A stretch of 64,000 nt of DNA from Liolophura sinensis (Eukaryota; Mollusca; Polyplacophora; Chitonida; Chitonidae), in contig NC_088301.1 in the NCBI RefSeq assembly GCF_032854445.1, positions 6,990,044-7,054,043 of the forward strand, in the 5' to 3' direction. Position numbers and translations under genes: made by a program. The notes below the pieces were generated by a model, which did no database searches, was not told the DNA's origin, and saw nothing but the letters and a program-made list of their open reading frames with translations. Below are positions 1 to 64,000 of the stretch, piece after piece; within the stretch, counting starts at the first letter, position 1; each line of letters begins with the position of its first letter.

Positions 1-230
1 ATAATTTACAATACCCCAAAAAGTATCATGATATAATTTACAATACCCCAAAAAGTATCATGATATAATTTACAATACCCCAAAAAGGTAGCACGATAGA
101 ATTTGCAATACCAAAAAAAGTATAATGATATAATTTACAATACTAAAAAAAAGTAGCATAGTATAGTTTACCATACCCAAAAAAAGTAGCATGATATAAT
201 TTACAATACCAAAAAATGTTACTGTATGAT
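1..230. repeat. 32-bp minisatellite
   Basis: About seven tandem copies of a 32-bp AT-rich unit (ATAATTTACAATACCCC followed by an A-run and GTATCATGAT). The first copies begin at 1, 33 and 65; later copies drift, with ACCCC becoming ACC plus A-runs. The open frame across it on the minus strand is a by-product of the periodicity, not a gene. Confidence 0.85.
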
Positions 231-924
231 AGTTACCAAGCCTTGTTATGTTTTTAAGCCACCCCATGTTAAGTTATATGACACCACTTGAGACTATGTA
301 ATAGATACTTGAAATAGAGTTAGACAGAATTTGAAATCAGACCGTCACCATTTCCAAGTTTCTCCCTCTTTCCCTAGCTCTCCCACTTTAATTTTGTCAG
401 AATAGGGTGTCTCAACATGCTTTTGCACAAATTTTCTACATGTTCCTACTCTTTTGCAAGTGGTCTTTTGCTGTAATGTCTACAGTGTCTTGTCACCCAG
501 GGTTAGTGTACTCTAAATCTATGTTTGACAAGTTATCCCTCATCAGACAAAAATACTTCGCTTTTCAGTGGACAACAACGGTCACGTGGGGTACAGATAT
601 ATTCTTGAATCCTGCAGACAATGTCAAATGTGTCTTCTGATTAGGTTATCTACCTATGTTGGGTTGTAAATACAATGGTCACACCACTGAAGCGATTCAC
701 CTACACACTAGTCTTCTGCCCTGAATTGATGTGTCTTTGCTTGATAAATTTGTTACATGGTTACTCAGTGATAGGATATGGAAATATATGGTGTCAGTAA
801 ACTTCACAATGGGCTCCGCTAACGCCTCGCCCAATATGAGGATTACTGATACCATATATTTCCGTATCCTATCACTGAGTAGCGTTGTAACTAATATTAT
901 GAATCAATGTTTAATAATACTTAC
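231..924. other. Intron or flank of the NACHT/TPR gene
   Basis: No exon is recognisable here. The NACHT/TPR gene has a splice donor at 919-924 on the minus strand, so its next exon must lie to the left; none of the frames here shows a TPR-like segment with good splice sites, so the exon is probably outside the window. The only structure is the foldback element at 752-891. Confidence 0.5.
752..891. mobile_element. Foldback (MITE-like) element
   Basis: Two 49-bp arms, 752-800 and 843-891, are inverted copies of each other with only a few mismatches, for example CAGTGATAGGATATGG against the complement CAGTGATAGGATACGG. They flank a 42-bp GC-richer spacer. The structure fits a short non-autonomous foldback transposon; no target-site duplication was established. 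Confidence 0.7.
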
Positions 925-3900
925 CAGACTATAAATATGCTGTAGTGCTAGCGCTATATTTTCCAACAATGTCTCATCATTTGGGAAGATTTTATGTAAA
1001 GCTATCTTTAGATTCAGGGAGAAGATCTTTACGAGCAATGATAATTTATTGATGGTCATCCTGGCATCTGGTGTTATGCTTGTCTCACCAATGCCTTCCA
1101 AATGAAATGAACTGTTACAGTGCTTGTAATGAAAATATAAATGCAGCAATGTGTACATGTTTATGTAATGCTGGCCAACCAATCTGTATTGACAGAGCAC
1201 CACTGGTGTTACCACACACAATATGAACAGCTGGTTCCCCTTACCTCATCATAAATCTCTGCCATAAGGGCGTAGAGCTCCACCATCCTGTATGGGCGTG
1301 CCCCCAGTTCCCGCTCCTCAATCTTCATGGCCGTCTTCAGCAATTCTAGGGCCTCAAGGTATTTGCCTGCTTGTATTCTATATACAAAGAGAAAACATAA
1401 GCTGTAAACACAGACAAACACACAGCACTTTCCTGCTTGTATACTATGTACACAGACAAAACACAAGCTGTGAACAGGGACAAAACAGCAGGTACTTTCC
1501 TGTTTGTATCATACATACACAAATAAAACACAGGCTGTGAACGAAGAAAAAAGACAAGGTATTTTCTTGCTTGTATACCATGTACACAGAAAAAATACAA
1601 GCTGTGAACAGGGACAAAAGACAAGGTATTTTCTTGCTTGTATCCTACATACACAGACAAAACAAGTTATAAACACTGACAAAACACCAAGTACTTTCCT
1701 GCTTGTATCCTACATAGACAAAACACAATTAAAATAACATCACACAGAAGTAACATTTGGAGTAACATGATGATGTCTATGACATCATATTGTGTGTCTT
1801 AGAATTGGCTGGTCAGTTGCTACTCACACAACTCGGCAAACTTTCTCGTATCTGATGGATAGCAGCTCCTCATTGATGGCAACATCCTCCTCCAGGGCCG
1901 ACAAAGCCACTTTGTAATGATCCACCATTTCGGAGGACGACCCAACCTGACAACAACAACAACACTGCCACCATAACCATTTATCTATTTCTTTGGGGTT
2001 ACCATGGCAAATATATACCATATACAACAGCGTGGAAGGAATCACTTCCACTATATGAGTTACTGACAAATCTCCTAGGCTCACTTGTTCAAAAGTGTCT
2101 TAGTAGTTAAATAAGTAAATGCCTCATACAATTGAGTTGACTTTTAGTGGTGAATTTCGTAATTACACGAACAATAATGTACTCTACAGTTTGCATTGGA
2201 ATTTAATGCCCTTGGCAAACTTTGTTGCTCTGTATAAAATGCTGTAACAACATACCAAATCTGAGCATCATCTGTCCAGATATTGCTGTAATATTGATGA
2301 TGTGGCATTAAGCCATATTTATTCATTAAACCTAAATCAGGTGACACATTAGGCAAATTCTTCCCTTTCGTAAAGGTGTATTCTGCAAACTTCCAAACAC
2401 CTGTTTAATGTGTCTGTGCTGGCAATGGGGTATTTCTCAGGTGATCTGGTCCGCTACAAAATTTGCTTCTATCATTCGTCAGGTACAAGTGACATGTGAG
2501 CTCCCACTTAAAGTAATACTCTATCTCTTGAAGAAACAAGATCATAATCATATGTTTTGGACTGTTTTATTGCAGGACATTAGTAATCCCAATTTCTGAA
2601 GCTTCTACCTTCTTCCTCACCTTTCTCCAGTAGACAAGAAGCTGTGAACTGAACTCCTCATGGTAAAGTTTGTCAAAGACACTCCAGTCACATAAACATT
2701 TGGCCAGTCGATACTTGTCCTCTAGACACACTAGGTGGTAAGGGTACTCCTACAACAACACCACCTCAAAATAGAGCCTGAACACAATTTTGTACATTTA
2801 ATGATTTATTAATTTATTTATCTGATTGTTGTTTAACACAATACTCAAGACCTTTCCACATGTATGATGGCAGTCAGTTTTATTCATGTGGGAAACCAGG
2901 GTGTTTGGCACAAATCACCATCTTTTGAGCCTCATGGACAGTTTTATCAGCAAGGCCCAATGAACAGCGAGAGCAGGGGAAGATAAAAATTCCCTGTCCA
3001 AGGTCGACTTTTAACCCGTACTTTATGTGTAGAAGCAACTGAAAAATTTGTCAATTGTAATCACCAGAAAAAGACAAACTGAATTTTAGACATTTTTTCT
3101 GACTTCCACATACTCCAGTTAAAAGTCTAAGAGAAATTCTCCACAAGACTGAGACTCTAACAATGTATGTATATCAACATCCACTCAAAACAACTGAGCT
3201 GCAAAGTATAAAAGACTGACCTCACAAATTGCAAGCGCTTAAAAAGCCAAACTCTGAACAGGAACATACCCTATTTATGGCTGGTACATTGTTCTGAAGT
3301 ACAGAATCTGTTTTACAATTCCTAGAGCAAAACATTTTAACTGTAGCTTTGCTTGAGTTTCTGACTTACGTCTTAAGACATTAGATAAATATGTCCCCTA
3401 TATATTTATTCAGGCTTGACCAATTTTTTAGGTAACTACGAAAATCCTTTGTCAACTGTCAGCCGATCAGCATTCTAATAATGTAAATCTACATGTACCT
3501 AACTCCAGCACTGTCTTAATCATTACACATACCTCCACCAGCCTGTCAACATTATCCACACCCTCAAAGAAATCTGCCAGTTTTTTGTGCCACCAGTAGA
3601 AGGCATCAGCACAACCATCCACATCCGCATCACCAGCATCCTCGGGCTTCTGGAAGTACCTGCAATATGTCAAACAAGATACAGAATGTGACACAAAACA
3701 GACAATGTGACACAGCAGAGACAGGTATGTTAACTCATTAGCACCCTGGGCCATCTGGAAGTACCTGTAATATGTCATACAAGATACAGAATGTGACACA
3801 AAACACACCATCTGATACTGCAGATACAGGTGAGATGACTCATTAGCACCCTGGGCCATCTGGAAGTAGCTGCAATATGTCAAACAAGATACAGAATGTC

Positions 3901-6900
3901 ACACAAAACAACATCTGACACAGCAGATACAGGTATGATGACTCATTAGCACCCTGGGCCATCTGGAAGTACCTGTAATATGTCATACAAGATACAGAAT
4001 GTCACACAAAACACACCATCTGATACTGCAGATACAGGTATGTTAACTCATGAGCACCCTGGGCCATCTGGAATTACCTGCAATATGCCATACAAGATAC
4101 AGAATGTCACACAAAACAACATCTGACACAGCAGATACAGGTATGATGACTCATTAGCACCCTGGGCCATCTGAAAGTACCTGCAATATGTCATACAAGA
4201 TACAGAATGTCACACAAAACACACCATCTGATACTGCAGATACAGGTATGTTAACTCATTAGCGCCCTGGGCCATCTGGAAGTACCTGTAATATGTCATA
4301 CAAGATACAGAATGTGATACAAAAAACATCTGATACTGCAGATACAGGTGAGATGACTCATTAGCACCCTTCGCCATCTGGAAGTACCTGCAATATGTCA
4401 TACAAGACATAGAATGTGATACAAAACAGACAATGTGACACAGTAGATACAGGTATGATGACTCATGAGCACCCTGGGCCATCTGGAAGTACCTGCAATA
4501 TGTCAAACAGGATACAGAATGTCACACAAAACAACATCTGACACAGCAGATACAGGTACCTGGGCCATCTGGAATTACCTGCAATATGTCATACAAGATA
4601 AAGAATGTGATACAAAACACACCATCTGATACTGCAGATACAGGTGAGATGACTCATTAACACCCTGGGCCATCTGGAAGTACCTGCAATATGTCAAACA
4701 AGATACAGAATGCCACACAAAACAACATCTGACACAGCAGATACAGGTATGATGACTCATTAGCACCCTGGGCCATCTGGAAGTACCTGCAATATGTCAT
4801 ACAAGATAAAGAATGTGATACAAAACACACCATCTGACACAGCAGATACAGGTATGATGACTCATTAGCACCCTGGGCCATCTGGAAGTAGCTGCAATAT
4901 GTCAAACAAGATACAGAATGTCACACAAAACAACATCTGACACAGCAGATACAGGTACCTGGCCATCTGGAATTACCTGCAATATGTCATACAAGATAGA
5001 GGATGTGACACAAAACACACCATCTAATACAGCAGATACAGATGAGATGACTCATTAGCACCCTGGGCCATCTGGAAGCAAATGCAATATGTCATACAAG
5101 ATACAGAATGTGACACAAAACACACCACCTGACACAGCAGATACAGGTATGATGACTCATTGGCACCCTGGGCCATCTGGAAGCAAATGCAATATGTCAT
5201 ACAAGATAGAGGATGCAGTAGATACAGATATGATTCGTAGGTTGGCATGTCATATGACATGTAGCTGAAACACTGCTGATGAGAAATGAAACCGTAACAA
5301 TCCTTTCATTGTCATAGAGAGAACATAAACACTATCTGATCTTCACTTGAATTTTACTAACAGTTGTTTATAATCAACCTTTAAAAAATGCTATCAAAAA
5401 TGTAAAGAACAGGCACTTTAAGTGTATTCATAATTTAATTCTTCAATCTGTTTGCACGTTTCTTAAAGCATATTTTGAGAGCATTACTCTGTGTAGATTG
5501 ATAACATTTTACCATTTTGAAGCCGTAAACTTGGCAAACCCAACTGTGTAGTTTGTCTCCAAAATCAAATTTAAAAATGAATAAATCACACCGAAAATTG
5601 CTCTTTAATAGGTGAAAAGTCGAGAATTAGGGCAATAAGTGCCTCATTTTGATACGTCAAAAATTTTATCAACCAACCAATTGACAGAGTGATTATTAAA
5701 ACTGGATGCTGGCGGCAGCTCAAAGCTTTATCACTGCAAATTAACTCAGATATTTCCGTCTGCACAAGGTCTTGGATTAACAGTGATATACTGACTTTTT
5801 CCTGACAGCCTTGCTCAGGGCTCTGTGATAGAAGTCAAGCCGACCCTCCGTGCTCTCCCCAAACGGCCTCAAGAAGGGTTTCAGTGTGGAGAACACTCGG
5901 TTCCACTTGCACTCTGTCAGCAGTCCGCTCTGCTTGACGCTCTCCTTCTCAGATGTCTCTTTCTCCTCTGCCAAAGTGAACGCATGAGTGTCAACTCTGG
6001 CAAACACGTGTACATTACCAGAAAACAACAAGGGTCCACTTTTACAGAACTTCATAAACCAATGTCCTGTAATTTTTCTCGTAAATCACATTGCTTTGTA
6101 GTGTTAAAACCTAAATGATGTCTGCTACCAAACTAAGTGTAAGGAAATATGACGAAGTTTTGTGAGCCCCCTTGGCCAAGTATATACTGTACATGTACGT
6201 TTCCCTCATCATAACGTGTTACAACATTACAACACATGCTTGAATACCATGTAGTCCCAAATTGGTCTCCCCAAATTTACACAATTCTTTTTTTTTTTTT
6301 CATATATACGCATACATGCACTTAACAGGATTTCAAATACCTGACATTACACATGATTTGGCCTCATCTTTTGCTACACTGTTTGAATAAGCACCTTGAT
6401 GACCTCTCCTTTGCTTGTATCATCATAGCTTTACAGCAAAGTGGGGAAAATCAGCACATTTTAACATAGGTGGGTTAACAGAATAATTAATATTATCCAT
6501 ACTAAACTGATGACTTATATCCTCCAATATGTATTTTAGAGGATTTGCAAAGTATTTATTTATTTATTAGATTTATATTTTACGCCATACTCAAGAAACC
6601 CACAACCATCCACAGGTTGGTGAAGGCCTTCCCAAGTATGGCATTTGCGAAGAAAATCAGGAAATTAAAGTCATGTTTTGTTAATCATTTTCATTATTGT
6701 ACAAACTTGCCCATGTCCATATACAATAATTTACCACACCGTAGAGCGATGATGTCAGATTACCAAGGTATCTTTCCATTGTTATTAGAGTCAGTACTGT
6801 CTTGAAAATTTGCCATGTTTAATTTTAATTTTACAAATTCTGATTAAAATAAATTTAATCCATCTTTGTACAAGATAGTATATGTGGCTGAACAAGTGTT

Positions 6901-9900
6901 ACTGTGACAGCGAGGGCAGTCAAAAGCATGCTGACTGTCAAACAGATCACTTACCTTTCTCATCAAAAGGTGAGGGAGGCATGAGGGTGGCCTCATTGCC
7001 CAATATGTGTCTCAACTCTGACTCTAGCAGACCCGCATTAGACGATTCCAGTAAACATAGCGTTGCCACAATTAAGTGACCTCCCCTCTCTCCTTCAAAC
7101 CGAGTCAACAGTTGCTCTAATAAACTAAAACAAAAAGTTAATATAATGTATTAATCAAGCAACTGCAGTAGACATTTCTCCATAACAGTTTATATATGCA
7201 GGAGGTCATCATGACAAATATGTTTGTTGGGTAACACTTCAAAGGTTTTATTGGCCTCTTGATGGCATTTTTTTTTTTAATTTCTCTAAATGTTAATTTC
7301 TTTAATATCTCTTTCATTAGCCTGAAGGAAAAAAATCACTATCAACCGATCCTACCTTTTCTGATTAGGACGCCTTACCACCAACAAAGAATTTTTTTAA
7401 TAATGATCACGCACACATTGTTTTCAGCAATCTTGCACATAAATTCAATTAAATTAAACCTTCAGGACTATTTGTCAACAATTTCTGACAATTACTAAAT
7501 ACAACTGGATTGGGCAAGTCATATATGGGCTGAAAAATAAGTTTTACTTCAAATATAGTTGGCATTTTAAAGCCTATACAATGTACAGAGAAGAGAAATT
7601 GATCAGACTTTTATAGTGGGAATGGTTGTTTGCTTAAACTGAACTTTTTGTGGCTGTAATAAATATCAGTAACTGTTATAAATAATAATTATAAATTAAT
7701 TTACTTTTAATTTAACTACCAATCTTATTGACAGGAGAGCTGCTAGCCTCTCACTGCATTTATTCGTTGCTACATGTGTCTTTAATGAGATTTAAAGGCA
7801 AACCTATTCCTCACAATTCTGCTGTGTAGCACATTTTCAGGATATATTCAGTCGTTGCTTTATTTCTTCACATTCACATCCAAACTGTGGACTGCACCCA
7901 AAGTGATGAAAATCAATCTCAACCAGTCTGAACTATATGAATCTGATTTGTTGAAAATTGTTCGCAAGCATGGAAGGATGGAGAAACACGGAGGGCATTA
8001 TCACAAACAAGGCTTTGATGACTTACTTAAGTAGTCCATCAGCGAGGTTATCTATGGTGGAATCTATCACACTAGAGTCATCAATTAAACGAATCTCCTC
8101 ACAGGCCACGGACAACCACAGTGGGTTCTCGGAAGACTCCTTAGCCAGCAGTTTCTCCACTTGACTCTCTGAGAGTGATCTGCGGTAACGGCCCAGCATC
8201 TCCTCAATTATACCCTGCAGAAAACAATGATTACTTCAGCATTTCCTGAATTATACCTCCAGGGCCAAAACAATAATTTAATATGATATCAATTACACAA
8301 TGAAGACAACAACAAAAATTACAGCAATCTTCAAGGACAAAAAACAATACCTTACATTGTAACATCCCCTCAATTATACCAGAAGGGCAAAAGAAATAAC
8401 TTAGAATGTTTTCAATTACACCTTGAGAACAAATATAATAAAAAAGAGGTCATCCTTCATGAAAAACAAAAGGGTTCCTCTTCATGAATAGCTGCACATG
8501 TGGTACAAGTTTAATGAACAGAAGGACAGACTAATGCCGCCCACAATGACAATAAACCCTGGACCATTTTGGCTGTGGGGTAAAAGGTACATTTTGGGAA
8601 CATAGACTTTCTCCCCGATATCTATTGTCAGAGGCTACATGTGACTCTTACCTTTCTAGACTGCATATCAAGAGGGGTAATCTGTAACTCAAGAGGCTTG
8701 GTTTCTCGGCTCATCAGTGTTAAATGTTGTGGTGTGTCATTTATGAGAGAGAAGACACATCGCACTTGAGGGACCAGTTTCCGTGGCAACCAACTCATCA
8801 CTAATGCTGCTTGATCTTCGGCAACCTACACATACAGGGACAACACCATTATTATTCAATTTTTTTGATTATTTGCTTTGCATTTAAAGTGGCAATCAAG
8901 AGTTTTTCGCTTTTATATAAGATAGCATTCAGGGTTATCAGTGGAGGAAAGGGGAGTAATTCATCATTCCTGACAAACCACATGACTTTTAATAGGCAAA
9001 CTATCAACAGCTGGATTTAAGCCTCTGACCTTTGGGGCTGATCACGAGTGCCAAGGAGCAATCCATTGCTCCTGACAAACCTCATGACTCTTAATAGCTA
9101 AACAATCAACAGCTGGATTTGAACCCATGATCTGACTGGTCAGGGGTCGATCGACAGCAAAAAGGTCAACGTTTCATCCAAATGAACCGCAGAGGGCCTT
9201 AACAGCATGATTATACTTGTAAGCAATAACACAACATTTTACCTGCAAAATGCACAAGGCTAATGTGGAGGAAACATGTTAACAAGGTATATGAATTAAG
9301 AAGGACACAGACATTTGTGTGCTGTAATTTGGGCACACACATGACAACTTTATAGTAACAGATCTGGTTATTGGACATTAAAGCCACAGGATCACAAAGC
9401 TGTCTTTCACTAACATCAGACTTAGTCTTAACTTGGGACACCATTCTCGAACTTCTATTTAAGCTTAAACATAAACTTTCATTTTTAATTTGAAAGCCTA
9501 GGATAGGTTATTGTATTCTTAAGTCACAATTTTAGCTCAGCAAGCTGTTCTGAAGTTGTCCAAGACACACTTGTCATCCTGGGCCAGATATAAATGTATG
9601 AAGGCCTATAGCCAAAAAAAGTACTGTCAATAAATATTACCATTCGTACAGTAGTGAAAGACAAATTCTAAAGATGTGATATTATGCGCCTAAGAGCATA
9701 ACATATACGCACCTGATTTAGGGCATCAACAAAGATAATGAGGGGTTTAGTGTTGGGGTTTGATAGTAGACTGCAGACCATCTGTGCTGCCGCCTCTAAG
9801 TTCTTGGGCATACTGGACTCCTGCACACAAAACAGAGCAGACAAACACATGTACACTGGATTCCTGTGTCCAAAACGCAACAGACAAATACATGTACACT

Positions 9901-12900
9901 GGACACTGTACCCAAAATAGAGCAGATCAACACACATACATGTATGTTAAACTCCTGTACCCAAAACAGAACAGATTATGTGTACTGGAACACAAAAACA
10001 AAGCCAAAAAACACATGCATACTCGACCCCTGTGCCCAATTAATTTTAGTTTTTTGATTGGTGTTTTACAGATTTAAACACTGGACTAATGTGCCCAAAA
10101 CAGAGTAGATAAACAGATGTAAACACCGGACCACTATGCCCAAAACAGAACAGACAAACAGCTGTAAACACTGGACTACTGTGCCGAAAACAGAGCAGAT
10201 AAACACATGTAAACACTGTACTACTGTGCCCAAAACTGAGCAGATAAAAAAATGTAAACACTGGAATACTGGACTACTGTACCGAAAACAGAGCAGATAA
10301 ACACATGTAAACACTGGAACACTGGACTACTGCGTCCAAAACAGACCAGACAAACAGATGTAAATACTGGACTACTGTGCCCAAAACAGAGCAGATAAAC
10401 ACATGTAAACACTGGACTACTGTGCCCAAAACAGAGCAGATAAACACATGTAAACACTGGACTACTGTGCCCAAAACAGAGCAGATAAACACATGTAAAC
10501 ACTGGACTACTGTGCCCAAAACAGAGTAGATAAAGAGATGTAAACACTGAAACACTGGACCACTGTGCTCAAAACAGAGCAGATAAACACATGTAAACAG
10601 TGGACTACTGTGCCCAAAACACAGCAGATAAACACATACATAAAACAGATGAGATAAAGACATAGATGAACTTGACTTTGGTCCTACGCTGTATTAAATT
10701 TGTCTTCATTTTACAGTTTAGAAGCCACTTAAAAATGACAGAGCATTTGGTGATCCCTCAAAACCATTTTAATTTATCAGAATTTAGAACAGACAGCACA
10801 TTAATCTATCACTTACAGTGAGAATACAGAAAGGTAAAATCAGTTGTTACTTACACTGGTGACTTCCATCTCAGACAATAGACGCTTTAACATGGGCTCC
10901 AGTGTGGTTGAGCCTGGCACGGCTCCAACAAAGTGATAGAACACGTGCCACTGACCACCTGCACACCTAACAAGTACAAAAACAGGCTACTTCAGTGTGC
11001 TTTAGTAAGGCCAGTACCACATAGTCTTATTAAATCGAGTTATATTTAATGTATTTCATCTAAAGTTAGGCACAGTATTTCAAAACGCACTTTGAAAAGA
11101 ATATAAAGGCCTTAAAATGATTCTTCGGATGCCAAGACGTGAATATTTCTAATAAGAAATTAATCACAAATTGGAGTGGCGAACACCACTATTAAAGGCT
11201 TACCCTGCAAGCTGTCGCTTCTGAGCTTTACTGGAGATAAGCTCCGCAGCTTTACAGAGAATGGAGGACTTTCCACTACCTGGTCCCCCTAATAACAACA
11301 GTGGAACATCTTTTTCTTCGTGGGTTATGTATGCTTCAATCTGAAATGAACAAAACAACTGATTTATAGATAATCACACTATAATGCATGTCATCTAGCA
11401 TGGTTATGTTAATACACACCTACTGTTATTCCAAGACAAATCTGTGACAGTTTGAATTTTTGAGATCATTCTTCAATTTCCATTATAGAGCTACTCCAGT
11501 GTCAAGACCTGTATGTCTTAAAAGGAGGGTAAAATGATAAGCATCAAGACTGAATTGCTTTCCTACAATGCCAAAAAAAAAATAACTGCATTATTAAAAC
11601 CACTGTTGTTAGTCTCGGAGGATAATGCAGAAACAAAATTCTGTCGTTTCCAATTTTGCCTGGTGTGACTTCTTGCAAAAACACTTGACATCATCCATCA
11701 CTGACGTATAGCCACAAATGGTGTTGCACTTTCAAACTCACATGATGTCACTCCAGCACAAATGACATACTTGATGTCACATCTGCCTGATCTGTCATCA
11801 CAGAAAGAATATTATCACATCACAGAAAGTGACGATTTTCTTTTTGAGGACTTTTCACATCCAGTGATTCAACAGTGTTATTCATCATAAATTTCCATGG
11901 GTTGCGCAGTAAGCTCTATTCAGTACATCTATTCAGTTTATGTCATGTTAATATTTCTGCCTGGTTTCTCTCAGGACTGAAGTAGCACTTAAAGGTCAAA
12001 AAGCCCTGTAACACTGTAAGTATGCCAAAACCAAAATGGGGCCCATCCTGACAGGTAAACCATCGCATGGACCCTGACCAATGAGATTGCCCATATCCAG
12101 CCCTTCCATCAGCTTTGAGCCAAACGGATTGTCAGGTTGCAAGCTGTATTTATTTATTTGATTGATTTTTTATGCCCTACTCAAGAATATTTCACTTATA
12201 TGATGTCGACCAGCATTATGGTGGGAGGAAACCGAGCAGAGAACGGAGGAAATCCACGACCATCCGCAGGTTGCTGACAGACTTTCTCACGTACAGCTGG
12301 ATGCAAGCTGTAGTCCAACTCTTGATGCAGCTTTAAGCTAGGAGAATCGTGCTGGTTTACTTCTCAGCATCATCAGTTTGACAGGGTAAACAAATTATGA
12401 CAACATTTTTTTATCCAAATTTTCATGTTTGGGGCATATTTTATGTCTAAAAAAATACTCCAATATTTTGTGCATATTTTCGATCAGTGGTCAGAAGTGT
12501 TCTAAGTGGCATCAACAGTGAACTTACCAGCTCAGCAGAACCAGCTTAACAACCCGCTTCTGGTCCACTCAATTCAGAATACTTCCCCCACAGAGAGGTT
12601 TTGAAAGCTCTCATCATTGTTGTCATGACTGCAGACTATATAATTTCTGGACAGAGCAGGGCCTGGCTTCACAAAGCACTCTTAACATTATGATCACTTT
12701 ACGTTGTTATGGTAGTTATAAGCTCGTAATGTTAATAGAGCTTCGTGAAACTGGGCCCTGACTGCTTAAACCACTCCCAATAAGGCTAAGAACATTTATG
12801 GTACTTTTATATGTTATAACAAATCCCAAGCTACATGTTAAGAAAAACCAAACATTCTATGTATCCTTTACAAGTTGTGTACATGTCACATAAGATTCCT

Positions 12901-15900
12901 CCGGCTTACTTTGTCTAGGATATCCTCTCTGCCAATCACCATGGCACTCTTTCGCTTCAGGAAAGTATTCTGAGATTGTTTACTCAGGGTGTAAGGATTG
13001 TTGGAGGTGGGGAATTCCCCACAGTAATCTATGGATATCCGTTCCTTACAAAAGTCAAGTATCTGCAACAGAGAAAACTGTCATTGTGTAAAAATTCTGA
13101 GAGAGATACGGAGTGCAGAGAATTAAGCTGTAGTTTTATGAAGCTTGCATCTTCAGTGACACAAACAAACCTTTTAACGAACATGTTTGTAATAATAATT
13201 GTATGCTTAAATTCCAGTGAATAAAAGATTTACAGCACTGTGTATGGTGCCAGACTAAAATTACTTCAGCATTTTTCTCCACCTGTACCACTTTATTTAT
13301 TTATTTGATTGGTGTTCTACGCCGTACACAAGAATATTTCACTTATACAACGGCGGCCAGCATTATGGTGGGTGGAAACCGGGCAGAGCCCGGGGGAAAC
13401 CCACGACCATCTGCAGGTTGCTGGCAGACCTTCCCACATAAGGCCGGAGAGGAAGCCAGCATGAGCTGGACTTGAACTCACTGGGTCATTACGCTGCGCT
13501 AGCGTGCTAACGAACTGAGCCACGGAGGCCCCCCTTGTGAATATACCAGGTGCAGTAAATGATCTAAACTTTCACCCATGACAAACTTTCACATGATGCA
13601 TGATTTAAGACAGCTCTGTTGATATTACAAAGGTGTTTTCAGGTCTGTTTGGAGATAGAAGGATACCCTACTGGGAAAATAAGCATTTCAGCACTAAAAG
13701 AAATATTTTACGACATTTACTTGCCTCCAAAAAGTACCAAATTAGGCCGCATGTTTATGCATGTATATGTCTGTAGATGATTCTCTGGGAAAAAACCTTT
13801 CAAGTGGTTTTACATTTCTCATTGTGCAGAAAAAACAGACCTTCTCAGACAAAACATGTAGTACTGTGACGAAAACATATGGATAGTCTCTTATTCATAT
13901 CAGACTGACTCATGTTACCTGGAAGTAATGATGCTATATTGGAAGTGTATTTGTGATTACTTGACTGTACTGCGAATTTCACATCAAATACATGACCTGT
14001 ATAAGAGCAACAACGAAACACGAAAATGGCGCAAAACATTCATAAATAACTGTCGTCTGCAGCTTACCTACACCTGGTGTTAAGTTCTAAAAGAATAATA
14101 CAATACTGCATGAATATTCAGAGGAACTCTCGTATTGGCTGATTGAGCCGGAGATAAACAATCACCACAATTGAACATTAAACCTAGAAATTTATTTGGA
14201 CATTGAACTGTGAGTCTTCCTACATGTCTGATGCATGTCTAATATTTTATTGTTTACGAAATTAAAATATAAGAAGAGTTTCATGGGGTTATTTTTGATA
14301 AAGGTATACGTTGTTGACAACTGATTACAACAACAGTCAAATTTCAATCACTGATTGTCACAGAATTCTGGTGTAAAAATGTACTCAATGTTTGCTTAGA
14401 AATTACAGTTTATGAAACAGGTATATATTGCTGGAGTTTCTATGGTCTTACCTTAATTAGAAGCTATTTAAATGTTTATTTCCGACCGAAATGATTCACA
14501 TCACTTCGTCGTGGTTTGTAAAGCCCGCCAAGATGCTTAGCATTTCGGATTGGAGGCTTTAGAATCTACGATTTTGAAAATTACGAACACGGCTCATGTG
14601 TTATATTGGTATCGTTAGAAAGAGCAGATTTTATAGTATCTGTGTTCTTCAAATTAATATTGAACATAGCACTATTTGATAAAAAAATTACGGGGTTTTT
14701 CTTTATGTTGGCATGGGGAAAATTATGCTATTTCAGCCTTATTGCCTTCACCATCGTAGTAAATTATAGGCAGGGTGTAGTAAGAGGTGAACGCTGCTCA
14801 ATGCACGTCAGCCAATCAAAATGTATTTTTTGGCGATTAGCACCACCTACTCTGTCTGCACGCTATAAAAGGACGCTCATGGCGTCTGGCAGATGGTCAT
14901 GGAGGTCTACGACAGTCAAGACAAGGGCAAAGACAAAGGCAAAGACAAAGGCAAAGGCAAGGCAAGGCAAGATCAAGGCATAGGCAAGATCAAGGCAAAG
15001 GCACAGCGAGTTTGAAGAATACCACAAATGAAGATTCACAGTTACTGAAGTATACAGATGCAAGACACCTATACAACACGACAAGGAATCAGCACATCAT
15101 CAGGGATCGCCGCTCTTCCCAAGAGGAGCCACTCTTGATTGACAGCGGGTGGAGCTTGTGTATATGATCTGGTGGGAGATTTGCTCAATCCAATGGGAGA
15201 TTTGCTATCTTCAGTGTATTATGCAGGAAAGATTTAGTGTTATACTGAAGGAACTGTGACTATATGAGTTAAAGAGTTACTTCTCTTATATTAAAATATA
15301 CCTAAGGGATTATGGTTAGGTAGAAATTCCAGCACATATACCTGTTGTAATATTTTTAAATTGCTAAAGACTGTTCACTGTCTATAGCCGTGTCAACAAG
15401 CCGCCCAGAGTTATTCCCCATGAAACTCTCTCTTACAAATGGTATTGCCAATTCTGAAGGAATATTTGATGATTTGACTGTATATATGTGAATAAATGGA
15501 TTTCACTGTTTAGTGTTCGAACTGAAAAACAAATCTTCGGATCTTCTATTAATGAAATAAGTCATTGGAGTTTTCCTCCAAGAGTTATACTGGAACAATA
15601 CATACTGGGAATGTATTTGCTGTATTAAATAGAGTAACAACATTGAATTAACTATTGGAGTATTGAGAGTAAATCCATATTTCTGTAGTGATGTCTCCAA
15701 TTACTTGAGGTAAATATCGGTCTCCTACGCTACCAAAAATATAAGGCTTTTTACCTCAGAGTCGACAGAGATTAACTGGTGATAAACAGAGAGCAGAGCA
15801 AAACCTGTATTGTTAATCTCTGAAGGTTGCAAGACTGGGTTATTAAAGTGAAATCCGCTACAGTACTTTACTGCATACAATCTCAATTTGACCTGGTTTA

Positions 15901-18900
15901 ACTGAATTCATTGCTATTAGAGGAATCAGAATCATTTTTATGTCACTGTACATGAAATGTATTGTAGAGTCTCACTCTCTTTCTGAAACAATCATCCACT
16001 TCAACCTTCGGCTTCCTCTTCTTACTGTCCAATCCTTTATATCTACAGGAATACTGTAAGAAGCGATTTAGCTGTAATGTAAAAAAGGGTCACACTTCAT
16101 GTATACAGCATTTATACTGTCAATATTTAGACACTTCATATGTTGATGTGTTTTTTTTTCTGAAGGGAGCCCTTGCTTTAGTAATTTCAACACAAATTTT
16201 GCACTCACTTAAGTTAATTATTATAAAGGTTCAGGTGGTGTATGATCCAAAGTTATATGATCCAACTGATGTTGACAGAAACTCTAAATCACTAGCTAAC
16301 ATAATACACCAAAAAGATGAAAACAAGCTTTCCAAGGAAACTTATTTTCCCCATAAATGCAATGCAGAATTGTCCTAAATGCTAGCAAAATTTCTCTATT
16401 ATTGTCGCGTACATGTATATGTCCATCACAATCAGTATTTACATGAAAACGTAGCTTACTGGGAACTTCTTTGTTATTTTGTAGCCCATCTCCTGTAGTC
16501 TGTCAGAAGCTCTTGCACGGTAAGCAAAGTTACATTTTTCCTCCTCTGGAACTGACTCCAGAAAAGTATCACTACGGATCACAAATAATGCTGAAACATA
16601 ACAAATCGACAAAATTTATTATTCAAAATCTGACTCTATCACACTCTACCAAACCAAATGAATCTACATAGGTTTTCTCATTTGATCCAAACTAGATTAT
16701 GACTGTACATAGTAATAATTATGATTATTCCTCTTGTGGCTCAGACATTGCTGGCATCTCACAGTTATGGTAGTCCCTCTCTGCAACTACTAGTTATGCT
16801 TGTGCTGCCTGTCACATTATACAGTCATGATTGTCCTCTCTGTCGCTTTATACAGTCTTGATTTTATGTCCTGTCACTTTATACAGCTACGATTGTCCTC
16901 TCTGTCTCTTAATCATGATTGTCCACCCTGTCACTTTATACAGTCATGACTGAATGCCCTGTCAATGTAAACAGTTATGATTGTCCACACTGTCACTTTA
17001 TACAGTCATGGCTGTCCTTTGTTACTTTATATACTTATGAGTTACTTTTTACTGGGTGTGCCCAGTTACTTTATAGTCACGATTGTTCTGTGTCACTTTA
17101 TAGTCATGATTGTCCTCTCTGTAATATTATACAGTCATGATTGTCCTTTCTATCACATTATAGTCATGATTATTCTCTGTCACTTTATAGAGCTACGATT
17201 GTCCTCTCTGTCTTAATCATGATTGTCCACCCTGTCACATTAAACAGTCATGACTGCCTGCCCTGTCACTTTATACAGTTATGAATGTCCACACCGTCAC
17301 TTTATACAGTCATGACTGTCCTTTGTTACTTTATATACTTATGACTGTGTGCCCAGTTACTTTATAGTCACGATTGTTCTTTGTGTCACTTTATAGTCAT
17401 GATTATCCTCTCTGTCATATTATACAGTCGTGATTGTCCTTTCTATCACTTTATCCAGTCATGACTGCCCTCTGTCACTTTATACAGCTACGATTGTCCG
17501 CTTTGTCTCTTAATCATGGTTGTCCACCCTGTCACATTAAACAGTCATGACTGCCTGCCCTGTCACTTTATACAGTTATGATTGTGCTCTCTGTCACTTT
17601 ATAAATTGTTAAAAACCAAGCACTCATTCACTCTGCCACTGTATACAGTTCTGATTGTCCTCTCTATCACTTTATAGTTATGATTATCCTCTCTGTCACT
17701 TTATACAGCCACGATTGCCCACTGTCACTTTATGGTCATGACTGTCCCCTCTGTAACATTATACAGTCATGATTGTCCCCTCTGTAGCATTATACAGTCA
17801 TGACTGTATGCCCTGTGACTTTAGAGTCATGATTTTTCTCTCTGTCATTTTATGTAGTCATGATTGTTCTCTCTGTCACATTATACAGTCATGATTGTCC
17901 TGTCTGTCATTTTAAAGTCACGATTGCCCTGTCACTTTAGACGGTCATGATTGCCCTCTCTGTCACTTTATACAGTCATGATTGTCCTCTCTGTCATTTT
18001 ATATAGTCACGATTGTCTTCTGTCACATTATAGTCATGATTATTCTCTGTCACTTTATAGTCATGATTGCTCTCTGTGAATTTACAATCACGACTGCCCT
18101 CTCTGTCACCTTACACAGTCATGATTGTCCTCTGTCACTTTATACAGTCACAATTGTCCTCTCTGTAACTTTATACAGTCATTCAATCATGACTGTCCTC
18201 CCTGTGACTTTATACAATTATAATTGTCCTCCGAGTGACTCACAGATAATATGATCAGTGACTTACAGTCATGATAGTCCTCTCTGTCACTTTATACAGT
18301 CACGATTGTCCTGTCTGTCATTTTATATAGTTATTCAATCATGACTGTCCTCCCTGTGACTCACTGATAATATGATCAGTGACTTACAGTCATGATAGTC
18401 CTCTCTGTCACTTTATACAGTCACGATTGTCCTGTCTGTCATTTCATACAGTCATTCAATCATGACTGTCCTCCCTGTGACTCACTGATAATATGATCAG
18501 TAACTTACAGTTATGATTGTCCTCCCTATAAGCGCCGTACATGACCTCCAAGTCTTCGACCAGCAGACCGTATGCTTCCAGGAAATCCTCCACCATTTCG
18601 TCGTCATATTCTCCCCACATGGGTATCCAGCCCAGGGATTCACTGCATGGAGAAGGCAAGGAATGCACATTACCAGACTAGTCTAGGATACAGAAAACAC
18701 TACTATACATGTATGTATATATGACTCTCCAATAATAGTTTGTAGTTTATTGGCACAGGATACTTCACATGCCATGATGTTGAGAAAGAAACAATTTGTT
18801 TCAAGACAACTGGAGCTCAGCTGGATGATGTCATAATACATGTACACAAGTAAACTTTGGCTTTCCTACGTTACACAACAATAAGACGCGATGTGACACA

Positions 18901-20951
18901 AATCACTGGGTCCAATGTCACATTCTATATATGTCGGTGCCGGGCCACAGCTATAAAAATCAATCCTTAATTTGTTCAGATACACAAAATCATATGATAT
19001 CGTCAAATTATAAATATCAAATAGAATATTGAACAGTGAATGTGAAATACCGTAAATGTTGCTCTTGTGAAAGCTGGAAATGATAACGCACTCAACACTT
19101 GTCATTTATGCTTCTCAATAGCAAAAATAATACCTTTAATCAGCAATATCCTTGTAATAAGTCAAAAGCTTAACAGCTCCATTTAAACTTAATGGCTCAT
19201 GTCACTTATGCAATCTTATATCCAATTTGCACTACTTACTGATGAGTATTGTGTGGCTCCTTCTATCTGGCAGTACATACCTGGTTAAGTTAATAAATAG
19301 TGGCATAACGTTGTTGTAATAGCAGTTTTCTATAGCAGTCTGTATTTTCTCCAAATCAGTCATGTCACGTTTGTCTGGATGACGACCTCCCTGTAACATA
19401 AGGGTAAAGACTGCAGGACTTACGTAAGTACACATACAATATACTTTGGCTTCACTCACCTAACGGCCATTTCAATGTAGAAATTCAATTCTTATTTGTT
19501 TCTCCTGGACTGATGCATGTAAGCCTATATGTAATTCACAGGCTTTTTATGCAAGTGTAAAAACAAAATAAAATTTAACAGCCTTTTTAATTTCAAATGC
19601 TTTTTATTTACTTTGGCAACTACTAAGTCTGGCCTACTTTCCCACACATGACATACACACCACACAAATAATGGAAGACAAATGGTCTTTAACCATGAGA
19701 AGACTTCACCAACAGCCACATGAGCTTTGTTAATCATTTATGGTGACCAAAGCCCCACAAGCAGATCTACAGGTAAATCTAGACTAGTACTGTGTTGAAT
19801 GTAATGTGTACATTTTGAGCTTCAACATTGTGACATCATAGTCCCTTAGTGGCATAAGGTATACATAAGTGCTTTATAACACATTGAGGTGAATCAGAAT
19901 ATTTTAACATAGTCCAGTACATATAATAGTTAACAGTATTCATAATCAAAGACTTTTATTTCCTAAAATATTTACTTGTATTCAGTGTCAACCATTGGGT
20001 ATCTGTGATCATATCTTAGACTGAAAGCAGAAGCATGAAAATCGTCAACACTCAAACTCACCCATTTCACAGAGCATTCCTGCAGTCTGACCTTCTTTGT
20101 TTCACACCAAGCCTTGAGATCTGGTAGAACCTACAAGCCATGATAGCAGAATTACCTTTTTAATTTGCATGATTATCTCAACACAATTCCCTCGTTTTAA
20201 CAAATCATTAGCATGGGATTTGAAAAGACTGAAATAATTTGAAAACAATGTCAAAGGCCAAGAAATTACATGTTCATACCCCAGTCAATACCAAAACACT
20301 GATGAAGACTTACGCATGGGCAGAATACTATTGATCTATCAACTACAAAATGTTAACTGATATATGAGCTTTACATGGAGAGGAGCATGTAAAGGGTAAT
20401 CTATATGTACACAAGAGCACTCTTTAATAATTGCTGATCTATTTACTTGCTGATTGTTGTCTAACGCCCTGCAAAGCAGCATACTCAAGAAACTTTCACT
20501 CCATATATGACAGCATTCTGTTTTCTGGCTAGATGAAAACAGTATGCCCAGGTTGATTTGATTCCTGGTGAAAGCTATTCAGATGTCATGACGTCATAGA
20601 TAGATTTAACATCTGTACCCAGTGAGTGGGACATCTGGCTGGCCTACTTGTAACAATACTAATTATGACTTACCAAATGCGTGTTCTTGATTGACAGTTC
20701 GGAAAGGTCTATTGTCACTAGACTCCACAAAAATTGAAACGGGGGAGATTTAAACATTCATGTGCACTTGGGGAAAGTCCTCAGAACTCACCTGCTTACG
20801 TAACACCTCCCTCTCACTAAAGAAGTCATCATTATACGAGGTGATGAACAGCTTTACAGTCCGCCAATTCTCCTTCGATGGCCGATGTCTGTTTTTAGGA
20901 CTGTTTTTGGACAAACTTTGTTCAGGGAGAGCACAGGCCATATTGCAAATG
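925..20951 (-). CDS. NACHT/TPR protein, nephrocystin-3/TTC41-like (3' partial)
   Basis: Nineteen coding exons on the minus strand join in a single frame (851 codons): 20792-20941, 20062-20130, 19281-19390, 18509-18642, 16460-16590, 15976-16053, 12910-13062, 11204-11340, 10855-10966, 9713-9820, 8652-8825, 8027-8214, 6955-7124, 5796-5967, 3533-3659, 2621-2749, 1828-1946, 1245-1377 and 925-1083. The start ATG at 20941 lies 10 bases inside an exon whose acceptor is at 20952-20953, so an upstream non-coding exon is expected. Residues 1-200 resemble the N-terminal domain of such NTPases (LFITSYNDDFFSEREVL, then WIPMWGEY). A NACHT module follows: Walker A GGPGSGKSS near residue 293, HFVGAVPGST, Walker B LIIFVDALNQ near residue 390, and ENPLWLSVACEEIR. 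The C-terminal part (YPYHLVCLED, then helical TPR-like pairs such as GKYLEALELLKTAMKIEE) continues off the left edge. Such proteins are ATP/GTP-driven scaffolds. I recognise the architecture, but not whether it is an NPHP3, TTC41 or other ortholog. The last exon (925-1083) has a weak acceptor and is the least certain. Confidence 0.85.
1358..1735. repeat. 67-bp minisatellite copying an exon acceptor
   Basis: About five and a half 67-bp units, with the CCTGCTTG-like landmark at 1365, 1432, 1499, 1566, 1633 and 1698. The first copy is the true 5' end of the exon 1245-1377. Each later copy repeats, on the minus strand, an acceptor-like stretch plus about 20 exon bases (ACAAGCAGG then AAGTACC). 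The overlapping open frames are products of this periodicity. Confidence 0.8.
2804..3010 (-). mobile_element. Diverged SINE-related copy
   Basis: On the plus strand it starts with the TTTATTTATCTGATTG tail, followed by ACTCAAGACCTTTCC and ATGATGGCAG. This is the 3' half of a SINE related to, but distinct from, the main SINE family of the window, in inverted orientation within an intron of the NACHT/TPR gene. No clean target-site duplication was found. Confidence 0.5.
3650..5260. repeat. 105-bp minisatellite copying an exon acceptor
   Basis: About fifteen copies of a unit mostly 105 bp long; some are shortened. The first copy is the true 5' end of the exon 3533-3659. Each unit repeats on the minus strand the acceptor (CATATTGCAG) and about 10 exon bases (GTACTTCCAG). 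Because 105 is divisible by three, long open frames run through the array with a 35-residue period containing YFQMAQGANESS. The true exon diverges after YFQ (YFQKPEDAG), so these frames are not a known part of the protein. Confidence 0.9.
6553..6636 (-). mobile_element. Internally deleted SINE copy
   Basis: The TTTATTTATTAG tail and TACGCCATACTCAAGAA join directly to CCCACAACCATCCACAGGTT, skipping the centre of the element. It lies in an intron of the NACHT/TPR gene in inverted orientation. Confidence 0.6.
8950..9160 (-). repeat. Dimeric tRNA-related repeat
   Basis: Two consecutive similar units about 102 bp apart share CCTGACAAACC, CATGACT, TTAATAG and ATCAACAGCTGGATTT. On the minus strand the second unit has a B-box-like GGGTTCAAATCC followed by AGCTGTTGAT. 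This is probably a tRNA-derived SINE fragment in a dimeric arrangement, distinct from the main SINE. It is intronic. Confidence 0.45.
9811..10650. repeat. 45-bp minisatellite copying an exon acceptor
   Basis: About 18 copies of a 45-bp unit (CTGGACTACTGTGCCC, AAAACAGAGCAGATAAACAC, ATGTAAACA). It starts at the 5' end of the exon 9713-9820 (ACTGGACTCCTGCACAC, read on the plus strand), so every unit includes a copy of the acceptor region and about nine exon bases. The 45-bp period gives long shadow open frames in several frames. A short SINE-tail-like piece (TTTGATTGGTGTTTTACAG) interrupts it near 10050. Confidence 0.88.
11485..11993. mobile_element. MITE-like DNA element, copy 1
   Basis: The sequence is similar along its whole length to 25381-25874. 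The ends are inverted: AGAGCTACTCCAGTG at the left and the complement of ACTGAAGTAGCACTT at the right. Shared internal blocks include AAGACCT then TATGTCTTAAAA, TCTGTCGTTTCCAATTT and CATCTGCCTGAT. There is no coding capacity, so it is a non-autonomous DNA transposon. It lies between the NACHT exon 11204-11340 and the exon 12910-13062. Confidence 0.75.
12149..12301 (-). mobile_element. 5'-truncated SINE with target-site duplication
   Basis: The element is flanked by an 11-bp direct repeat, TGCAAGCTGTA, at 12138-12148 and 12302-12312. On the plus strand it starts with the TTTATTTATTTGATTG tail and reaches the CATCCGCAGGTTGCTG core, but lacks the tRNA head. Confidence 0.85.
12657..12760. mobile_element. 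Short palindromic MITE
   Basis: A 104-bp imperfect palindrome: CAGGGCCTGGCTTCACAAAG at the left, and at the right the complement of CTTCGTGAAACTGGGCCCTG. The inverted similarity extends about 35 bp inward (TTAACATTA on both sides). Related GGCC(C)AGTTTCAC motifs appear near 51555 and elsewhere. Confidence 0.7.
13292..13533 (-). mobile_element. Near full-length tRNA-headed SINE
   Basis: On the plus strand it runs from the TTTATTTATTTATTTG tail through CGGCGGCCAGCATTATGG, CATCTGCAGGTTGCTGGCAG and TGAGCTGGACTTGAACTCA (B-box complement) to GAGCCACGGAGGCCCC (start of the tRNA-like head). The short open frame on the minus strand is SINE sequence. Confidence 0.85.
14812..15496 (+). promoter_or_regulatory. 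Promoter-like segment, possible solo LTR
   Basis: Within the large intron 13063-15975 (minus-strand gene) the plus strand shows CCAAT at 14812-14816 and TATAAAA at 14864-14870, then an A/G-rich stretch with repeated GGCAAAGACAAA, and AATAAA near 15490. This order (CCAAT, TATA, then a polyadenylation signal some 600 bp later, with no long ORF) would fit a solo LTR or a short non-coding unit. I found no clear LTR ends or target-site duplication, so this is tentative. Confidence 0.3.
16750..18530. repeat. 31-bp minisatellite copying an exon donor
   Basis: About 1.8 kb of degenerate copies of a unit near 31 bp (TCACTTTATACAGTCATGAT then TGTCCTCTCTG). It reaches the 3' end of the exon 18509-18642, whose final bases (GGAGGACAATCATAACT, minus strand) match the unit (GAGGACAATCATGACT), so the units are copies of the donor junction. 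In the array the donor GTAAGT has mostly become GTATAA. Near 18230-18500 a larger block of about 120 bp is also repeated. Confidence 0.85.
20439..20600 (-). mobile_element. Diverged SINE-related copy
   Basis: On the plus strand: TATTTACTTGCTGATTGTTG, then CATACTCAAGAAACTTTCAC and ATGACAGCATTCTG. It resembles the copy at 2804-3010 more than the main SINE family, and is intronic. Confidence 0.45.
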
Positions 20952-23788
20952 CTGAAAAATACAGAAATGTGACAAATAAAATCTGATTATTATTCAGCCT
21001 GCTAACACCTTAATACAAACATCTAAAACAGTTACAAAATTGGACTAGTGGATGGCAACTATAACTGTCTTCTGACTATCTTCAGCACTGCAATCCTTAC
21101 TTAATGTATCCATATATGATATGTTATAGGACACCTAATGATAAAAACATTTTATATATATATACATATGTACATTTCAAAAGTATAAAAAAAACCTCCA
21201 GTTCTAAAGCCCTGTATACAGCAAGTACACATACGTGTAATTTTATATTGACTGAACAAATATTATTAATATTTCATGCATAAAAGTATACACCTTTCAC
21301 TAAGGCTCACACACTTTATGATTATGTTATACATTATAAAATAATCATAAATATCATAAAGCCTTTTTAATGAAAAGAGTTGTCTGACTACAGATCAACA
21401 TATAGATACAATGCTTAATGCCAATGTAGTTAAGAGGCAAAAAAAATAAAATCGATACAGTTATTATGATTTATGATACGGCTATATGGCCATAAATCTT
21501 TTCTATAGAGTAGGGGCACATGGTGGCAGTGCAGCGAGTGCGGAAAGCAGGTCTTTAGGTTGATGTAGAAAGGTGGTTTATTTACACTAGACTTCTTCCA
21601 TAACAGAGACAGTTAGTGTGGATCTTCGTTGAGTACGAATGTAACACTCTTAGACTTAAGACTCCAACGATCCGAGGGCAGTATAAGAAAAGGAGATGGA
21701 GTCTTTCGGGGCTAATGGTCTAGATGACTAGTAAACTTAAATCTAGTCCCATATATTTTACACCTCCACAGGGTTCCAAACTCTACAGCAATCAACTTGG
21801 AAGCTTAGTCTTTTCGCACTTCGGAAAGGAACTTGGACAACTGTCAAATATGAAATGAAATGAAGCATACCCAAGTCAAAGAACCACAAGTCAGTTTATG
21901 ACAGTCAAATTATTACTCAAAATAAACCTTCTTACTACCAATTTTACCTTATTTTAAGCACCAAATACCGGTCATCCAAGTTAAATATTGTAGACGACGG
22001 CTATGTTCTGACAAAAATGTTTGTGTATATTTCCTTCTCAGCATTACACTGCAATGACATTTTGCAGCCATTTATCTCCGCAGTGTGATACGGAAGACGC
22101 CTTCTTTGCAGAAGAGCTACAATTTTCTGGTTATATTAAATACAAAAAATGACAAGGAATGTCAAACATCTGTGAAAGAATAGTAAAAAACAAATAACCC
22201 TGAGTGTATTCAATTTTAAATACAGTTAGATTATGTAAATAATTGTAAAATCGACAGGTTTGTTGGCTCTCCTCGCTGTTTCCAGGGAGGTAATCTATGT
22301 TTGACTATCCCAGAATGCAGCGGTGGCATTCCTCTTCACAACCGCTTGCAGACGAACTACTGGACAGAGGGAGTTTGTCACAAAACTAAGAGGATTTGAA
22401 AAACCTGTAAAATGTGGGTATTGGATCTGTTAAAATTTAGTGTGTGTGGAACTCGTCTGTTTGCGTATTTTTTATTCTGTTTTTCATTTGAAACCACTGT
22501 CATGTTCTGGTGACACTGAATGTGAGGTTTGTGAGAGAGCTCGATGGGGCTATGTTTCTACATAAACATAGACCAAAAGAGCAATATGTTCACCAGACTA
22601 GCCAGTATAGGTTTTACACTATATTACATGTATACTCATACTGATATCAAGTCATTTCTCACCCAAGTCATTGATTTTGTTCCTAAGTCATTTCATACCA
22701 TGTAAATTCATGTTGTACCCAAACCACTTTGCACCTACAGGTACATGTAGTCAGTTCGCACCAAACTACCCGATTTCGTTCCCAGGTCATGCAAGCTACC
22801 AAGCCGTAGTCGTATGCAATATGACTCGTTGTTTTATAGTTCTGATTTGACAGAGTCATAATTGTATAGTATTGCCAAACCATCCACTTCAAAACATATT
22901 TATTTGGGAGTCAGGTGCTCAGTCATAGTACATGTGTGGATTGTGTAGACCATTCTGACTTTTTCAATGGATAAGAATAAAAGGAGACTTGGAGGTATAC
23001 AACTATATGGCTCTATGGTATGTGGAAATAATACTTAGTACTAAAATATGTTACTTTCTTGGTTTGCATCAGCTTGTCATTTACTACATCTACTTGTATG
23101 TTGGGCTTCATTTGTTTACATGTGCTAGATTTTGTTGCTGTGATGATTGTGATGGAATCGAAGTGTATTGTAAGTGACATCAGTCAAATGTATCAAAGGT
23201 CATCAATGGTCAGACAAAAAATATGCGAGGAGGATATATCGAAAACCAATTTTTAGCTCTATTTATTTACAGACTTCATTTGCCAGGTTGATAGCAGGAT
23301 TATTAGATTATGTATCCATTGTTGTGTGAATGTTAGCATTCTGGTCATAAAGGTAATGAAGCAATCAGTCACAAAAATTGTGTTGATAACTCCATTTGAA
23401 ACTGCATGTGCACCTGATATAAGTGAAATATCATTCACTAATACTATTATGACAACACTAGTTTAAGGTGATTCCCTTTCAATGGCTGGAACACACTAGG
23501 TGCAAATTCAAAACTGGCCATGGACAGGACATTTGTAGATTTCCTGCTGTCAGTGTTCTTGGGGTGTTAATGAGAGCTGTCTAATATTAATGGAAGATAA
23601 CTACCAGGATTTGCTGAAAAAGTATGACTTCACGTCTCATAGGTGTCTACCTCATTTATCAAATACTATTTATGGTATTCAACCTTCATTATAGGTGCAG
23701 TATCCTATATTTATCCTGTCCTGGACATGTTGAGCTATTTGTGACTTACCACTCTTTCATTTCATTATGGCTTTTATGCTTGCTTCAG
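20952..23788. promoter_or_regulatory. Divergent intergenic region, NACHT/TPR gene and IFT74
   Basis: This separates the ATG-containing exons of two divergent genes and should hold both promoters and their 5' non-coding exons, which cannot be placed precisely. A plausible IFT74 first exon ends near 22408 (AAAACCT then GTAAAA). At 22308-22319 lies TCCCAGAATGCA, matching the core of ZNF143/Staf promoter sites. I found no convincing RFX X-box. The rest, including a moderately unusual segment at about 21500-21880, is unassigned AT-rich DNA. Confidence 0.45.
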
Positions 23789-23822
23789 GAGTGTCCCTCC
23801 CAGTGCAGCAGGAAACCGTCCA

Positions 23823-26800
23823 ATGACCAACAGGAGACAGCTGGGTTCAGGTATCTCTTTTGTATATTTTACAGTTGTGCATAGATTTCTGTGAACTATG
23901 TTTATGTGGGACAATTAGGCTTTGATATCCAATCCCAAAATCATCATTGAAATAATTGATTGTATTTGTGTTGTTGAAACTAAATAAGACATGCAGTTTA
24001 CTGAAGTGTAGATCATTATTGTGATTTCAGCTGCTGGGCGACCACCAGGAACTGCCACAAGGCTGACCACAGCAATGGTAAGGCTTCATGTTCAGTGACT
24101 AGTTATTACAAAGTTTATACTGAATTTTCTCTACAAAATTGTTTTACATCTTGAACATAAATCACTAAAAAACTTAGAAGCATGGTTTGTTCATTTGTTT
24201 AAAGCATTCATCTTGCTGCAGAGAGTCAGACCAAGGCCAACGAGGTTGCAGGTTTGAGTCCAACTTGCACTATTCTAAATCTTAATTCTTTTAAACTGCC
24301 TCGGTGACCAGTATTGAAAACAGTGCTTTAGAGGTCAAGAACATTGAAGAATTACAGTAAGTCAAGAGGTTTGTCAGTTATTAGATCTGAGATTCTTGCC
24401 ATTCTATTAAGCAAATCTTCCGAAGTACAGACCTGTTCTCTTCCATTCACTAACCTGGAACTCAGTCTTTTTAAGAGTGCGGCTCTCAACTTGTCATAGC
24501 TCCGCACTACAAAAAAAGGTTTCCTTTACTCTTGAAGTATTTCTGACATCATATTGTTTAGTTATTCATGAATATTAATGATAAGGGAATTAGCCCAGCG
24601 AAACCAAGCCCACCGAAACCAAGCCCACCCAAGAGTCATGTGATTAAAAAATAATTGCGACTGTATGGTTTTTATTTTTCACTGATAATGAAGTGATATG
24701 AATTCTGAATATACTTCAAAATTATTGGAAGCCTAGATGTTTGTGGCATACAGCTTTTACACTTTGAGGACAGCACAGCTTAGTAATTGTAACGATTCAT
24801 AGTCGATAATATGTTGGGAAGCCAAGCTGGGAACATGGCAAACTTATCTCAAAGCTGACCTCTGTCCTAAAAGTGAAAATGTCTTTAATATCATGTATAC
24901 ACAGTAAATAAGTAAACTTAAATAATATACTATAATATGTTTTTAAATTGACAGAACCCTGGCACAGCCAGACCTGGTACCAGAGGTGGTCAGGGGGGTG
25001 GAGTGGGTAAGTCTGACATCTGATTGATTATATACTTATACCAGGTTGCTTAGTATGGGGCCATGAAAATGTGGAAAAGGTTAAAATTGAAAGTTTTGAA
25101 AAGCTGGGAAATTCAAGCGTTTTTGTAGCTAGGCCTGGGAAAGATTAGAAATGAGGCACCATTTTGGCACATGCATGCATTACAGAAGGGGAGTAACTTT
25201 ATAGTTTATGTGTACATACAGTGAAATTTTCTTGGGAGAAATTTGTTTTTCAGCATCTTTGAAATTGCTGACTTGCTGGGTTCAACTGGGTTCAATTTTA
25301 ATTATATTGATTCTGCTTCCTTGCACTTGGTGTAGTTTGAATATGCATACCATAACTCGTACCATAAATATAAAGGATGTTTAAAGAGCTACTTCAGTGC
25401 CAAGACCTATATGTCTTAAAAGCAGGGTGAAGTAATAAGAGGGGAGATAATCTGAATTGCTTTCACAAATTGTTAAAAAAAGTTACATTGTATGAAAACC
25501 GCTGTTGTTTTACTTTATAGTTTTGAAGGATAATACGGAAACAAAAGTTTTCTGTCGTTTCCAATTTGGCATGGTATGACATCATGCCTGAACACTTGAT
25601 GTCATACTTTCAAACGCACATGACGCCATTCCAGCATAAATGACTTACTCAACGTCTCATCTGCCTGATTCATTGTCACACAAGGAATATTATCACGTCA
25701 AATTTTATGGAAACTGCAGAAGATTTTGTTTTTGAGAACTCTTCACATTTTGAGGTTAGTGGTAATTATTGTAAATATTTTTGAACCTTGGTGGTAGCTC
25801 TATTCCATAGGGTACCCTTTGTGTCATTTTACTAATTCTGTCTGGTTTCTCTTAAGACTGAAGTAGCACTTTAAGGCAAAAACAGTTTCATCATGAAGCT
25901 AAATTATAAGATTGGTCAAGAAAATGGAAAGAGTGCTTGTTCAGATTGCTAACTGCATGAATACCTGTAAATGTATGTTATGTTTGTGTCAGCCCTGAAC
26001 ACAACAGTGAATGTAGTGGACCGACCGATGACACAGCAAGGTCTGGGCGGCATGAAGACGGCTGCTAAAGGTAAGCAACTTCTCTGACATACATGTATCT
26101 GCCATTATCCTGGAAGGGTTAATAGATGTCCAGGTCCCTATCCACTTTGATCCAAGGCTAAGTGACAGGCAAAAGGAAAACATCATCCTGTGTGCTCAGA
26201 ATATAACAGAAATAACAACATGAAACAGGCTCATTGTTCCCATGCTTTAAACAGATAATGTTATATTTGTAAGTGATGATGTCAATGAAATTTTAATCAG
26301 CTGCTACTTATGTGTGTGTCATTATTTTTTGAAGGTCAGCGACAGGTGCAGGACAGGTCATACTTCCTTGGTCTTATCAGGTACATGTATGCTTGTTGAC
26401 TAGCCTAAATGACCTAAAATTTCGCCCACAAAAGTGCCTTTTTAAAGGCAAATAAATGTCACAAAATGTTGTTTTTGGTGCTGAACTTACAATTTTCCAG
26501 TAGAATATCATCCCATTTTCTGAGCAAACCTTATGAAATCAGTAGAGCTTTCAAAATCAGGAAATATTGGCAAGTTAGTCATGGACGAAATTTATGGTCA
26601 TTTAGGATAATCTACAAGGTGCTATGCTCGGAACGTTGGGGGAAGTGATTTTAGACAAAGTAGAAAACTTTAGACAGTTATTAACTTTGAGGATGGACAG
26701 TGATGGTGACATCACTCTGTACATCCTCACTGAAGAAGGTCACCAAATTTTAATCCAACTTTGTCTTACATGAATCCATGGTAATCCAATTTCAGATTCC

Positions 26801-29800
26801 CTGTTCCCTGGGGAAGTAAGTGATAAAATGTATTCTGTATTAGAGATGTAAGTTGTGCCATCTGGCCAATCTTGTGGTCTGCTTGCTGTGCCAAAGACTG
26901 GCCTAGTATTGAATTACTCCATGTAACTCTGAGGTGAGTTACTCCATGTAACTCTGAGGTGAGTTACTCCATGTAACTCTGAGGTGAGTTACTCCATGTA
27001 ACTCTGAGGTGAGTTACTACATGTAACTCAGAGGTTTCTTCATGGTGTGGCATTTGAAAATGATCACACCTACTCCTTCAATCGCAGTTTTCCTGTTGCG
27101 ACTTTCATGCGCCAGCATGTGAAAATGCATGTACCTCTTGACTAAACTGTAATTCAGCCCCACTTTTGTTAGCTTCCCAAAACTATCAAAGAGGTCTGTA
27201 AAATAAATTCAGAAGCTTGAACAGCAGAACAGCTGAAACAGAAATACAATTATCCGTAGTCTAATTTTTGTGTTAGGAGTAATTAATATGCTGTCATTTT
27301 ACATGGGGTATTATTTTTCTTGAAAGGGCCAAAATAACTGAGCTGAACACAGAAGTGGCTAAACTCGCCAAGGAAGTGGAAACTGCCAATGAAGAGAACT
27401 CCAGCTATCTCTCTTATGAGAAAAGGTATAGTAGTTCAATTATGCATGGCTGTAGTAAATCTTTGGTGATATACGTATATCAGTGTCCCGGCTGCAGTGG
27501 CATAGTGGCTAGAGTGTCTGTCATGTAAATGGTAGATCCAGGGTTAAATTGAGTCTTACGTAAGACTTTTGGATCGTTTATCTTCGTACTACATGTACCT
27601 TACTTGGTGCTTAGTTTGAGAAAAATGAACCATGTACTGCTCAGCCTGGTGTCAGTAGAGTGTGACTGGGTGGGGTGTCATGTCTGGTGTCTCCAGTCTA
27701 GTGTTCCAGAAAGGCAGCATTATAAGTATGTCAGCATTGGGTCTGGCCTGCTAGAAGGAGACGTAATCGTGTTATGACCGAAATGGTGTTGAATGTGACT
27801 TTAAACCTGAGTGAAATAAACAGACAAACATCTTTATATATACACGTAGTCTCAGACAGATCTTGTTATTGTGTGGGTTGAGACAAAATAGTACAACCAA
27901 TGAACCACGGGGGACCTTTGTGTCTGATGGGGTTAGCACGCCATCGCGGCTGACAAACCTCCCACCATTGCCGTTGCTTTGAGTTCAAGTCCAGTTCTTG
28001 CTGGCTTCCTCTCCGGCCGTATTTGGGAAGGTCTTCCAGCAAGCTGCGGATGGTCGTGAGTTTCCTCCTACCATAATACTATCCGCTGTCGTATCAGTGA
28101 AATATTTTTGAGTATGGTGTAAACACGATTCGATAAATAAATCAGATAAGCATTGCACCACACTGATTAGAGGCTCCAATGGATGCAAACAGTGTTGCCT
28201 CTTGGTACAAGGCATTGAAGATCAATAGTCAATTATTGATTAATAATCGATGTTGGTAACAGGGCGGAGAAGTTGGCTGCTGAGATCAGAGATTACCAGG
28301 GAGAATTAGGGGACTATAACACGGTAAGTACATCTCCTTTTGAAAGATATTTCTGTCAATTTCAGGCTGAAGTGTCAAGACATGTAGTAATAGGCTCCAT
28401 GAACAGGCCACCTTTCAGAAAAAAAAAAAATATTGTTGAACCCAAAGGTTACCTTGTTGTTGTTTTTTTTTGTCGTTTTGTTCTGACTAATGAAATAAGA
28501 TAGGGGCTTTGAAGAAAGTAAGATTAAAAGAGAGAAATGTGTATGCTGTCAATTATCATGATTATGTGAGTGACAGTGAGGGAGATGGTTTAGACATAAT
28601 CACTAATGTGGTGTTAACAGCACTTAACTGATCTTCACTAATTTTAAAGCATGTGTGTGTGTGTGATGTATTAAAGGAGTGAAATCTCGGAAATCAATGA
28701 AAAAAAAAAGAAGACATGTTAAAACTGAGAGGCTGAGAATTTTAGGTATCTTAAAGTTTACAGTCTCAGAATGTGCAAGTCTGCAGAAATTAGCCATTTA
28801 CAATGTAAATATGGTTATCCCTCTTGGTATTGAAGGGCCAGAAGTGATTTTTTTGACAGTGGCATAATTTTAACTTCTTGGATCCAAATTCAGACTTCAT
28901 TTGTTTCTCTCTAGTCTTTTTTAACATGTGAAATTCACAAGGTTTTCCTGTTTGTGCAAGGGCCCTTCACAAATTTGTTCACATGTTTAAATTGCCTTCT
29001 TGCTGGTTTTACGCAGCCTCAAGTCAGGAGGTTTGTCAGGCATCTGGTAAAAGTGGGTGTTACTCCAGGCATTCTAATTTCTTCCACCCATAAACCTGAC
29101 TGGGAAGGTCTGCCAGCAACCTGCGGATGGTCGTGGGTTTCCCCCCGGGCTCTACTCGGTTTCCACCCACCATAATGCTGGCCGCCGTCGTATAAGTGAA
29201 ATATTCTTGAGTACTGCGTAAAACACCAATCAAATCAAATCAAATAAACCTGACCACCATCATATACTAGTAAATGACAAAGTATGATGTTGCCAGTCAA
29301 TATAAACACCAGTCGAAATAAATAAATAAGGTAATAAACTTTCTATAGTTAACCACCAACCAGAAAAATGAAAGAAGTTGATGTATTTACTGATTCATTA
29401 CAGCTGGTGGATAAACTGAACACAGATGAGGATATACAAGATGTGGAGTTTGACTACAATGAGGTATGGGTGAGGCCTGAGTAATGAGAATTGTGACTGT
29501 ACCTTTATAGTGCTATGTTCCTAATTACTGTTCTGTGTATTATCTTTTTGACATATTTAGGAAAGAAAAAAGAAAATAATTGAATTGTTTAATAGATCAT
29601 GATGGTTTCAAATCTGTATAGATCTCATTCAACATTGTGATCGACATTGTTCTACATTGTAATAGAATATGAAACTTTGTGGTTTTAGAATATAATTTTT
29701 CAGTCTATGACTCAGTGGTGAAATTTCTTTGAGGATGATAACGATAAAATAGATGTTGTGTACTTTCAGCTGAAGTCTCAAAATGACAGAGAAAGTCAAA

Positions 29801-32800
29801 AGATTGAGGAACTCTTTGATATAAAACAAAGGTATGTGAGAAAGTAATGAATACATACATATGTAAGATTTTTATTTTTTAAGAGATTTTGACTTTAAGT
29901 AGCTTTTCTTCTGAAAACCATTTACATGTACATGTGCACGTCTTTCAAAAACTTTTAATGATTACTAATTTTTTGTCTTATTTGGATAGCGTAGGATAAA
30001 TGTTATCTTCTTTTTTCGTCCATTTGGAGGTAATTTAAATATCTTTGCGCTAATTAAATATAATAGAGAGCTTCGAGGAACTATGTCAAACAAGCACGTG
30101 GTCTTAATATATTCTACATATTAAGCTGAAAAGGATGGAATTGTCGATATCCCAAAGGCCAATAACATGTTTTTCTTACATTTTGTTGGCTAGAAAATAT
30201 TGGTCCTTGTCGTGACATAACCTACATACAACATGCTTTAATGGCCGAGCTCCCACTTCTCATAGTTTCATGCCTCAAAAACTAATCCTGCTTTATGTCA
30301 TAGCTTTTTCATGCCATTTGTGATCAAAGATGGCTACCATTGGCCATCTTAACTTTCATTCATCTGCCTGTGACTTGTCCATATTGTGAACGTGATATAT
30401 TAAAATCAAATCTAGGAACTGCATTCATACTTGGGTAGCCCCTTGCCATTGTTGAGAAAATGGGTGAAATTTCCTCTGTGATATGGTCAGACTTTCATTC
30501 GTCTCTCTGTGACCTAGATCGTATCATTGTTGCAAGTTTGGTTGGCATGGACCTTCTCCAGTGCCAGTGAGGTTGTTTGTTCAAGTCCAGCTCTTTCTGC
30601 CTCAGCCGCTGCTTGTCGTCAGGAGGGTTGTCAGGTACATGTATGTAGCCATGGTGGATGGTTTTACTGAGGGTACTGTGGTTTCCTCCACCCAAAAATC
30701 AACCGCCATTGTGTAAGTGAAGCATCCTATGAGTGAAGTGTTAAATTTGATTTTGATTGATGGTTTACACCAAACTCAAGAATATTTCACTGTTATGATC
30801 AGATGGCTTGGAAGAAACAGTGTTAAAAACCAATCAAATAAATAAAAAAAATAAAAATCCAATGCTAACTATTCAGCTTGTTATTACAGCAAAGACGTCC
30901 AAATAAAACAACTGGAGACTGAGCTAGATCAGGAAAAGAGAATGGCTGACAACTTGGTGAATGACATGGTAATGTTGAAACATGTTGTAAAACTGATGAG
31001 CCTAAAATCCTGGTTTTATTAATTTATCAAGTACATGATCGTCAGCTTGCAATCAGAGGAATAGAGAATGTGATAGGCAAAACCTGATATGACAATTTCA
31101 AAGTAATTATTATGATTAGGTTTACGTGGTAGGTTTCAGTGGTAGGTCTAGGGTCTTACACATCTGTCAGAAGGACACAGGTATAGAATGTCGAAAAATT
31201 TTCAAAGACTTTCAAGAAAAATCAGATGATAAAAGGTGAAAGCTAAAATTCCCTGGAACTTCATGGTTTTTACTATTCTTGGGTCTAACCCTGGTTTTTG
31301 TCCCATTATTTTTGAAATATGACTATTCTTTAATAATTCTTTTAATTACAAATTATGGAAACATATTAAATGTTGTGTATGAATTAAACACTAATTTTGA
31401 TTATGAAGTCAGTCATAGGTGAAATAGGGAAGCCTGAAATAAATCTAAATTTTGTTAATTACCAGGAACCTGAAATGAGGCAGAAGTACTTCCATCTGAA
31501 GGACACAAATGAGCACCTGTTAAAACAGCTGGAATCTGGTCAGCAGGAACTGGACACACTCAACACAAAACTGGACAATTTGCAAGAGGTGAGCTGTTCA
31601 GGGAATGTTTATTATGCTGCCTTGAGGAGATGCAGTATTAAAGAGAATAATGTGTAAACAAAAACAAAATTATTGTCACTGTAAAAGACTTTCAGAAATA
31701 AGTTTTAAAATTTATTACTTGAGGCATATACCTGTATTCATTTTGTTAATTTTAATTTCTGTTTAGGAATTATCCATGTCTCAAGTGAAGCAAGAAGCAG
31801 GTAAGCTACAGTATGTGTATGAACTTGATACTTTTAATTGATCATAAATAAATTGAAGAGAGTAGAACAACTTTGAAAATCATGGGCTAATGAATTTGGA
31901 ATTAAGAAAAAAAACAACCTGGGATACACGATGTTAGAGGAACTGGAAGCTAAAAGAAAAGGAAGAACCCAAATATAAAGGTATGCTATGTAAACACAGG
32001 ACAACTATGGACTAACAGGTGAACTCAGGAAAACCTGATTTTGTTTTCAGTTAAATCAGTGATTTGCAGAAAAGGTACACCAAGCATTTTTAGCATTGCA
32101 TTTTTAAACATGTTACTTTTTGTGCTGAAACTTCCATATTTCTAGTAGGATGTCATCCTTCCAAACAAACCTTATAGCACTTTTGTAAAATCAGTAGAAA
32201 TCTCAGAATCAAACAGGGTGTGCAACTTTGTTATGGGCTAATGGGTACGTCATTTACCGTAATACATGAGGTACCCTAAATGATCCAAAATGGGTATGTA
32301 TTGGTTATATAACTACATGTATAAATGCTGTTCTTGTTGTTAGTGCGGTTGTACGAGCAGGTCCATGAGTTGGAGGTGAAGAGAGACAGCTTGCTGGAGG
32401 AGGCGCAGTCTCGTGGAGACCCGGCGCAAGAGCGTGAAAAGCTGCTCAAACAGGTGAAAGAAGATAACCAGGAAATTGCCAGCATGGACAGACAGTACGT
32501 ACACTGTGCTCAAATCTTTCCATGACTTTCATACAATCTTTAATTCAGTAACTTAATTGGGATCCTTCAGTGCTGTAAATTTCATAATTTAGCTCAACAT
32601 AAAATTTGACAGTCGATGTCTGATAGTAGGAACACTACTGCTGTTGGGGTTTGTTATTCAGGAAGTGGCCACGTTTAAATAAAGTACTGTTCATCTCAAA
32701 GGCCACTTCATTCTGATTCAGATTCCAGATATGGTTTTCGTGATATTTCAAGGCATGATTGATGTGGACTAATCAATAGATAGGTAGTTCCACATGTATG

Positions 32801-35800
32801 TTCATGTTGAACGCAGGAGTAAAGCAGAGGATGCTTAACAGCTATTTGAAAGAAAGTATTTTTATGCATAGTTTCTAGTTGTTGATCTGATGAACCTTAA
32901 TTACTTTACTTTTTATTTATTTATTTGATTGGTATTTTACGCCGTACTCAAGAATATTTCACTTAGACGACGGCGGCCAACATTATGGTGGGAGGAAACC
33001 ATGCAGAGGGGGAAACCAGGGGAAAACTACAACCATCGGCAGGTTGCTGGGAGACCTTCCCACATTCCACTTTTTTTTTTTAGCTTTCTTTCACTTTAAA
33101 TGAAGACTGTCTGTAAGACCTTTTTTTTTATCTACAGGGCAAATGAGTTTAGAGAGAAAACCTCCCAAGTTCAGGAAGATATTCGTCAACTTGATATGGA
33201 CATTGAAGAAAATCAAGGTGTTTATATTCACATAGTGTCAGGTTATCCTTGGAGTAGTCTTCTCTGTACAGTGTGGTGATAGATAGCTGCCAACACATGA
33301 TCATGTCCTAAATGATGAAGTTACGAGATACTGTTATCCTTGGAGTAGTCTTCTCTGTACAGAGTGGTGATGGATAGCTGCCAACACATGATCATGTCCT
33401 AAATGATGAAGTTACGAGATACTGTTATCCTTGTAGTAGTCCTCTCTGTACAGTATGGGGATAGATAGCTGCCAACACAAGATCATGTCCTAAATGATGA
33501 CGTTACGAGATACTGTTATCCTTGTAGTAGTCCTCTCTGTACAGTATGGGGATAGATAGCTGCCATCATATGATCATGTCCTAGAAAATGAAGTTACAAG
33601 ATACTGTTATCCTTGGAGTAGTCCTCTCTGTACGGTGTGGTGATAGATAGCTGCCAGCGCATGATCATGTCCTAAATGATGAAGTTACAAGATACAGTTA
33701 TCCTTGGAGTAGTCTTCTCTGTACAGAGTGGTGATAGATAGCTGCCAACACATGATCATGTTCTAAAAAATGAAGTTACGAGATACTGGATTTACAAACA
33801 AGCCTCTAAATAATTTTCTGATAAAGTTGGTGCCTGATATGATTGGCTATTATTTTCGAGCTAGCCATGTGCATTATTATTTTGTGTGAATTACTCATCA
33901 TGTCAGTCCCCTCTAACAGTCCATTGACAAAGGATGCTCTGTGGCTAGAGGTAATATCTTACTATGGCGAATTTATCCCTTTCATATAGGCTAGTCTTTG
34001 TACCTTTGTTTATTTCTCTGTTTCTCTGGACTGTTCAGTCTGAAATAAAAAATTACTATTACTATTATTATTGAAACAGGAACAAAGTTATTTCCAGAAT
34101 TTTTGTCTTGTACCAAACAGTTGGCCTCTGTCAATATAATATTTAGGCAGAACATTTCTCGGTTTTTCTCAGTTTTCTTGCACAAAGTTGGTCCCAGAGG
34201 CCCGTTCTGCAAAGCTATTGAAATGCTGCATATTTACCATGGTGACATAGAAATTGCGCCACGCTTTATGGTTTACGACTGCTTAGTAGAAAGGGCCAAT
34301 GATGTACATTGTTATCAATGTGTATAATCTTTTCACATGCCATACCACCTCCCACCCAATCCCATTGTTCCTTATTCAACAAGTACTGTTTTCTGTTGTA
34401 GGAGAGAGAAACCTTAAGTACAAAGAGCTGAAGAAAAGGGAAGAAACTATGAATGGTAAGATCATTAAGCTGTTAATTGTGCATCTACGTTAACATCGTC
34501 ATACAGAGTGTTGATTCTTACTTCCTCATGTATATGTAGTTGCCAAACATTTCTCATTTATTTGCAAAACAAAATGTCAACAACTACATCTATGAATCTA
34601 AAAGTGCACAGACTGTTATAAAATACTTCCTTATACGGCTGGGGTAATCTTACAACGGGAAAAAGTCAGAAGTTATGTTCACTTGTACCTGTGACCTTGA
34701 TGGTTTTACAGAGTTGGTTAAATTAACGGATTCATGAAAAGGAAGGAAAGTTATTATTTATATCTCTTTATTTTATGCATATTTTCTGTCCGTGGTCAAC
34801 AATGATCTTACTGTGACAGACTGCTGTTGCGTGTAAAAAAAAAAGGCCAAAGCCATTTTACTGCCACACCTCACCTCCCTCTTGTCCCTCGCAATCCCAT
34901 CCCAAGGAGAAATGGTTTTGTACTTTCATATGTAAGGACTCCTCCTGAACTGTATATTAAGAAATAAAAACCATACATTTCATGTATACTTTAAATAGCT
35001 TTGTTGCTACAATAAAAATACTTCTGGAGGAGTGTTGTATTGCTTTGCATGTTCTTAATACCTTTTTTTTTGTATTTGTATATTGCCTCTAATTTTGACA
35101 GAATTCCTGAACACATTTGAGGAGACCAAGGTTCAAGAACTGGTAATATCACTATATATTTAAAGAGGCATCTTTTATACTTTAGACACGGCACCCAGGG
35201 GGCGGTTACGATTATTCAGAAACACAGGTGTCGCCAGCTCAACCTAGCCAATCATGTCACGTTATTCACCGTTATTGTTACATGATTGGTCCACATAAGC
35301 TGACGACATTGATGTTTCTGCGTAATCGTAAGTGCCGTAGGTTACAAAAAACATAACTTAAGTACCATTCTCGGTCAGGGAATTCTCTTGCTTCACTTGC
35401 TCTCAGGATCTTGGTGGCAGAATTTACATGTCTTACAAGAATTTCACTGGAGGCCACTTAACTTCCTCCAGTATGATACACATGAAAAAGTGCAGGCCTA
35501 CAAGAAAAGGGGAAGGGAAGTAACCAGTACAACTTGCCTAAGGTTAATTTATTTGATTAGTGTTTTACCCAGTACAAACAAGTATTCACATATAAGACGG
35601 CAGCCAGCATTATGGTGGGAAAAAACCGGGCAGAGCCTGGAGGAAACCCATGACCATCTGCAGGTTGCTGGAAGACCTTCCCACGCATGACCTGAGAGGA
35701 AGCCAGCATGAGACTGGCCTAAGGTGAATGGTTAACTGATGGCTTTCCGGTTTCCTGTAACTATAATACACTGACCATGATATAAGTGAAAAATTCATCA

Positions 35801-38800
35801 GTGTGCTGTTTCACAACAATTAAAAAATTGATATATTCATGTGGACACATTTTGATTACTTGTCAAACAGTTGAGCACTGTATAGGTATGCTAACCAGTT
35901 CTATGCTTGGTTTGTGACAGCTACAAGGTTTATACTCACCATTTATGATGTGGCACTTGATGAAGGATAGGAAGATCTTTATTAAAGAGTCTATACCAGA
36001 GAAAAATAAAGGATCGCCTCAAATCCAGTTGACTTTTTCCTATTCCCTTTGACAAATATCTGCCTTGTCTGATGTGTTCAGAATTGCTATTGAAGTTCTT
36101 AAACTTTATGATGTGGGATGCATTATGACTTTTTCAAATTTTAGAATCATTTTAACACTGTAATAGCACAGATTTACTGAAAGGCAGTAATTCAAGCTAT
36201 TCTTGGTAAATAAAAAAAAGTTTGATTAGCAAATGTGCATTTATTGACAAAACAGCCTCTGTAAAGTGCAGCCTGTGGAGTCTTTGTGTCTTACATCATA
36301 CATGCACATGTTATGTTACACTGCAGCTTATGGTGGAAAATACCTTATCTTTTAGGTTACTCACAGATAATTTGTTTGTTACTGATATATCTTACTTGGA
36401 ACTGAGTTTTAACTGTAGTAAGGAACCCTTATTAAAGGTTTGTTTCAGTAAAATGTTTTGAATTGCATTGTACAGGAAAAGAAGGAGCATTTGGAGCAAA
36501 ATATTGTGGCCTTGTTGGAACACATTAGCAGAGTAAGTAACTTGGTCTCAGCTCTGGAACCCTGGCGTGGCGTGCAATTCTTCATGGCGAGTTGTTAACC
36601 TTGATTCCTCAACCTTTTCGCGTGTGAAAGAGCATCTTTCATTGCAATTTATGCACATTTGTATTGATTTGATTTTCAAGGCAAAACTAATATTCTTGAG
36701 TACGGCGTAGAACACCAATCAAAAAAAAAAAAAAAAAAAATCAAGGCAAAACTCTATTGGTTGGGCTGGCCAATTCCAGGGCGTCAAAAAAAGTATAATT
36801 TTTATCAGTATACACAAAATAATGGCTTCAGAATATGCTTGAATAAACACCTTGCAAATATGCAAAATGGTTGAAGAGTTACAGTACATTTAGTAATAAA
36901 AGGCCCTATTGAGGGTCCTCCTCCCAGTACGCTTTGCCATGCTGATTCCTGGTCCTTGTCATCACAAATGCTCCGATGGTGATGCTCTGCAACCAGGATG
37001 GCCCATTGGTGTTGGTGTAATCTATATATCAAAACTGTTGTTTTTTTTTTACATTTTGTTAATTGTGAATTAAGGGTTCTGTGCTGAACTTTCGGATACT
37101 TAAGCTCATTTTAAACCTGCAGTGAATGATACATTTCTACATTAAATACACATATAGATGTAACAATACATATACTTTCATTTTGAAGGTAGAATGATAC
37201 ATTGTAGCAATGTGATGTCATTGTGCTAATAGCCAATTTAAAAAGACCCCAAATAACCCACCAGAGGTCTTCAATGTTTTTTTGTATTTTTAAATTATTC
37301 GCTGAAAAAAAAATGTACAGCCGGAAATGGCCTTTCAGATGATGTATACATACTTAAGCTGGCCTGTTATTTATAAACAGAGGGCACTGTGTATAAATTT
37401 TAAGCTGTGTGCACAGCCAAATCAGTGACACAGAGGATAGTCTGATCTCTACTGTTTTATCGGCTACAGCAGATCCGACAATAGACTATGGCTGCTCTGG
37501 GAGACGTACAGCCTTTGGTTGGTGGGTTTTTCTTTTAGCTGTTTAACTCCTTAACATCAAACATGGCAAAAAACTAAAACATGTTTCCCTTGGAACAGAG
37601 AGTATTGGACTATACATTCAAACAATGTTTCAGACATTTCTATCATTGTTAACTTGAAAAAGTAAACCTAAACAAAATTTGACCTTTTTTCTGTCCTCAG
37701 AACATGGGTCGCTTTTCCCATCTGCCCTCCCCCAAGGAACTGGCTAGAATGAAGGAGGATCTCTCATTTAAGGCTGGGGAGATGAAGAAATCTGAGGCCA
37801 CAGCATCAGGACTGGCTTCAGGTATGTGTTAGTGCTTGCCCTACACACTTCTGTTGTGTAAATGAAGATCGCCATCAGCTGAAATGGCCTTTGGTTTGTA
37901 TCCGTAAATCCAGTTTCCTTTATTAAGAACCAGCTTTAAAAAATTGATCTTGGGCATATCCTGTGTTTGTCAGAAAAAAAGGAAATTCTAGCAGAAAATG
38001 TTTAGGACTTTATTTATTTATTTATTTATTTGTTTGGTGTTTTATGCCGTACTCATGAATATTTCACTTATACGATGGCGGCCAGCATCATGGTGGGAGG
38101 AAACCGGGCAGAGCCCGGGGGAAACCCACAACGATCCGCAGGTTGCTGCAGACCTTCCCACATACGACCGGAGAGGAAGTCCGCATTAGCTGGACTTGAA
38201 CTCACAGCGACCGCATTGGTGAGAGACTCCTGGGTCATTGGTGTTCAGGTCCATATGAGGACAATTTACTTCCTATTCCTAGGTCTGAGCTGATTGGATT
38301 TCTGGTTTCTAAAGGGCCCAACTGAACTTAGCAGGTTAATCTGTCTTGGCTATTAAATCCACTGTTGGGATTGTGTATGTCACACTCACTTCGTGTTAAT
38401 TATAGCCTTAACTGCAGTGAACGTGGGGGCTTCTGGGGCTCAGTTGGTTAGCGCGCTAGCGCATCGTAATGACCCAGGAATCTCTCAACAATGCCGAGTT
38501 CAAGTGCTGCTTATGCTGGCTCCCTCTCCGGCCGTATGTGGGAAGGTCTGCTAGCAGGTTTTGTGTTCAAGATGACATTTGAGCTACTTACATGTGTCTT
38601 GAACAAGGAAATCACACAAATTCAGTTCTATAATATAATGCAAACAGCCTTGTCAGGACTGTGATGGATTTTGTGGCTGTCTTCAGAGAACGACAAGTTA
38701 CAGCAGGACTTGCATAAGGTGGAACAGCTGGAAAATAAGATGACCTCAGAGATGGCTATCATCAAAGAGAAGATAGAGGCTATGGAGAAAGAGCTGGTCG

Positions 38801-41800
38801 TCTTCTCCAACATTGATGCCCTGAAGGAAAGTGCTGAGCAAAAGCGTAAGGTAAGGCAAACAGCCTGCGCTTAAGCGGGCATACCCTGTGCTTCTTATTT
38901 GTCTGACACTGTAATTATTCTGACGCTTTCCAGTAGGTGACTGATTTGTGTTGACACAAGGTAAGGCAAACAGCCTGCGCTTAAGTGGGCATACCCTGTG
39001 CTTCCTATTTGTCTGACACTGTAATTGTTCTGACGCTTTCCAGTAGGTGACTGATTTGTGTTGACGCAAGGTAAGGCAAACAGCCTGCGCTTAAGTGGGC
39101 ATACCCTGTACTTCTTATTTGTCTGACACTGTAATTGTTCTGACGCTTTCCAGTAGGGGACTGATCTGTGTTGACTCAAGGTAAGACAAACAGCCTGCGC
39201 TTAAGTGGGCATACCCTGTGCTTCCTATTTGTCTGACACTGTAATTGTTCTGACGCTTTCCAGTAGGGGACTGATCTGTGTTGACTCAAGGTAAGGCAAA
39301 CAGCCTGCGCTTAAGTGGGCATACCCTGTGCTTCCTATTTGTCTGACACTGTAATTGTTCAGACGCTTTCCAGTAGGTGACTGATCTGTGTTGACGCAAG
39401 GAAAGGCAAACAGCCTGCGCTTAAGTGGGCATACCCTGTACTTCTTATTTGTCTGACACTGTAATTGTTCTGACGCTTTCCAGTAGGGGACTGATCTGTG
39501 TTGACTCAAGGTAAGGCAAACAGCCTGCGCTTAAGTGGGCATACCCTGTGCTTCCTATTTGTCTGACACTGTAATTGTTCTGACGCTTTCCAGTAGGTGA
39601 CTGATTTGTGTTGACGCAAGGTAAGGCAAACAGCCTGCGCTTAAGTGGGCATACCCTGTTCTTCTTATTTGTCTGACACTGTAATTGTTCTGACGCTTTC
39701 CAGTAGGGGACTGATCTGTGTTGACTCAAGGTAAGGCAAACAGCCTGCGCTTAAGTGAGCATACCCTGTGCTTCTTATTTGTCTGACACTGTAATTGTTC
39801 TGACGCTTTCCAGTAGGTGATTTGTGTTGACACAAGGTAAGGCAAACAGCCTGCGCTTAAGTGGGCATATCCTATGCTTCTTATTTGTCTGACACTGTAA
39901 TTGTTCTGACGCTTTCCAGTAGGTGACTGATTTGTGTTGACAAAAGGTAAGGCAAACAGCCTGCGCTTAAGTGGGCATACCCTGTGCTTCCTATTTGTCT
40001 GACACTGTAATTATTCTGACGCTTTCCAGTAGGTGACTGATTTGTGTTGACAGAAACCATTGTTAAGTGGTTATAGCTACCTTACACAACTATTTTTCAG
40101 GTGGATCAATTTATGTTTTTACACTTCATCTCTCATTGATCATATTTATTTAATCTCAAAATTAAATTATTATGGCTAAAATTAGCCATATTTTCAAGAC
40201 CTTTTTCTCAAATGTAGCCCAACATTTGATGGGTAGTAGTAATATAAACGAGGACAGTTTTGTCCAGCGTCTTGAAAAACTCAGGGAACAAGTCTGGGAA
40301 AAAGTTCTTCATGATACGTTTTACTTCATACCAAATATCTCGTGTGTTTCTGTATTACAATACCTCTCAAACCTTGATAAGAATAAGGCCAGTGGTCTAG
40401 ACAATGTCAGTGCTAGATTGCTTTCATCCGCTTCCCTCATTATTGCGTACGACGTTAAACCCCAAGCACTCCCCCATTATGGCAAATCTTTGACCATGCT
40501 AATAAACAGATGTCTTATGACCAGTTCTTTTCCAGATATGTGGAAAATTGCTAAAGTTATCCCTTTTACGAAGGTGGTCCAAAGGATAAAGTTGAAAACC
40601 ATCGTTCAGTATCTGTCCTACCCATTGAATGACATGTACATATCAGTTTATATGAGTATCTCTCAAAATTAAAATTATTGCATGAAAATCATTTGTTTTT
40701 CTCTCTTTATTCTCTTGTGAAACTGAGAATTGCCGATAATGGTTGAGCACTGGCAGAGGGCGAAAGATAATGGGGAAGTTATTGGAACCGTACTTGTAGA
40801 CTCCAAAAAAACATTTGATACTGCATTCGTCATTATATACTACTTAAAAAACTTAAAGTATACAAATTTCACTCAACTTCTCTTACTTTTTTCCAGTTGT
40901 ACCTATCTAACAGACAACAGAAGGTTGTTGTTGGAGTAGAAATGTCAAATGCTATGGATAATAAGGCCAGAGCCACGCAAGGCTCCATATTAGGACCTTT
41001 ACTATTTATTCTATACATAAATGATCTTCCATTATTTCTGAAAGACAGTGGCAATTCTGTTGGGAACTATTTCACACATTGATATACTGTTGGTCAAGCA
41101 ATGTTTTCTGACATTGAGTGTCATATAAACAGCAGTTTGGACTACATTAAAGACTGGTGCGACATAAACCTCATGCTCATGAATCACCAAAAATCTAAAT
41201 ACATGATACTGGGCTCCAGGTAAAGGCTGCAGTTAATCAAACATGTGCCTTTCTCTGTTGTGCTTGATGGAAGTACGAGTCAGTAATGCTAAACTGCTTG
41301 GTATTTATATTGATGAACATCTTTCCTGGAACACACAAATCAGAAATGTGTGTAAAAAGGTTTGTAAATTTTTAGGGATTCTACGAAGGAAGAGAGATCT
41401 TCTAACACGTCACTGGTGATATTTTCTGTAAGTCTTATGTTCTTCCTCACTGTGATTATTGCTCTTCAGTATTGGAAAACTGTTCAATTAAAAACAGAGA
41501 AAGGATAGTCAAGTTAAAGAAAAGAGCTGCTTGTTTAGTTTTGCAAGAAAGCATAAACATATCTGAAAGAACTTTACTTTCAGGAATAAAAACGATGCAT
41601 TTTAATAAACGGGTAAACTACAAAATTCTTTGTATCATCTACAAAGCATTACATAATCACTGTCCAAACTATATTAAACAGCTTTTCCCTCCAAACAAAC
41701 AGCTGCACAATATTGTTTTCAGATCAACACAACATAATATCTATCTTCCTAAAACAAGGACAAATTACACGACGGAGGTAAAACAAGGACAAATTACATG

Positions 41801-44224
41801 ACGGAGGTAAAACAAGGACAAATTACATGACAGAGGTTTTACGTATATAGGCATCGAGCTATGGAACTGACTAAAAGAAGCCCCTTCTCTGTTAGCTTTC
41901 AATCACGCTTCTTAAAATCACAGTTATAGTCAGGTAACAAATGAAATGTGCATGTATGTATGCTTTGACTGTATCAGTTATACTTAAATGTATTATTATG
42001 ATAGAAAATCTTTTCATAAGGCTATGTTCCTTTAACACGCTTGCACACATGTGCGTTGTTCAAACCAAACAGGGGATGGGAAAGAGGCCATCTTCCACTC
42101 ACTGGGATTGTTTCTTTGTACATGTGTGTAGGGGGTTCCAGCCAGCAGGTGGAGGAGGGGGTCGGTAATGGGCCGTCTCCCACTACCTTACTTCTCCTGC
42201 TGGTGGGGACAGTTGCAGGAACAGTACTATTGCTTGTTGTTGATTTTTTGTATGTATGACTGTATATAGCTTCTCTTTTCAAACTACATGGTGCTTTAGC
42301 TGGTTTCACATGTATTGATGTATTGTTTGATTGAACGCTGAAGTACAGGTTTCCTGTATATTGTTTTCTCTGTGATGGCCGTGGGGAAGAACAGTTTCAT
42401 TGTAAATTGACCAAGCTACCTTCACTAAATAAAGATATTATTATTATACAATTAAAAAAAGTTGGGGGGGGGGGGAGTTATTTTATATCGAGAAGTGATT
42501 CAAGTTGAAATAAAATGATCACAGCTTTTTTCAGTGGCACGAGCGAAGACATAAAAGCATCAGCGCTTTGCTAAAAAATGCGCTGGATTTACATTTTATG
42601 TGTTTTTATTGAAATGGGTTGCAAGTTATCTGACAGACATGTATTGGCATGCTTCTGCCAAGGTTGGAGGTATGTATCTAAGGCATTTCTTGATGCCTCC
42701 AGCCACATCAGTGTTATCATGGGTCACCGTGATTACTCTTTATGGTTGCTATGCCATTTCTTTGCGAATTTAAGTTCAAATAAACATCAACGTTTCTACT
42801 GCATATTTCTTAACCGATAAAAAGTCTTCTAATCGATGGAATGGGAAGTATTGCCTACAAAGAGTTAAAGTGAGCCATTGAATATTGAACAAAATATGAA
42901 TGTTGGGTTTGTACAGAAACTTATGGAGGACAAGGTGGTTTTACAGAAGAGGCGAGAAACTTTCAAGAAAACCATGCAGTACCTGACATCGAAGTATGAA
43001 GGCCTTAAAGCTCAGCTGAATGAAAATGAAACTTTTGCTCAGGTAAGATATTTGCTGTAGACTTTTAGCTACAAATTGATGTTGGTCAATTAATTGAATT
43101 TAAGAGATAATCACAGTCAATTACTGATTGGATGTGAAATTAAGATTTGTGTATGTCTTTTCTGAGGTTCACAACTGCTTATGTATGACTTGACCTCTAA
43201 AAGTCAAGTGATTACAAGATCAAAAATGCCAATAAAACGTTTCAGGAAAGTGGGTGGATGAAACAAAACTTGTCAGGGACTTGTCACATGTACACATGTG
43301 ACGCCTAGTGGTTTCCTTCAAGCTCGTCAGTTCCCACCTTTGGTTTTCCCAACAGCAGTGAAAAATTCCTGAATTAAGCGTTGAACATAAATCTAATGAA
43401 TGAAGCATTCTTGTATGGCTGAATCTGTTGGTTTTGTTGTTGGCTTCAGGTCTATAGTCCACGCAGATGTGGCAGTATATTGTACACTTTTCTTCACTGG
43501 TTTCAATGTGATCTGTTTCAGCTTGGAAATTTGGAGAGAAAATGGCAGCACCATGAACAGAACAACTTTGTTATGAAAGAATGTATCCTTTTGTATATGC
43601 AATTGTTTAAGCTAGATTGCAATTTGTCAGAAGTGCAATTTCCTTTTGATCTGTGTATATTTATACATCATTGTGGTGATAGAACCATTCATGTTGAATG
43701 TTTTGTTGCCTCGCTAAAACATGTTCCTTATGGATATACAACTTCTTGGTTTATTAGCCCCACATTTCAACGTTTTAGATATTAACATCGTCATCAGTAG
43801 AATTCCATCATTGCAGAGTTGTTATAATAGCAAATTAATGCAGTGATGTCATTCACTTTGAAATAATGTTAGTATCTACATTGAAACGTCATGTTAACAA
43901 ACTTAGAAATGGTATGTCCTTAAAGAATATTTATGGATCCATAATCAAAGAAGGCATTGTTGACTGTTAAAAATTATAATCCTAAACTGGAACAATCAAA
44001 ATGTCATTCTTTTATAGCTTTGATGTCATCATTACTTAATGATGTAATCTCTGACTGCCTGTCTTTGTCATCCTGTATCTGCACATGTAAGTTTTCCTTG
44101 ACCCACATTAGTCATTTCCACAAAGACAATGGAGTGTGACTACCGCCCTATTGCTCAGCATGTCCAGACCATGGTCACTGACTACCACAGCCTGTTACAG
44201 GACCAACTGTCAGGAAAACACTGA
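23823..44224 (+). CDS. IFT74: Intraflagellar transport protein 74
   Basis: Twenty-two coding exons, all with compatible phases, give 578 residues (human protein: 600): 23823-23850, 24031-24077, 24955-25006, 25993-26070, 26335-26380, 27327-27425, 28263-28323, 29404-29463, 29770-29831, 30890-30968, 31466-31588, 31767-31800, 32344-32494, 33138-33217, 34402-34455, 35102-35142, 36476-36532, 37701-37821, 38687-38850, 42917-43042, 43522-43582 and 44112-44224. The N-terminus is basic and Gly/Pro/Arg-rich ([20 protein letters not shown]), the part that in the family helps bind tubulin. Family landmarks follow: [61 protein letters not shown] and [20 protein letters not shown]. The rest is heptad-rich coiled coil, which pairs with IFT81 in IFT-B for transport along the axoneme. 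The start is the ATG at 23823 in an exon beginning at 23789. The introns are repeat-rich; the one after 38850 holds an 11-unit array and a retrotransposon relic. Confidence 0.97.
24215..24385 (+). mobile_element. Diverged tRNA-related SINE fragment
   Basis: It has a B-box-like GCAGGTTTGAGTCCAACTTG and the motif GTCAAGAGGTTTGTCAG, shared with the elements near 29020 and 30600 (second SINE type). It lies in the IFT74 intron after 24077, with boundaries uncertain. Confidence 0.4.
25381..25874. mobile_element. MITE-like DNA element, copy 2
   Basis: Partner of 11485-11993. The inverted ends are clearer here: TTAAAGAGCTACTTCAGT at the left and the complement of ACTGAAGTAGCACTTTAA at the right. TTAA at both edges could be a target site, as in piggyBac-type elements, but copy 1 does not show it clearly. 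It lies in the IFT74 intron before exon 25993-26070. Confidence 0.8.
26412..26650. repeat. Unnamed dispersed repeat, copy 1
   Basis: Shares ATTTCGCCCACAAAAGTGC, GGTGCTGAACTTAC, TTTTCCAGTAGAATATCATC and AAATCAGTAGA with copies at 32075-32290 and 59762-60210. It has no tRNA head, no clear ends and no coding potential. Confidence 0.65.
26911..27035. repeat. 25-bp tandem repeat, five copies
   Basis: Five exact-length copies of a 25-bp unit (GAGTTACTCCATGTAACTCT then GAGGT). The first has one change and the last has two. It lies in the IFT74 intron between 26380 and 27327. Confidence 0.95.
27488..27832 (+). mobile_element. tRNA-related SINE, third type
   Basis: A tRNA-like head (GGCATAGTGGCTAGAGTGTC, then a B-box-like CCAGGGTTAAATTGAG), a body with GGTCTGGCCTGCTAGAAGG, and the end GAAATAAACAGACAAACA. 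It is unlike the main SINE and lies in an IFT74 intron. Confidence 0.5.
27909..28143 (+). mobile_element. SINE, near full length
   Basis: Head to tail in sense orientation: a degraded head with GGTTAGCACGC, B box GAGTTCAAGTCCAG, CTCTCCGGCCGTATTTGGGA, GCGGATGGTCGTGAGTTTCC and GAGTATGGTGTAAACACGAT. It lies directly upstream of the IFT74 exon 28263-28323. Confidence 0.8.
28992..29330 (+). mobile_element. Second-type SINE split by a main-family SINE
   Basis: The outer element (28992-29100 and 29255-29330) has CAAGTCAGGAGGTTTGTCAG and TTCCACCCATAAACCTGAC. Inside it sits a 5'-truncated main-family SINE at 29101-29243 starting TGGGAAGGTCTGCCAGCAAC. The inner element is bounded by an 11-bp duplication, ATAAACCTGAC, at 29090-29100 and 29244-29254. 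It lies in an IFT74 intron, just before exon 29404-29463. Confidence 0.85.
30535..30850 (+). mobile_element. Composite SINE, second type
   Basis: Head-side motifs are GTTTGTTCAAGTCCAGCTC (B box) and GTCAGGAGGGTTGTCAGG, with CCACCCAAAAATCAACCGCC. It is followed by an inverted SINE tail (TTTGATTGATGGTTTACACC) and another CCAATCAAATAAATAAA end, so at least two insertions are overlaid. It lies immediately upstream of IFT74 exon 30890-30968. Confidence 0.6.
32075..32290. repeat. Unnamed dispersed repeat, copy 2
   Basis: Shares GTGCTGAAACTTCC, TCTAGTAGGATGTCATCC, AAACAAACCTTATAGCAC and AAAATCAGTAGAAATCTCAG with copies 1 and 3. It ends just before IFT74 exon 32344-32494. Confidence 0.6.
32912..33064 (-). 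mobile_element. 5'-truncated SINE
   Basis: Inverted in IFT74: TTTATTTATTTATTTGATTG tail, GACGGCGGCCAACATTATGG core and CATCGGCAGGTTGCTGGGAG. The tRNA head is missing. It ends about 75 bp before exon 33138-33217. Confidence 0.8.
33242..33787. repeat. 91-bp minisatellite, six copies
   Basis: Exactly six 91-bp units starting at 33242, 33333, 33424, 33515, 33606 and 33697 (GTTATCCTTGGAGTAGTC, then GATAGATAGCTGCCA). It begins 24 bp after the IFT74 donor at 33217 but does not copy the splice site. Confidence 0.97.
33840..34075 (+). mobile_element. Possible LINE 3' end
   Basis: Ends CAGTCTGAAATAAA followed by a TTACTATTACTATTATTATT tail, resembling the 3' terminus of the retrotransposon relic at 40172-42450 (AATAAAGATATTATTATTAT). 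No coding remnant was found, so this rests on the tail. Confidence 0.35.
35188..35338. mobile_element. Foldback MITE
   Basis: A 151-bp imperfect palindrome. Inverted blocks: ACGGCAC, TTACGATTA, CAGAAACA, TGTCGYCAGCT and CCAATCATGT occur in the same order inward from both ends, separated by a short AT-rich loop. It lies in the IFT74 intron, 46 bp after the donor at 35142. Confidence 0.75.
35545..35716 (-). mobile_element. 5'-truncated SINE with target-site duplication
   Basis: Flanked by GCCTAAGGT at 35536-35544 and 35717-35725. Internal core: AAGACGGCAGCCAGCATTAT and CATCTGCAGGTTGCTGGAAG. The short frames here are SINE sequence. Confidence 0.8.
36640..36900. repeat. Unnamed dispersed repeat with a minimal SINE insertion
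   Basis: The sequence matches 59205-59345 (TTGCAATTTATG, TTGGGCTGGCCAATT, ATACACAAAATAATGGCTTC). Inside it, 36689-36740 is a 52-bp insert consisting only of the last bases of the main SINE (ATTCTTGAGTACGGCGTAGA, ACACCAATC) and an A-run. It is bounded by a perfect 13-bp duplication, TCAAGGCAAAACT, at 36676-36688 and 36741-36753. It lies in an IFT74 intron. Confidence 0.8.
38009..38240 (-). mobile_element. SINE, head truncated
   Basis: TTTATTTATTTATTTATTTG tail, ACGATGGCGGCCAGCATCAT core, the B-box complement CTGGACTTGAACTCACAGCG, ending in GACTCCTGGGTCATT. It is inverted relative to the copy at 38425-38560, so the pair could base-pair in the transcript. Confidence 0.85.
38425..38560 (+). mobile_element. 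SINE head, 3' truncated
   Basis: Starts with the tRNA-like head GGGGCTCAGTTGGTTAGCGC, has B box GAGTTCAAGTGCTG, and stops after GGAAGGTCTGCTAGCAGG. It lies about 125 bp before IFT74 exon 38687-38850. Confidence 0.8.
38851..40055. repeat. 110-bp minisatellite copying an exon donor
   Basis: Eleven units, mostly exactly 110 bp (starts 38851, 38961, 39071, 39181, 39291, 39401, 39511, 39621, 39731, then a slightly short one). The array begins at the real donor of IFT74 exon 38687-38850. Nearly every unit keeps CAAG before GTAAGGCAAACAG, a donor match, and also TTCTGACGCTTTCCAG, an acceptor match, 27 bases upstream of the next donor copy. The 94-residue open frames on the minus strand are by-products of the repeat. 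Confidence 0.97.
40172..42450 (+). mobile_element. Decayed non-LTR retrotransposon (jockey/CR1-like), 5' truncated
   Basis: Reverse-transcriptase pieces occur in order but in shifted frames: [32 protein letters not shown], the motif-A region [66 protein letters not shown], then the C-terminal part ([16 protein letters not shown]). The usual catalytic YADD-type block is not intact and several stops break the frame, so the copy is dead. A 3' UTR ends AATAAAGATATTATTATTAT. It lies in sense orientation in the IFT74 intron after 38850; its RT fragments are not part of IFT74. Confidence 0.85.
41751..41837. repeat. 29-bp tandem triplication in the retrotransposon
   Basis: Three copies of AAAACAAGGACAAATTACAT then GACGGAGGT, starting at 41751, 41780 and 41809. 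As 29 is not divisible by three, it adds a frameshift to the already decayed element. Confidence 0.9.
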
Positions 44225-44791
44225 TTACACTAACTATTCAGCTGTAGCAGTGTAACTATACATGTATATAGCCACAGATTCACTAGCATCATAAATGGCA
44301 GTGACCAGGTACAGCAGGCCACCAGGAATGTACATGTACATAAGTTTGTATGTGAGCTCTCATCGCATTGGCTGAAAGTATTATCTGACTGTACTGTTGA
44401 TAGGCTACATACGCATTTCAGGCTGTGCACTACTGCACAGGCCACAACAGAGCAGATGTGGTCAAATTAACAATCGTCAGTGGTCAGTGAAGTTTGAGGT
44501 TGAAGGTTCTTTCTACAGTTGGCAAAACAGCAGCATTTCAAAGTAACAAATAGCGTATATGGAAGTACATGTACATGTTTTCATGTAACAGAGGAATGGT
44601 GGCTGTACAATTTATCATTGCCAAACATTGCTCCACGAGTACATGCAGAAAAGCCCAAACAATGGGTTTCATTTTAGAGGTACATCTGTAGGTGTTCGCT
44701 GGCATGTACAGATTTTTTTCTGATGTGATTTTTTTGACTGTGCAGCATGGCATTTTGTGTTCATTTATTTAAACAGTATTCTGTGTTGGCC

Positions 44792-44797
44792 AATAAA
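44792..44797 (+). terminator. Candidate IFT74 polyadenylation signal
   Basis: AATAAA about 570 bp after the IFT74 stop codon; it is a plausible but unproven 3' end. Confidence 0.4.
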
Positions 44798-46689
44798 TTA
44801 CTTTCCATAAATACGTCCTGAACCATAAAGAGTCGGTGGTTTTAGTACATCCCATGTGTAGATTTCTTTGTGGCATGTTTGATAACTTTTGTAAGTAAAT
44901 TTTGAATCTAGAATTATAAAGTAGGCATGGCATATGCTAAATGAGAGAATACAGAAACATGATGTGGCGTGACTCAGTGCTCTAAGCTCATCCAGTTTAA
45001 ATGGAAAAAGGTCAAACTGGGATTGCATGACATCACAACAGAAACTGATGCATTCTGGGCTTATAGAAAAAACTCCTTCCAGATTAGGTAAAATTTATAA
45101 CATGGCAGTGCTTTTGATTTTCTTTGTGTTGCACGATTTTGCTTACTTTGAACTGTTATACAACATTGCAAAAATAATAAGATGTGCATCTTAAAATTTG
45201 CTTGGGATGCTAGCTCTTCTGATACATATACAAGTGGTCTAGTGTCTTTTAAGCAGACACGATAGCGGATGTACCTCATTTTTGCCATTTAACAAGTAGC
45301 CAAGCATTGATACAGTTTATCCTCAGTTAACAAATGTGATATGAGTATGGTAAAGTTTTATCATATTTAATGAGTTTAGAGAATGTACTTTTGTTCTCTT
45401 CATTTGAATATGTGTTCCACCATTTTAAGAGGACACAGATGTTATATTGGATTCTGTAACATGTTCTCTATGTTTTTGTTTTACAATCAACCCTTCTGTA
45501 GTTGTTCTCTTCATCTTGTTTCAAAGTGCAAAGATTATTTAAAAAACGCATTCCGTCCAAACAGGTAATCTATTCCAGTTTGCCTTTAGTTAGTTAGTTT
45601 TTGAAACTCAGGCCTGTACAATAAATTTGGGTTTCCCAACCAGAGTGTTGGGAACATTTCGAGTTCAATCTGTTTGTATTTGCCTGTTGTTATTTATTTA
45701 TCTATTTTTGTTTTTGTTTTTGTTTTTTTCATAAGTTTGGTACAATGCCTCACTTTGTGAACGTGTATGCGCTTAAGCTATTTTCTTTGCATTTACAACA
45801 GTGAAGAATATTTCATTTGTGTGGTGACAGGATCTATGAAAATTCACTCTTTCCTATCTGGAAATTTCCCTCTCCTCTGTACATAACCTGGTTATTTGAT
45901 AACATGTAGAACATATCTGTATGTATATTAATTGCTTGATGTATAGAGTAGATTTACTTGTTTCTCCACCACATTAATTGGCCTTGCATCACATTTTCCC
46001 TATTTTCATGTATCTGTGACATCTTGAGATAATTGATATGTTAGGGGCAAAATATTTGCCTGGGGGGCTTGTCCATTGAGAACAGTGTTCATGGGCGGGT
46101 GGGGCGGAATGCTCACAGCCCGCTGTTCCCAGATGACAACGACTAGTGGAAGAGACCACTATTGAGCCCAGATACTGTGCCTTTTTTAGGACTTACACTC
46201 TTATATGTGCATGTTCTTCCCCGACACTGCAAGATCACCAGCCAAGTCAGTTTCCTCCCTAAATGCTTACTCCTGATAAGTCTGGTGTGCTGACATTGCT
46301 CAGTATACCTGCTTGGCCCTATCAGGAGTACATGCCATAACTTGTCACTCAAGTATTTAGTAATATGAAAATTGCACCACATTGATTTAACTGGACGTCA
46401 TTTTTATCATGGCCACTTTAATTTTTTTATTGGCGCCCAGGTTTTTTAGCCTAAATGTGCTAGGTAATAATATCTGAGCACAGGGCTATTTAGGCAACCA
46501 GGGTATTTGGCCCTTAGGTCCCAAATTGGGTGTACCTTGAACATTGTATGTACCAGTCAGAAAAACTTCTATACTAATGCATATACAAGATTAAACTGAG
46601 GCCAAACATTCACCAGACCCCAGACACCCCAACAGAGGTCCATAATATGGATTAGTTTAATCAATGGAGACACAAGGTACTAAGGATCT

Positions 46690-48530
46690 TTGCTCACCAA
46701 GGTCTGAGTGTGTTACAACTGAGGTGTCTGTGCTCACCCAGGTCTGAGTGTGTTAGGACTGAGGTGTCTGTGCTCACGCAGGTCTGAGTGTGTTACAACT
46801 GAGGTGTCTGTGCTCACACAGGTCTGAGTGTGTTACAACTGAGGTGTCTGTGCTCATGCAGGTCTGAGTGTGTTACAACTGAGGTGTCTGTGCACACCCA
46901 GGTGTAAGCGTGTTAGGACTGAAGTGTCTGTTCTCACCAAGGTCTGAGTGTGTTAGGACTGAAGGGTCTATGCTCACTCAGGTCTGAGTGTGTTAGGACA
47001 AGTGTCTGTGCTCACCCAGGTCTGCGTGTGTTAGGACAAGGGTCTATGCTCACCCAGGTCTGAGTGTGTTAAGACAAGTGTTTGTGCTCACCCAGGTCTG
47101 AGTGTGTTCGGCCCGAAGTGTCTGTGCTCATCCAGGTCTGAGTGTGTTAGGACTGAGGTGTCTGTGCTCACCCAGGTCTGAGTGTGTTGGGACTGAAGTG
47201 TCTGTGCTCACCAAGGTCTAAGTGTGGTACAACTGAAGTGTCCGTGCTCACGAAGGTCTGAGTGTGTTAGGACTGAAGTGTCTGTTCTCACCAAGGTCTG
47301 AATAGATGGCGCCTCTTGTAGCATGAGATCTTTACAAATTAACGGGAAAGACGTAATCGTCCGTTACTTTTGAATCACAATCTGATCAGTTAAGGTCTGT
47401 AACGCTCGTCATTTTCAAACTGTATCTAATACCGCTTAACCTGGGGCTGGGTGCCGTAAAGGTAGCCATGCTAATTACATCAGCATGATGCCTTTATGAA
47501 CAGTTGCAATGAAAGCGCGACTGAGATACTTGTTTAGCTGTTATTTGACATGGAACTCATTCACGGACTACGAATTTGAACTTTGATATGGAATTCATGC
47601 CTGGAATATTCATTGTCTGCCCGGCATCATTGAAAACTGATGACTGCTTCTCTCTTTTGTGTTACCGGCTTTATTTCTTATTTGTATAATTTCTTACATA
47701 CCTTTGTCTTCGGGAGTTAGTGTTAAACGTTGTTGTGGAAATGGATCTTGCGATTATCGACTTGGAATGCCCTTTACAGACTACGAATGGTATAGGAATG
47801 TCGGACTTGACGCTTATATTTAGGACTGAGGTGTCTGTGCTCACCCAGGTCTGAGTGTGTTACAACTGAAGTGTCTGTGCTCACCCAGGTCTGAGTGTGT
47901 TACATCTGAGGTGTCTGTGCTCACCCAGGCCTGAGTGTGTTACAACTGAGGTGTCTGTGCTCACCCAGGTGTGTGTGTTAGGACTGAGGTGTCTGTGCTC
48001 ACCCAGGTGTGTGTGGGTTACAACTGAGGTGTCTGTGCTCACCCAGGTCTGAGTGTGTTAGGACTGAAGTGTCTGTTCTCACCATGGTCTGAGTGTGTTA
48101 CAACTGAGGTGTCTGTGTACACCCAGGTCTGAGTGTGTTAGGACAAGGGTCTATGCTCACCCAGGTCTGAGTGTGTTAGGACAAGTGTCTGTGCTCACCC
48201 AGGTCTGAGTGTGTTACAACTGAGGTGTCTATGCTCACCCAGGTCTGAGTGTGTTAAGACAAGTGTCTGTGCTCACCCAGGTCTGAGTGTGTTAGGACTG
48301 AAGTGTTTGTGCTCATCGAGGACTGAAGTGTCTGTGCTCATCCAGGTCTGAGTGTGTTAGGACTGAGGCGTCTGCGCTCACGCAGGTCTGAGTGTGTTAC
48401 AACTGAGGTGTCTGTGCTCACCCAGATCTGAGTGCATTAGGACTGAGGTGTCTGCACACCCAGGTCTGAGTGTGTTATGACTGAACAGCCTATGCTCACC
48501 CAGGTCTGACAGAGATAAGACTGAAGTGTC
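46690..48530. repeat. 40-bp minisatellite with an insertion
   Basis: About 30 copies of a 40-bp unit (GGTCTGAGTGTGTTACAACT then GAGGTGTCTGTGCTCACCCA), interrupted by unrelated sequence at 47302-47818. Units vary between TTACAACTGAGG and TTAGGACTGAAG forms, and a few are shortened. It is intergenic, downstream of IFT74. Confidence 0.95.
47302..47818. mobile_element. 517-bp insertion in the 40-bp array
   Basis: Unique-looking sequence splits the array exactly within one unit (left edge after GGTCTGA, right edge before TAGGACTGAGG). It has no long ORF. Internal near-repeats (ACGGACTACGAATTTG and ACAGACTACGAATGG) suggest an LTR or other non-autonomous element, but neither termini nor a target duplication could be fixed. 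Confidence 0.5.
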
Positions 48531-49586
48531 TGTGCCCTTCAAATAAATCAAAATCAATGAAATAAATAAACAAATCAAAGACTACAGCATGGAGAGTAAA
48601 ACCAAAGCAGCAACAAGAATGTGATAGTTGGCAAATGGTTACACGTAACTGGAGACACCCGGCCTCTTACATATAAGAGTACGTATCAGATGAAAGACCA
48701 TTAAATCCTGTCCTGGAAAATAATCTGATGTATTTTTTTTAGAATTTTGCCAACTGAGTAAAATGTGGTTTTATAAAGTGACATCAGAAATTATAGTGGT
48801 CTGAAGTGACCTGGAGGGTATCAGTGATGTCACATCCATATTTTTCGGCTTAAAATCCTTCATCCCAAGACCTATTTTTAGATCTGTGTATGCATTTAGC
48901 TGCCTATTTGTGTTAAGAGGCAATTTCCTGATGTGACATCGTCAGCTGCTCTCAATGTGGTCAGAAAAGGCCACAGTAGGATATGAAATTTCAAATGAAT
49001 TTAAAAAGGGTGAAAAAAATTCTAAAAAAATATATCGTTCCATCGTTTAATGGACAGTGTTTAGTAATCTTTCATCTGACATACTTCACGTTAGTGTTTT
49101 CTTTGCCTGAAGGTTTTATTCTAACAACTACTGTAAATGCTAATGAATACAACAGCTTGTATGCCTCCAGAAGCACAGCCTGTGACAGAAGTGAGGCGTG
49201 GGACAATGCTTGGTTCAATACATCTGGGCATTTTCCCCCATGACATTCTGTAATTAACATGAATTAACCTGTCCAAACCGGAAAATACCGAAGTTGAGGT
49301 GTTTGCAAAAAAAAACCCCCACAACGCGGCCATGACTCGCCACAACAACCACGCTGCTCAAGCGCATTCTGAAAAAGTAATGTACCTACTGCCTCCATTG
49401 AGATTTCATCTCTAATACACTTTGGCGCCGTATTTTTTTTTTTCACAACAGCGACATCGAAAGCGAGGCTCGTGCATTACGTCACTAACCTGAGATGACT
49501 ACTTTCGCCTGATGTAATTATTGAGCAGTGCGCGTTTTACTGGTTGTGTGGGTATTATTATCATCTCCGTCCGTGCTCAAGCTGAA

Positions 49587-49862
49587 TCATGGCAATTTAA
49601 ATATAGTTACACACATCACAGGGGATACAACAATAAATATCCCGAGTTCTTCACTGTGTTCTCGACCATGGATGACCCAAGGCATAAGACTTTTACCATA
49701 GCCAGTCGATTACACTGCAACGACATCTCTTTCCTCACATGCCGCGCGAAAAGCGGTGACCTTCTTTTCCTTTAACTGTACAGAAATGCCACCGCTTGCC
49801 TTGGCATACGCGATTACTTCTTCTAACTCGCTTTTTATGTCGTCTTTAGTGGGCGCCGCCAT
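49587..49862 (-). pseudogene. RecQ-type helicase 5' relic
   Basis: From the ATG at 49862 the minus strand encodes 50 residues (MAAPTKDDIKSELEEVIAYA, later GGISVQLKEKKVTAFRAACE and ERDVVAV), then TAA at 49710-49712. In the same frame it continues STGYGKSL and IFIVVSP up to a TGA at 49587-49589. RecQ-type helicases have a Q-motif-like segment ending RDV, then LPTGxGKS (Walker A) and a VVSP motif at this spacing. The stop sits just before the Walker A threonine-glycine, so the copy looks inactivated, and no downstream helicase motifs were found. It is head to head with HSDL2, 281 bp between ATGs. Alternative: a first exon spliced at GTGAGG within it. Confidence 0.6.
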
Positions 49863-50143
49863 GTTGAATAACTTAATATTCATTAGCTAATAAGGTGAGT
49901 AAATAGTTTATTTTTAATTTGGAAGTTTTGATTAATTCAGATGCAGGTAGTTGCTTGATATTATACCACGGAAAATACTTATTTAATATCTGATGCTTCT
50001 TTATCTACAGTTTTCCACAAAATTGTGGGGGAAATCACTGCGCTGATGGCGCCCATCGATACCGATGCCTTGCCTCAGTGCCGTGGGATCACGTAGAAAG
50101 GCGCGTGATCTCGAATGGATCCAAAGTTCACATCTCTGACAGG
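49863..50143. promoter_or_regulatory. HSDL2 upstream region
   Basis: This is the only spacer between the RecQ relic and the HSDL2 start, so it holds the HSDL2 promoter and 5' UTR (GC-richer from about 50030, with GCGCTGATGGCGCCC and GGCGCGTGATCTCG). No TATA box is placed convincingly. Confidence 0.45.
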
Positions 50144-53100
50144 ATGGCTGCAAACACCGGGTGAGAAAACGGGACATGGTTTACTTCAGTACTACGCTCA
50201 GAAAGTGCATACTGGATGAAGCTTTGTTTCAAAGAATCAGAGTTTGTTGATATTTAAACTCAGTTTTAACGCGCAATAGAATGTTTCACAAAAAAGTTCA
50301 ATTCTGAAAGTTGCTCATCTACAATCAGTAACTGATAGAACATGCACACAGCAGCCAGTTCTGCATTGTTCTGTAACAAAAATGAAATATGTTCGAGCAA
50401 CATGTGATGACTTGCAAAATATGCATTGAATAAAGAACACAAAATAGTATGCAAACGTGTCAAACTCTTATACCACAAACATGAAATAAAAGAGGAAGGG
50501 AATGGTAAAGAATTTGGTATGGTATTTCTTCAATTATCGACCTGCTTCGCATGCAGATGTTCATTGTGAAAAGCAGGCTCTTCATTCTACAACATAACAG
50601 GCCATTATTCTTTACAACTCCCGAAAATGAATTTATCTGCTAGCTCTGATTCTCCAAACAGAAGTAGCCAGTATTCTGATCATTAGTGGTACGTAAGACC
50701 ACAGAAATTTAAATGTTGTTCCACGAGTGGAAGGAATATGTTCAGTTCTCATTTTCGGAGGAGGGACTGAAGAAAAAGGTGGATTTTCACTTTTGTTTTT
50801 TCCTTTTTTTGGATTTTTTAATGTTGGCTCCCCAGTAAAACAGAAATTAAAATTGTTGTGTCTGTATCTTTCTCAGAGCATGTAATGCAGGCTGTGAGTG
50901 CATCAGAGAGGAACCTTTTGAAATGGCAGCTTTGTTCACAATACAAGTGTGAAACATTCACTACTGATCACACACTGTAACATGCAGGGCCTGTTTGATC
51001 TAATGATCATCAAAATGGATCTGTTTACCGAACATTTAACATAGTTGACTGTGTTAGATGCAAGAGAACATGTAATAAAGGACGACATTTCATCAACTAA
51101 TAAAACCTGGAGATCCAGTGCCACTATATATTCACGTTCACCATAATGCGTGCTGCTGTCGTATAAGTGAAATATTCTTGACTTCGGCATAAACACAAAT
51201 CAAATGAATATATATGTCATTGTATTGTAGTGCAAGGATGTGACCGTTACTGACAAAAAGATTCATGTACGGTATGTGGAACCAAAGTGTGAGTTTGTAT
51301 GTTTCAGATCCCTAGCTGGCAAGACTTTGTTCATTACGGGGGCAAGTCGGGGAATTGGGAAAGCCATTGCGCTGAAGGCTGCCAAAGACGGGGCTAACAT
51401 AGTGATAGCAGCCAAAACTGCAGAGCCACACCCCAAACTACCGGGCACCATCTACACAGCTGCCAAAGAAAGTATGACTCACCTTGAATATAGTAACCTT
51501 CTGCAGCTCTACTATCCACAGAGTATACATTCTCTGCTCAGGATTGGCATACAGGGCCAGTTTCACACATAGCGCTACATTCATGTAATTACCATGGTGG
51601 CTTATTGCCTGCTATACTGGTAGCCATGGAAGTGATGTATTGTAATTTAAAGTGCATTCATGAAACAGTCTGCAAATGCAGTTGATCTGGAGATGGTCTG
51701 CAGAGGATCCACAGATGGATACGTAGATGCTCGATAGTGGCATGTTTATTAATGGTCACGATTCCGCATATTTTAGATCACTAATTACCTGATATTAATT
51801 CTGTTTATTTAATTTGTGTTGAACTACACATCCCAGTACAACAACAGTCCGTGGCCTCCATGACCGAGTGGTTAGTGTGCTAGTGCAACACAGTGACTTA
51901 GTAGCCTCTCACCAGTGTAATCAGTGTGAGTTCAAGCCAAGCTTATGCTGGCTTCCTCTTTGGTTGATTGTGGTAAGGTCTGTTAGCAACCTACTGATGG
52001 TCTGCCTGGCTTCCTCTCACCATAATGCTGGCCACCATTGTATAGGTGAAATATTATATGTATATCAATGAAATAAAGCCAGATTCTCCTAGGACCGATG
52101 ATAACATGGCAATTGGCGATGATTGATCAGTGGCAGTGCACTGCAGTCGTATACCGAGTGTGCTAGAACATGGCCAATGGCGATAATTCATCACTGGCGG
52201 TGCACTGCAACCATCAGCTGGATATGTGAGAATATGCTCATCGGTAATAATTGATCACTGGCAGTGTACTGCACACGCCAGCCAGGTGTGTAAGAACATG
52301 GCCATATGCAGTCATTCATTGCTGGCAGTGCACTGCAGACGCCAGCCAGGTGTGTAAGAACATGGCCATATGCAGTCATTCATTGCTGGCAGTGTACTGC
52401 ACACGCCAGCCAGGTGTGTAAGAACATGGCCATATGCAGTCATTCATCGCTGGCAGTGCACTGCAGTAGTCAACCAGGTGTGTGAGAACATGGTCACGGC
52501 TATAATTACTCCCTGGCCGTGCGCTGCAGTCATCGGCGGGGTGTGTGAGAACATGGCCATTGGTATTTAATCAGGTTTCTTCATGCAGGATTTCAGCTGT
52601 GTACATATAGGTTTGTTGTGCCAGCAGCCTGCGGAGGGTCATGGATTTTCCCCAGGCTCCATCCAGCTTCCTCCCACTATAATACTCTCTGCTGTTGTAT
52701 AAGTGGAATATATTCTTGAGTATGGTGTAAACACCAGTAAAAATTTAATAAGAAGGCTATAATAAAGAAGACCTTTACCTGACTCACACGAATAGTACAT
52801 GGGAACTGACCGTTTTCATCCTGCTATTATGCAGGGTGCCTTATGAGTGAAATATTCTTGTGTACAGCATCAAACACCAGTCAAATAAACAAAAATAAAT
52901 TTACCTGACTACTATTACAGTTGAGGATGCTGGAGGAAAAGCCTACCCATGTGTGGTGGACATCAGATATGAAGATCAGGTGAGAAAGGCCGTTGATGAG
53001 GCGGTGCAGAAGTTTGGAGGGATCGACATCCTGGTAAACAATGCCAGCGCCATCAGTCTGACAGGGACCGCAGAGACACCGATGAAGAGATACGACCTCA

Positions 53101-56100
53101 TGATGGGAATTAATGGAAGAGGGACATACCTGTGGTAATTAAAGGCAAAGAAAACACTAGCATGAAATAAATGTCGCATTAAAGGCCATTAAATACTGTC
53201 CAGGAAAATATTAAAATGCATTTGAAACGTTGGATTCAGTGGGGGTGTTTTCTGACCATGCTTGGACCAATGACATCACATCAGCTTGTTACCACTTGAT
53301 ACATGCAGGTTGCTACATTTTGTCGTTCAAAATGCATCTACATATAGAACTATTAAAGTAATCATCAAATGCACCTTGAAACAAACTATTTTTAGCCAGA
53401 CATACAACTGTGACATCATTGATACCCTCTCAGTCCTAACAGACCACTGTGGAATCCTGTGTTTTAAATGCATTTTACTCAATTAGAAAATGAAAAAAAA
53501 AAATCATACCATATTTGTGGACAGTCTTTCATTTTAATGTTTTCTTGCCTTTGAGTTTGTCATTTGAGCTTTTACATTCATTTATTTGATTGGTGATGAA
53601 TGCCACTGAATGCTTTTCTCTTGTGCGATGGTGGACAAGTTTGTGAGTTGAAGAAAAGGGATATTTGTATGTCGTGTTTGTTTTGCCAGTTCCCAGGCGT
53701 GTTTACCTTACCTGAAAAAGGGAAGTAACCCACACATCCTCAACCTTAGTCCTCCGTTAAACATGAAGGCCAAGTGGTTCCAGAACCACGTGGGTGAGTC
53801 TCTATTAAACAAAGTTACGAGTAAAGTGTACAGGAAGTCAGAAGTAAAGCGATCAAGAATGATAATGTAAAGTGTACATGCAGTCAGAAGTAAAGTGATC
53901 AAGAATGATAATGTAAAGTGTACAGGAAGTCAAGGAAAACAAATAAGAATTATAATGTAAACTCTACAGGAGTCAGAAGTAAAGTGATCAAGAAAAATAA
54001 TGTAAAGTGTGCATGCAGTCAGAAGTAAAGTGATCAAGAATGATAATGTAAAGTGTACAGGAAGTCGAGGAAAACGAATAAGAATTATAGTGTAAACTCT
54101 ACAGGAGTCAGAAGTAAAGTGATCAAGAATGATAATGTAAAGTGTGCATGCAGTCAGAGGTAAAGTGATCAAGAATGATAATGTAAAGTGTGCATGCAGT
54201 CAGAAGTAAAATGATCAAGAATGATAATGTAAAGTGTACAGGAAGTCAAGGAAAACAAATAAGAATTATAATTGTACAGGAAGTGAGGAGTCAGAAATAA
54301 AGTGTACATAAAGTAGAAAAGTAAAATGCACAAAATCACCATGTTGTTTGTTTTAGCCTACACTATGGCCAAATACGGGATGTCTATGTGTGTTTTGGGA
54401 ATGTCAGAAGAGTTCAGACCATACAAGATAGGCGTCAACGCTTTGTGGCCTCGAACAAGTCAGTTGTACATGTAGCAGTAATCTTACATGTGGGATTTTC
54501 CTGACAGTGATATGGTTAATGATTAGTTGATTCCTGAATTGTAATATCGCCACAATTACATATGAGTAGCCTCCCTTTTGAATGAGCCATCAGTATTGCA
54601 GAATTTATTGGGATTCATGAAACTTACTTAGTGTTTAAGTAACCCCTGACCAGTTGCACTTCATATCTCAGCTTGCATTGGCACAGTGCTTGAGGGCTAA
54701 CTTGCGTAAGTGCATTTCATGGAACCAATCTCACTTTATGCAACTTATAAAATCCAGTTTCACTAAGATAAAGATTTCAGACAGTTAATGTGATTTTTTT
54801 AGGATGCTTTCCTTATATGAACCAACTTGTAGAAATTTGCCATAAATTACTGTCGTCATATTATGGCTGGATAACCTCATATTGTTTGGTTAAAATTCTT
54901 GTGGTTGGTTATATTTGTAATTTAGGGTCATGGTTTATGAAATGTGTCTTCCATGTTTTCACACAGCTATATTTACGGCTGCCATGGAGATGCTGGCTGG
55001 CGGGAAAGGTATCAAGAATCAGTGTAGAACTGTTGACATCATCAGTGATGCGGCCTACATTATGTTGTCGAAAGAAAGCTCCACCTACACGGGAAATTTT
55101 GCCATTGATGATGAAGTTCTAAAATCTGCAGGAATCACAGACTTAGAGCAATATTCGTGTGTCCCAGGTATTGGCATTAGGTCTTGTCATATTGTTGAAG
55201 TGGTAAAGGTTACCGCTGACCAAATGGTCAACAGCAAACATTTTGACACAGTGTCTGTTTAAACTTCCTGAGACTATACCAAGACAAACTTCTGGGGAAT
55301 CAATGAATTCTGAAGTCTTGGTTTGTTTAGTTAAGCATTCAGAATAATTTCAGTGGTGCATGAAGGTGTAGCAATCTAAGCCTCAAAACAGACATTTGTT
55401 CTTTAAGGGACATATAGTAGTTGACACAGTAACATCCCAAAGTTTCTTTATAGATAACAACTTCTGATTTATGTTTCATGCTTGATAACAATGTTGAAAG
55501 GTACATCAAATCATCTGTAAAAATAAATCTGAAGTTGTTATCCATAAAGAAATTGTGATGATAAAACAGACATTTGTATACCAGGTGTCTACCAAAATGG
55601 ATGGGTCAATAATTGCAAGGTAAATTCCCGAAACAAGGATGAATGCAAACTACCAAAAAATATGAAAGTATATAAATAGAAAATTAGGATGGGTTAATGC
55701 CAGGAGAAGCAGTCAGCTGTTTTCAGAGATATGGTAAAAGCGCAAGAAATGTTCTTTGGTGAATGAGGGAAATAAGTACTGAATATTGCTCTGTGTGGTT
55801 TTGTGTGGCAAGATTAGTCCAGGTGCTGGTGTATTTATTGTTGTGCCTCACTGGAAAACAATGTCGAAGAAACTGCATGTGCTTTCCCCTTGTGCTGAGT
55901 GTAAGGTGAGAAAGTAGTTAGACCAATTTAAAGGATGTATTTGACTTGACTTGGGTTTGAATGCTGGGTCTCTCACTTACATGTAGCCAAAGGGTTACAG
56001 GATGTTTGTATTAGAAACAATTCACAGTTTAGAAGTGATGTCATCAGGGCCTGTTGCAGGGGATTTTTGAGCCAGTCTAAAATGGGTTTTGGGCTTCTGA

Positions 56101-57912
56101 AGTTATCACAGTTCCGTTTTATTTGCATATATTTGTGCACCCAAACTATTTAGTTAGATCAGCCTCAGACCATAGCTATTCTCAGCCAATGATCAACACT
56201 CTGGTCATTTGAGGATACTACTTAACCCAGGTGAGATTGGCTTTGAATAAGATTTTACTGTAAAAACTAATAATATAAGGTTTTAGGCCAGAAACTTTTT
56301 TCCCAGAAAAGTAATCAGAATATAATTGACTTGTAAATATGATAGGTTATTTATCGCGTTGTGCTCCTTGGAAGAACACAGATGTGTGAAAGTTTAAATA
56401 CTGTTTTCACACTCCTTCTCCAGCCCACATTGCCACCACCACCACACAAGCTTGATCATTCGAGCCTGTGCGACACACAGACTTGTTGAGGCTTAGCTTC
56501 ACAACTGATGTCCATACACGGGCATATTATCAACATTCAGTCAGTACAACTGTGTCAAGTGTCCATTGAATCATGTTTTGCATTCTTTAAATAAGAAGAA
56601 TGGGTATCAGGTTCATCTATAAATAGAAATAAAGATTGACTGAGCCACTGTGATTCTGTTTTATGGCACCACTGCTTCATTACTGTGACCCTAGTGACAT
56701 TGGCATTGTTCAAGATTTCTGTACAAAAGTGATGTAAAGTGAAAGTAGGGAGCAGCGTATTGCCTGTAACAAGTACTGTACTTACTGTGTTCTGACCCAA
56801 GGACTGGGATTGGCGTAGGACTACCTTGATTTCCTCAAAGGAGAGATAAGGAGTGCAAACTAATCAAGTGTTATCTCCCCTTAGACAACGTCCCGGTGCC
56901 TGCTTCACAAAGTCATTTGGGCTAGAAGTCCAAAGCTATAATCCTCTTTGCAAAACAAATTAACGAATTACCAAATATTTGAAGCTGGATAATCAAACTT
57001 AGAAATTGAAATTGTACAGCCACAGCACAAAATTTGTTTGTAAGTGATGTATATATTGAAGAGTTTATTGTGGATTTCAATTTTAAGCCAAAACCCAAAA
57101 TATTTTGCGAGAAGGGGGCCCCTAGATGGCACTATTCCTATTTTGGTCCTTGGGTTATAACTCAGAAGTTTTCTCATAACTGATAACCCTGGCATATATC
57201 TCCATTTCTGCTATGGTTTTCAGGCTCCACGTTGATGCTGGACTTTTTCCTGGATGAAGACCCAAATGCAGTACATCTGCCTGGATCTCAGGGCTCTGGG
57301 GAAGGGGTCAGCAAGACGCTGGACATGATGAAAGCCCTGCTTAACGAGGAACTGGTCAAATCTGTGGATGGTGTCTTCGTGTTTGATTTGAAAGGTAGGT
57401 GTGGGTATTCGTGAATCCTGAGGCTCCATTTCACATGGTTAAAGTTAACTAGAAGCCGTAGTCCCCACTGTGAGGAGTGTGCAAAATGTTTTTCCACCAT
57501 GAGGAGTATAACTGTGCCAAGTGTTACATTGTTTGATTTTGATAAATATTTACCCATTTCCTTGATTCTGATTGGTCATTGGGTTCTGTGCAGTAACTTT
57601 CAAAATGTTAGCATTTCACTAAAAGGTCGAATTCAAAAAACAAGTTATCTGAATTGTTTTGAACAGGTTCAGAGCCTGGAACGTGGTATTTGGATCTGAA
57701 GAATGGTTCTGGTAATCTGGGAGATGGGGGCGCCCCCTAGTGGCGATGCTGGTTGTACCATGATCATGAACAGTGAAGACTTTGTCAGGATGTTCAAAGG
57801 AGATCTCAAGCCAACTAACGCATTCATGTCAGGCAAATTGAAAATCAAAGGTGATATGGGGCTGGCAATGCGACTAGAAAAGCTTATGGGAAAGATGCGA
57901 CCCAAGTTGTGA
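50144..57912 (+). CDS. HSDL2: Hydroxysteroid dehydrogenase-like protein 2, frame broken in last exon
   Basis: Eight coding exons: 50144-50160, 51308-51471, 52921-53134, 53690-53793, 54357-54458, 54967-55167, 57224-57394 and 57667-57912. About 405 residues if the frame is continuous (human: 418). Short-chain dehydrogenase features: TGASRGIG at residues 16-23, NNAS at 100-103, and Y168/K172 in YTMAK, matching the catalytic positions I recall for the family. DIRYED and NALWPRTTIFTAAMEML are typical. The C-terminal SCP2 sterol-carrier domain has WYLDLKNGSGNLGDG, then NSEDFVRMFKGDLKPTNAFM and SGKLKIKGDM. The protein ends RPKL, a weak peroxisomal PTS1-like tail (human ARL). Role: a peroxisomal, lipid-related oxidoreductase; substrate unknown. 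In the last exon, frame 0 meets TAG at 57738-57740 although the protein resumes in the +1 frame; the run of five G at 57726-57730 holds one base too many. Alternative: a real disabling allele. Confidence 0.95.
51141..51210 (+). mobile_element. SINE tail fragment
   Basis: CATAATGCGTGCTGCTGTCG, GTGAAATATTCTTGACTTCG and CAAATCAAATGAATA: the last 70 bp of the main SINE, in the HSDL2 intron before exon 51308-51471. Confidence 0.7.
51852..52078 (+). mobile_element. SINE, near full length, diverged
   Basis: Head GTGGCCTCCATGACCGAGTG, B box GAGTTCAAGCCAAGC, core CATAATGCTGGCCACCATTG, and end ATCAATGAAATAAA. It lies in the HSDL2 intron between 51471 and 52921. Confidence 0.75.
52103..52567. repeat. 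64-bp minisatellite
   Basis: About seven units of 64 bp (AACATGGCCATATGCAGTCA, TTCATTGCTGGCAGTGCACT, GCAGACGCCAGCCAGG), with the best-conserved copies at 52280-52470. It sits in the HSDL2 intron between two SINE copies. Confidence 0.9.
52615..52895 (+). mobile_element. Two truncated SINE copies
   Basis: The first (about 52615-52751) starts CCAGCAGCCTGCGGAGGGTC and ends GAGTATGGTGTAAACACCAG. The second (about 52838-52895) holds only the tail (GTGAAATATTCTTGTGTACA, then CACCAGTCAAATAAAC). The next HSDL2 exon begins 25 bp later. Confidence 0.7.
53578..53640 (-). mobile_element. SINE fragment
   Basis: Inverted tail TCATTTATTTGATTGGTGAT followed by a weak core match (GTGCGATGGTGGACAAG). It lies in the HSDL2 intron before exon 53690-53793. 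Confidence 0.4.
53815..54290. repeat. 46-bp minisatellite
   Basis: About ten units built on GTAAAGTGTACATGCAGTCA, GAAGTAAAGTGATCAAGAAT and GATAAT, some in a variant form with GTCAAGGAAAACAAATAAG. It begins about 20 bp after the HSDL2 donor at 53793 but does not copy the junction. Confidence 0.9.
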
Positions 57913-58012
57913 CATTTCTCGGACTGATTTTGACTTGTAGACTTCACAGAAGATATAAAAAAAAATGGTTCAATACCATATAATACCCTTGTAAGGATTA
58001 CGTCAGGAATAG

Positions 58013-58018
58013 AATAAA
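58013..58018 (+). terminator. Candidate HSDL2 polyadenylation signal
   Basis: AATAAA 101 bp after the HSDL2 stop codon, an ordinary distance for a short 3' UTR. Confidence 0.6.
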
Positions 58019-58914
58019 AAATGTCTTAATTTGTCTTCTGAACAAAAATGAGCCAGTTTGCAGTGGTGAGGACTCATTATTTGTGTATCATGATGAATTA
58101 AAAAAAAAAATTGTCATATTTACACATGGATAGTCCAGGTATTAATGTGCTAATTATTTTACAACTTAAGTAATGGGATATATATAAAGGTATCATTTCA
58201 ACGATGAATTCATAAATTTTTGATCAAGTTTTATGTCTGTCTCTTTTTTTTTTTTTTGTTCTTGTGAGAAATACCCTCCACATCAGAACCGATGAAAACA
58301 GCTTTGCATATACACATGTAGTCAGCAACATGTAGCTCCTACCCCAATCTCTGACTCTGTAGTCAGCAGTAGCAACTGGATCTCTGACCCTGTGGTCAGC
58401 AGTTTACAGCAACTGGGAATATTAAGTTGTCTGCTACTAGTTGTTAAGGCAGTGCAGTGCTGCAGTTTTACAGAACTAGAAAATTGCACAACCTCCATGA
58501 CCTTTTAATTTCTCATTTTGAAGCACTGCAGCTGACGAAGTTAGATAAAACAAACAGTGGCATGCTGAGTGTATGGGCTTTTCTGGACTCTATATTGAAA
58601 TTAAGTGAAATTGATCATTAGGTGCGTGTTTTTTTTTTTTTCAAGTACCATTGATATAACTGATGTAACATAATGTCAAGAGGATAATCAATCAAATGAA
58701 GGTTATATTTCTTTTGCTATATGATTGGTTAGGGATGCCAAGGTGAGAAATTCACATCTGTCAACAAAACCTCACATACATGGCGTACACGTGGGGTGTT
58801 ACATGACCAATGGAAGATTTACATAACTGAGTATTGTTTAATGCCATCCTCAAGACCGTTCCTCCAAGTGACGTACAGATATGCTCACTGTACTGCGGGA
58901 AGACATGATCTTTG

Positions 58915-59023
58915 ATTTATTTATTTATTTGATTGGTGCTTTTACAACGTACTCGAGAATATTTCACTTATACCACGGCGGCAAGCATTATGGTAGGAGG
59001 AAACTGGGCAGAGCCCAAGGGAA
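58915..59023 (-). mobile_element. 5'-truncated SINE with target-site duplication
   Basis: Flanked by CATGATCTTTG (58904-58914) and CATAATCTTTG (59024-59034), one mismatch. It contains only the tail-side half, up to GGGCAGAGCCCAAGGGAA. Confidence 0.85.
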
Positions 59024-59204
59024 CATAATCTTTGTAGAGCATTTGACTGTGCCATGGTCAGGAGTGTCACCTGCTGCTTGTTGTCACCAAGGGCCCCCAC
59101 TGAGAGAATTGAAATGCACCAATTTCCTGTCCAATGCTGCACATGGAAAACAGTTTAAAACACTAGTCAAGAACTACCCTCGGAATTCCTTAACTCGCAC
59201 TGCA

Positions 59205-59345
59205 ATTTATGGGCCTTTTGAATTTGATTTTTGTGATGAACACTATTTGTTGGGTTTGCCAATTTCAGGCCTCACAAAAAGTATTGTCATACACAAAACA
59301 ATGCCTTCTGAGTTTGCTCGAGTCAACATCTTGTAAACAACTCAA
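59205..59345. repeat. Unnamed dispersed repeat, uninterrupted copy
   Basis: Matches 36640-36900 (TGCAATTTATGGGCC, TTGTTGGGTTTGCCAATTTC, CATACACAAAACAATGCC) but lacks the 52-bp SINE insertion and its duplicated site. The 151-residue frame over it is not supported as a gene. Confidence 0.6.
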
Positions 59346-59761
59346 AAGGTGGAGGAATCAAGGGAGAAATATATACTGACAGGCTGTCAGCTTAGTCTTT
59401 TGATTTGGGTAAAGCAGTTTTAGGTTTCACTTTGTTCACCTTAACCTGGGATCAAACCTGGGTCAGGTCACACCGAAGACTTTAAAAGTGACTGATGTTG
59501 CTGCCTTGCTTAGCACTCAGCACTGAGAGGTAAGTGCAAGAAAACAGGACTGGTTAGCCTGATGTTGGTATAATGTGGTTGGCTGGAGTGTCAGGTTGTG
59601 TCCTAGACTCGCCCTCACACAGTGTATATACACACACACCTATCGACTCCGTTGTCAGATGAAGTACAGTGTAAACACCAAAGCAGACCTGCATTCGCAT
59701 TGAACTGCAAATCGCACACTTTGACATCATATATGAGGTATATAGCTTTGAATATCCTTAA

Positions 59762-60210
59762 CAATTTCGCCCACAAAAGTGCATTTTTTGAGGCAAACAA
59801 ATGTCCCAAAATATTATTGGTGCTGAAACTTACACTTTTCCAGTAGAATATCATCCCATGCTCAAAGCAAACCTGGGGCCTCCGTGGCTCAATCGGTTAG
59901 CGCGCTAGCGCAGCGTAATGACCCAGGAGCCTCTCACCAATGCGGTCGCTGTGAGTTTAAGTCCAGCTCATGCTGGCTTCCTCTCCGGCCGTAAGTGGGA
60001 ATGTCTGCCAGCAACCTGCAGATGGTCGTGGGTTTCCGCCGGTCTCTGCCCGGTTTCCACCCACCATAATGCTGGCCGCCGTCGTATAAGTGAAATATTC
60101 TTGAGTACGGCGTAAAACACCAATCAAATAAATAAATAAATAAATCAAAGCAAACCTCAAAACACCTTTCTAAAATCAAAAGAACTGTCAGAATCAGTAA
60201 AAATGGGCAA
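59762..60210. repeat. Unnamed dispersed repeat, copy 3, split by a SINE
   Basis: Left part 59762-59874 (CAATTTCGCCCACAAAAGTG, TTTTCCAGTAGAATATCATC) and right part 60158-60210 (CTAAAATCAAAAGAACTGTC). The two halves match copies 1 and 2; between them lies a full-length SINE with its duplicated site. Confidence 0.7.
59875..60144 (+). mobile_element. Full-length tRNA-headed SINE, type copy
   Basis: The 270-bp element is bounded by a perfect 13-bp duplication, TCAAAGCAAACCT, at 59862-59874 and 60145-60157. Order: head GGGGCCTCCGTGGCTCAATC with A box TGGCTCAATCGGTTAG, B box GAGTTTAAGTCC, core TGGTCGTGGGTTTCC and CATAATGCTGGCCGCCGTCG, then GAGTACGGCGTAAAACACCA and an AAATAAATAAATAAAT tail. This is the youngest-looking copy and the reference for the family. 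Short frames on both strands here are SINE-derived. Confidence 0.95.
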
Positions 60211-60479
60211 AATTTACAGTCAGGTAGGGCATACCGAGACCTGGAGAAGACACCAAATCACATATTCTAAGGCTAAAGTGGAGGGCCATAACCATGTGCC
60301 CAGAATTCATTGGTTTTTCCATGAAACACTGATTGTACACCAAGGGGAAAACAAATAGTCATGTGTAAATTAACAGAATTATTGTGCAAGTAAATGTATC
60401 ATACATTTATGGCTCCAGAGCAAATACATAACATGATCACAAAGACACTGGCATAAAAACTTTCAAGATTTCAATCATA

Positions 60480-60485
60480 TTTATT
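60480..60485 (-). terminator. Candidate BTF3 polyadenylation signal
   Basis: AATAAA on the minus strand about 415 bp after the BTF3 stop codon. Confidence 0.45.
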
Positions 60486-60900
60486 TGTGGGTATTCAAAC
60501 AACCTCCTTAGGCTGTCTCAAAATGCTTATAAGATATATGAACAAATGCAGAAATATTATCAACTGTAAAAATGTGCTCAAATGTTTTTTGTTATTGTCT
60601 GTTTTTTTGTTTTTTTCTCGTGTCCCCACAAAATTGACCCTCTTCAAACACAAGGAGGTTTCCTCCATGACAAGGAAATCTTGTGCTGGACCAGGTTCTC
60701 CTGAAGCTGGTCCGCCACGTTGTCGCACACATACAGTACAGGATGAGTTGATGGCACACGATATGCCTAGAGAATTTCAATTTAGCATTATTTGACAGTC
60801 ATGTAGATGTGTAGACCAGGACAGCTGACAATAGGTCAGAGAAGATATGAACTAGCACTATCCTCAGGTAAACCTTTCACCCTCACGCGCGTGACTTCTC

Positions 60901-63648
60901 TCACACGCCCTCTCCTTTAGACGCCTCGTCAAAGTTCTCCACCAGATCTGTGAAAAACAGGTTAGCAAGAATTAAGATTCACAGTGATGATAGACAGGAA
61001 AAATTAGAACTTGTTCAAAATACATCCAACCTTAGTACATGTGTACCTCTATTCATGCATTTCTGGTGTACTGGGGGAAAAAAAATGATAATTTCCTTAT
61101 CTTCACTAATCAGACTTAACTGTAAAATTTCACCAAACCAGTTTGAAAATATGCATACAGTTACTCCTTCTGTCCCTGTTTCTGCCTAGTTGTGTGTGTA
61201 AATCAAAAACCTAGTTCACCAGCACTATCTCAGAGAATGGTGTTTTCTTTACACTGCTTAGAACCTCCTCCAGTAGGCAATCACACCCATTAATATCCTA
61301 GCATTTGCCAGCTATTTTAAATGTCAAATTTCCTTGCCCTGAGACATTGGGCAGCCATGAAGCCTTAATACCTGCGAAGTTTTAAGTTTTTAGGTTTTGT
61401 AACTGTATGATATTACCTGGCACATCTTCATCATCTGCGTCAATTTCGTCTGTAGCCTGTTGACTACTGTCTCCTCCTGATGCTGGTGGAGAAAACAAAA
61501 AAATGCAAGAATGAGTTCTTACATGCATACTCATTACACCAAAACCATCTACTTACACTTCATTAGTTTCAGTGGAGTTATTCGCTTTCACAATGAGGTT
61601 TATGTGTGCAGAAACCACAGAATTGAACCAGGTAAATGATAAATGTCCAGACGAAGATGCTGCCCATCAAGAAAATATGGATGGGAGCCTGTGATCTTAT
61701 GGATCATGGGTCAGTGGACAAACTTATCCCTATTATAAATTTACGACAAATGTGTTCTTGTTTTTTCAACTAAATTTGGCTATACAACAAAATAAGTACA
61801 TACAATTTATTCGCTTTTAGCAAGATGTAATCATCTTTTAACTTGACGATTTTTTTGTTGAATTTGAACCTTAAGACAGATATGAACAGGAGTAAAATAA
61901 ACGAGGTCATTTTGAAGGAGATAACATGATCCTGCAAACAGAACACTGTCATTTCACACTTGGATCAGAACATTTTCACTTACTTGGCAGTTTTGATGCT
62001 AAATTCTTCAGGCTGCTTAAACTCTCAGCTCCAAGCTGGTTGAGGATGCCTGGAAGCATCTCTGCAATTTCTATTTGAAAAAAAAAACACACATATATTC
62101 AAGTAAAAAGAAAGAAAAAATAAATTTCAATCATATAAGCCTCTCACTGGTTTAGACCAGTTTTTATCTTGGCAATAAATACTTTTTAGTTTTCTGTGGT
62201 CCAAAAATCTTTAGAAGTTTTCTCTCTGAAAGCCTCATATATGTGAAGTTTTTGTAGAAAAATAATGACCTGCACAGGTAAAAAACATCAATACCAGTAT
62301 TCCCAGAGTTTCACAGAATTTGTGCCCAAAACCACAAGACTTTTACACTTGTTGCTGTTCACACATCTGAATCACCATGGCTATGTTGTCATAATCTGAA
62401 AAACCAAATCGAATCGGCTCAAACCCAATTTCAGTTTCAATTTCCCAATTTTTGACTAACATAACTTACGTTTCGTCTCCGGGTGGCCAGTGATGGCAAA
62501 TGTGTTAGCTGTGAGGGAGGCCTGCACCTTGGGGTTGTTGAAATGGATGACTGTGCCATCATCTCTGATCATGTTTACCTGGGCAAGGAAAGTTAGGTAA
62601 AATTTCGCATTTACTTGTTGAGGTCACTGATAAGAGCATCTATTAAGCACGCCACATTTATTTCTCAGATTGCTTCCATTTCTTCATCTGGTATTCACGT
62701 CACTGATACAAAGGACAAAAGCCGACATCAGCATGCATCATATGGCACTGGTTCATGCCTTTTATTTGATTGGTGTTTTATGCCATACTCAAGAATATTT
62801 CACTTGCATGATGGCGGCTAGCATTATGATGGTAGGAAACTCCACGACCGTCAGCTGGCAGACATTCCCATGTACAGCCGGATACGAAGACAGCATGAGC
62901 TGGACTTGAACTTACAACAACCAAATTGGTGAGAGGCTCCCAGGTCATTGCTCTAATGCTAGAAAGGTTCTCAGATTGGTACTCATCGACTCCACTGTGT
63001 TCATGTTGGCCAGCAATGCTATATCAAAGTCATTACTTTTTTGGTACTTTACATAATAAATGTAGTAGTTGTTACAATGGTTTACAAATGGGCATACAAA
63101 AAAGAATTTAGTGTACTTCAGCAAGCATCTGCAATAATGCAACAAAAGGTTTTTTCCAGGTTATTCACTGTTTCCCTTATGTTTATGTGGGCAAAACCAT
63201 TCGTTTGCAAGTCTTTACTTGTTTACCACTTAAAGTCATTGATATAATGGTATACATGGGGTCCCACACAAAAGACAAGAGCCAATTTCAACATGTGATC
63301 GGCTTCTAGTTAATACCTAATATGCTGAAGCTGAGCATCTTTATGAAGGAAACATTTATCCGTCTTACATAAAGAGCTCCACAGTGTAAACAAACTGTCT
63401 GGCTGAAGCCTGGCCAGTGGAAGCTAGAAGTGAAGAGCTGAACACAACGGTCAAAAGCGACCAGTCAAGAGTATGGCATCTTAGACCATTCAATCAGTGG
63501 TTTGATGAAGCACAGCCCTACAGTAACCACTCACCTCTTCGATTCCTGGGATATTACTAACACCTAATTTTTTGAGTGAGCTTTGTAATTTTTTGTCATC
63601 TATTGTGGCAGTTCTGTGGACAACTTTCTTCTTTCTTCTTTGTGTACC
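60901..63648 (-). CDS. BTF3: BTF3, NAC beta subunit (5' partial)
   Basis: Five exons on the minus strand, in frame: 63535-63648, 62470-62578, 61984-62070, 61417-61482 and 60901-60947 (stop at 60901-60903). Residues include [20 protein letters not shown], where the basic RRKKK run is the ribosome-binding motif of the family, then the NAC domain ([40 protein letters not shown]), and an acidic tail ([20 protein letters not shown]) ending SKGEGV. With NAC alpha it forms the complex that shields nascent chains at the ribosome exit; it is cytosolic, with a debated transcription-factor role. The acceptor at 63649 shows that the initiating exon lies beyond 64000. A single-copy housekeeping gene is expected. 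Confidence 0.97.
62760..62960 (-). mobile_element. SINE, internally shortened
   Basis: Tail TTTATTTGATTGGTGTTTTA, core GATGGCGGCTAGCATTATGA, a deleted middle, then GAGCTGGACTTGAACTTACA (B-box complement). It is in the BTF3 intron between 62579 and 63534. Confidence 0.8.
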
Positions 63649-64000
63649 CTGTGAATAAAACATCATATTGAAGGAAAAAAAATAAAGGATAAAAATACAT
63701 AAAAGATGGACAAACGTTGAAATCCTGGTCTCAGTAACCTTTTAGAAAACTAAATTTGTAATGTTTGAAGAATGCTTTCAAGTAACACTCCATCATCACA
63801 TAATAAATAATAAATAAATCATAATAAAGGGGGTTAACAGCACAAGTTCCCTGGCAGGACTCGTCACTTTTCTGAAGATTATGCTGACAAATCTTGTGAA
63901 TATTGTCCTACTAAAACAGGTCAACCGGACTATTCATTGTGAAGTAACGGAACCATTCCTTCCTAAACTAACCAGGGCATAATTTGTGTTGTCTATCATT
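63649..64000 (-). other. BTF3 intron, continuing off the right edge
   Basis: No exon is recognisable. The initiator exon of BTF3 (short, basic N-terminus in the family) should lie further right. Confidence 0.6.

Follow-up and report, generated by a model that had tools for sequence, protein, structure and literature searches.

Tandem arrays that multiply exon-intron junctions in the chiton Liolophura sinensis are, on balance, best read as mirage-type minisatellites that are general in the genes sampled and denser at donors, with a bias in founding or retention somewhat likelier than luck as the source of that density. In the sample, array density at donors is about three times the random-landing prediction, and acceptors are at expectation. 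The starting material was a stretch of 64,000 nucleotides of the Liolophura genome, hereafter the window. This genome was first deposited as L. japonica and has since been corrected to L. sinensis.

Results

Five arrays in the window overlap exon edges

Window arrays were counted with TRF (period of at least 18, score of at least 100), and broken rows of one unit were merged by hand. Five of the 12 arrays overlap an exon edge by TRF and reading of the strands, with unrelated units of 67, 105, 45, 31 and 110 bp. Four of them lie on the minus strand in a nephrocystin-3-like gene. By TRF and sequence, the 67-bp array (1357-1720) covers the acceptor 1377|1378 of a TPR exon and takes in 21 exon bases, and the 105-bp array (3635-5215) covers the acceptor 3659|3660 with 25 exon bases. 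The 45-bp array (9812-10637, in TRF rows 9812-9937 and 10068-10637) covers the acceptor 9820|9821 with 9 exon bases, and the 31/121-bp array (16809-18524) covers the donor 18508|18509 with 16. The fifth, a 110-bp array on the plus strand (38848-40052), spans the donor 38850|38851 of a coiled-coil gene and contains only 3 exon bases (AAG). A sequence-only reading of the window had placed five arrays at junctions with about 6-20 exon bases per unit; the arrays, three acceptors and two donors were confirmed, while the exon share, counted by hand, ranges from 3 to 25 bp. Acceptor cases outnumber donor cases here (3 versus 2), unlike in the sample described below.

The joined exons of the minus-strand gene matched the Pfam model TPR_NPHP3 at E 2e-13, a match below the curated cut-off. 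The plus-strand coiled-coil gene is presumably IFT74-like; its joined exons gave no match in a search against PDB, so the name is tentative.

It had also been claimed that every unit carries the junction, which proved too strong. Among copies at least 60% identical to the bases around the junction, AG was intact in only 3 of 5 for the 67-bp array, 13 of 18 for the 105-bp array and 14 of 16 for the 45-bp array, and GT in 5 of 11 for the 31-bp array and 9 of 10 for the 110-bp array. Eight of these last 10 copies score equal to the true donor or better. TRF counts more than 45 copies in the 31-bp array and only 11 match at 60% or more, so most of them are no longer junction-like.

The remaining arrays include two on the plus strand, of 91 bp (33242-33788) and 46 bp (53821-54248), which begin 24 and 27 bp into the intron past donors located by hand at 33217|33218 and 53793|53794. 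The earlier statement that four other arrays copy no junction stands for these two, yet both start this close behind a donor. The gene with the 46-bp array is presumably HSDL2-like and carries a Pfam adh_short match at 51231-51572. Nine arrays had been given in all, and TRF added three: one of 33 bp (1-216), one of 29 bp (41750-41837) and one of 40 bp in two blocks (46687-47301 and 47820-48535).

The units are unrelated

At E 0.001, similarity was detected neither among the window arrays, save between both blocks of the 40-bp array, nor among 18 junction-straddling arrays of the sample, nor between sample and window arrays. Homologous copies at unrelated places, as expected of a mobile element or introner, were not found among these arrays at that threshold. 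The 67-bp array, the only one of the five searched genome-wide, gave one match, a lower bound. The unrelated units and this match bear out the proposal of repeated independent origin rather than one transposon, and on such sequence evidence the view that the window arrays probably arose repeatedly and independently is supported. It is extremely improbable that they are artefacts of assembly or copies of a dispersed mobile element. Neither has positive support; the Liolophura HiFi reads, with a mean of 8,347 bp at 14x coverage (PMC11068029), exceed the longest straddling arrays, which measure 1,716 bp for the window and 1,361 bp for the sample, and a mobile element is at odds with a unit that differs at each place.

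Donor-straddling arrays exceed random landing in a wider sample

For a test of generality, exons were found by Pfam models of myosin, dynein and helicase, blind to the arrays. The final sample comprised 280 kb at 101 loci, with 464 called junctions (235 donors) and 72 arrays; arrays with a period below 18 or a TRF score below 100 were left out. Exon calls combined Pfam and tblastn matches with a hand-made splice score and used neither RNA nor published gene models. In the first sample of 166 exons, 19 acceptor and 22 donor edges were dropped for low splice score. Also dropped were 17 of 65 tblastn matches, lying mostly within arrays, 5 of 81 myosin matches and 24 of 76 helicase matches (7 whose frames ran past 300 residues, 13 weaker and 4 others). 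Helicase windows L066 and L079 overlapped by about 400 bases and L072 and L078 by about 320, with no counted array there. Arrays merely near a junction were not counted, among them L011, L033, L038, L047, L082 and L084; neither was L061, where a helicase exon end is followed by 22-bp donor copies but the TRF start lies 94 bp further in.

In the null model, each array was collapsed to one founding unit landing at random. Across the 464 junctions, 18 of the 72 arrays straddled a called junction against 9.75 expected (P 0.005). Donors accounted for 15 against 4.84 (P about 0.0001), or against 3.47 when the smallest TRF period was taken as the unit, and acceptors for 3 against 4.9 (P(<=) 0.26). 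Donor counts were 7 versus 2.29 expected for myosin (P 0.006), 5 versus 1.20 for helicase (P 0.004) and 3 versus 1.10, in the same direction, for dynein (P 0.09). By the time the donor hypothesis was formed, every myosin and dynein piece and 40 of the 52 helicase windows were already known; the 12 helicase windows that followed gave 2 donors against 0.30 (P 0.03) and no acceptors against 0.21.

In an earlier version of the count, the 291 junctions of the first sample (analytic null) gave 12 straddling arrays against 4.4-5.7 expected at TRF scores of 50-300 (P 0.002-0.015); at a score of 800 there were 6, with about 2 expected. A later version with 48 added exons gave 16 against 9.2 (P 0.014), made up of 13 against 7.3 in the first sample part (P 0.02) and 3 against 1.8 in the first 40 helicase windows (P 0.27). 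An early distance profile found a rate of 2.9 per 10 kb on the exon side versus 2.7 (score 100) or 1.7 (score 300) in the intron; alone and unadjusted for unit length, it shows little or no excess.

Array edges, donor motifs and whole-genome words

By donors, array edges per 10 kb numbered 7.5 at -60 to -3, 6.0 at -3 to 40, 3.3 and 3.4 out to 120, and 2.7 and 2.6 out to 300; the corresponding acceptor bins held 2.3, 3.0, 2.2, 2.3, 4.7 and 2.7. Within 120 bases there were 27 donor and 10 acceptor edges, and further away 14 and 15 (Fisher P 0.046), a contrast that was weaker at a TRF score of 300 (Fisher P 0.06). A comparison that needs no exon calls agreed: a strong donor motif (score of at least 8) occurred in 18 of 68 array units in the sense direction and in 5 in antisense, the corresponding figures for array-free intron segments being 7.9% and 5.6%.

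The whole-genome word counts do not support seeding at splice sites; genic and intergenic arrays are pooled in them, and most of their weight comes from a few large arrays. The donor word CAGGTAAGT occurred in close tandem pairs in 470 of 9,807 cases and its reversed control in 232 of 4,854, which is equal per occurrence, and among separate loci in the first 100 matches listed, 6 of 48 were multi-copy for the donor word and 7 of 59 for the control word. Pairs numbered 91 versus 90 for TTTCTACAG and, counted as pairs only and not per occurrence, 276 versus 127 for AAGGTGAGT and 335 versus 297 for AGATGTCAG. Among the matches listed on contig C1, paired loci numbered at least 15 for CAGGTAAGT (to 93.39 Mb), at least 11 for AAGGTGAGT, at least 8 for TGAATGGAC and at least 22 for AGATGTCAG. 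A donor excess per word was not found in this whole-genome count. Of the earlier suggestion that a process favours splice sites, the donor part is borne out by the sample and the acceptor part is not, and these word counts lend it no help; only at donors does seeding at splice sites have support.

Tandem arrays make up about 12% of the sampled sequence, so junction overlaps are expected anyhow (about 10 of 72 arrays by random landing), and much of the raw impression of junction arrays needs no special process. Pure random landing would have duplications fall anywhere, those at junctions being tolerated as the exon-side copy works, and would leave the donor excess to luck or a flaw in exon calling. 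We regard this as possible but doubtful. It predicts the broad spread of exon share among sample units, from 3% to 93%, and fits both the acceptor count and the flat word counts; the donor excess, which reaches significance in two of the three families, and the agreeing strand test speak against it.

Exon-derived units and persistent decoys

As much as 115 bp of a 124-bp unit is coding sequence, exon-like tblastn matches recur within arrays, and none of the 18 straddled exon ends of the sample is more than 24 bases away from where a Pfam or tblastn match stops. On this evidence, exon sequence was the source of the units.

Decoy splice sites are not purged: of the donor copies found, 125 of 140 had an intact GT (89%), and of the acceptor copies found, 75 of 87 had an intact AG (86%). 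Mean identity at the 23 other bases of the copies was 84% and 83%, respectively, a comparison that is not clean because unshared exon bases lower the flank identity and copies were chosen by their flanks. The slightly better kept cores are what one would look for if the arrays were selected for a splicing function, for instance as reserve donors or for the regulated extension of exons. We consider this very improbable, given that comparison, units that are unrelated between genes and periods divisible by three (counted by hand) in 7 of 18 sample and 2 of 5 window arrays, near one third.

A splicing filter, in which selection removes acceptor arrays as their upstream decoys compete while downstream decoy donors are harmless, would account for the sample's ratio of 15 donors to 3 acceptors (P 0.0075 in a two-sided binomial test). 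It is nonetheless quite unlikely: acceptor arrays are not clearly below expectation, tolerated ones exist, as at L031 where 36 of 42 decoys score equal to the true site or better, and a filter alone could not push the donor rate beyond that of the remaining intron.

Discussion

We favour an origin in which a short segment chancing to span an exon edge would be duplicated in tandem, perhaps by slippage or unequal exchange, after which amplification and homogenisation would proceed on its intron side. The exon-adjacent copy, fixed by coding sequence, would still be the working splice site, use of the outer site being suggested by the intact exon ends; the other copies would turn into decoys within the intron, an anatomy visible in the sequence. 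The process is probably general across the genes sampled, beyond the two genes of the window, and for the donor preference a bias in founding or retention close to where introns start seems likelier than luck. A more specific proposal, which we put forward tentatively, is that a mutational process seeds tandem duplications with a preference for 5' splice sites, so that about 6% of donors (15 of the 235 called in the sample) carry up to tens of decoys, often as strong as the true donor, that the spliceosome ignores. RNA-DNA hybrids and transcription-linked breaks at intron starts are candidate triggers.

Should the donor bias hold genome-wide, it would indicate that mutation or retention is biased in a way linked to the intron start. 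The arrays offer a natural test of how cells choose the correct splice site, and the genes bearing them are natural experiments on whether the exon-proximal site always wins among many equally strong donors. Junction arrays would also be a source from which introns could be gained in the way proposed for lancelet globins.

In Rogers-type intron gain, a new intron arises within an exon. The chiton arrays share with it a tandem duplication that multiplies splice signals, but their copies sit to the intron side of a junction that already exists. That model, in which introns are gained when exon sequence containing AGGT is duplicated in tandem, has been discussed with the potato RdRp gene (PMC4974935). 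In human paralogous genes, variable internal tandem repeats at exon-intron boundaries may yield new introns, and at least half alter the coding sequence; they share the boundary position with the chiton arrays and differ in coming from recent segmental duplications (PMC2812944). Intron 3 of an abalone TSSK1-like gene holds a polymorphic 27-bp minisatellite, likewise intronic in a mollusc gene; in the parts of that report consulted, its unit is not described as junction-spanning (PMC6905558).

The closest relatives are the lancelet mirages, a term coined in an Adh paper (cited in PMC3087553), in which tandem duplication has turned exon-intron boundaries of ordinary coding genes into minisatellite-like repeats: the globins BflGb6 and BflGb9, Adh3 and troponin C, with similar repeats in PGBD5. 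Instability in length and in the soma has been reported for them, as has RT-PCR evidence (PMC3087553, PMC3902484). Regular mRNA splicing that goes undisturbed is a further mark of the kind. No report of mirages in a mollusc was found in the literature, judged on titles and abstract openings. The chiton arrays have the same unit content, joining part of an exon to the adjoining intron end (5 in the window, 18 of 72 in the sample); like the lancelet repeats, they occur at both 5' and 3' boundaries (2 donors and 3 acceptors in the window, 15 and 3 in the sample); and in both animals many, not all, of the copies keep AG or GT. Unlike the lancelet cases, they are hosted by a chiton, a protostome, their unrelated units are spread over several gene families, their rate has been set against a random-landing model with a donor excess in the sample, and they are known here from one assembly. 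The kind is already known from lancelets; what is new is the mollusc host, the rate with a null model and the donor bias.

Tandem arrays across exon edges in the window

Tandem repeat finder (TRF) analysis combined with sequence reading showed that 5 of the 12 arrays in the window, a total counted by hand from TRF, cross an exon edge. This confirmed the five junction arrays proposed by a sequence-only reading, whose tally had missed three arrays. The array copies derive from exon edges. The arrays with units of 67, 105, 45, 31/121, and 110 bp contain 21, 25, 9, 16, and 3 exon bases, respectively; the range of 6–20 exon bases per unit proposed earlier was thus too strong, as was the statement that every unit carries the junction. 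The five units are unrelated in sequence and therefore have independent origins, in agreement with the same reading. Four of the five arrays sit in one minus-strand gene; its joined exons hit the TPR model of nephrocystin-3 with E 2e-13, short of the curated cut-off. The fifth (110 bp) lies in a plus-strand coiled-coil gene, which we take to be IFT74-like. Two other arrays, with units of 91 and 46 bp, begin 24 and 27 bases downstream of a donor, respectively.

Other features of the window were also observed. Positions 46687-47301 and 47820-48535 form a single 40-bp array with ∼520 bp of other sequence between the blocks, which are 85% alike; this may reflect insertion into an array. A sense donor motif scoring 11.4, a strong value, is present in the unit of a 25-bp array (26910-27035); no adjoining coding exon was recognised, and the array possibly lies beside an untranslated or unrecognised exon. 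Open frames directly after the 110-bp array (40166-41801) presumably resemble a non-LTR reverse transcriptase. Several open frames, from both strands (∼13221-13475, 38006-38293, 59934-60257, and 62634-62909), share similar peptide-like sequences (stretches of 13 and 11 residues, with variants), which are a dispersed repeat.

The genome assembly

The window is located at G000:C7:6990044-7054043 in a genome, G000, of 632 contigs and 609,464,459 bases. The chiton assembly first published as Liolophura japonica, with 632 scaffolds and 609,495,693 bases in an extract of its report (PMC11068029), is ∼31 kb larger; its species name was later corrected to L. sinensis (PMC12441733). On contig C99 of G000 (loci L002 and L003), COX1 occurs seven times, one copy being partial, at a spacing of ∼15.5 kb. 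This series represents the mitochondrial genome assembled as a concatemer, and one further COX1 copy is on contig C632. The mitochondrial COX1 locus reads with the invertebrate code, and ND3, ND2, COX1, and COX2 are present in what we take to be a molluscan order.

Donor-straddling arrays in the sampled genes exceed random landing

Exons were sampled by Pfam models, blind to repeats, using 76 of 81 myosin head, 90 of 90 dynein AAA_6, and 52 of 76 Helicase_C matches; Helicase_C matches received one window each, a few of which share a gene. The sample comprised 49 pieces (207,048 bases) plus 52 windows, each 1,400 bases in length, giving 279,848 bases in total. Exon edges were placed by splice score close to match ends; with 48 extra exons from tblastn, the final set held 266 exons, for which 229 acceptors and 235 donors were called. 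Arrays occur commonly in the sampled genes: at a TRF period of ≥18 and score of ≥100, 72 arrays occupied 34,022 bases (12%) of the sampled sequence. At myosin locus L023, three consecutive exons (∼5696-5800, 6189-6284, and 6792-6887) all correspond to a single stretch of the motor domain, presumably like the mutually exclusive exons of molluscan and insect muscle myosin.

With units of tens to hundreds of bases, a duplication placed at random would frequently overlap an exon edge. In the null model, each array was collapsed to one unit that could land anywhere not wholly exonic without swallowing an exon. Straddling arrays numbered 18 against 9.75 expected (P 0.005; 72 arrays, 464 junction calls). 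Donors were over-represented among them, with 15 observed and 4.84 expected (P 0.0001); acceptors gave 3 and 4.91. Landing confined to the same locus gave expectations of 4.43 for donors and 5.64 for acceptors, and taking the smallest TRF period as the unit gave 3.47 and 3.48 for the same 15 and 3 arrays. At a TRF score of ≥300, 18 of 55 arrays straddle (donors 15 vs 4.14 expected). Donor counts were 7 vs 2.29 for myosin (P 0.006), 5 vs 1.20 for helicase (P 0.004), and 3 vs 1.10 for dynein (P 0.09). The donor hypothesis postdates the first 40 helicase windows, and the remaining 12 yielded 2 donors vs 0.30 expected (P 0.03). For all 18 straddled exon ends, a Pfam or tblastn match terminates no more than 24 bases away, and we read these ends as lying at conserved protein positions. 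At L061:700-1325, 22-bp copies come after a helicase exon end, and AG|GTCAGT is retained in several of them; this is a further donor 'mirage' (the lancelet term for a minisatellite-like duplication of an exon-intron boundary), outside the test count.

A strand test free of exon calls was performed on 68 arrays from the first 89 loci. Units with a donor motif scoring ≥6, ≥8, and ≥9 numbered 26, 18, and 14 in sense versus 14, 5, and 2 in antisense (paired Wilcoxon, P 0.003); acceptor motifs scoring ≥8 were found in 6 units on each strand. Matched array-free intron segments carried a strong donor motif (score ≥8) in 7.9% (sense) and 5.6% (antisense). At least one sense donor (L029:4391-5434) came from an exon absent from the exon list, by our reading a myosin exon end. 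Array edges per 10 kb, with 4 of 72 arrays unassigned, were 3.0 (−150 to −60), 7.5 (−60 to −3), and 6.0 (−3 to 40) around donors, then 3.3, 3.4, 2.7, and 2.6 in four bins from 40 to 300, 0.8 (300–500), and 2.5 (500–1000); acceptors gave 0, 2.3, 3.0, 2.2, 2.3, 4.7, 2.7, 1.7, and 0 in the same bins.

Against a donor bias, exact donor words across the whole genome showed no per-occurrence excess in close pairs (470/9,807, vs 232/4,854 for the reversed word). Among the matches listed on the first contig, a same-composition word gave 22 paired loci versus at least 15 for CAGGTAAGT and 11 for AAGGTGAGT; the reversed word TGAATGGAC gave 8. An early distance profile, before correction for unit length, showed little excess. 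The word counts fail to support a donor bias and do not refute it, since they pool genic and intergenic arrays and are dominated by a few large ones. Arrays could be founded by slippage or unequal exchange, with a putative bias in founding or retention at donors.

Decoy splice sites and comparison with lancelet mirages

Decoys, the splice-site copies inside the intron, were selected by 60% identity of the bases flanking the core. GT was retained in 125 of the 140 donor copies found (17 donor arrays, 15 from the sample and 2 from the window) and AG in 75 of 87 acceptor copies (6 arrays). Decoys scoring at least as high as the true site were 8/10 in the 110-bp window array, 13/15 in L062, and 36/42 at the L031 acceptor (both sampled loci), 0/16 in the 45-bp window array, and 1/17 in L027:5778-6333. 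Close to one third of the arrays have a period divisible by three (7 of 18 in the sample and 2 of 5 in the window). Retention, the many strong decoys, and these periods together indicate that decoys are neither purged nor frame-tuned. The simplest reading of the sequences is that splicing ignores the decoys and would use the outer, exon-side site.

We found no report of mirages in any mollusc in titles and abstract openings of the open-licence literature. As far as extracts of the lancelet reports describe them (PMC3087553; PMC3902484), mirages have the same anatomy as the chiton arrays.
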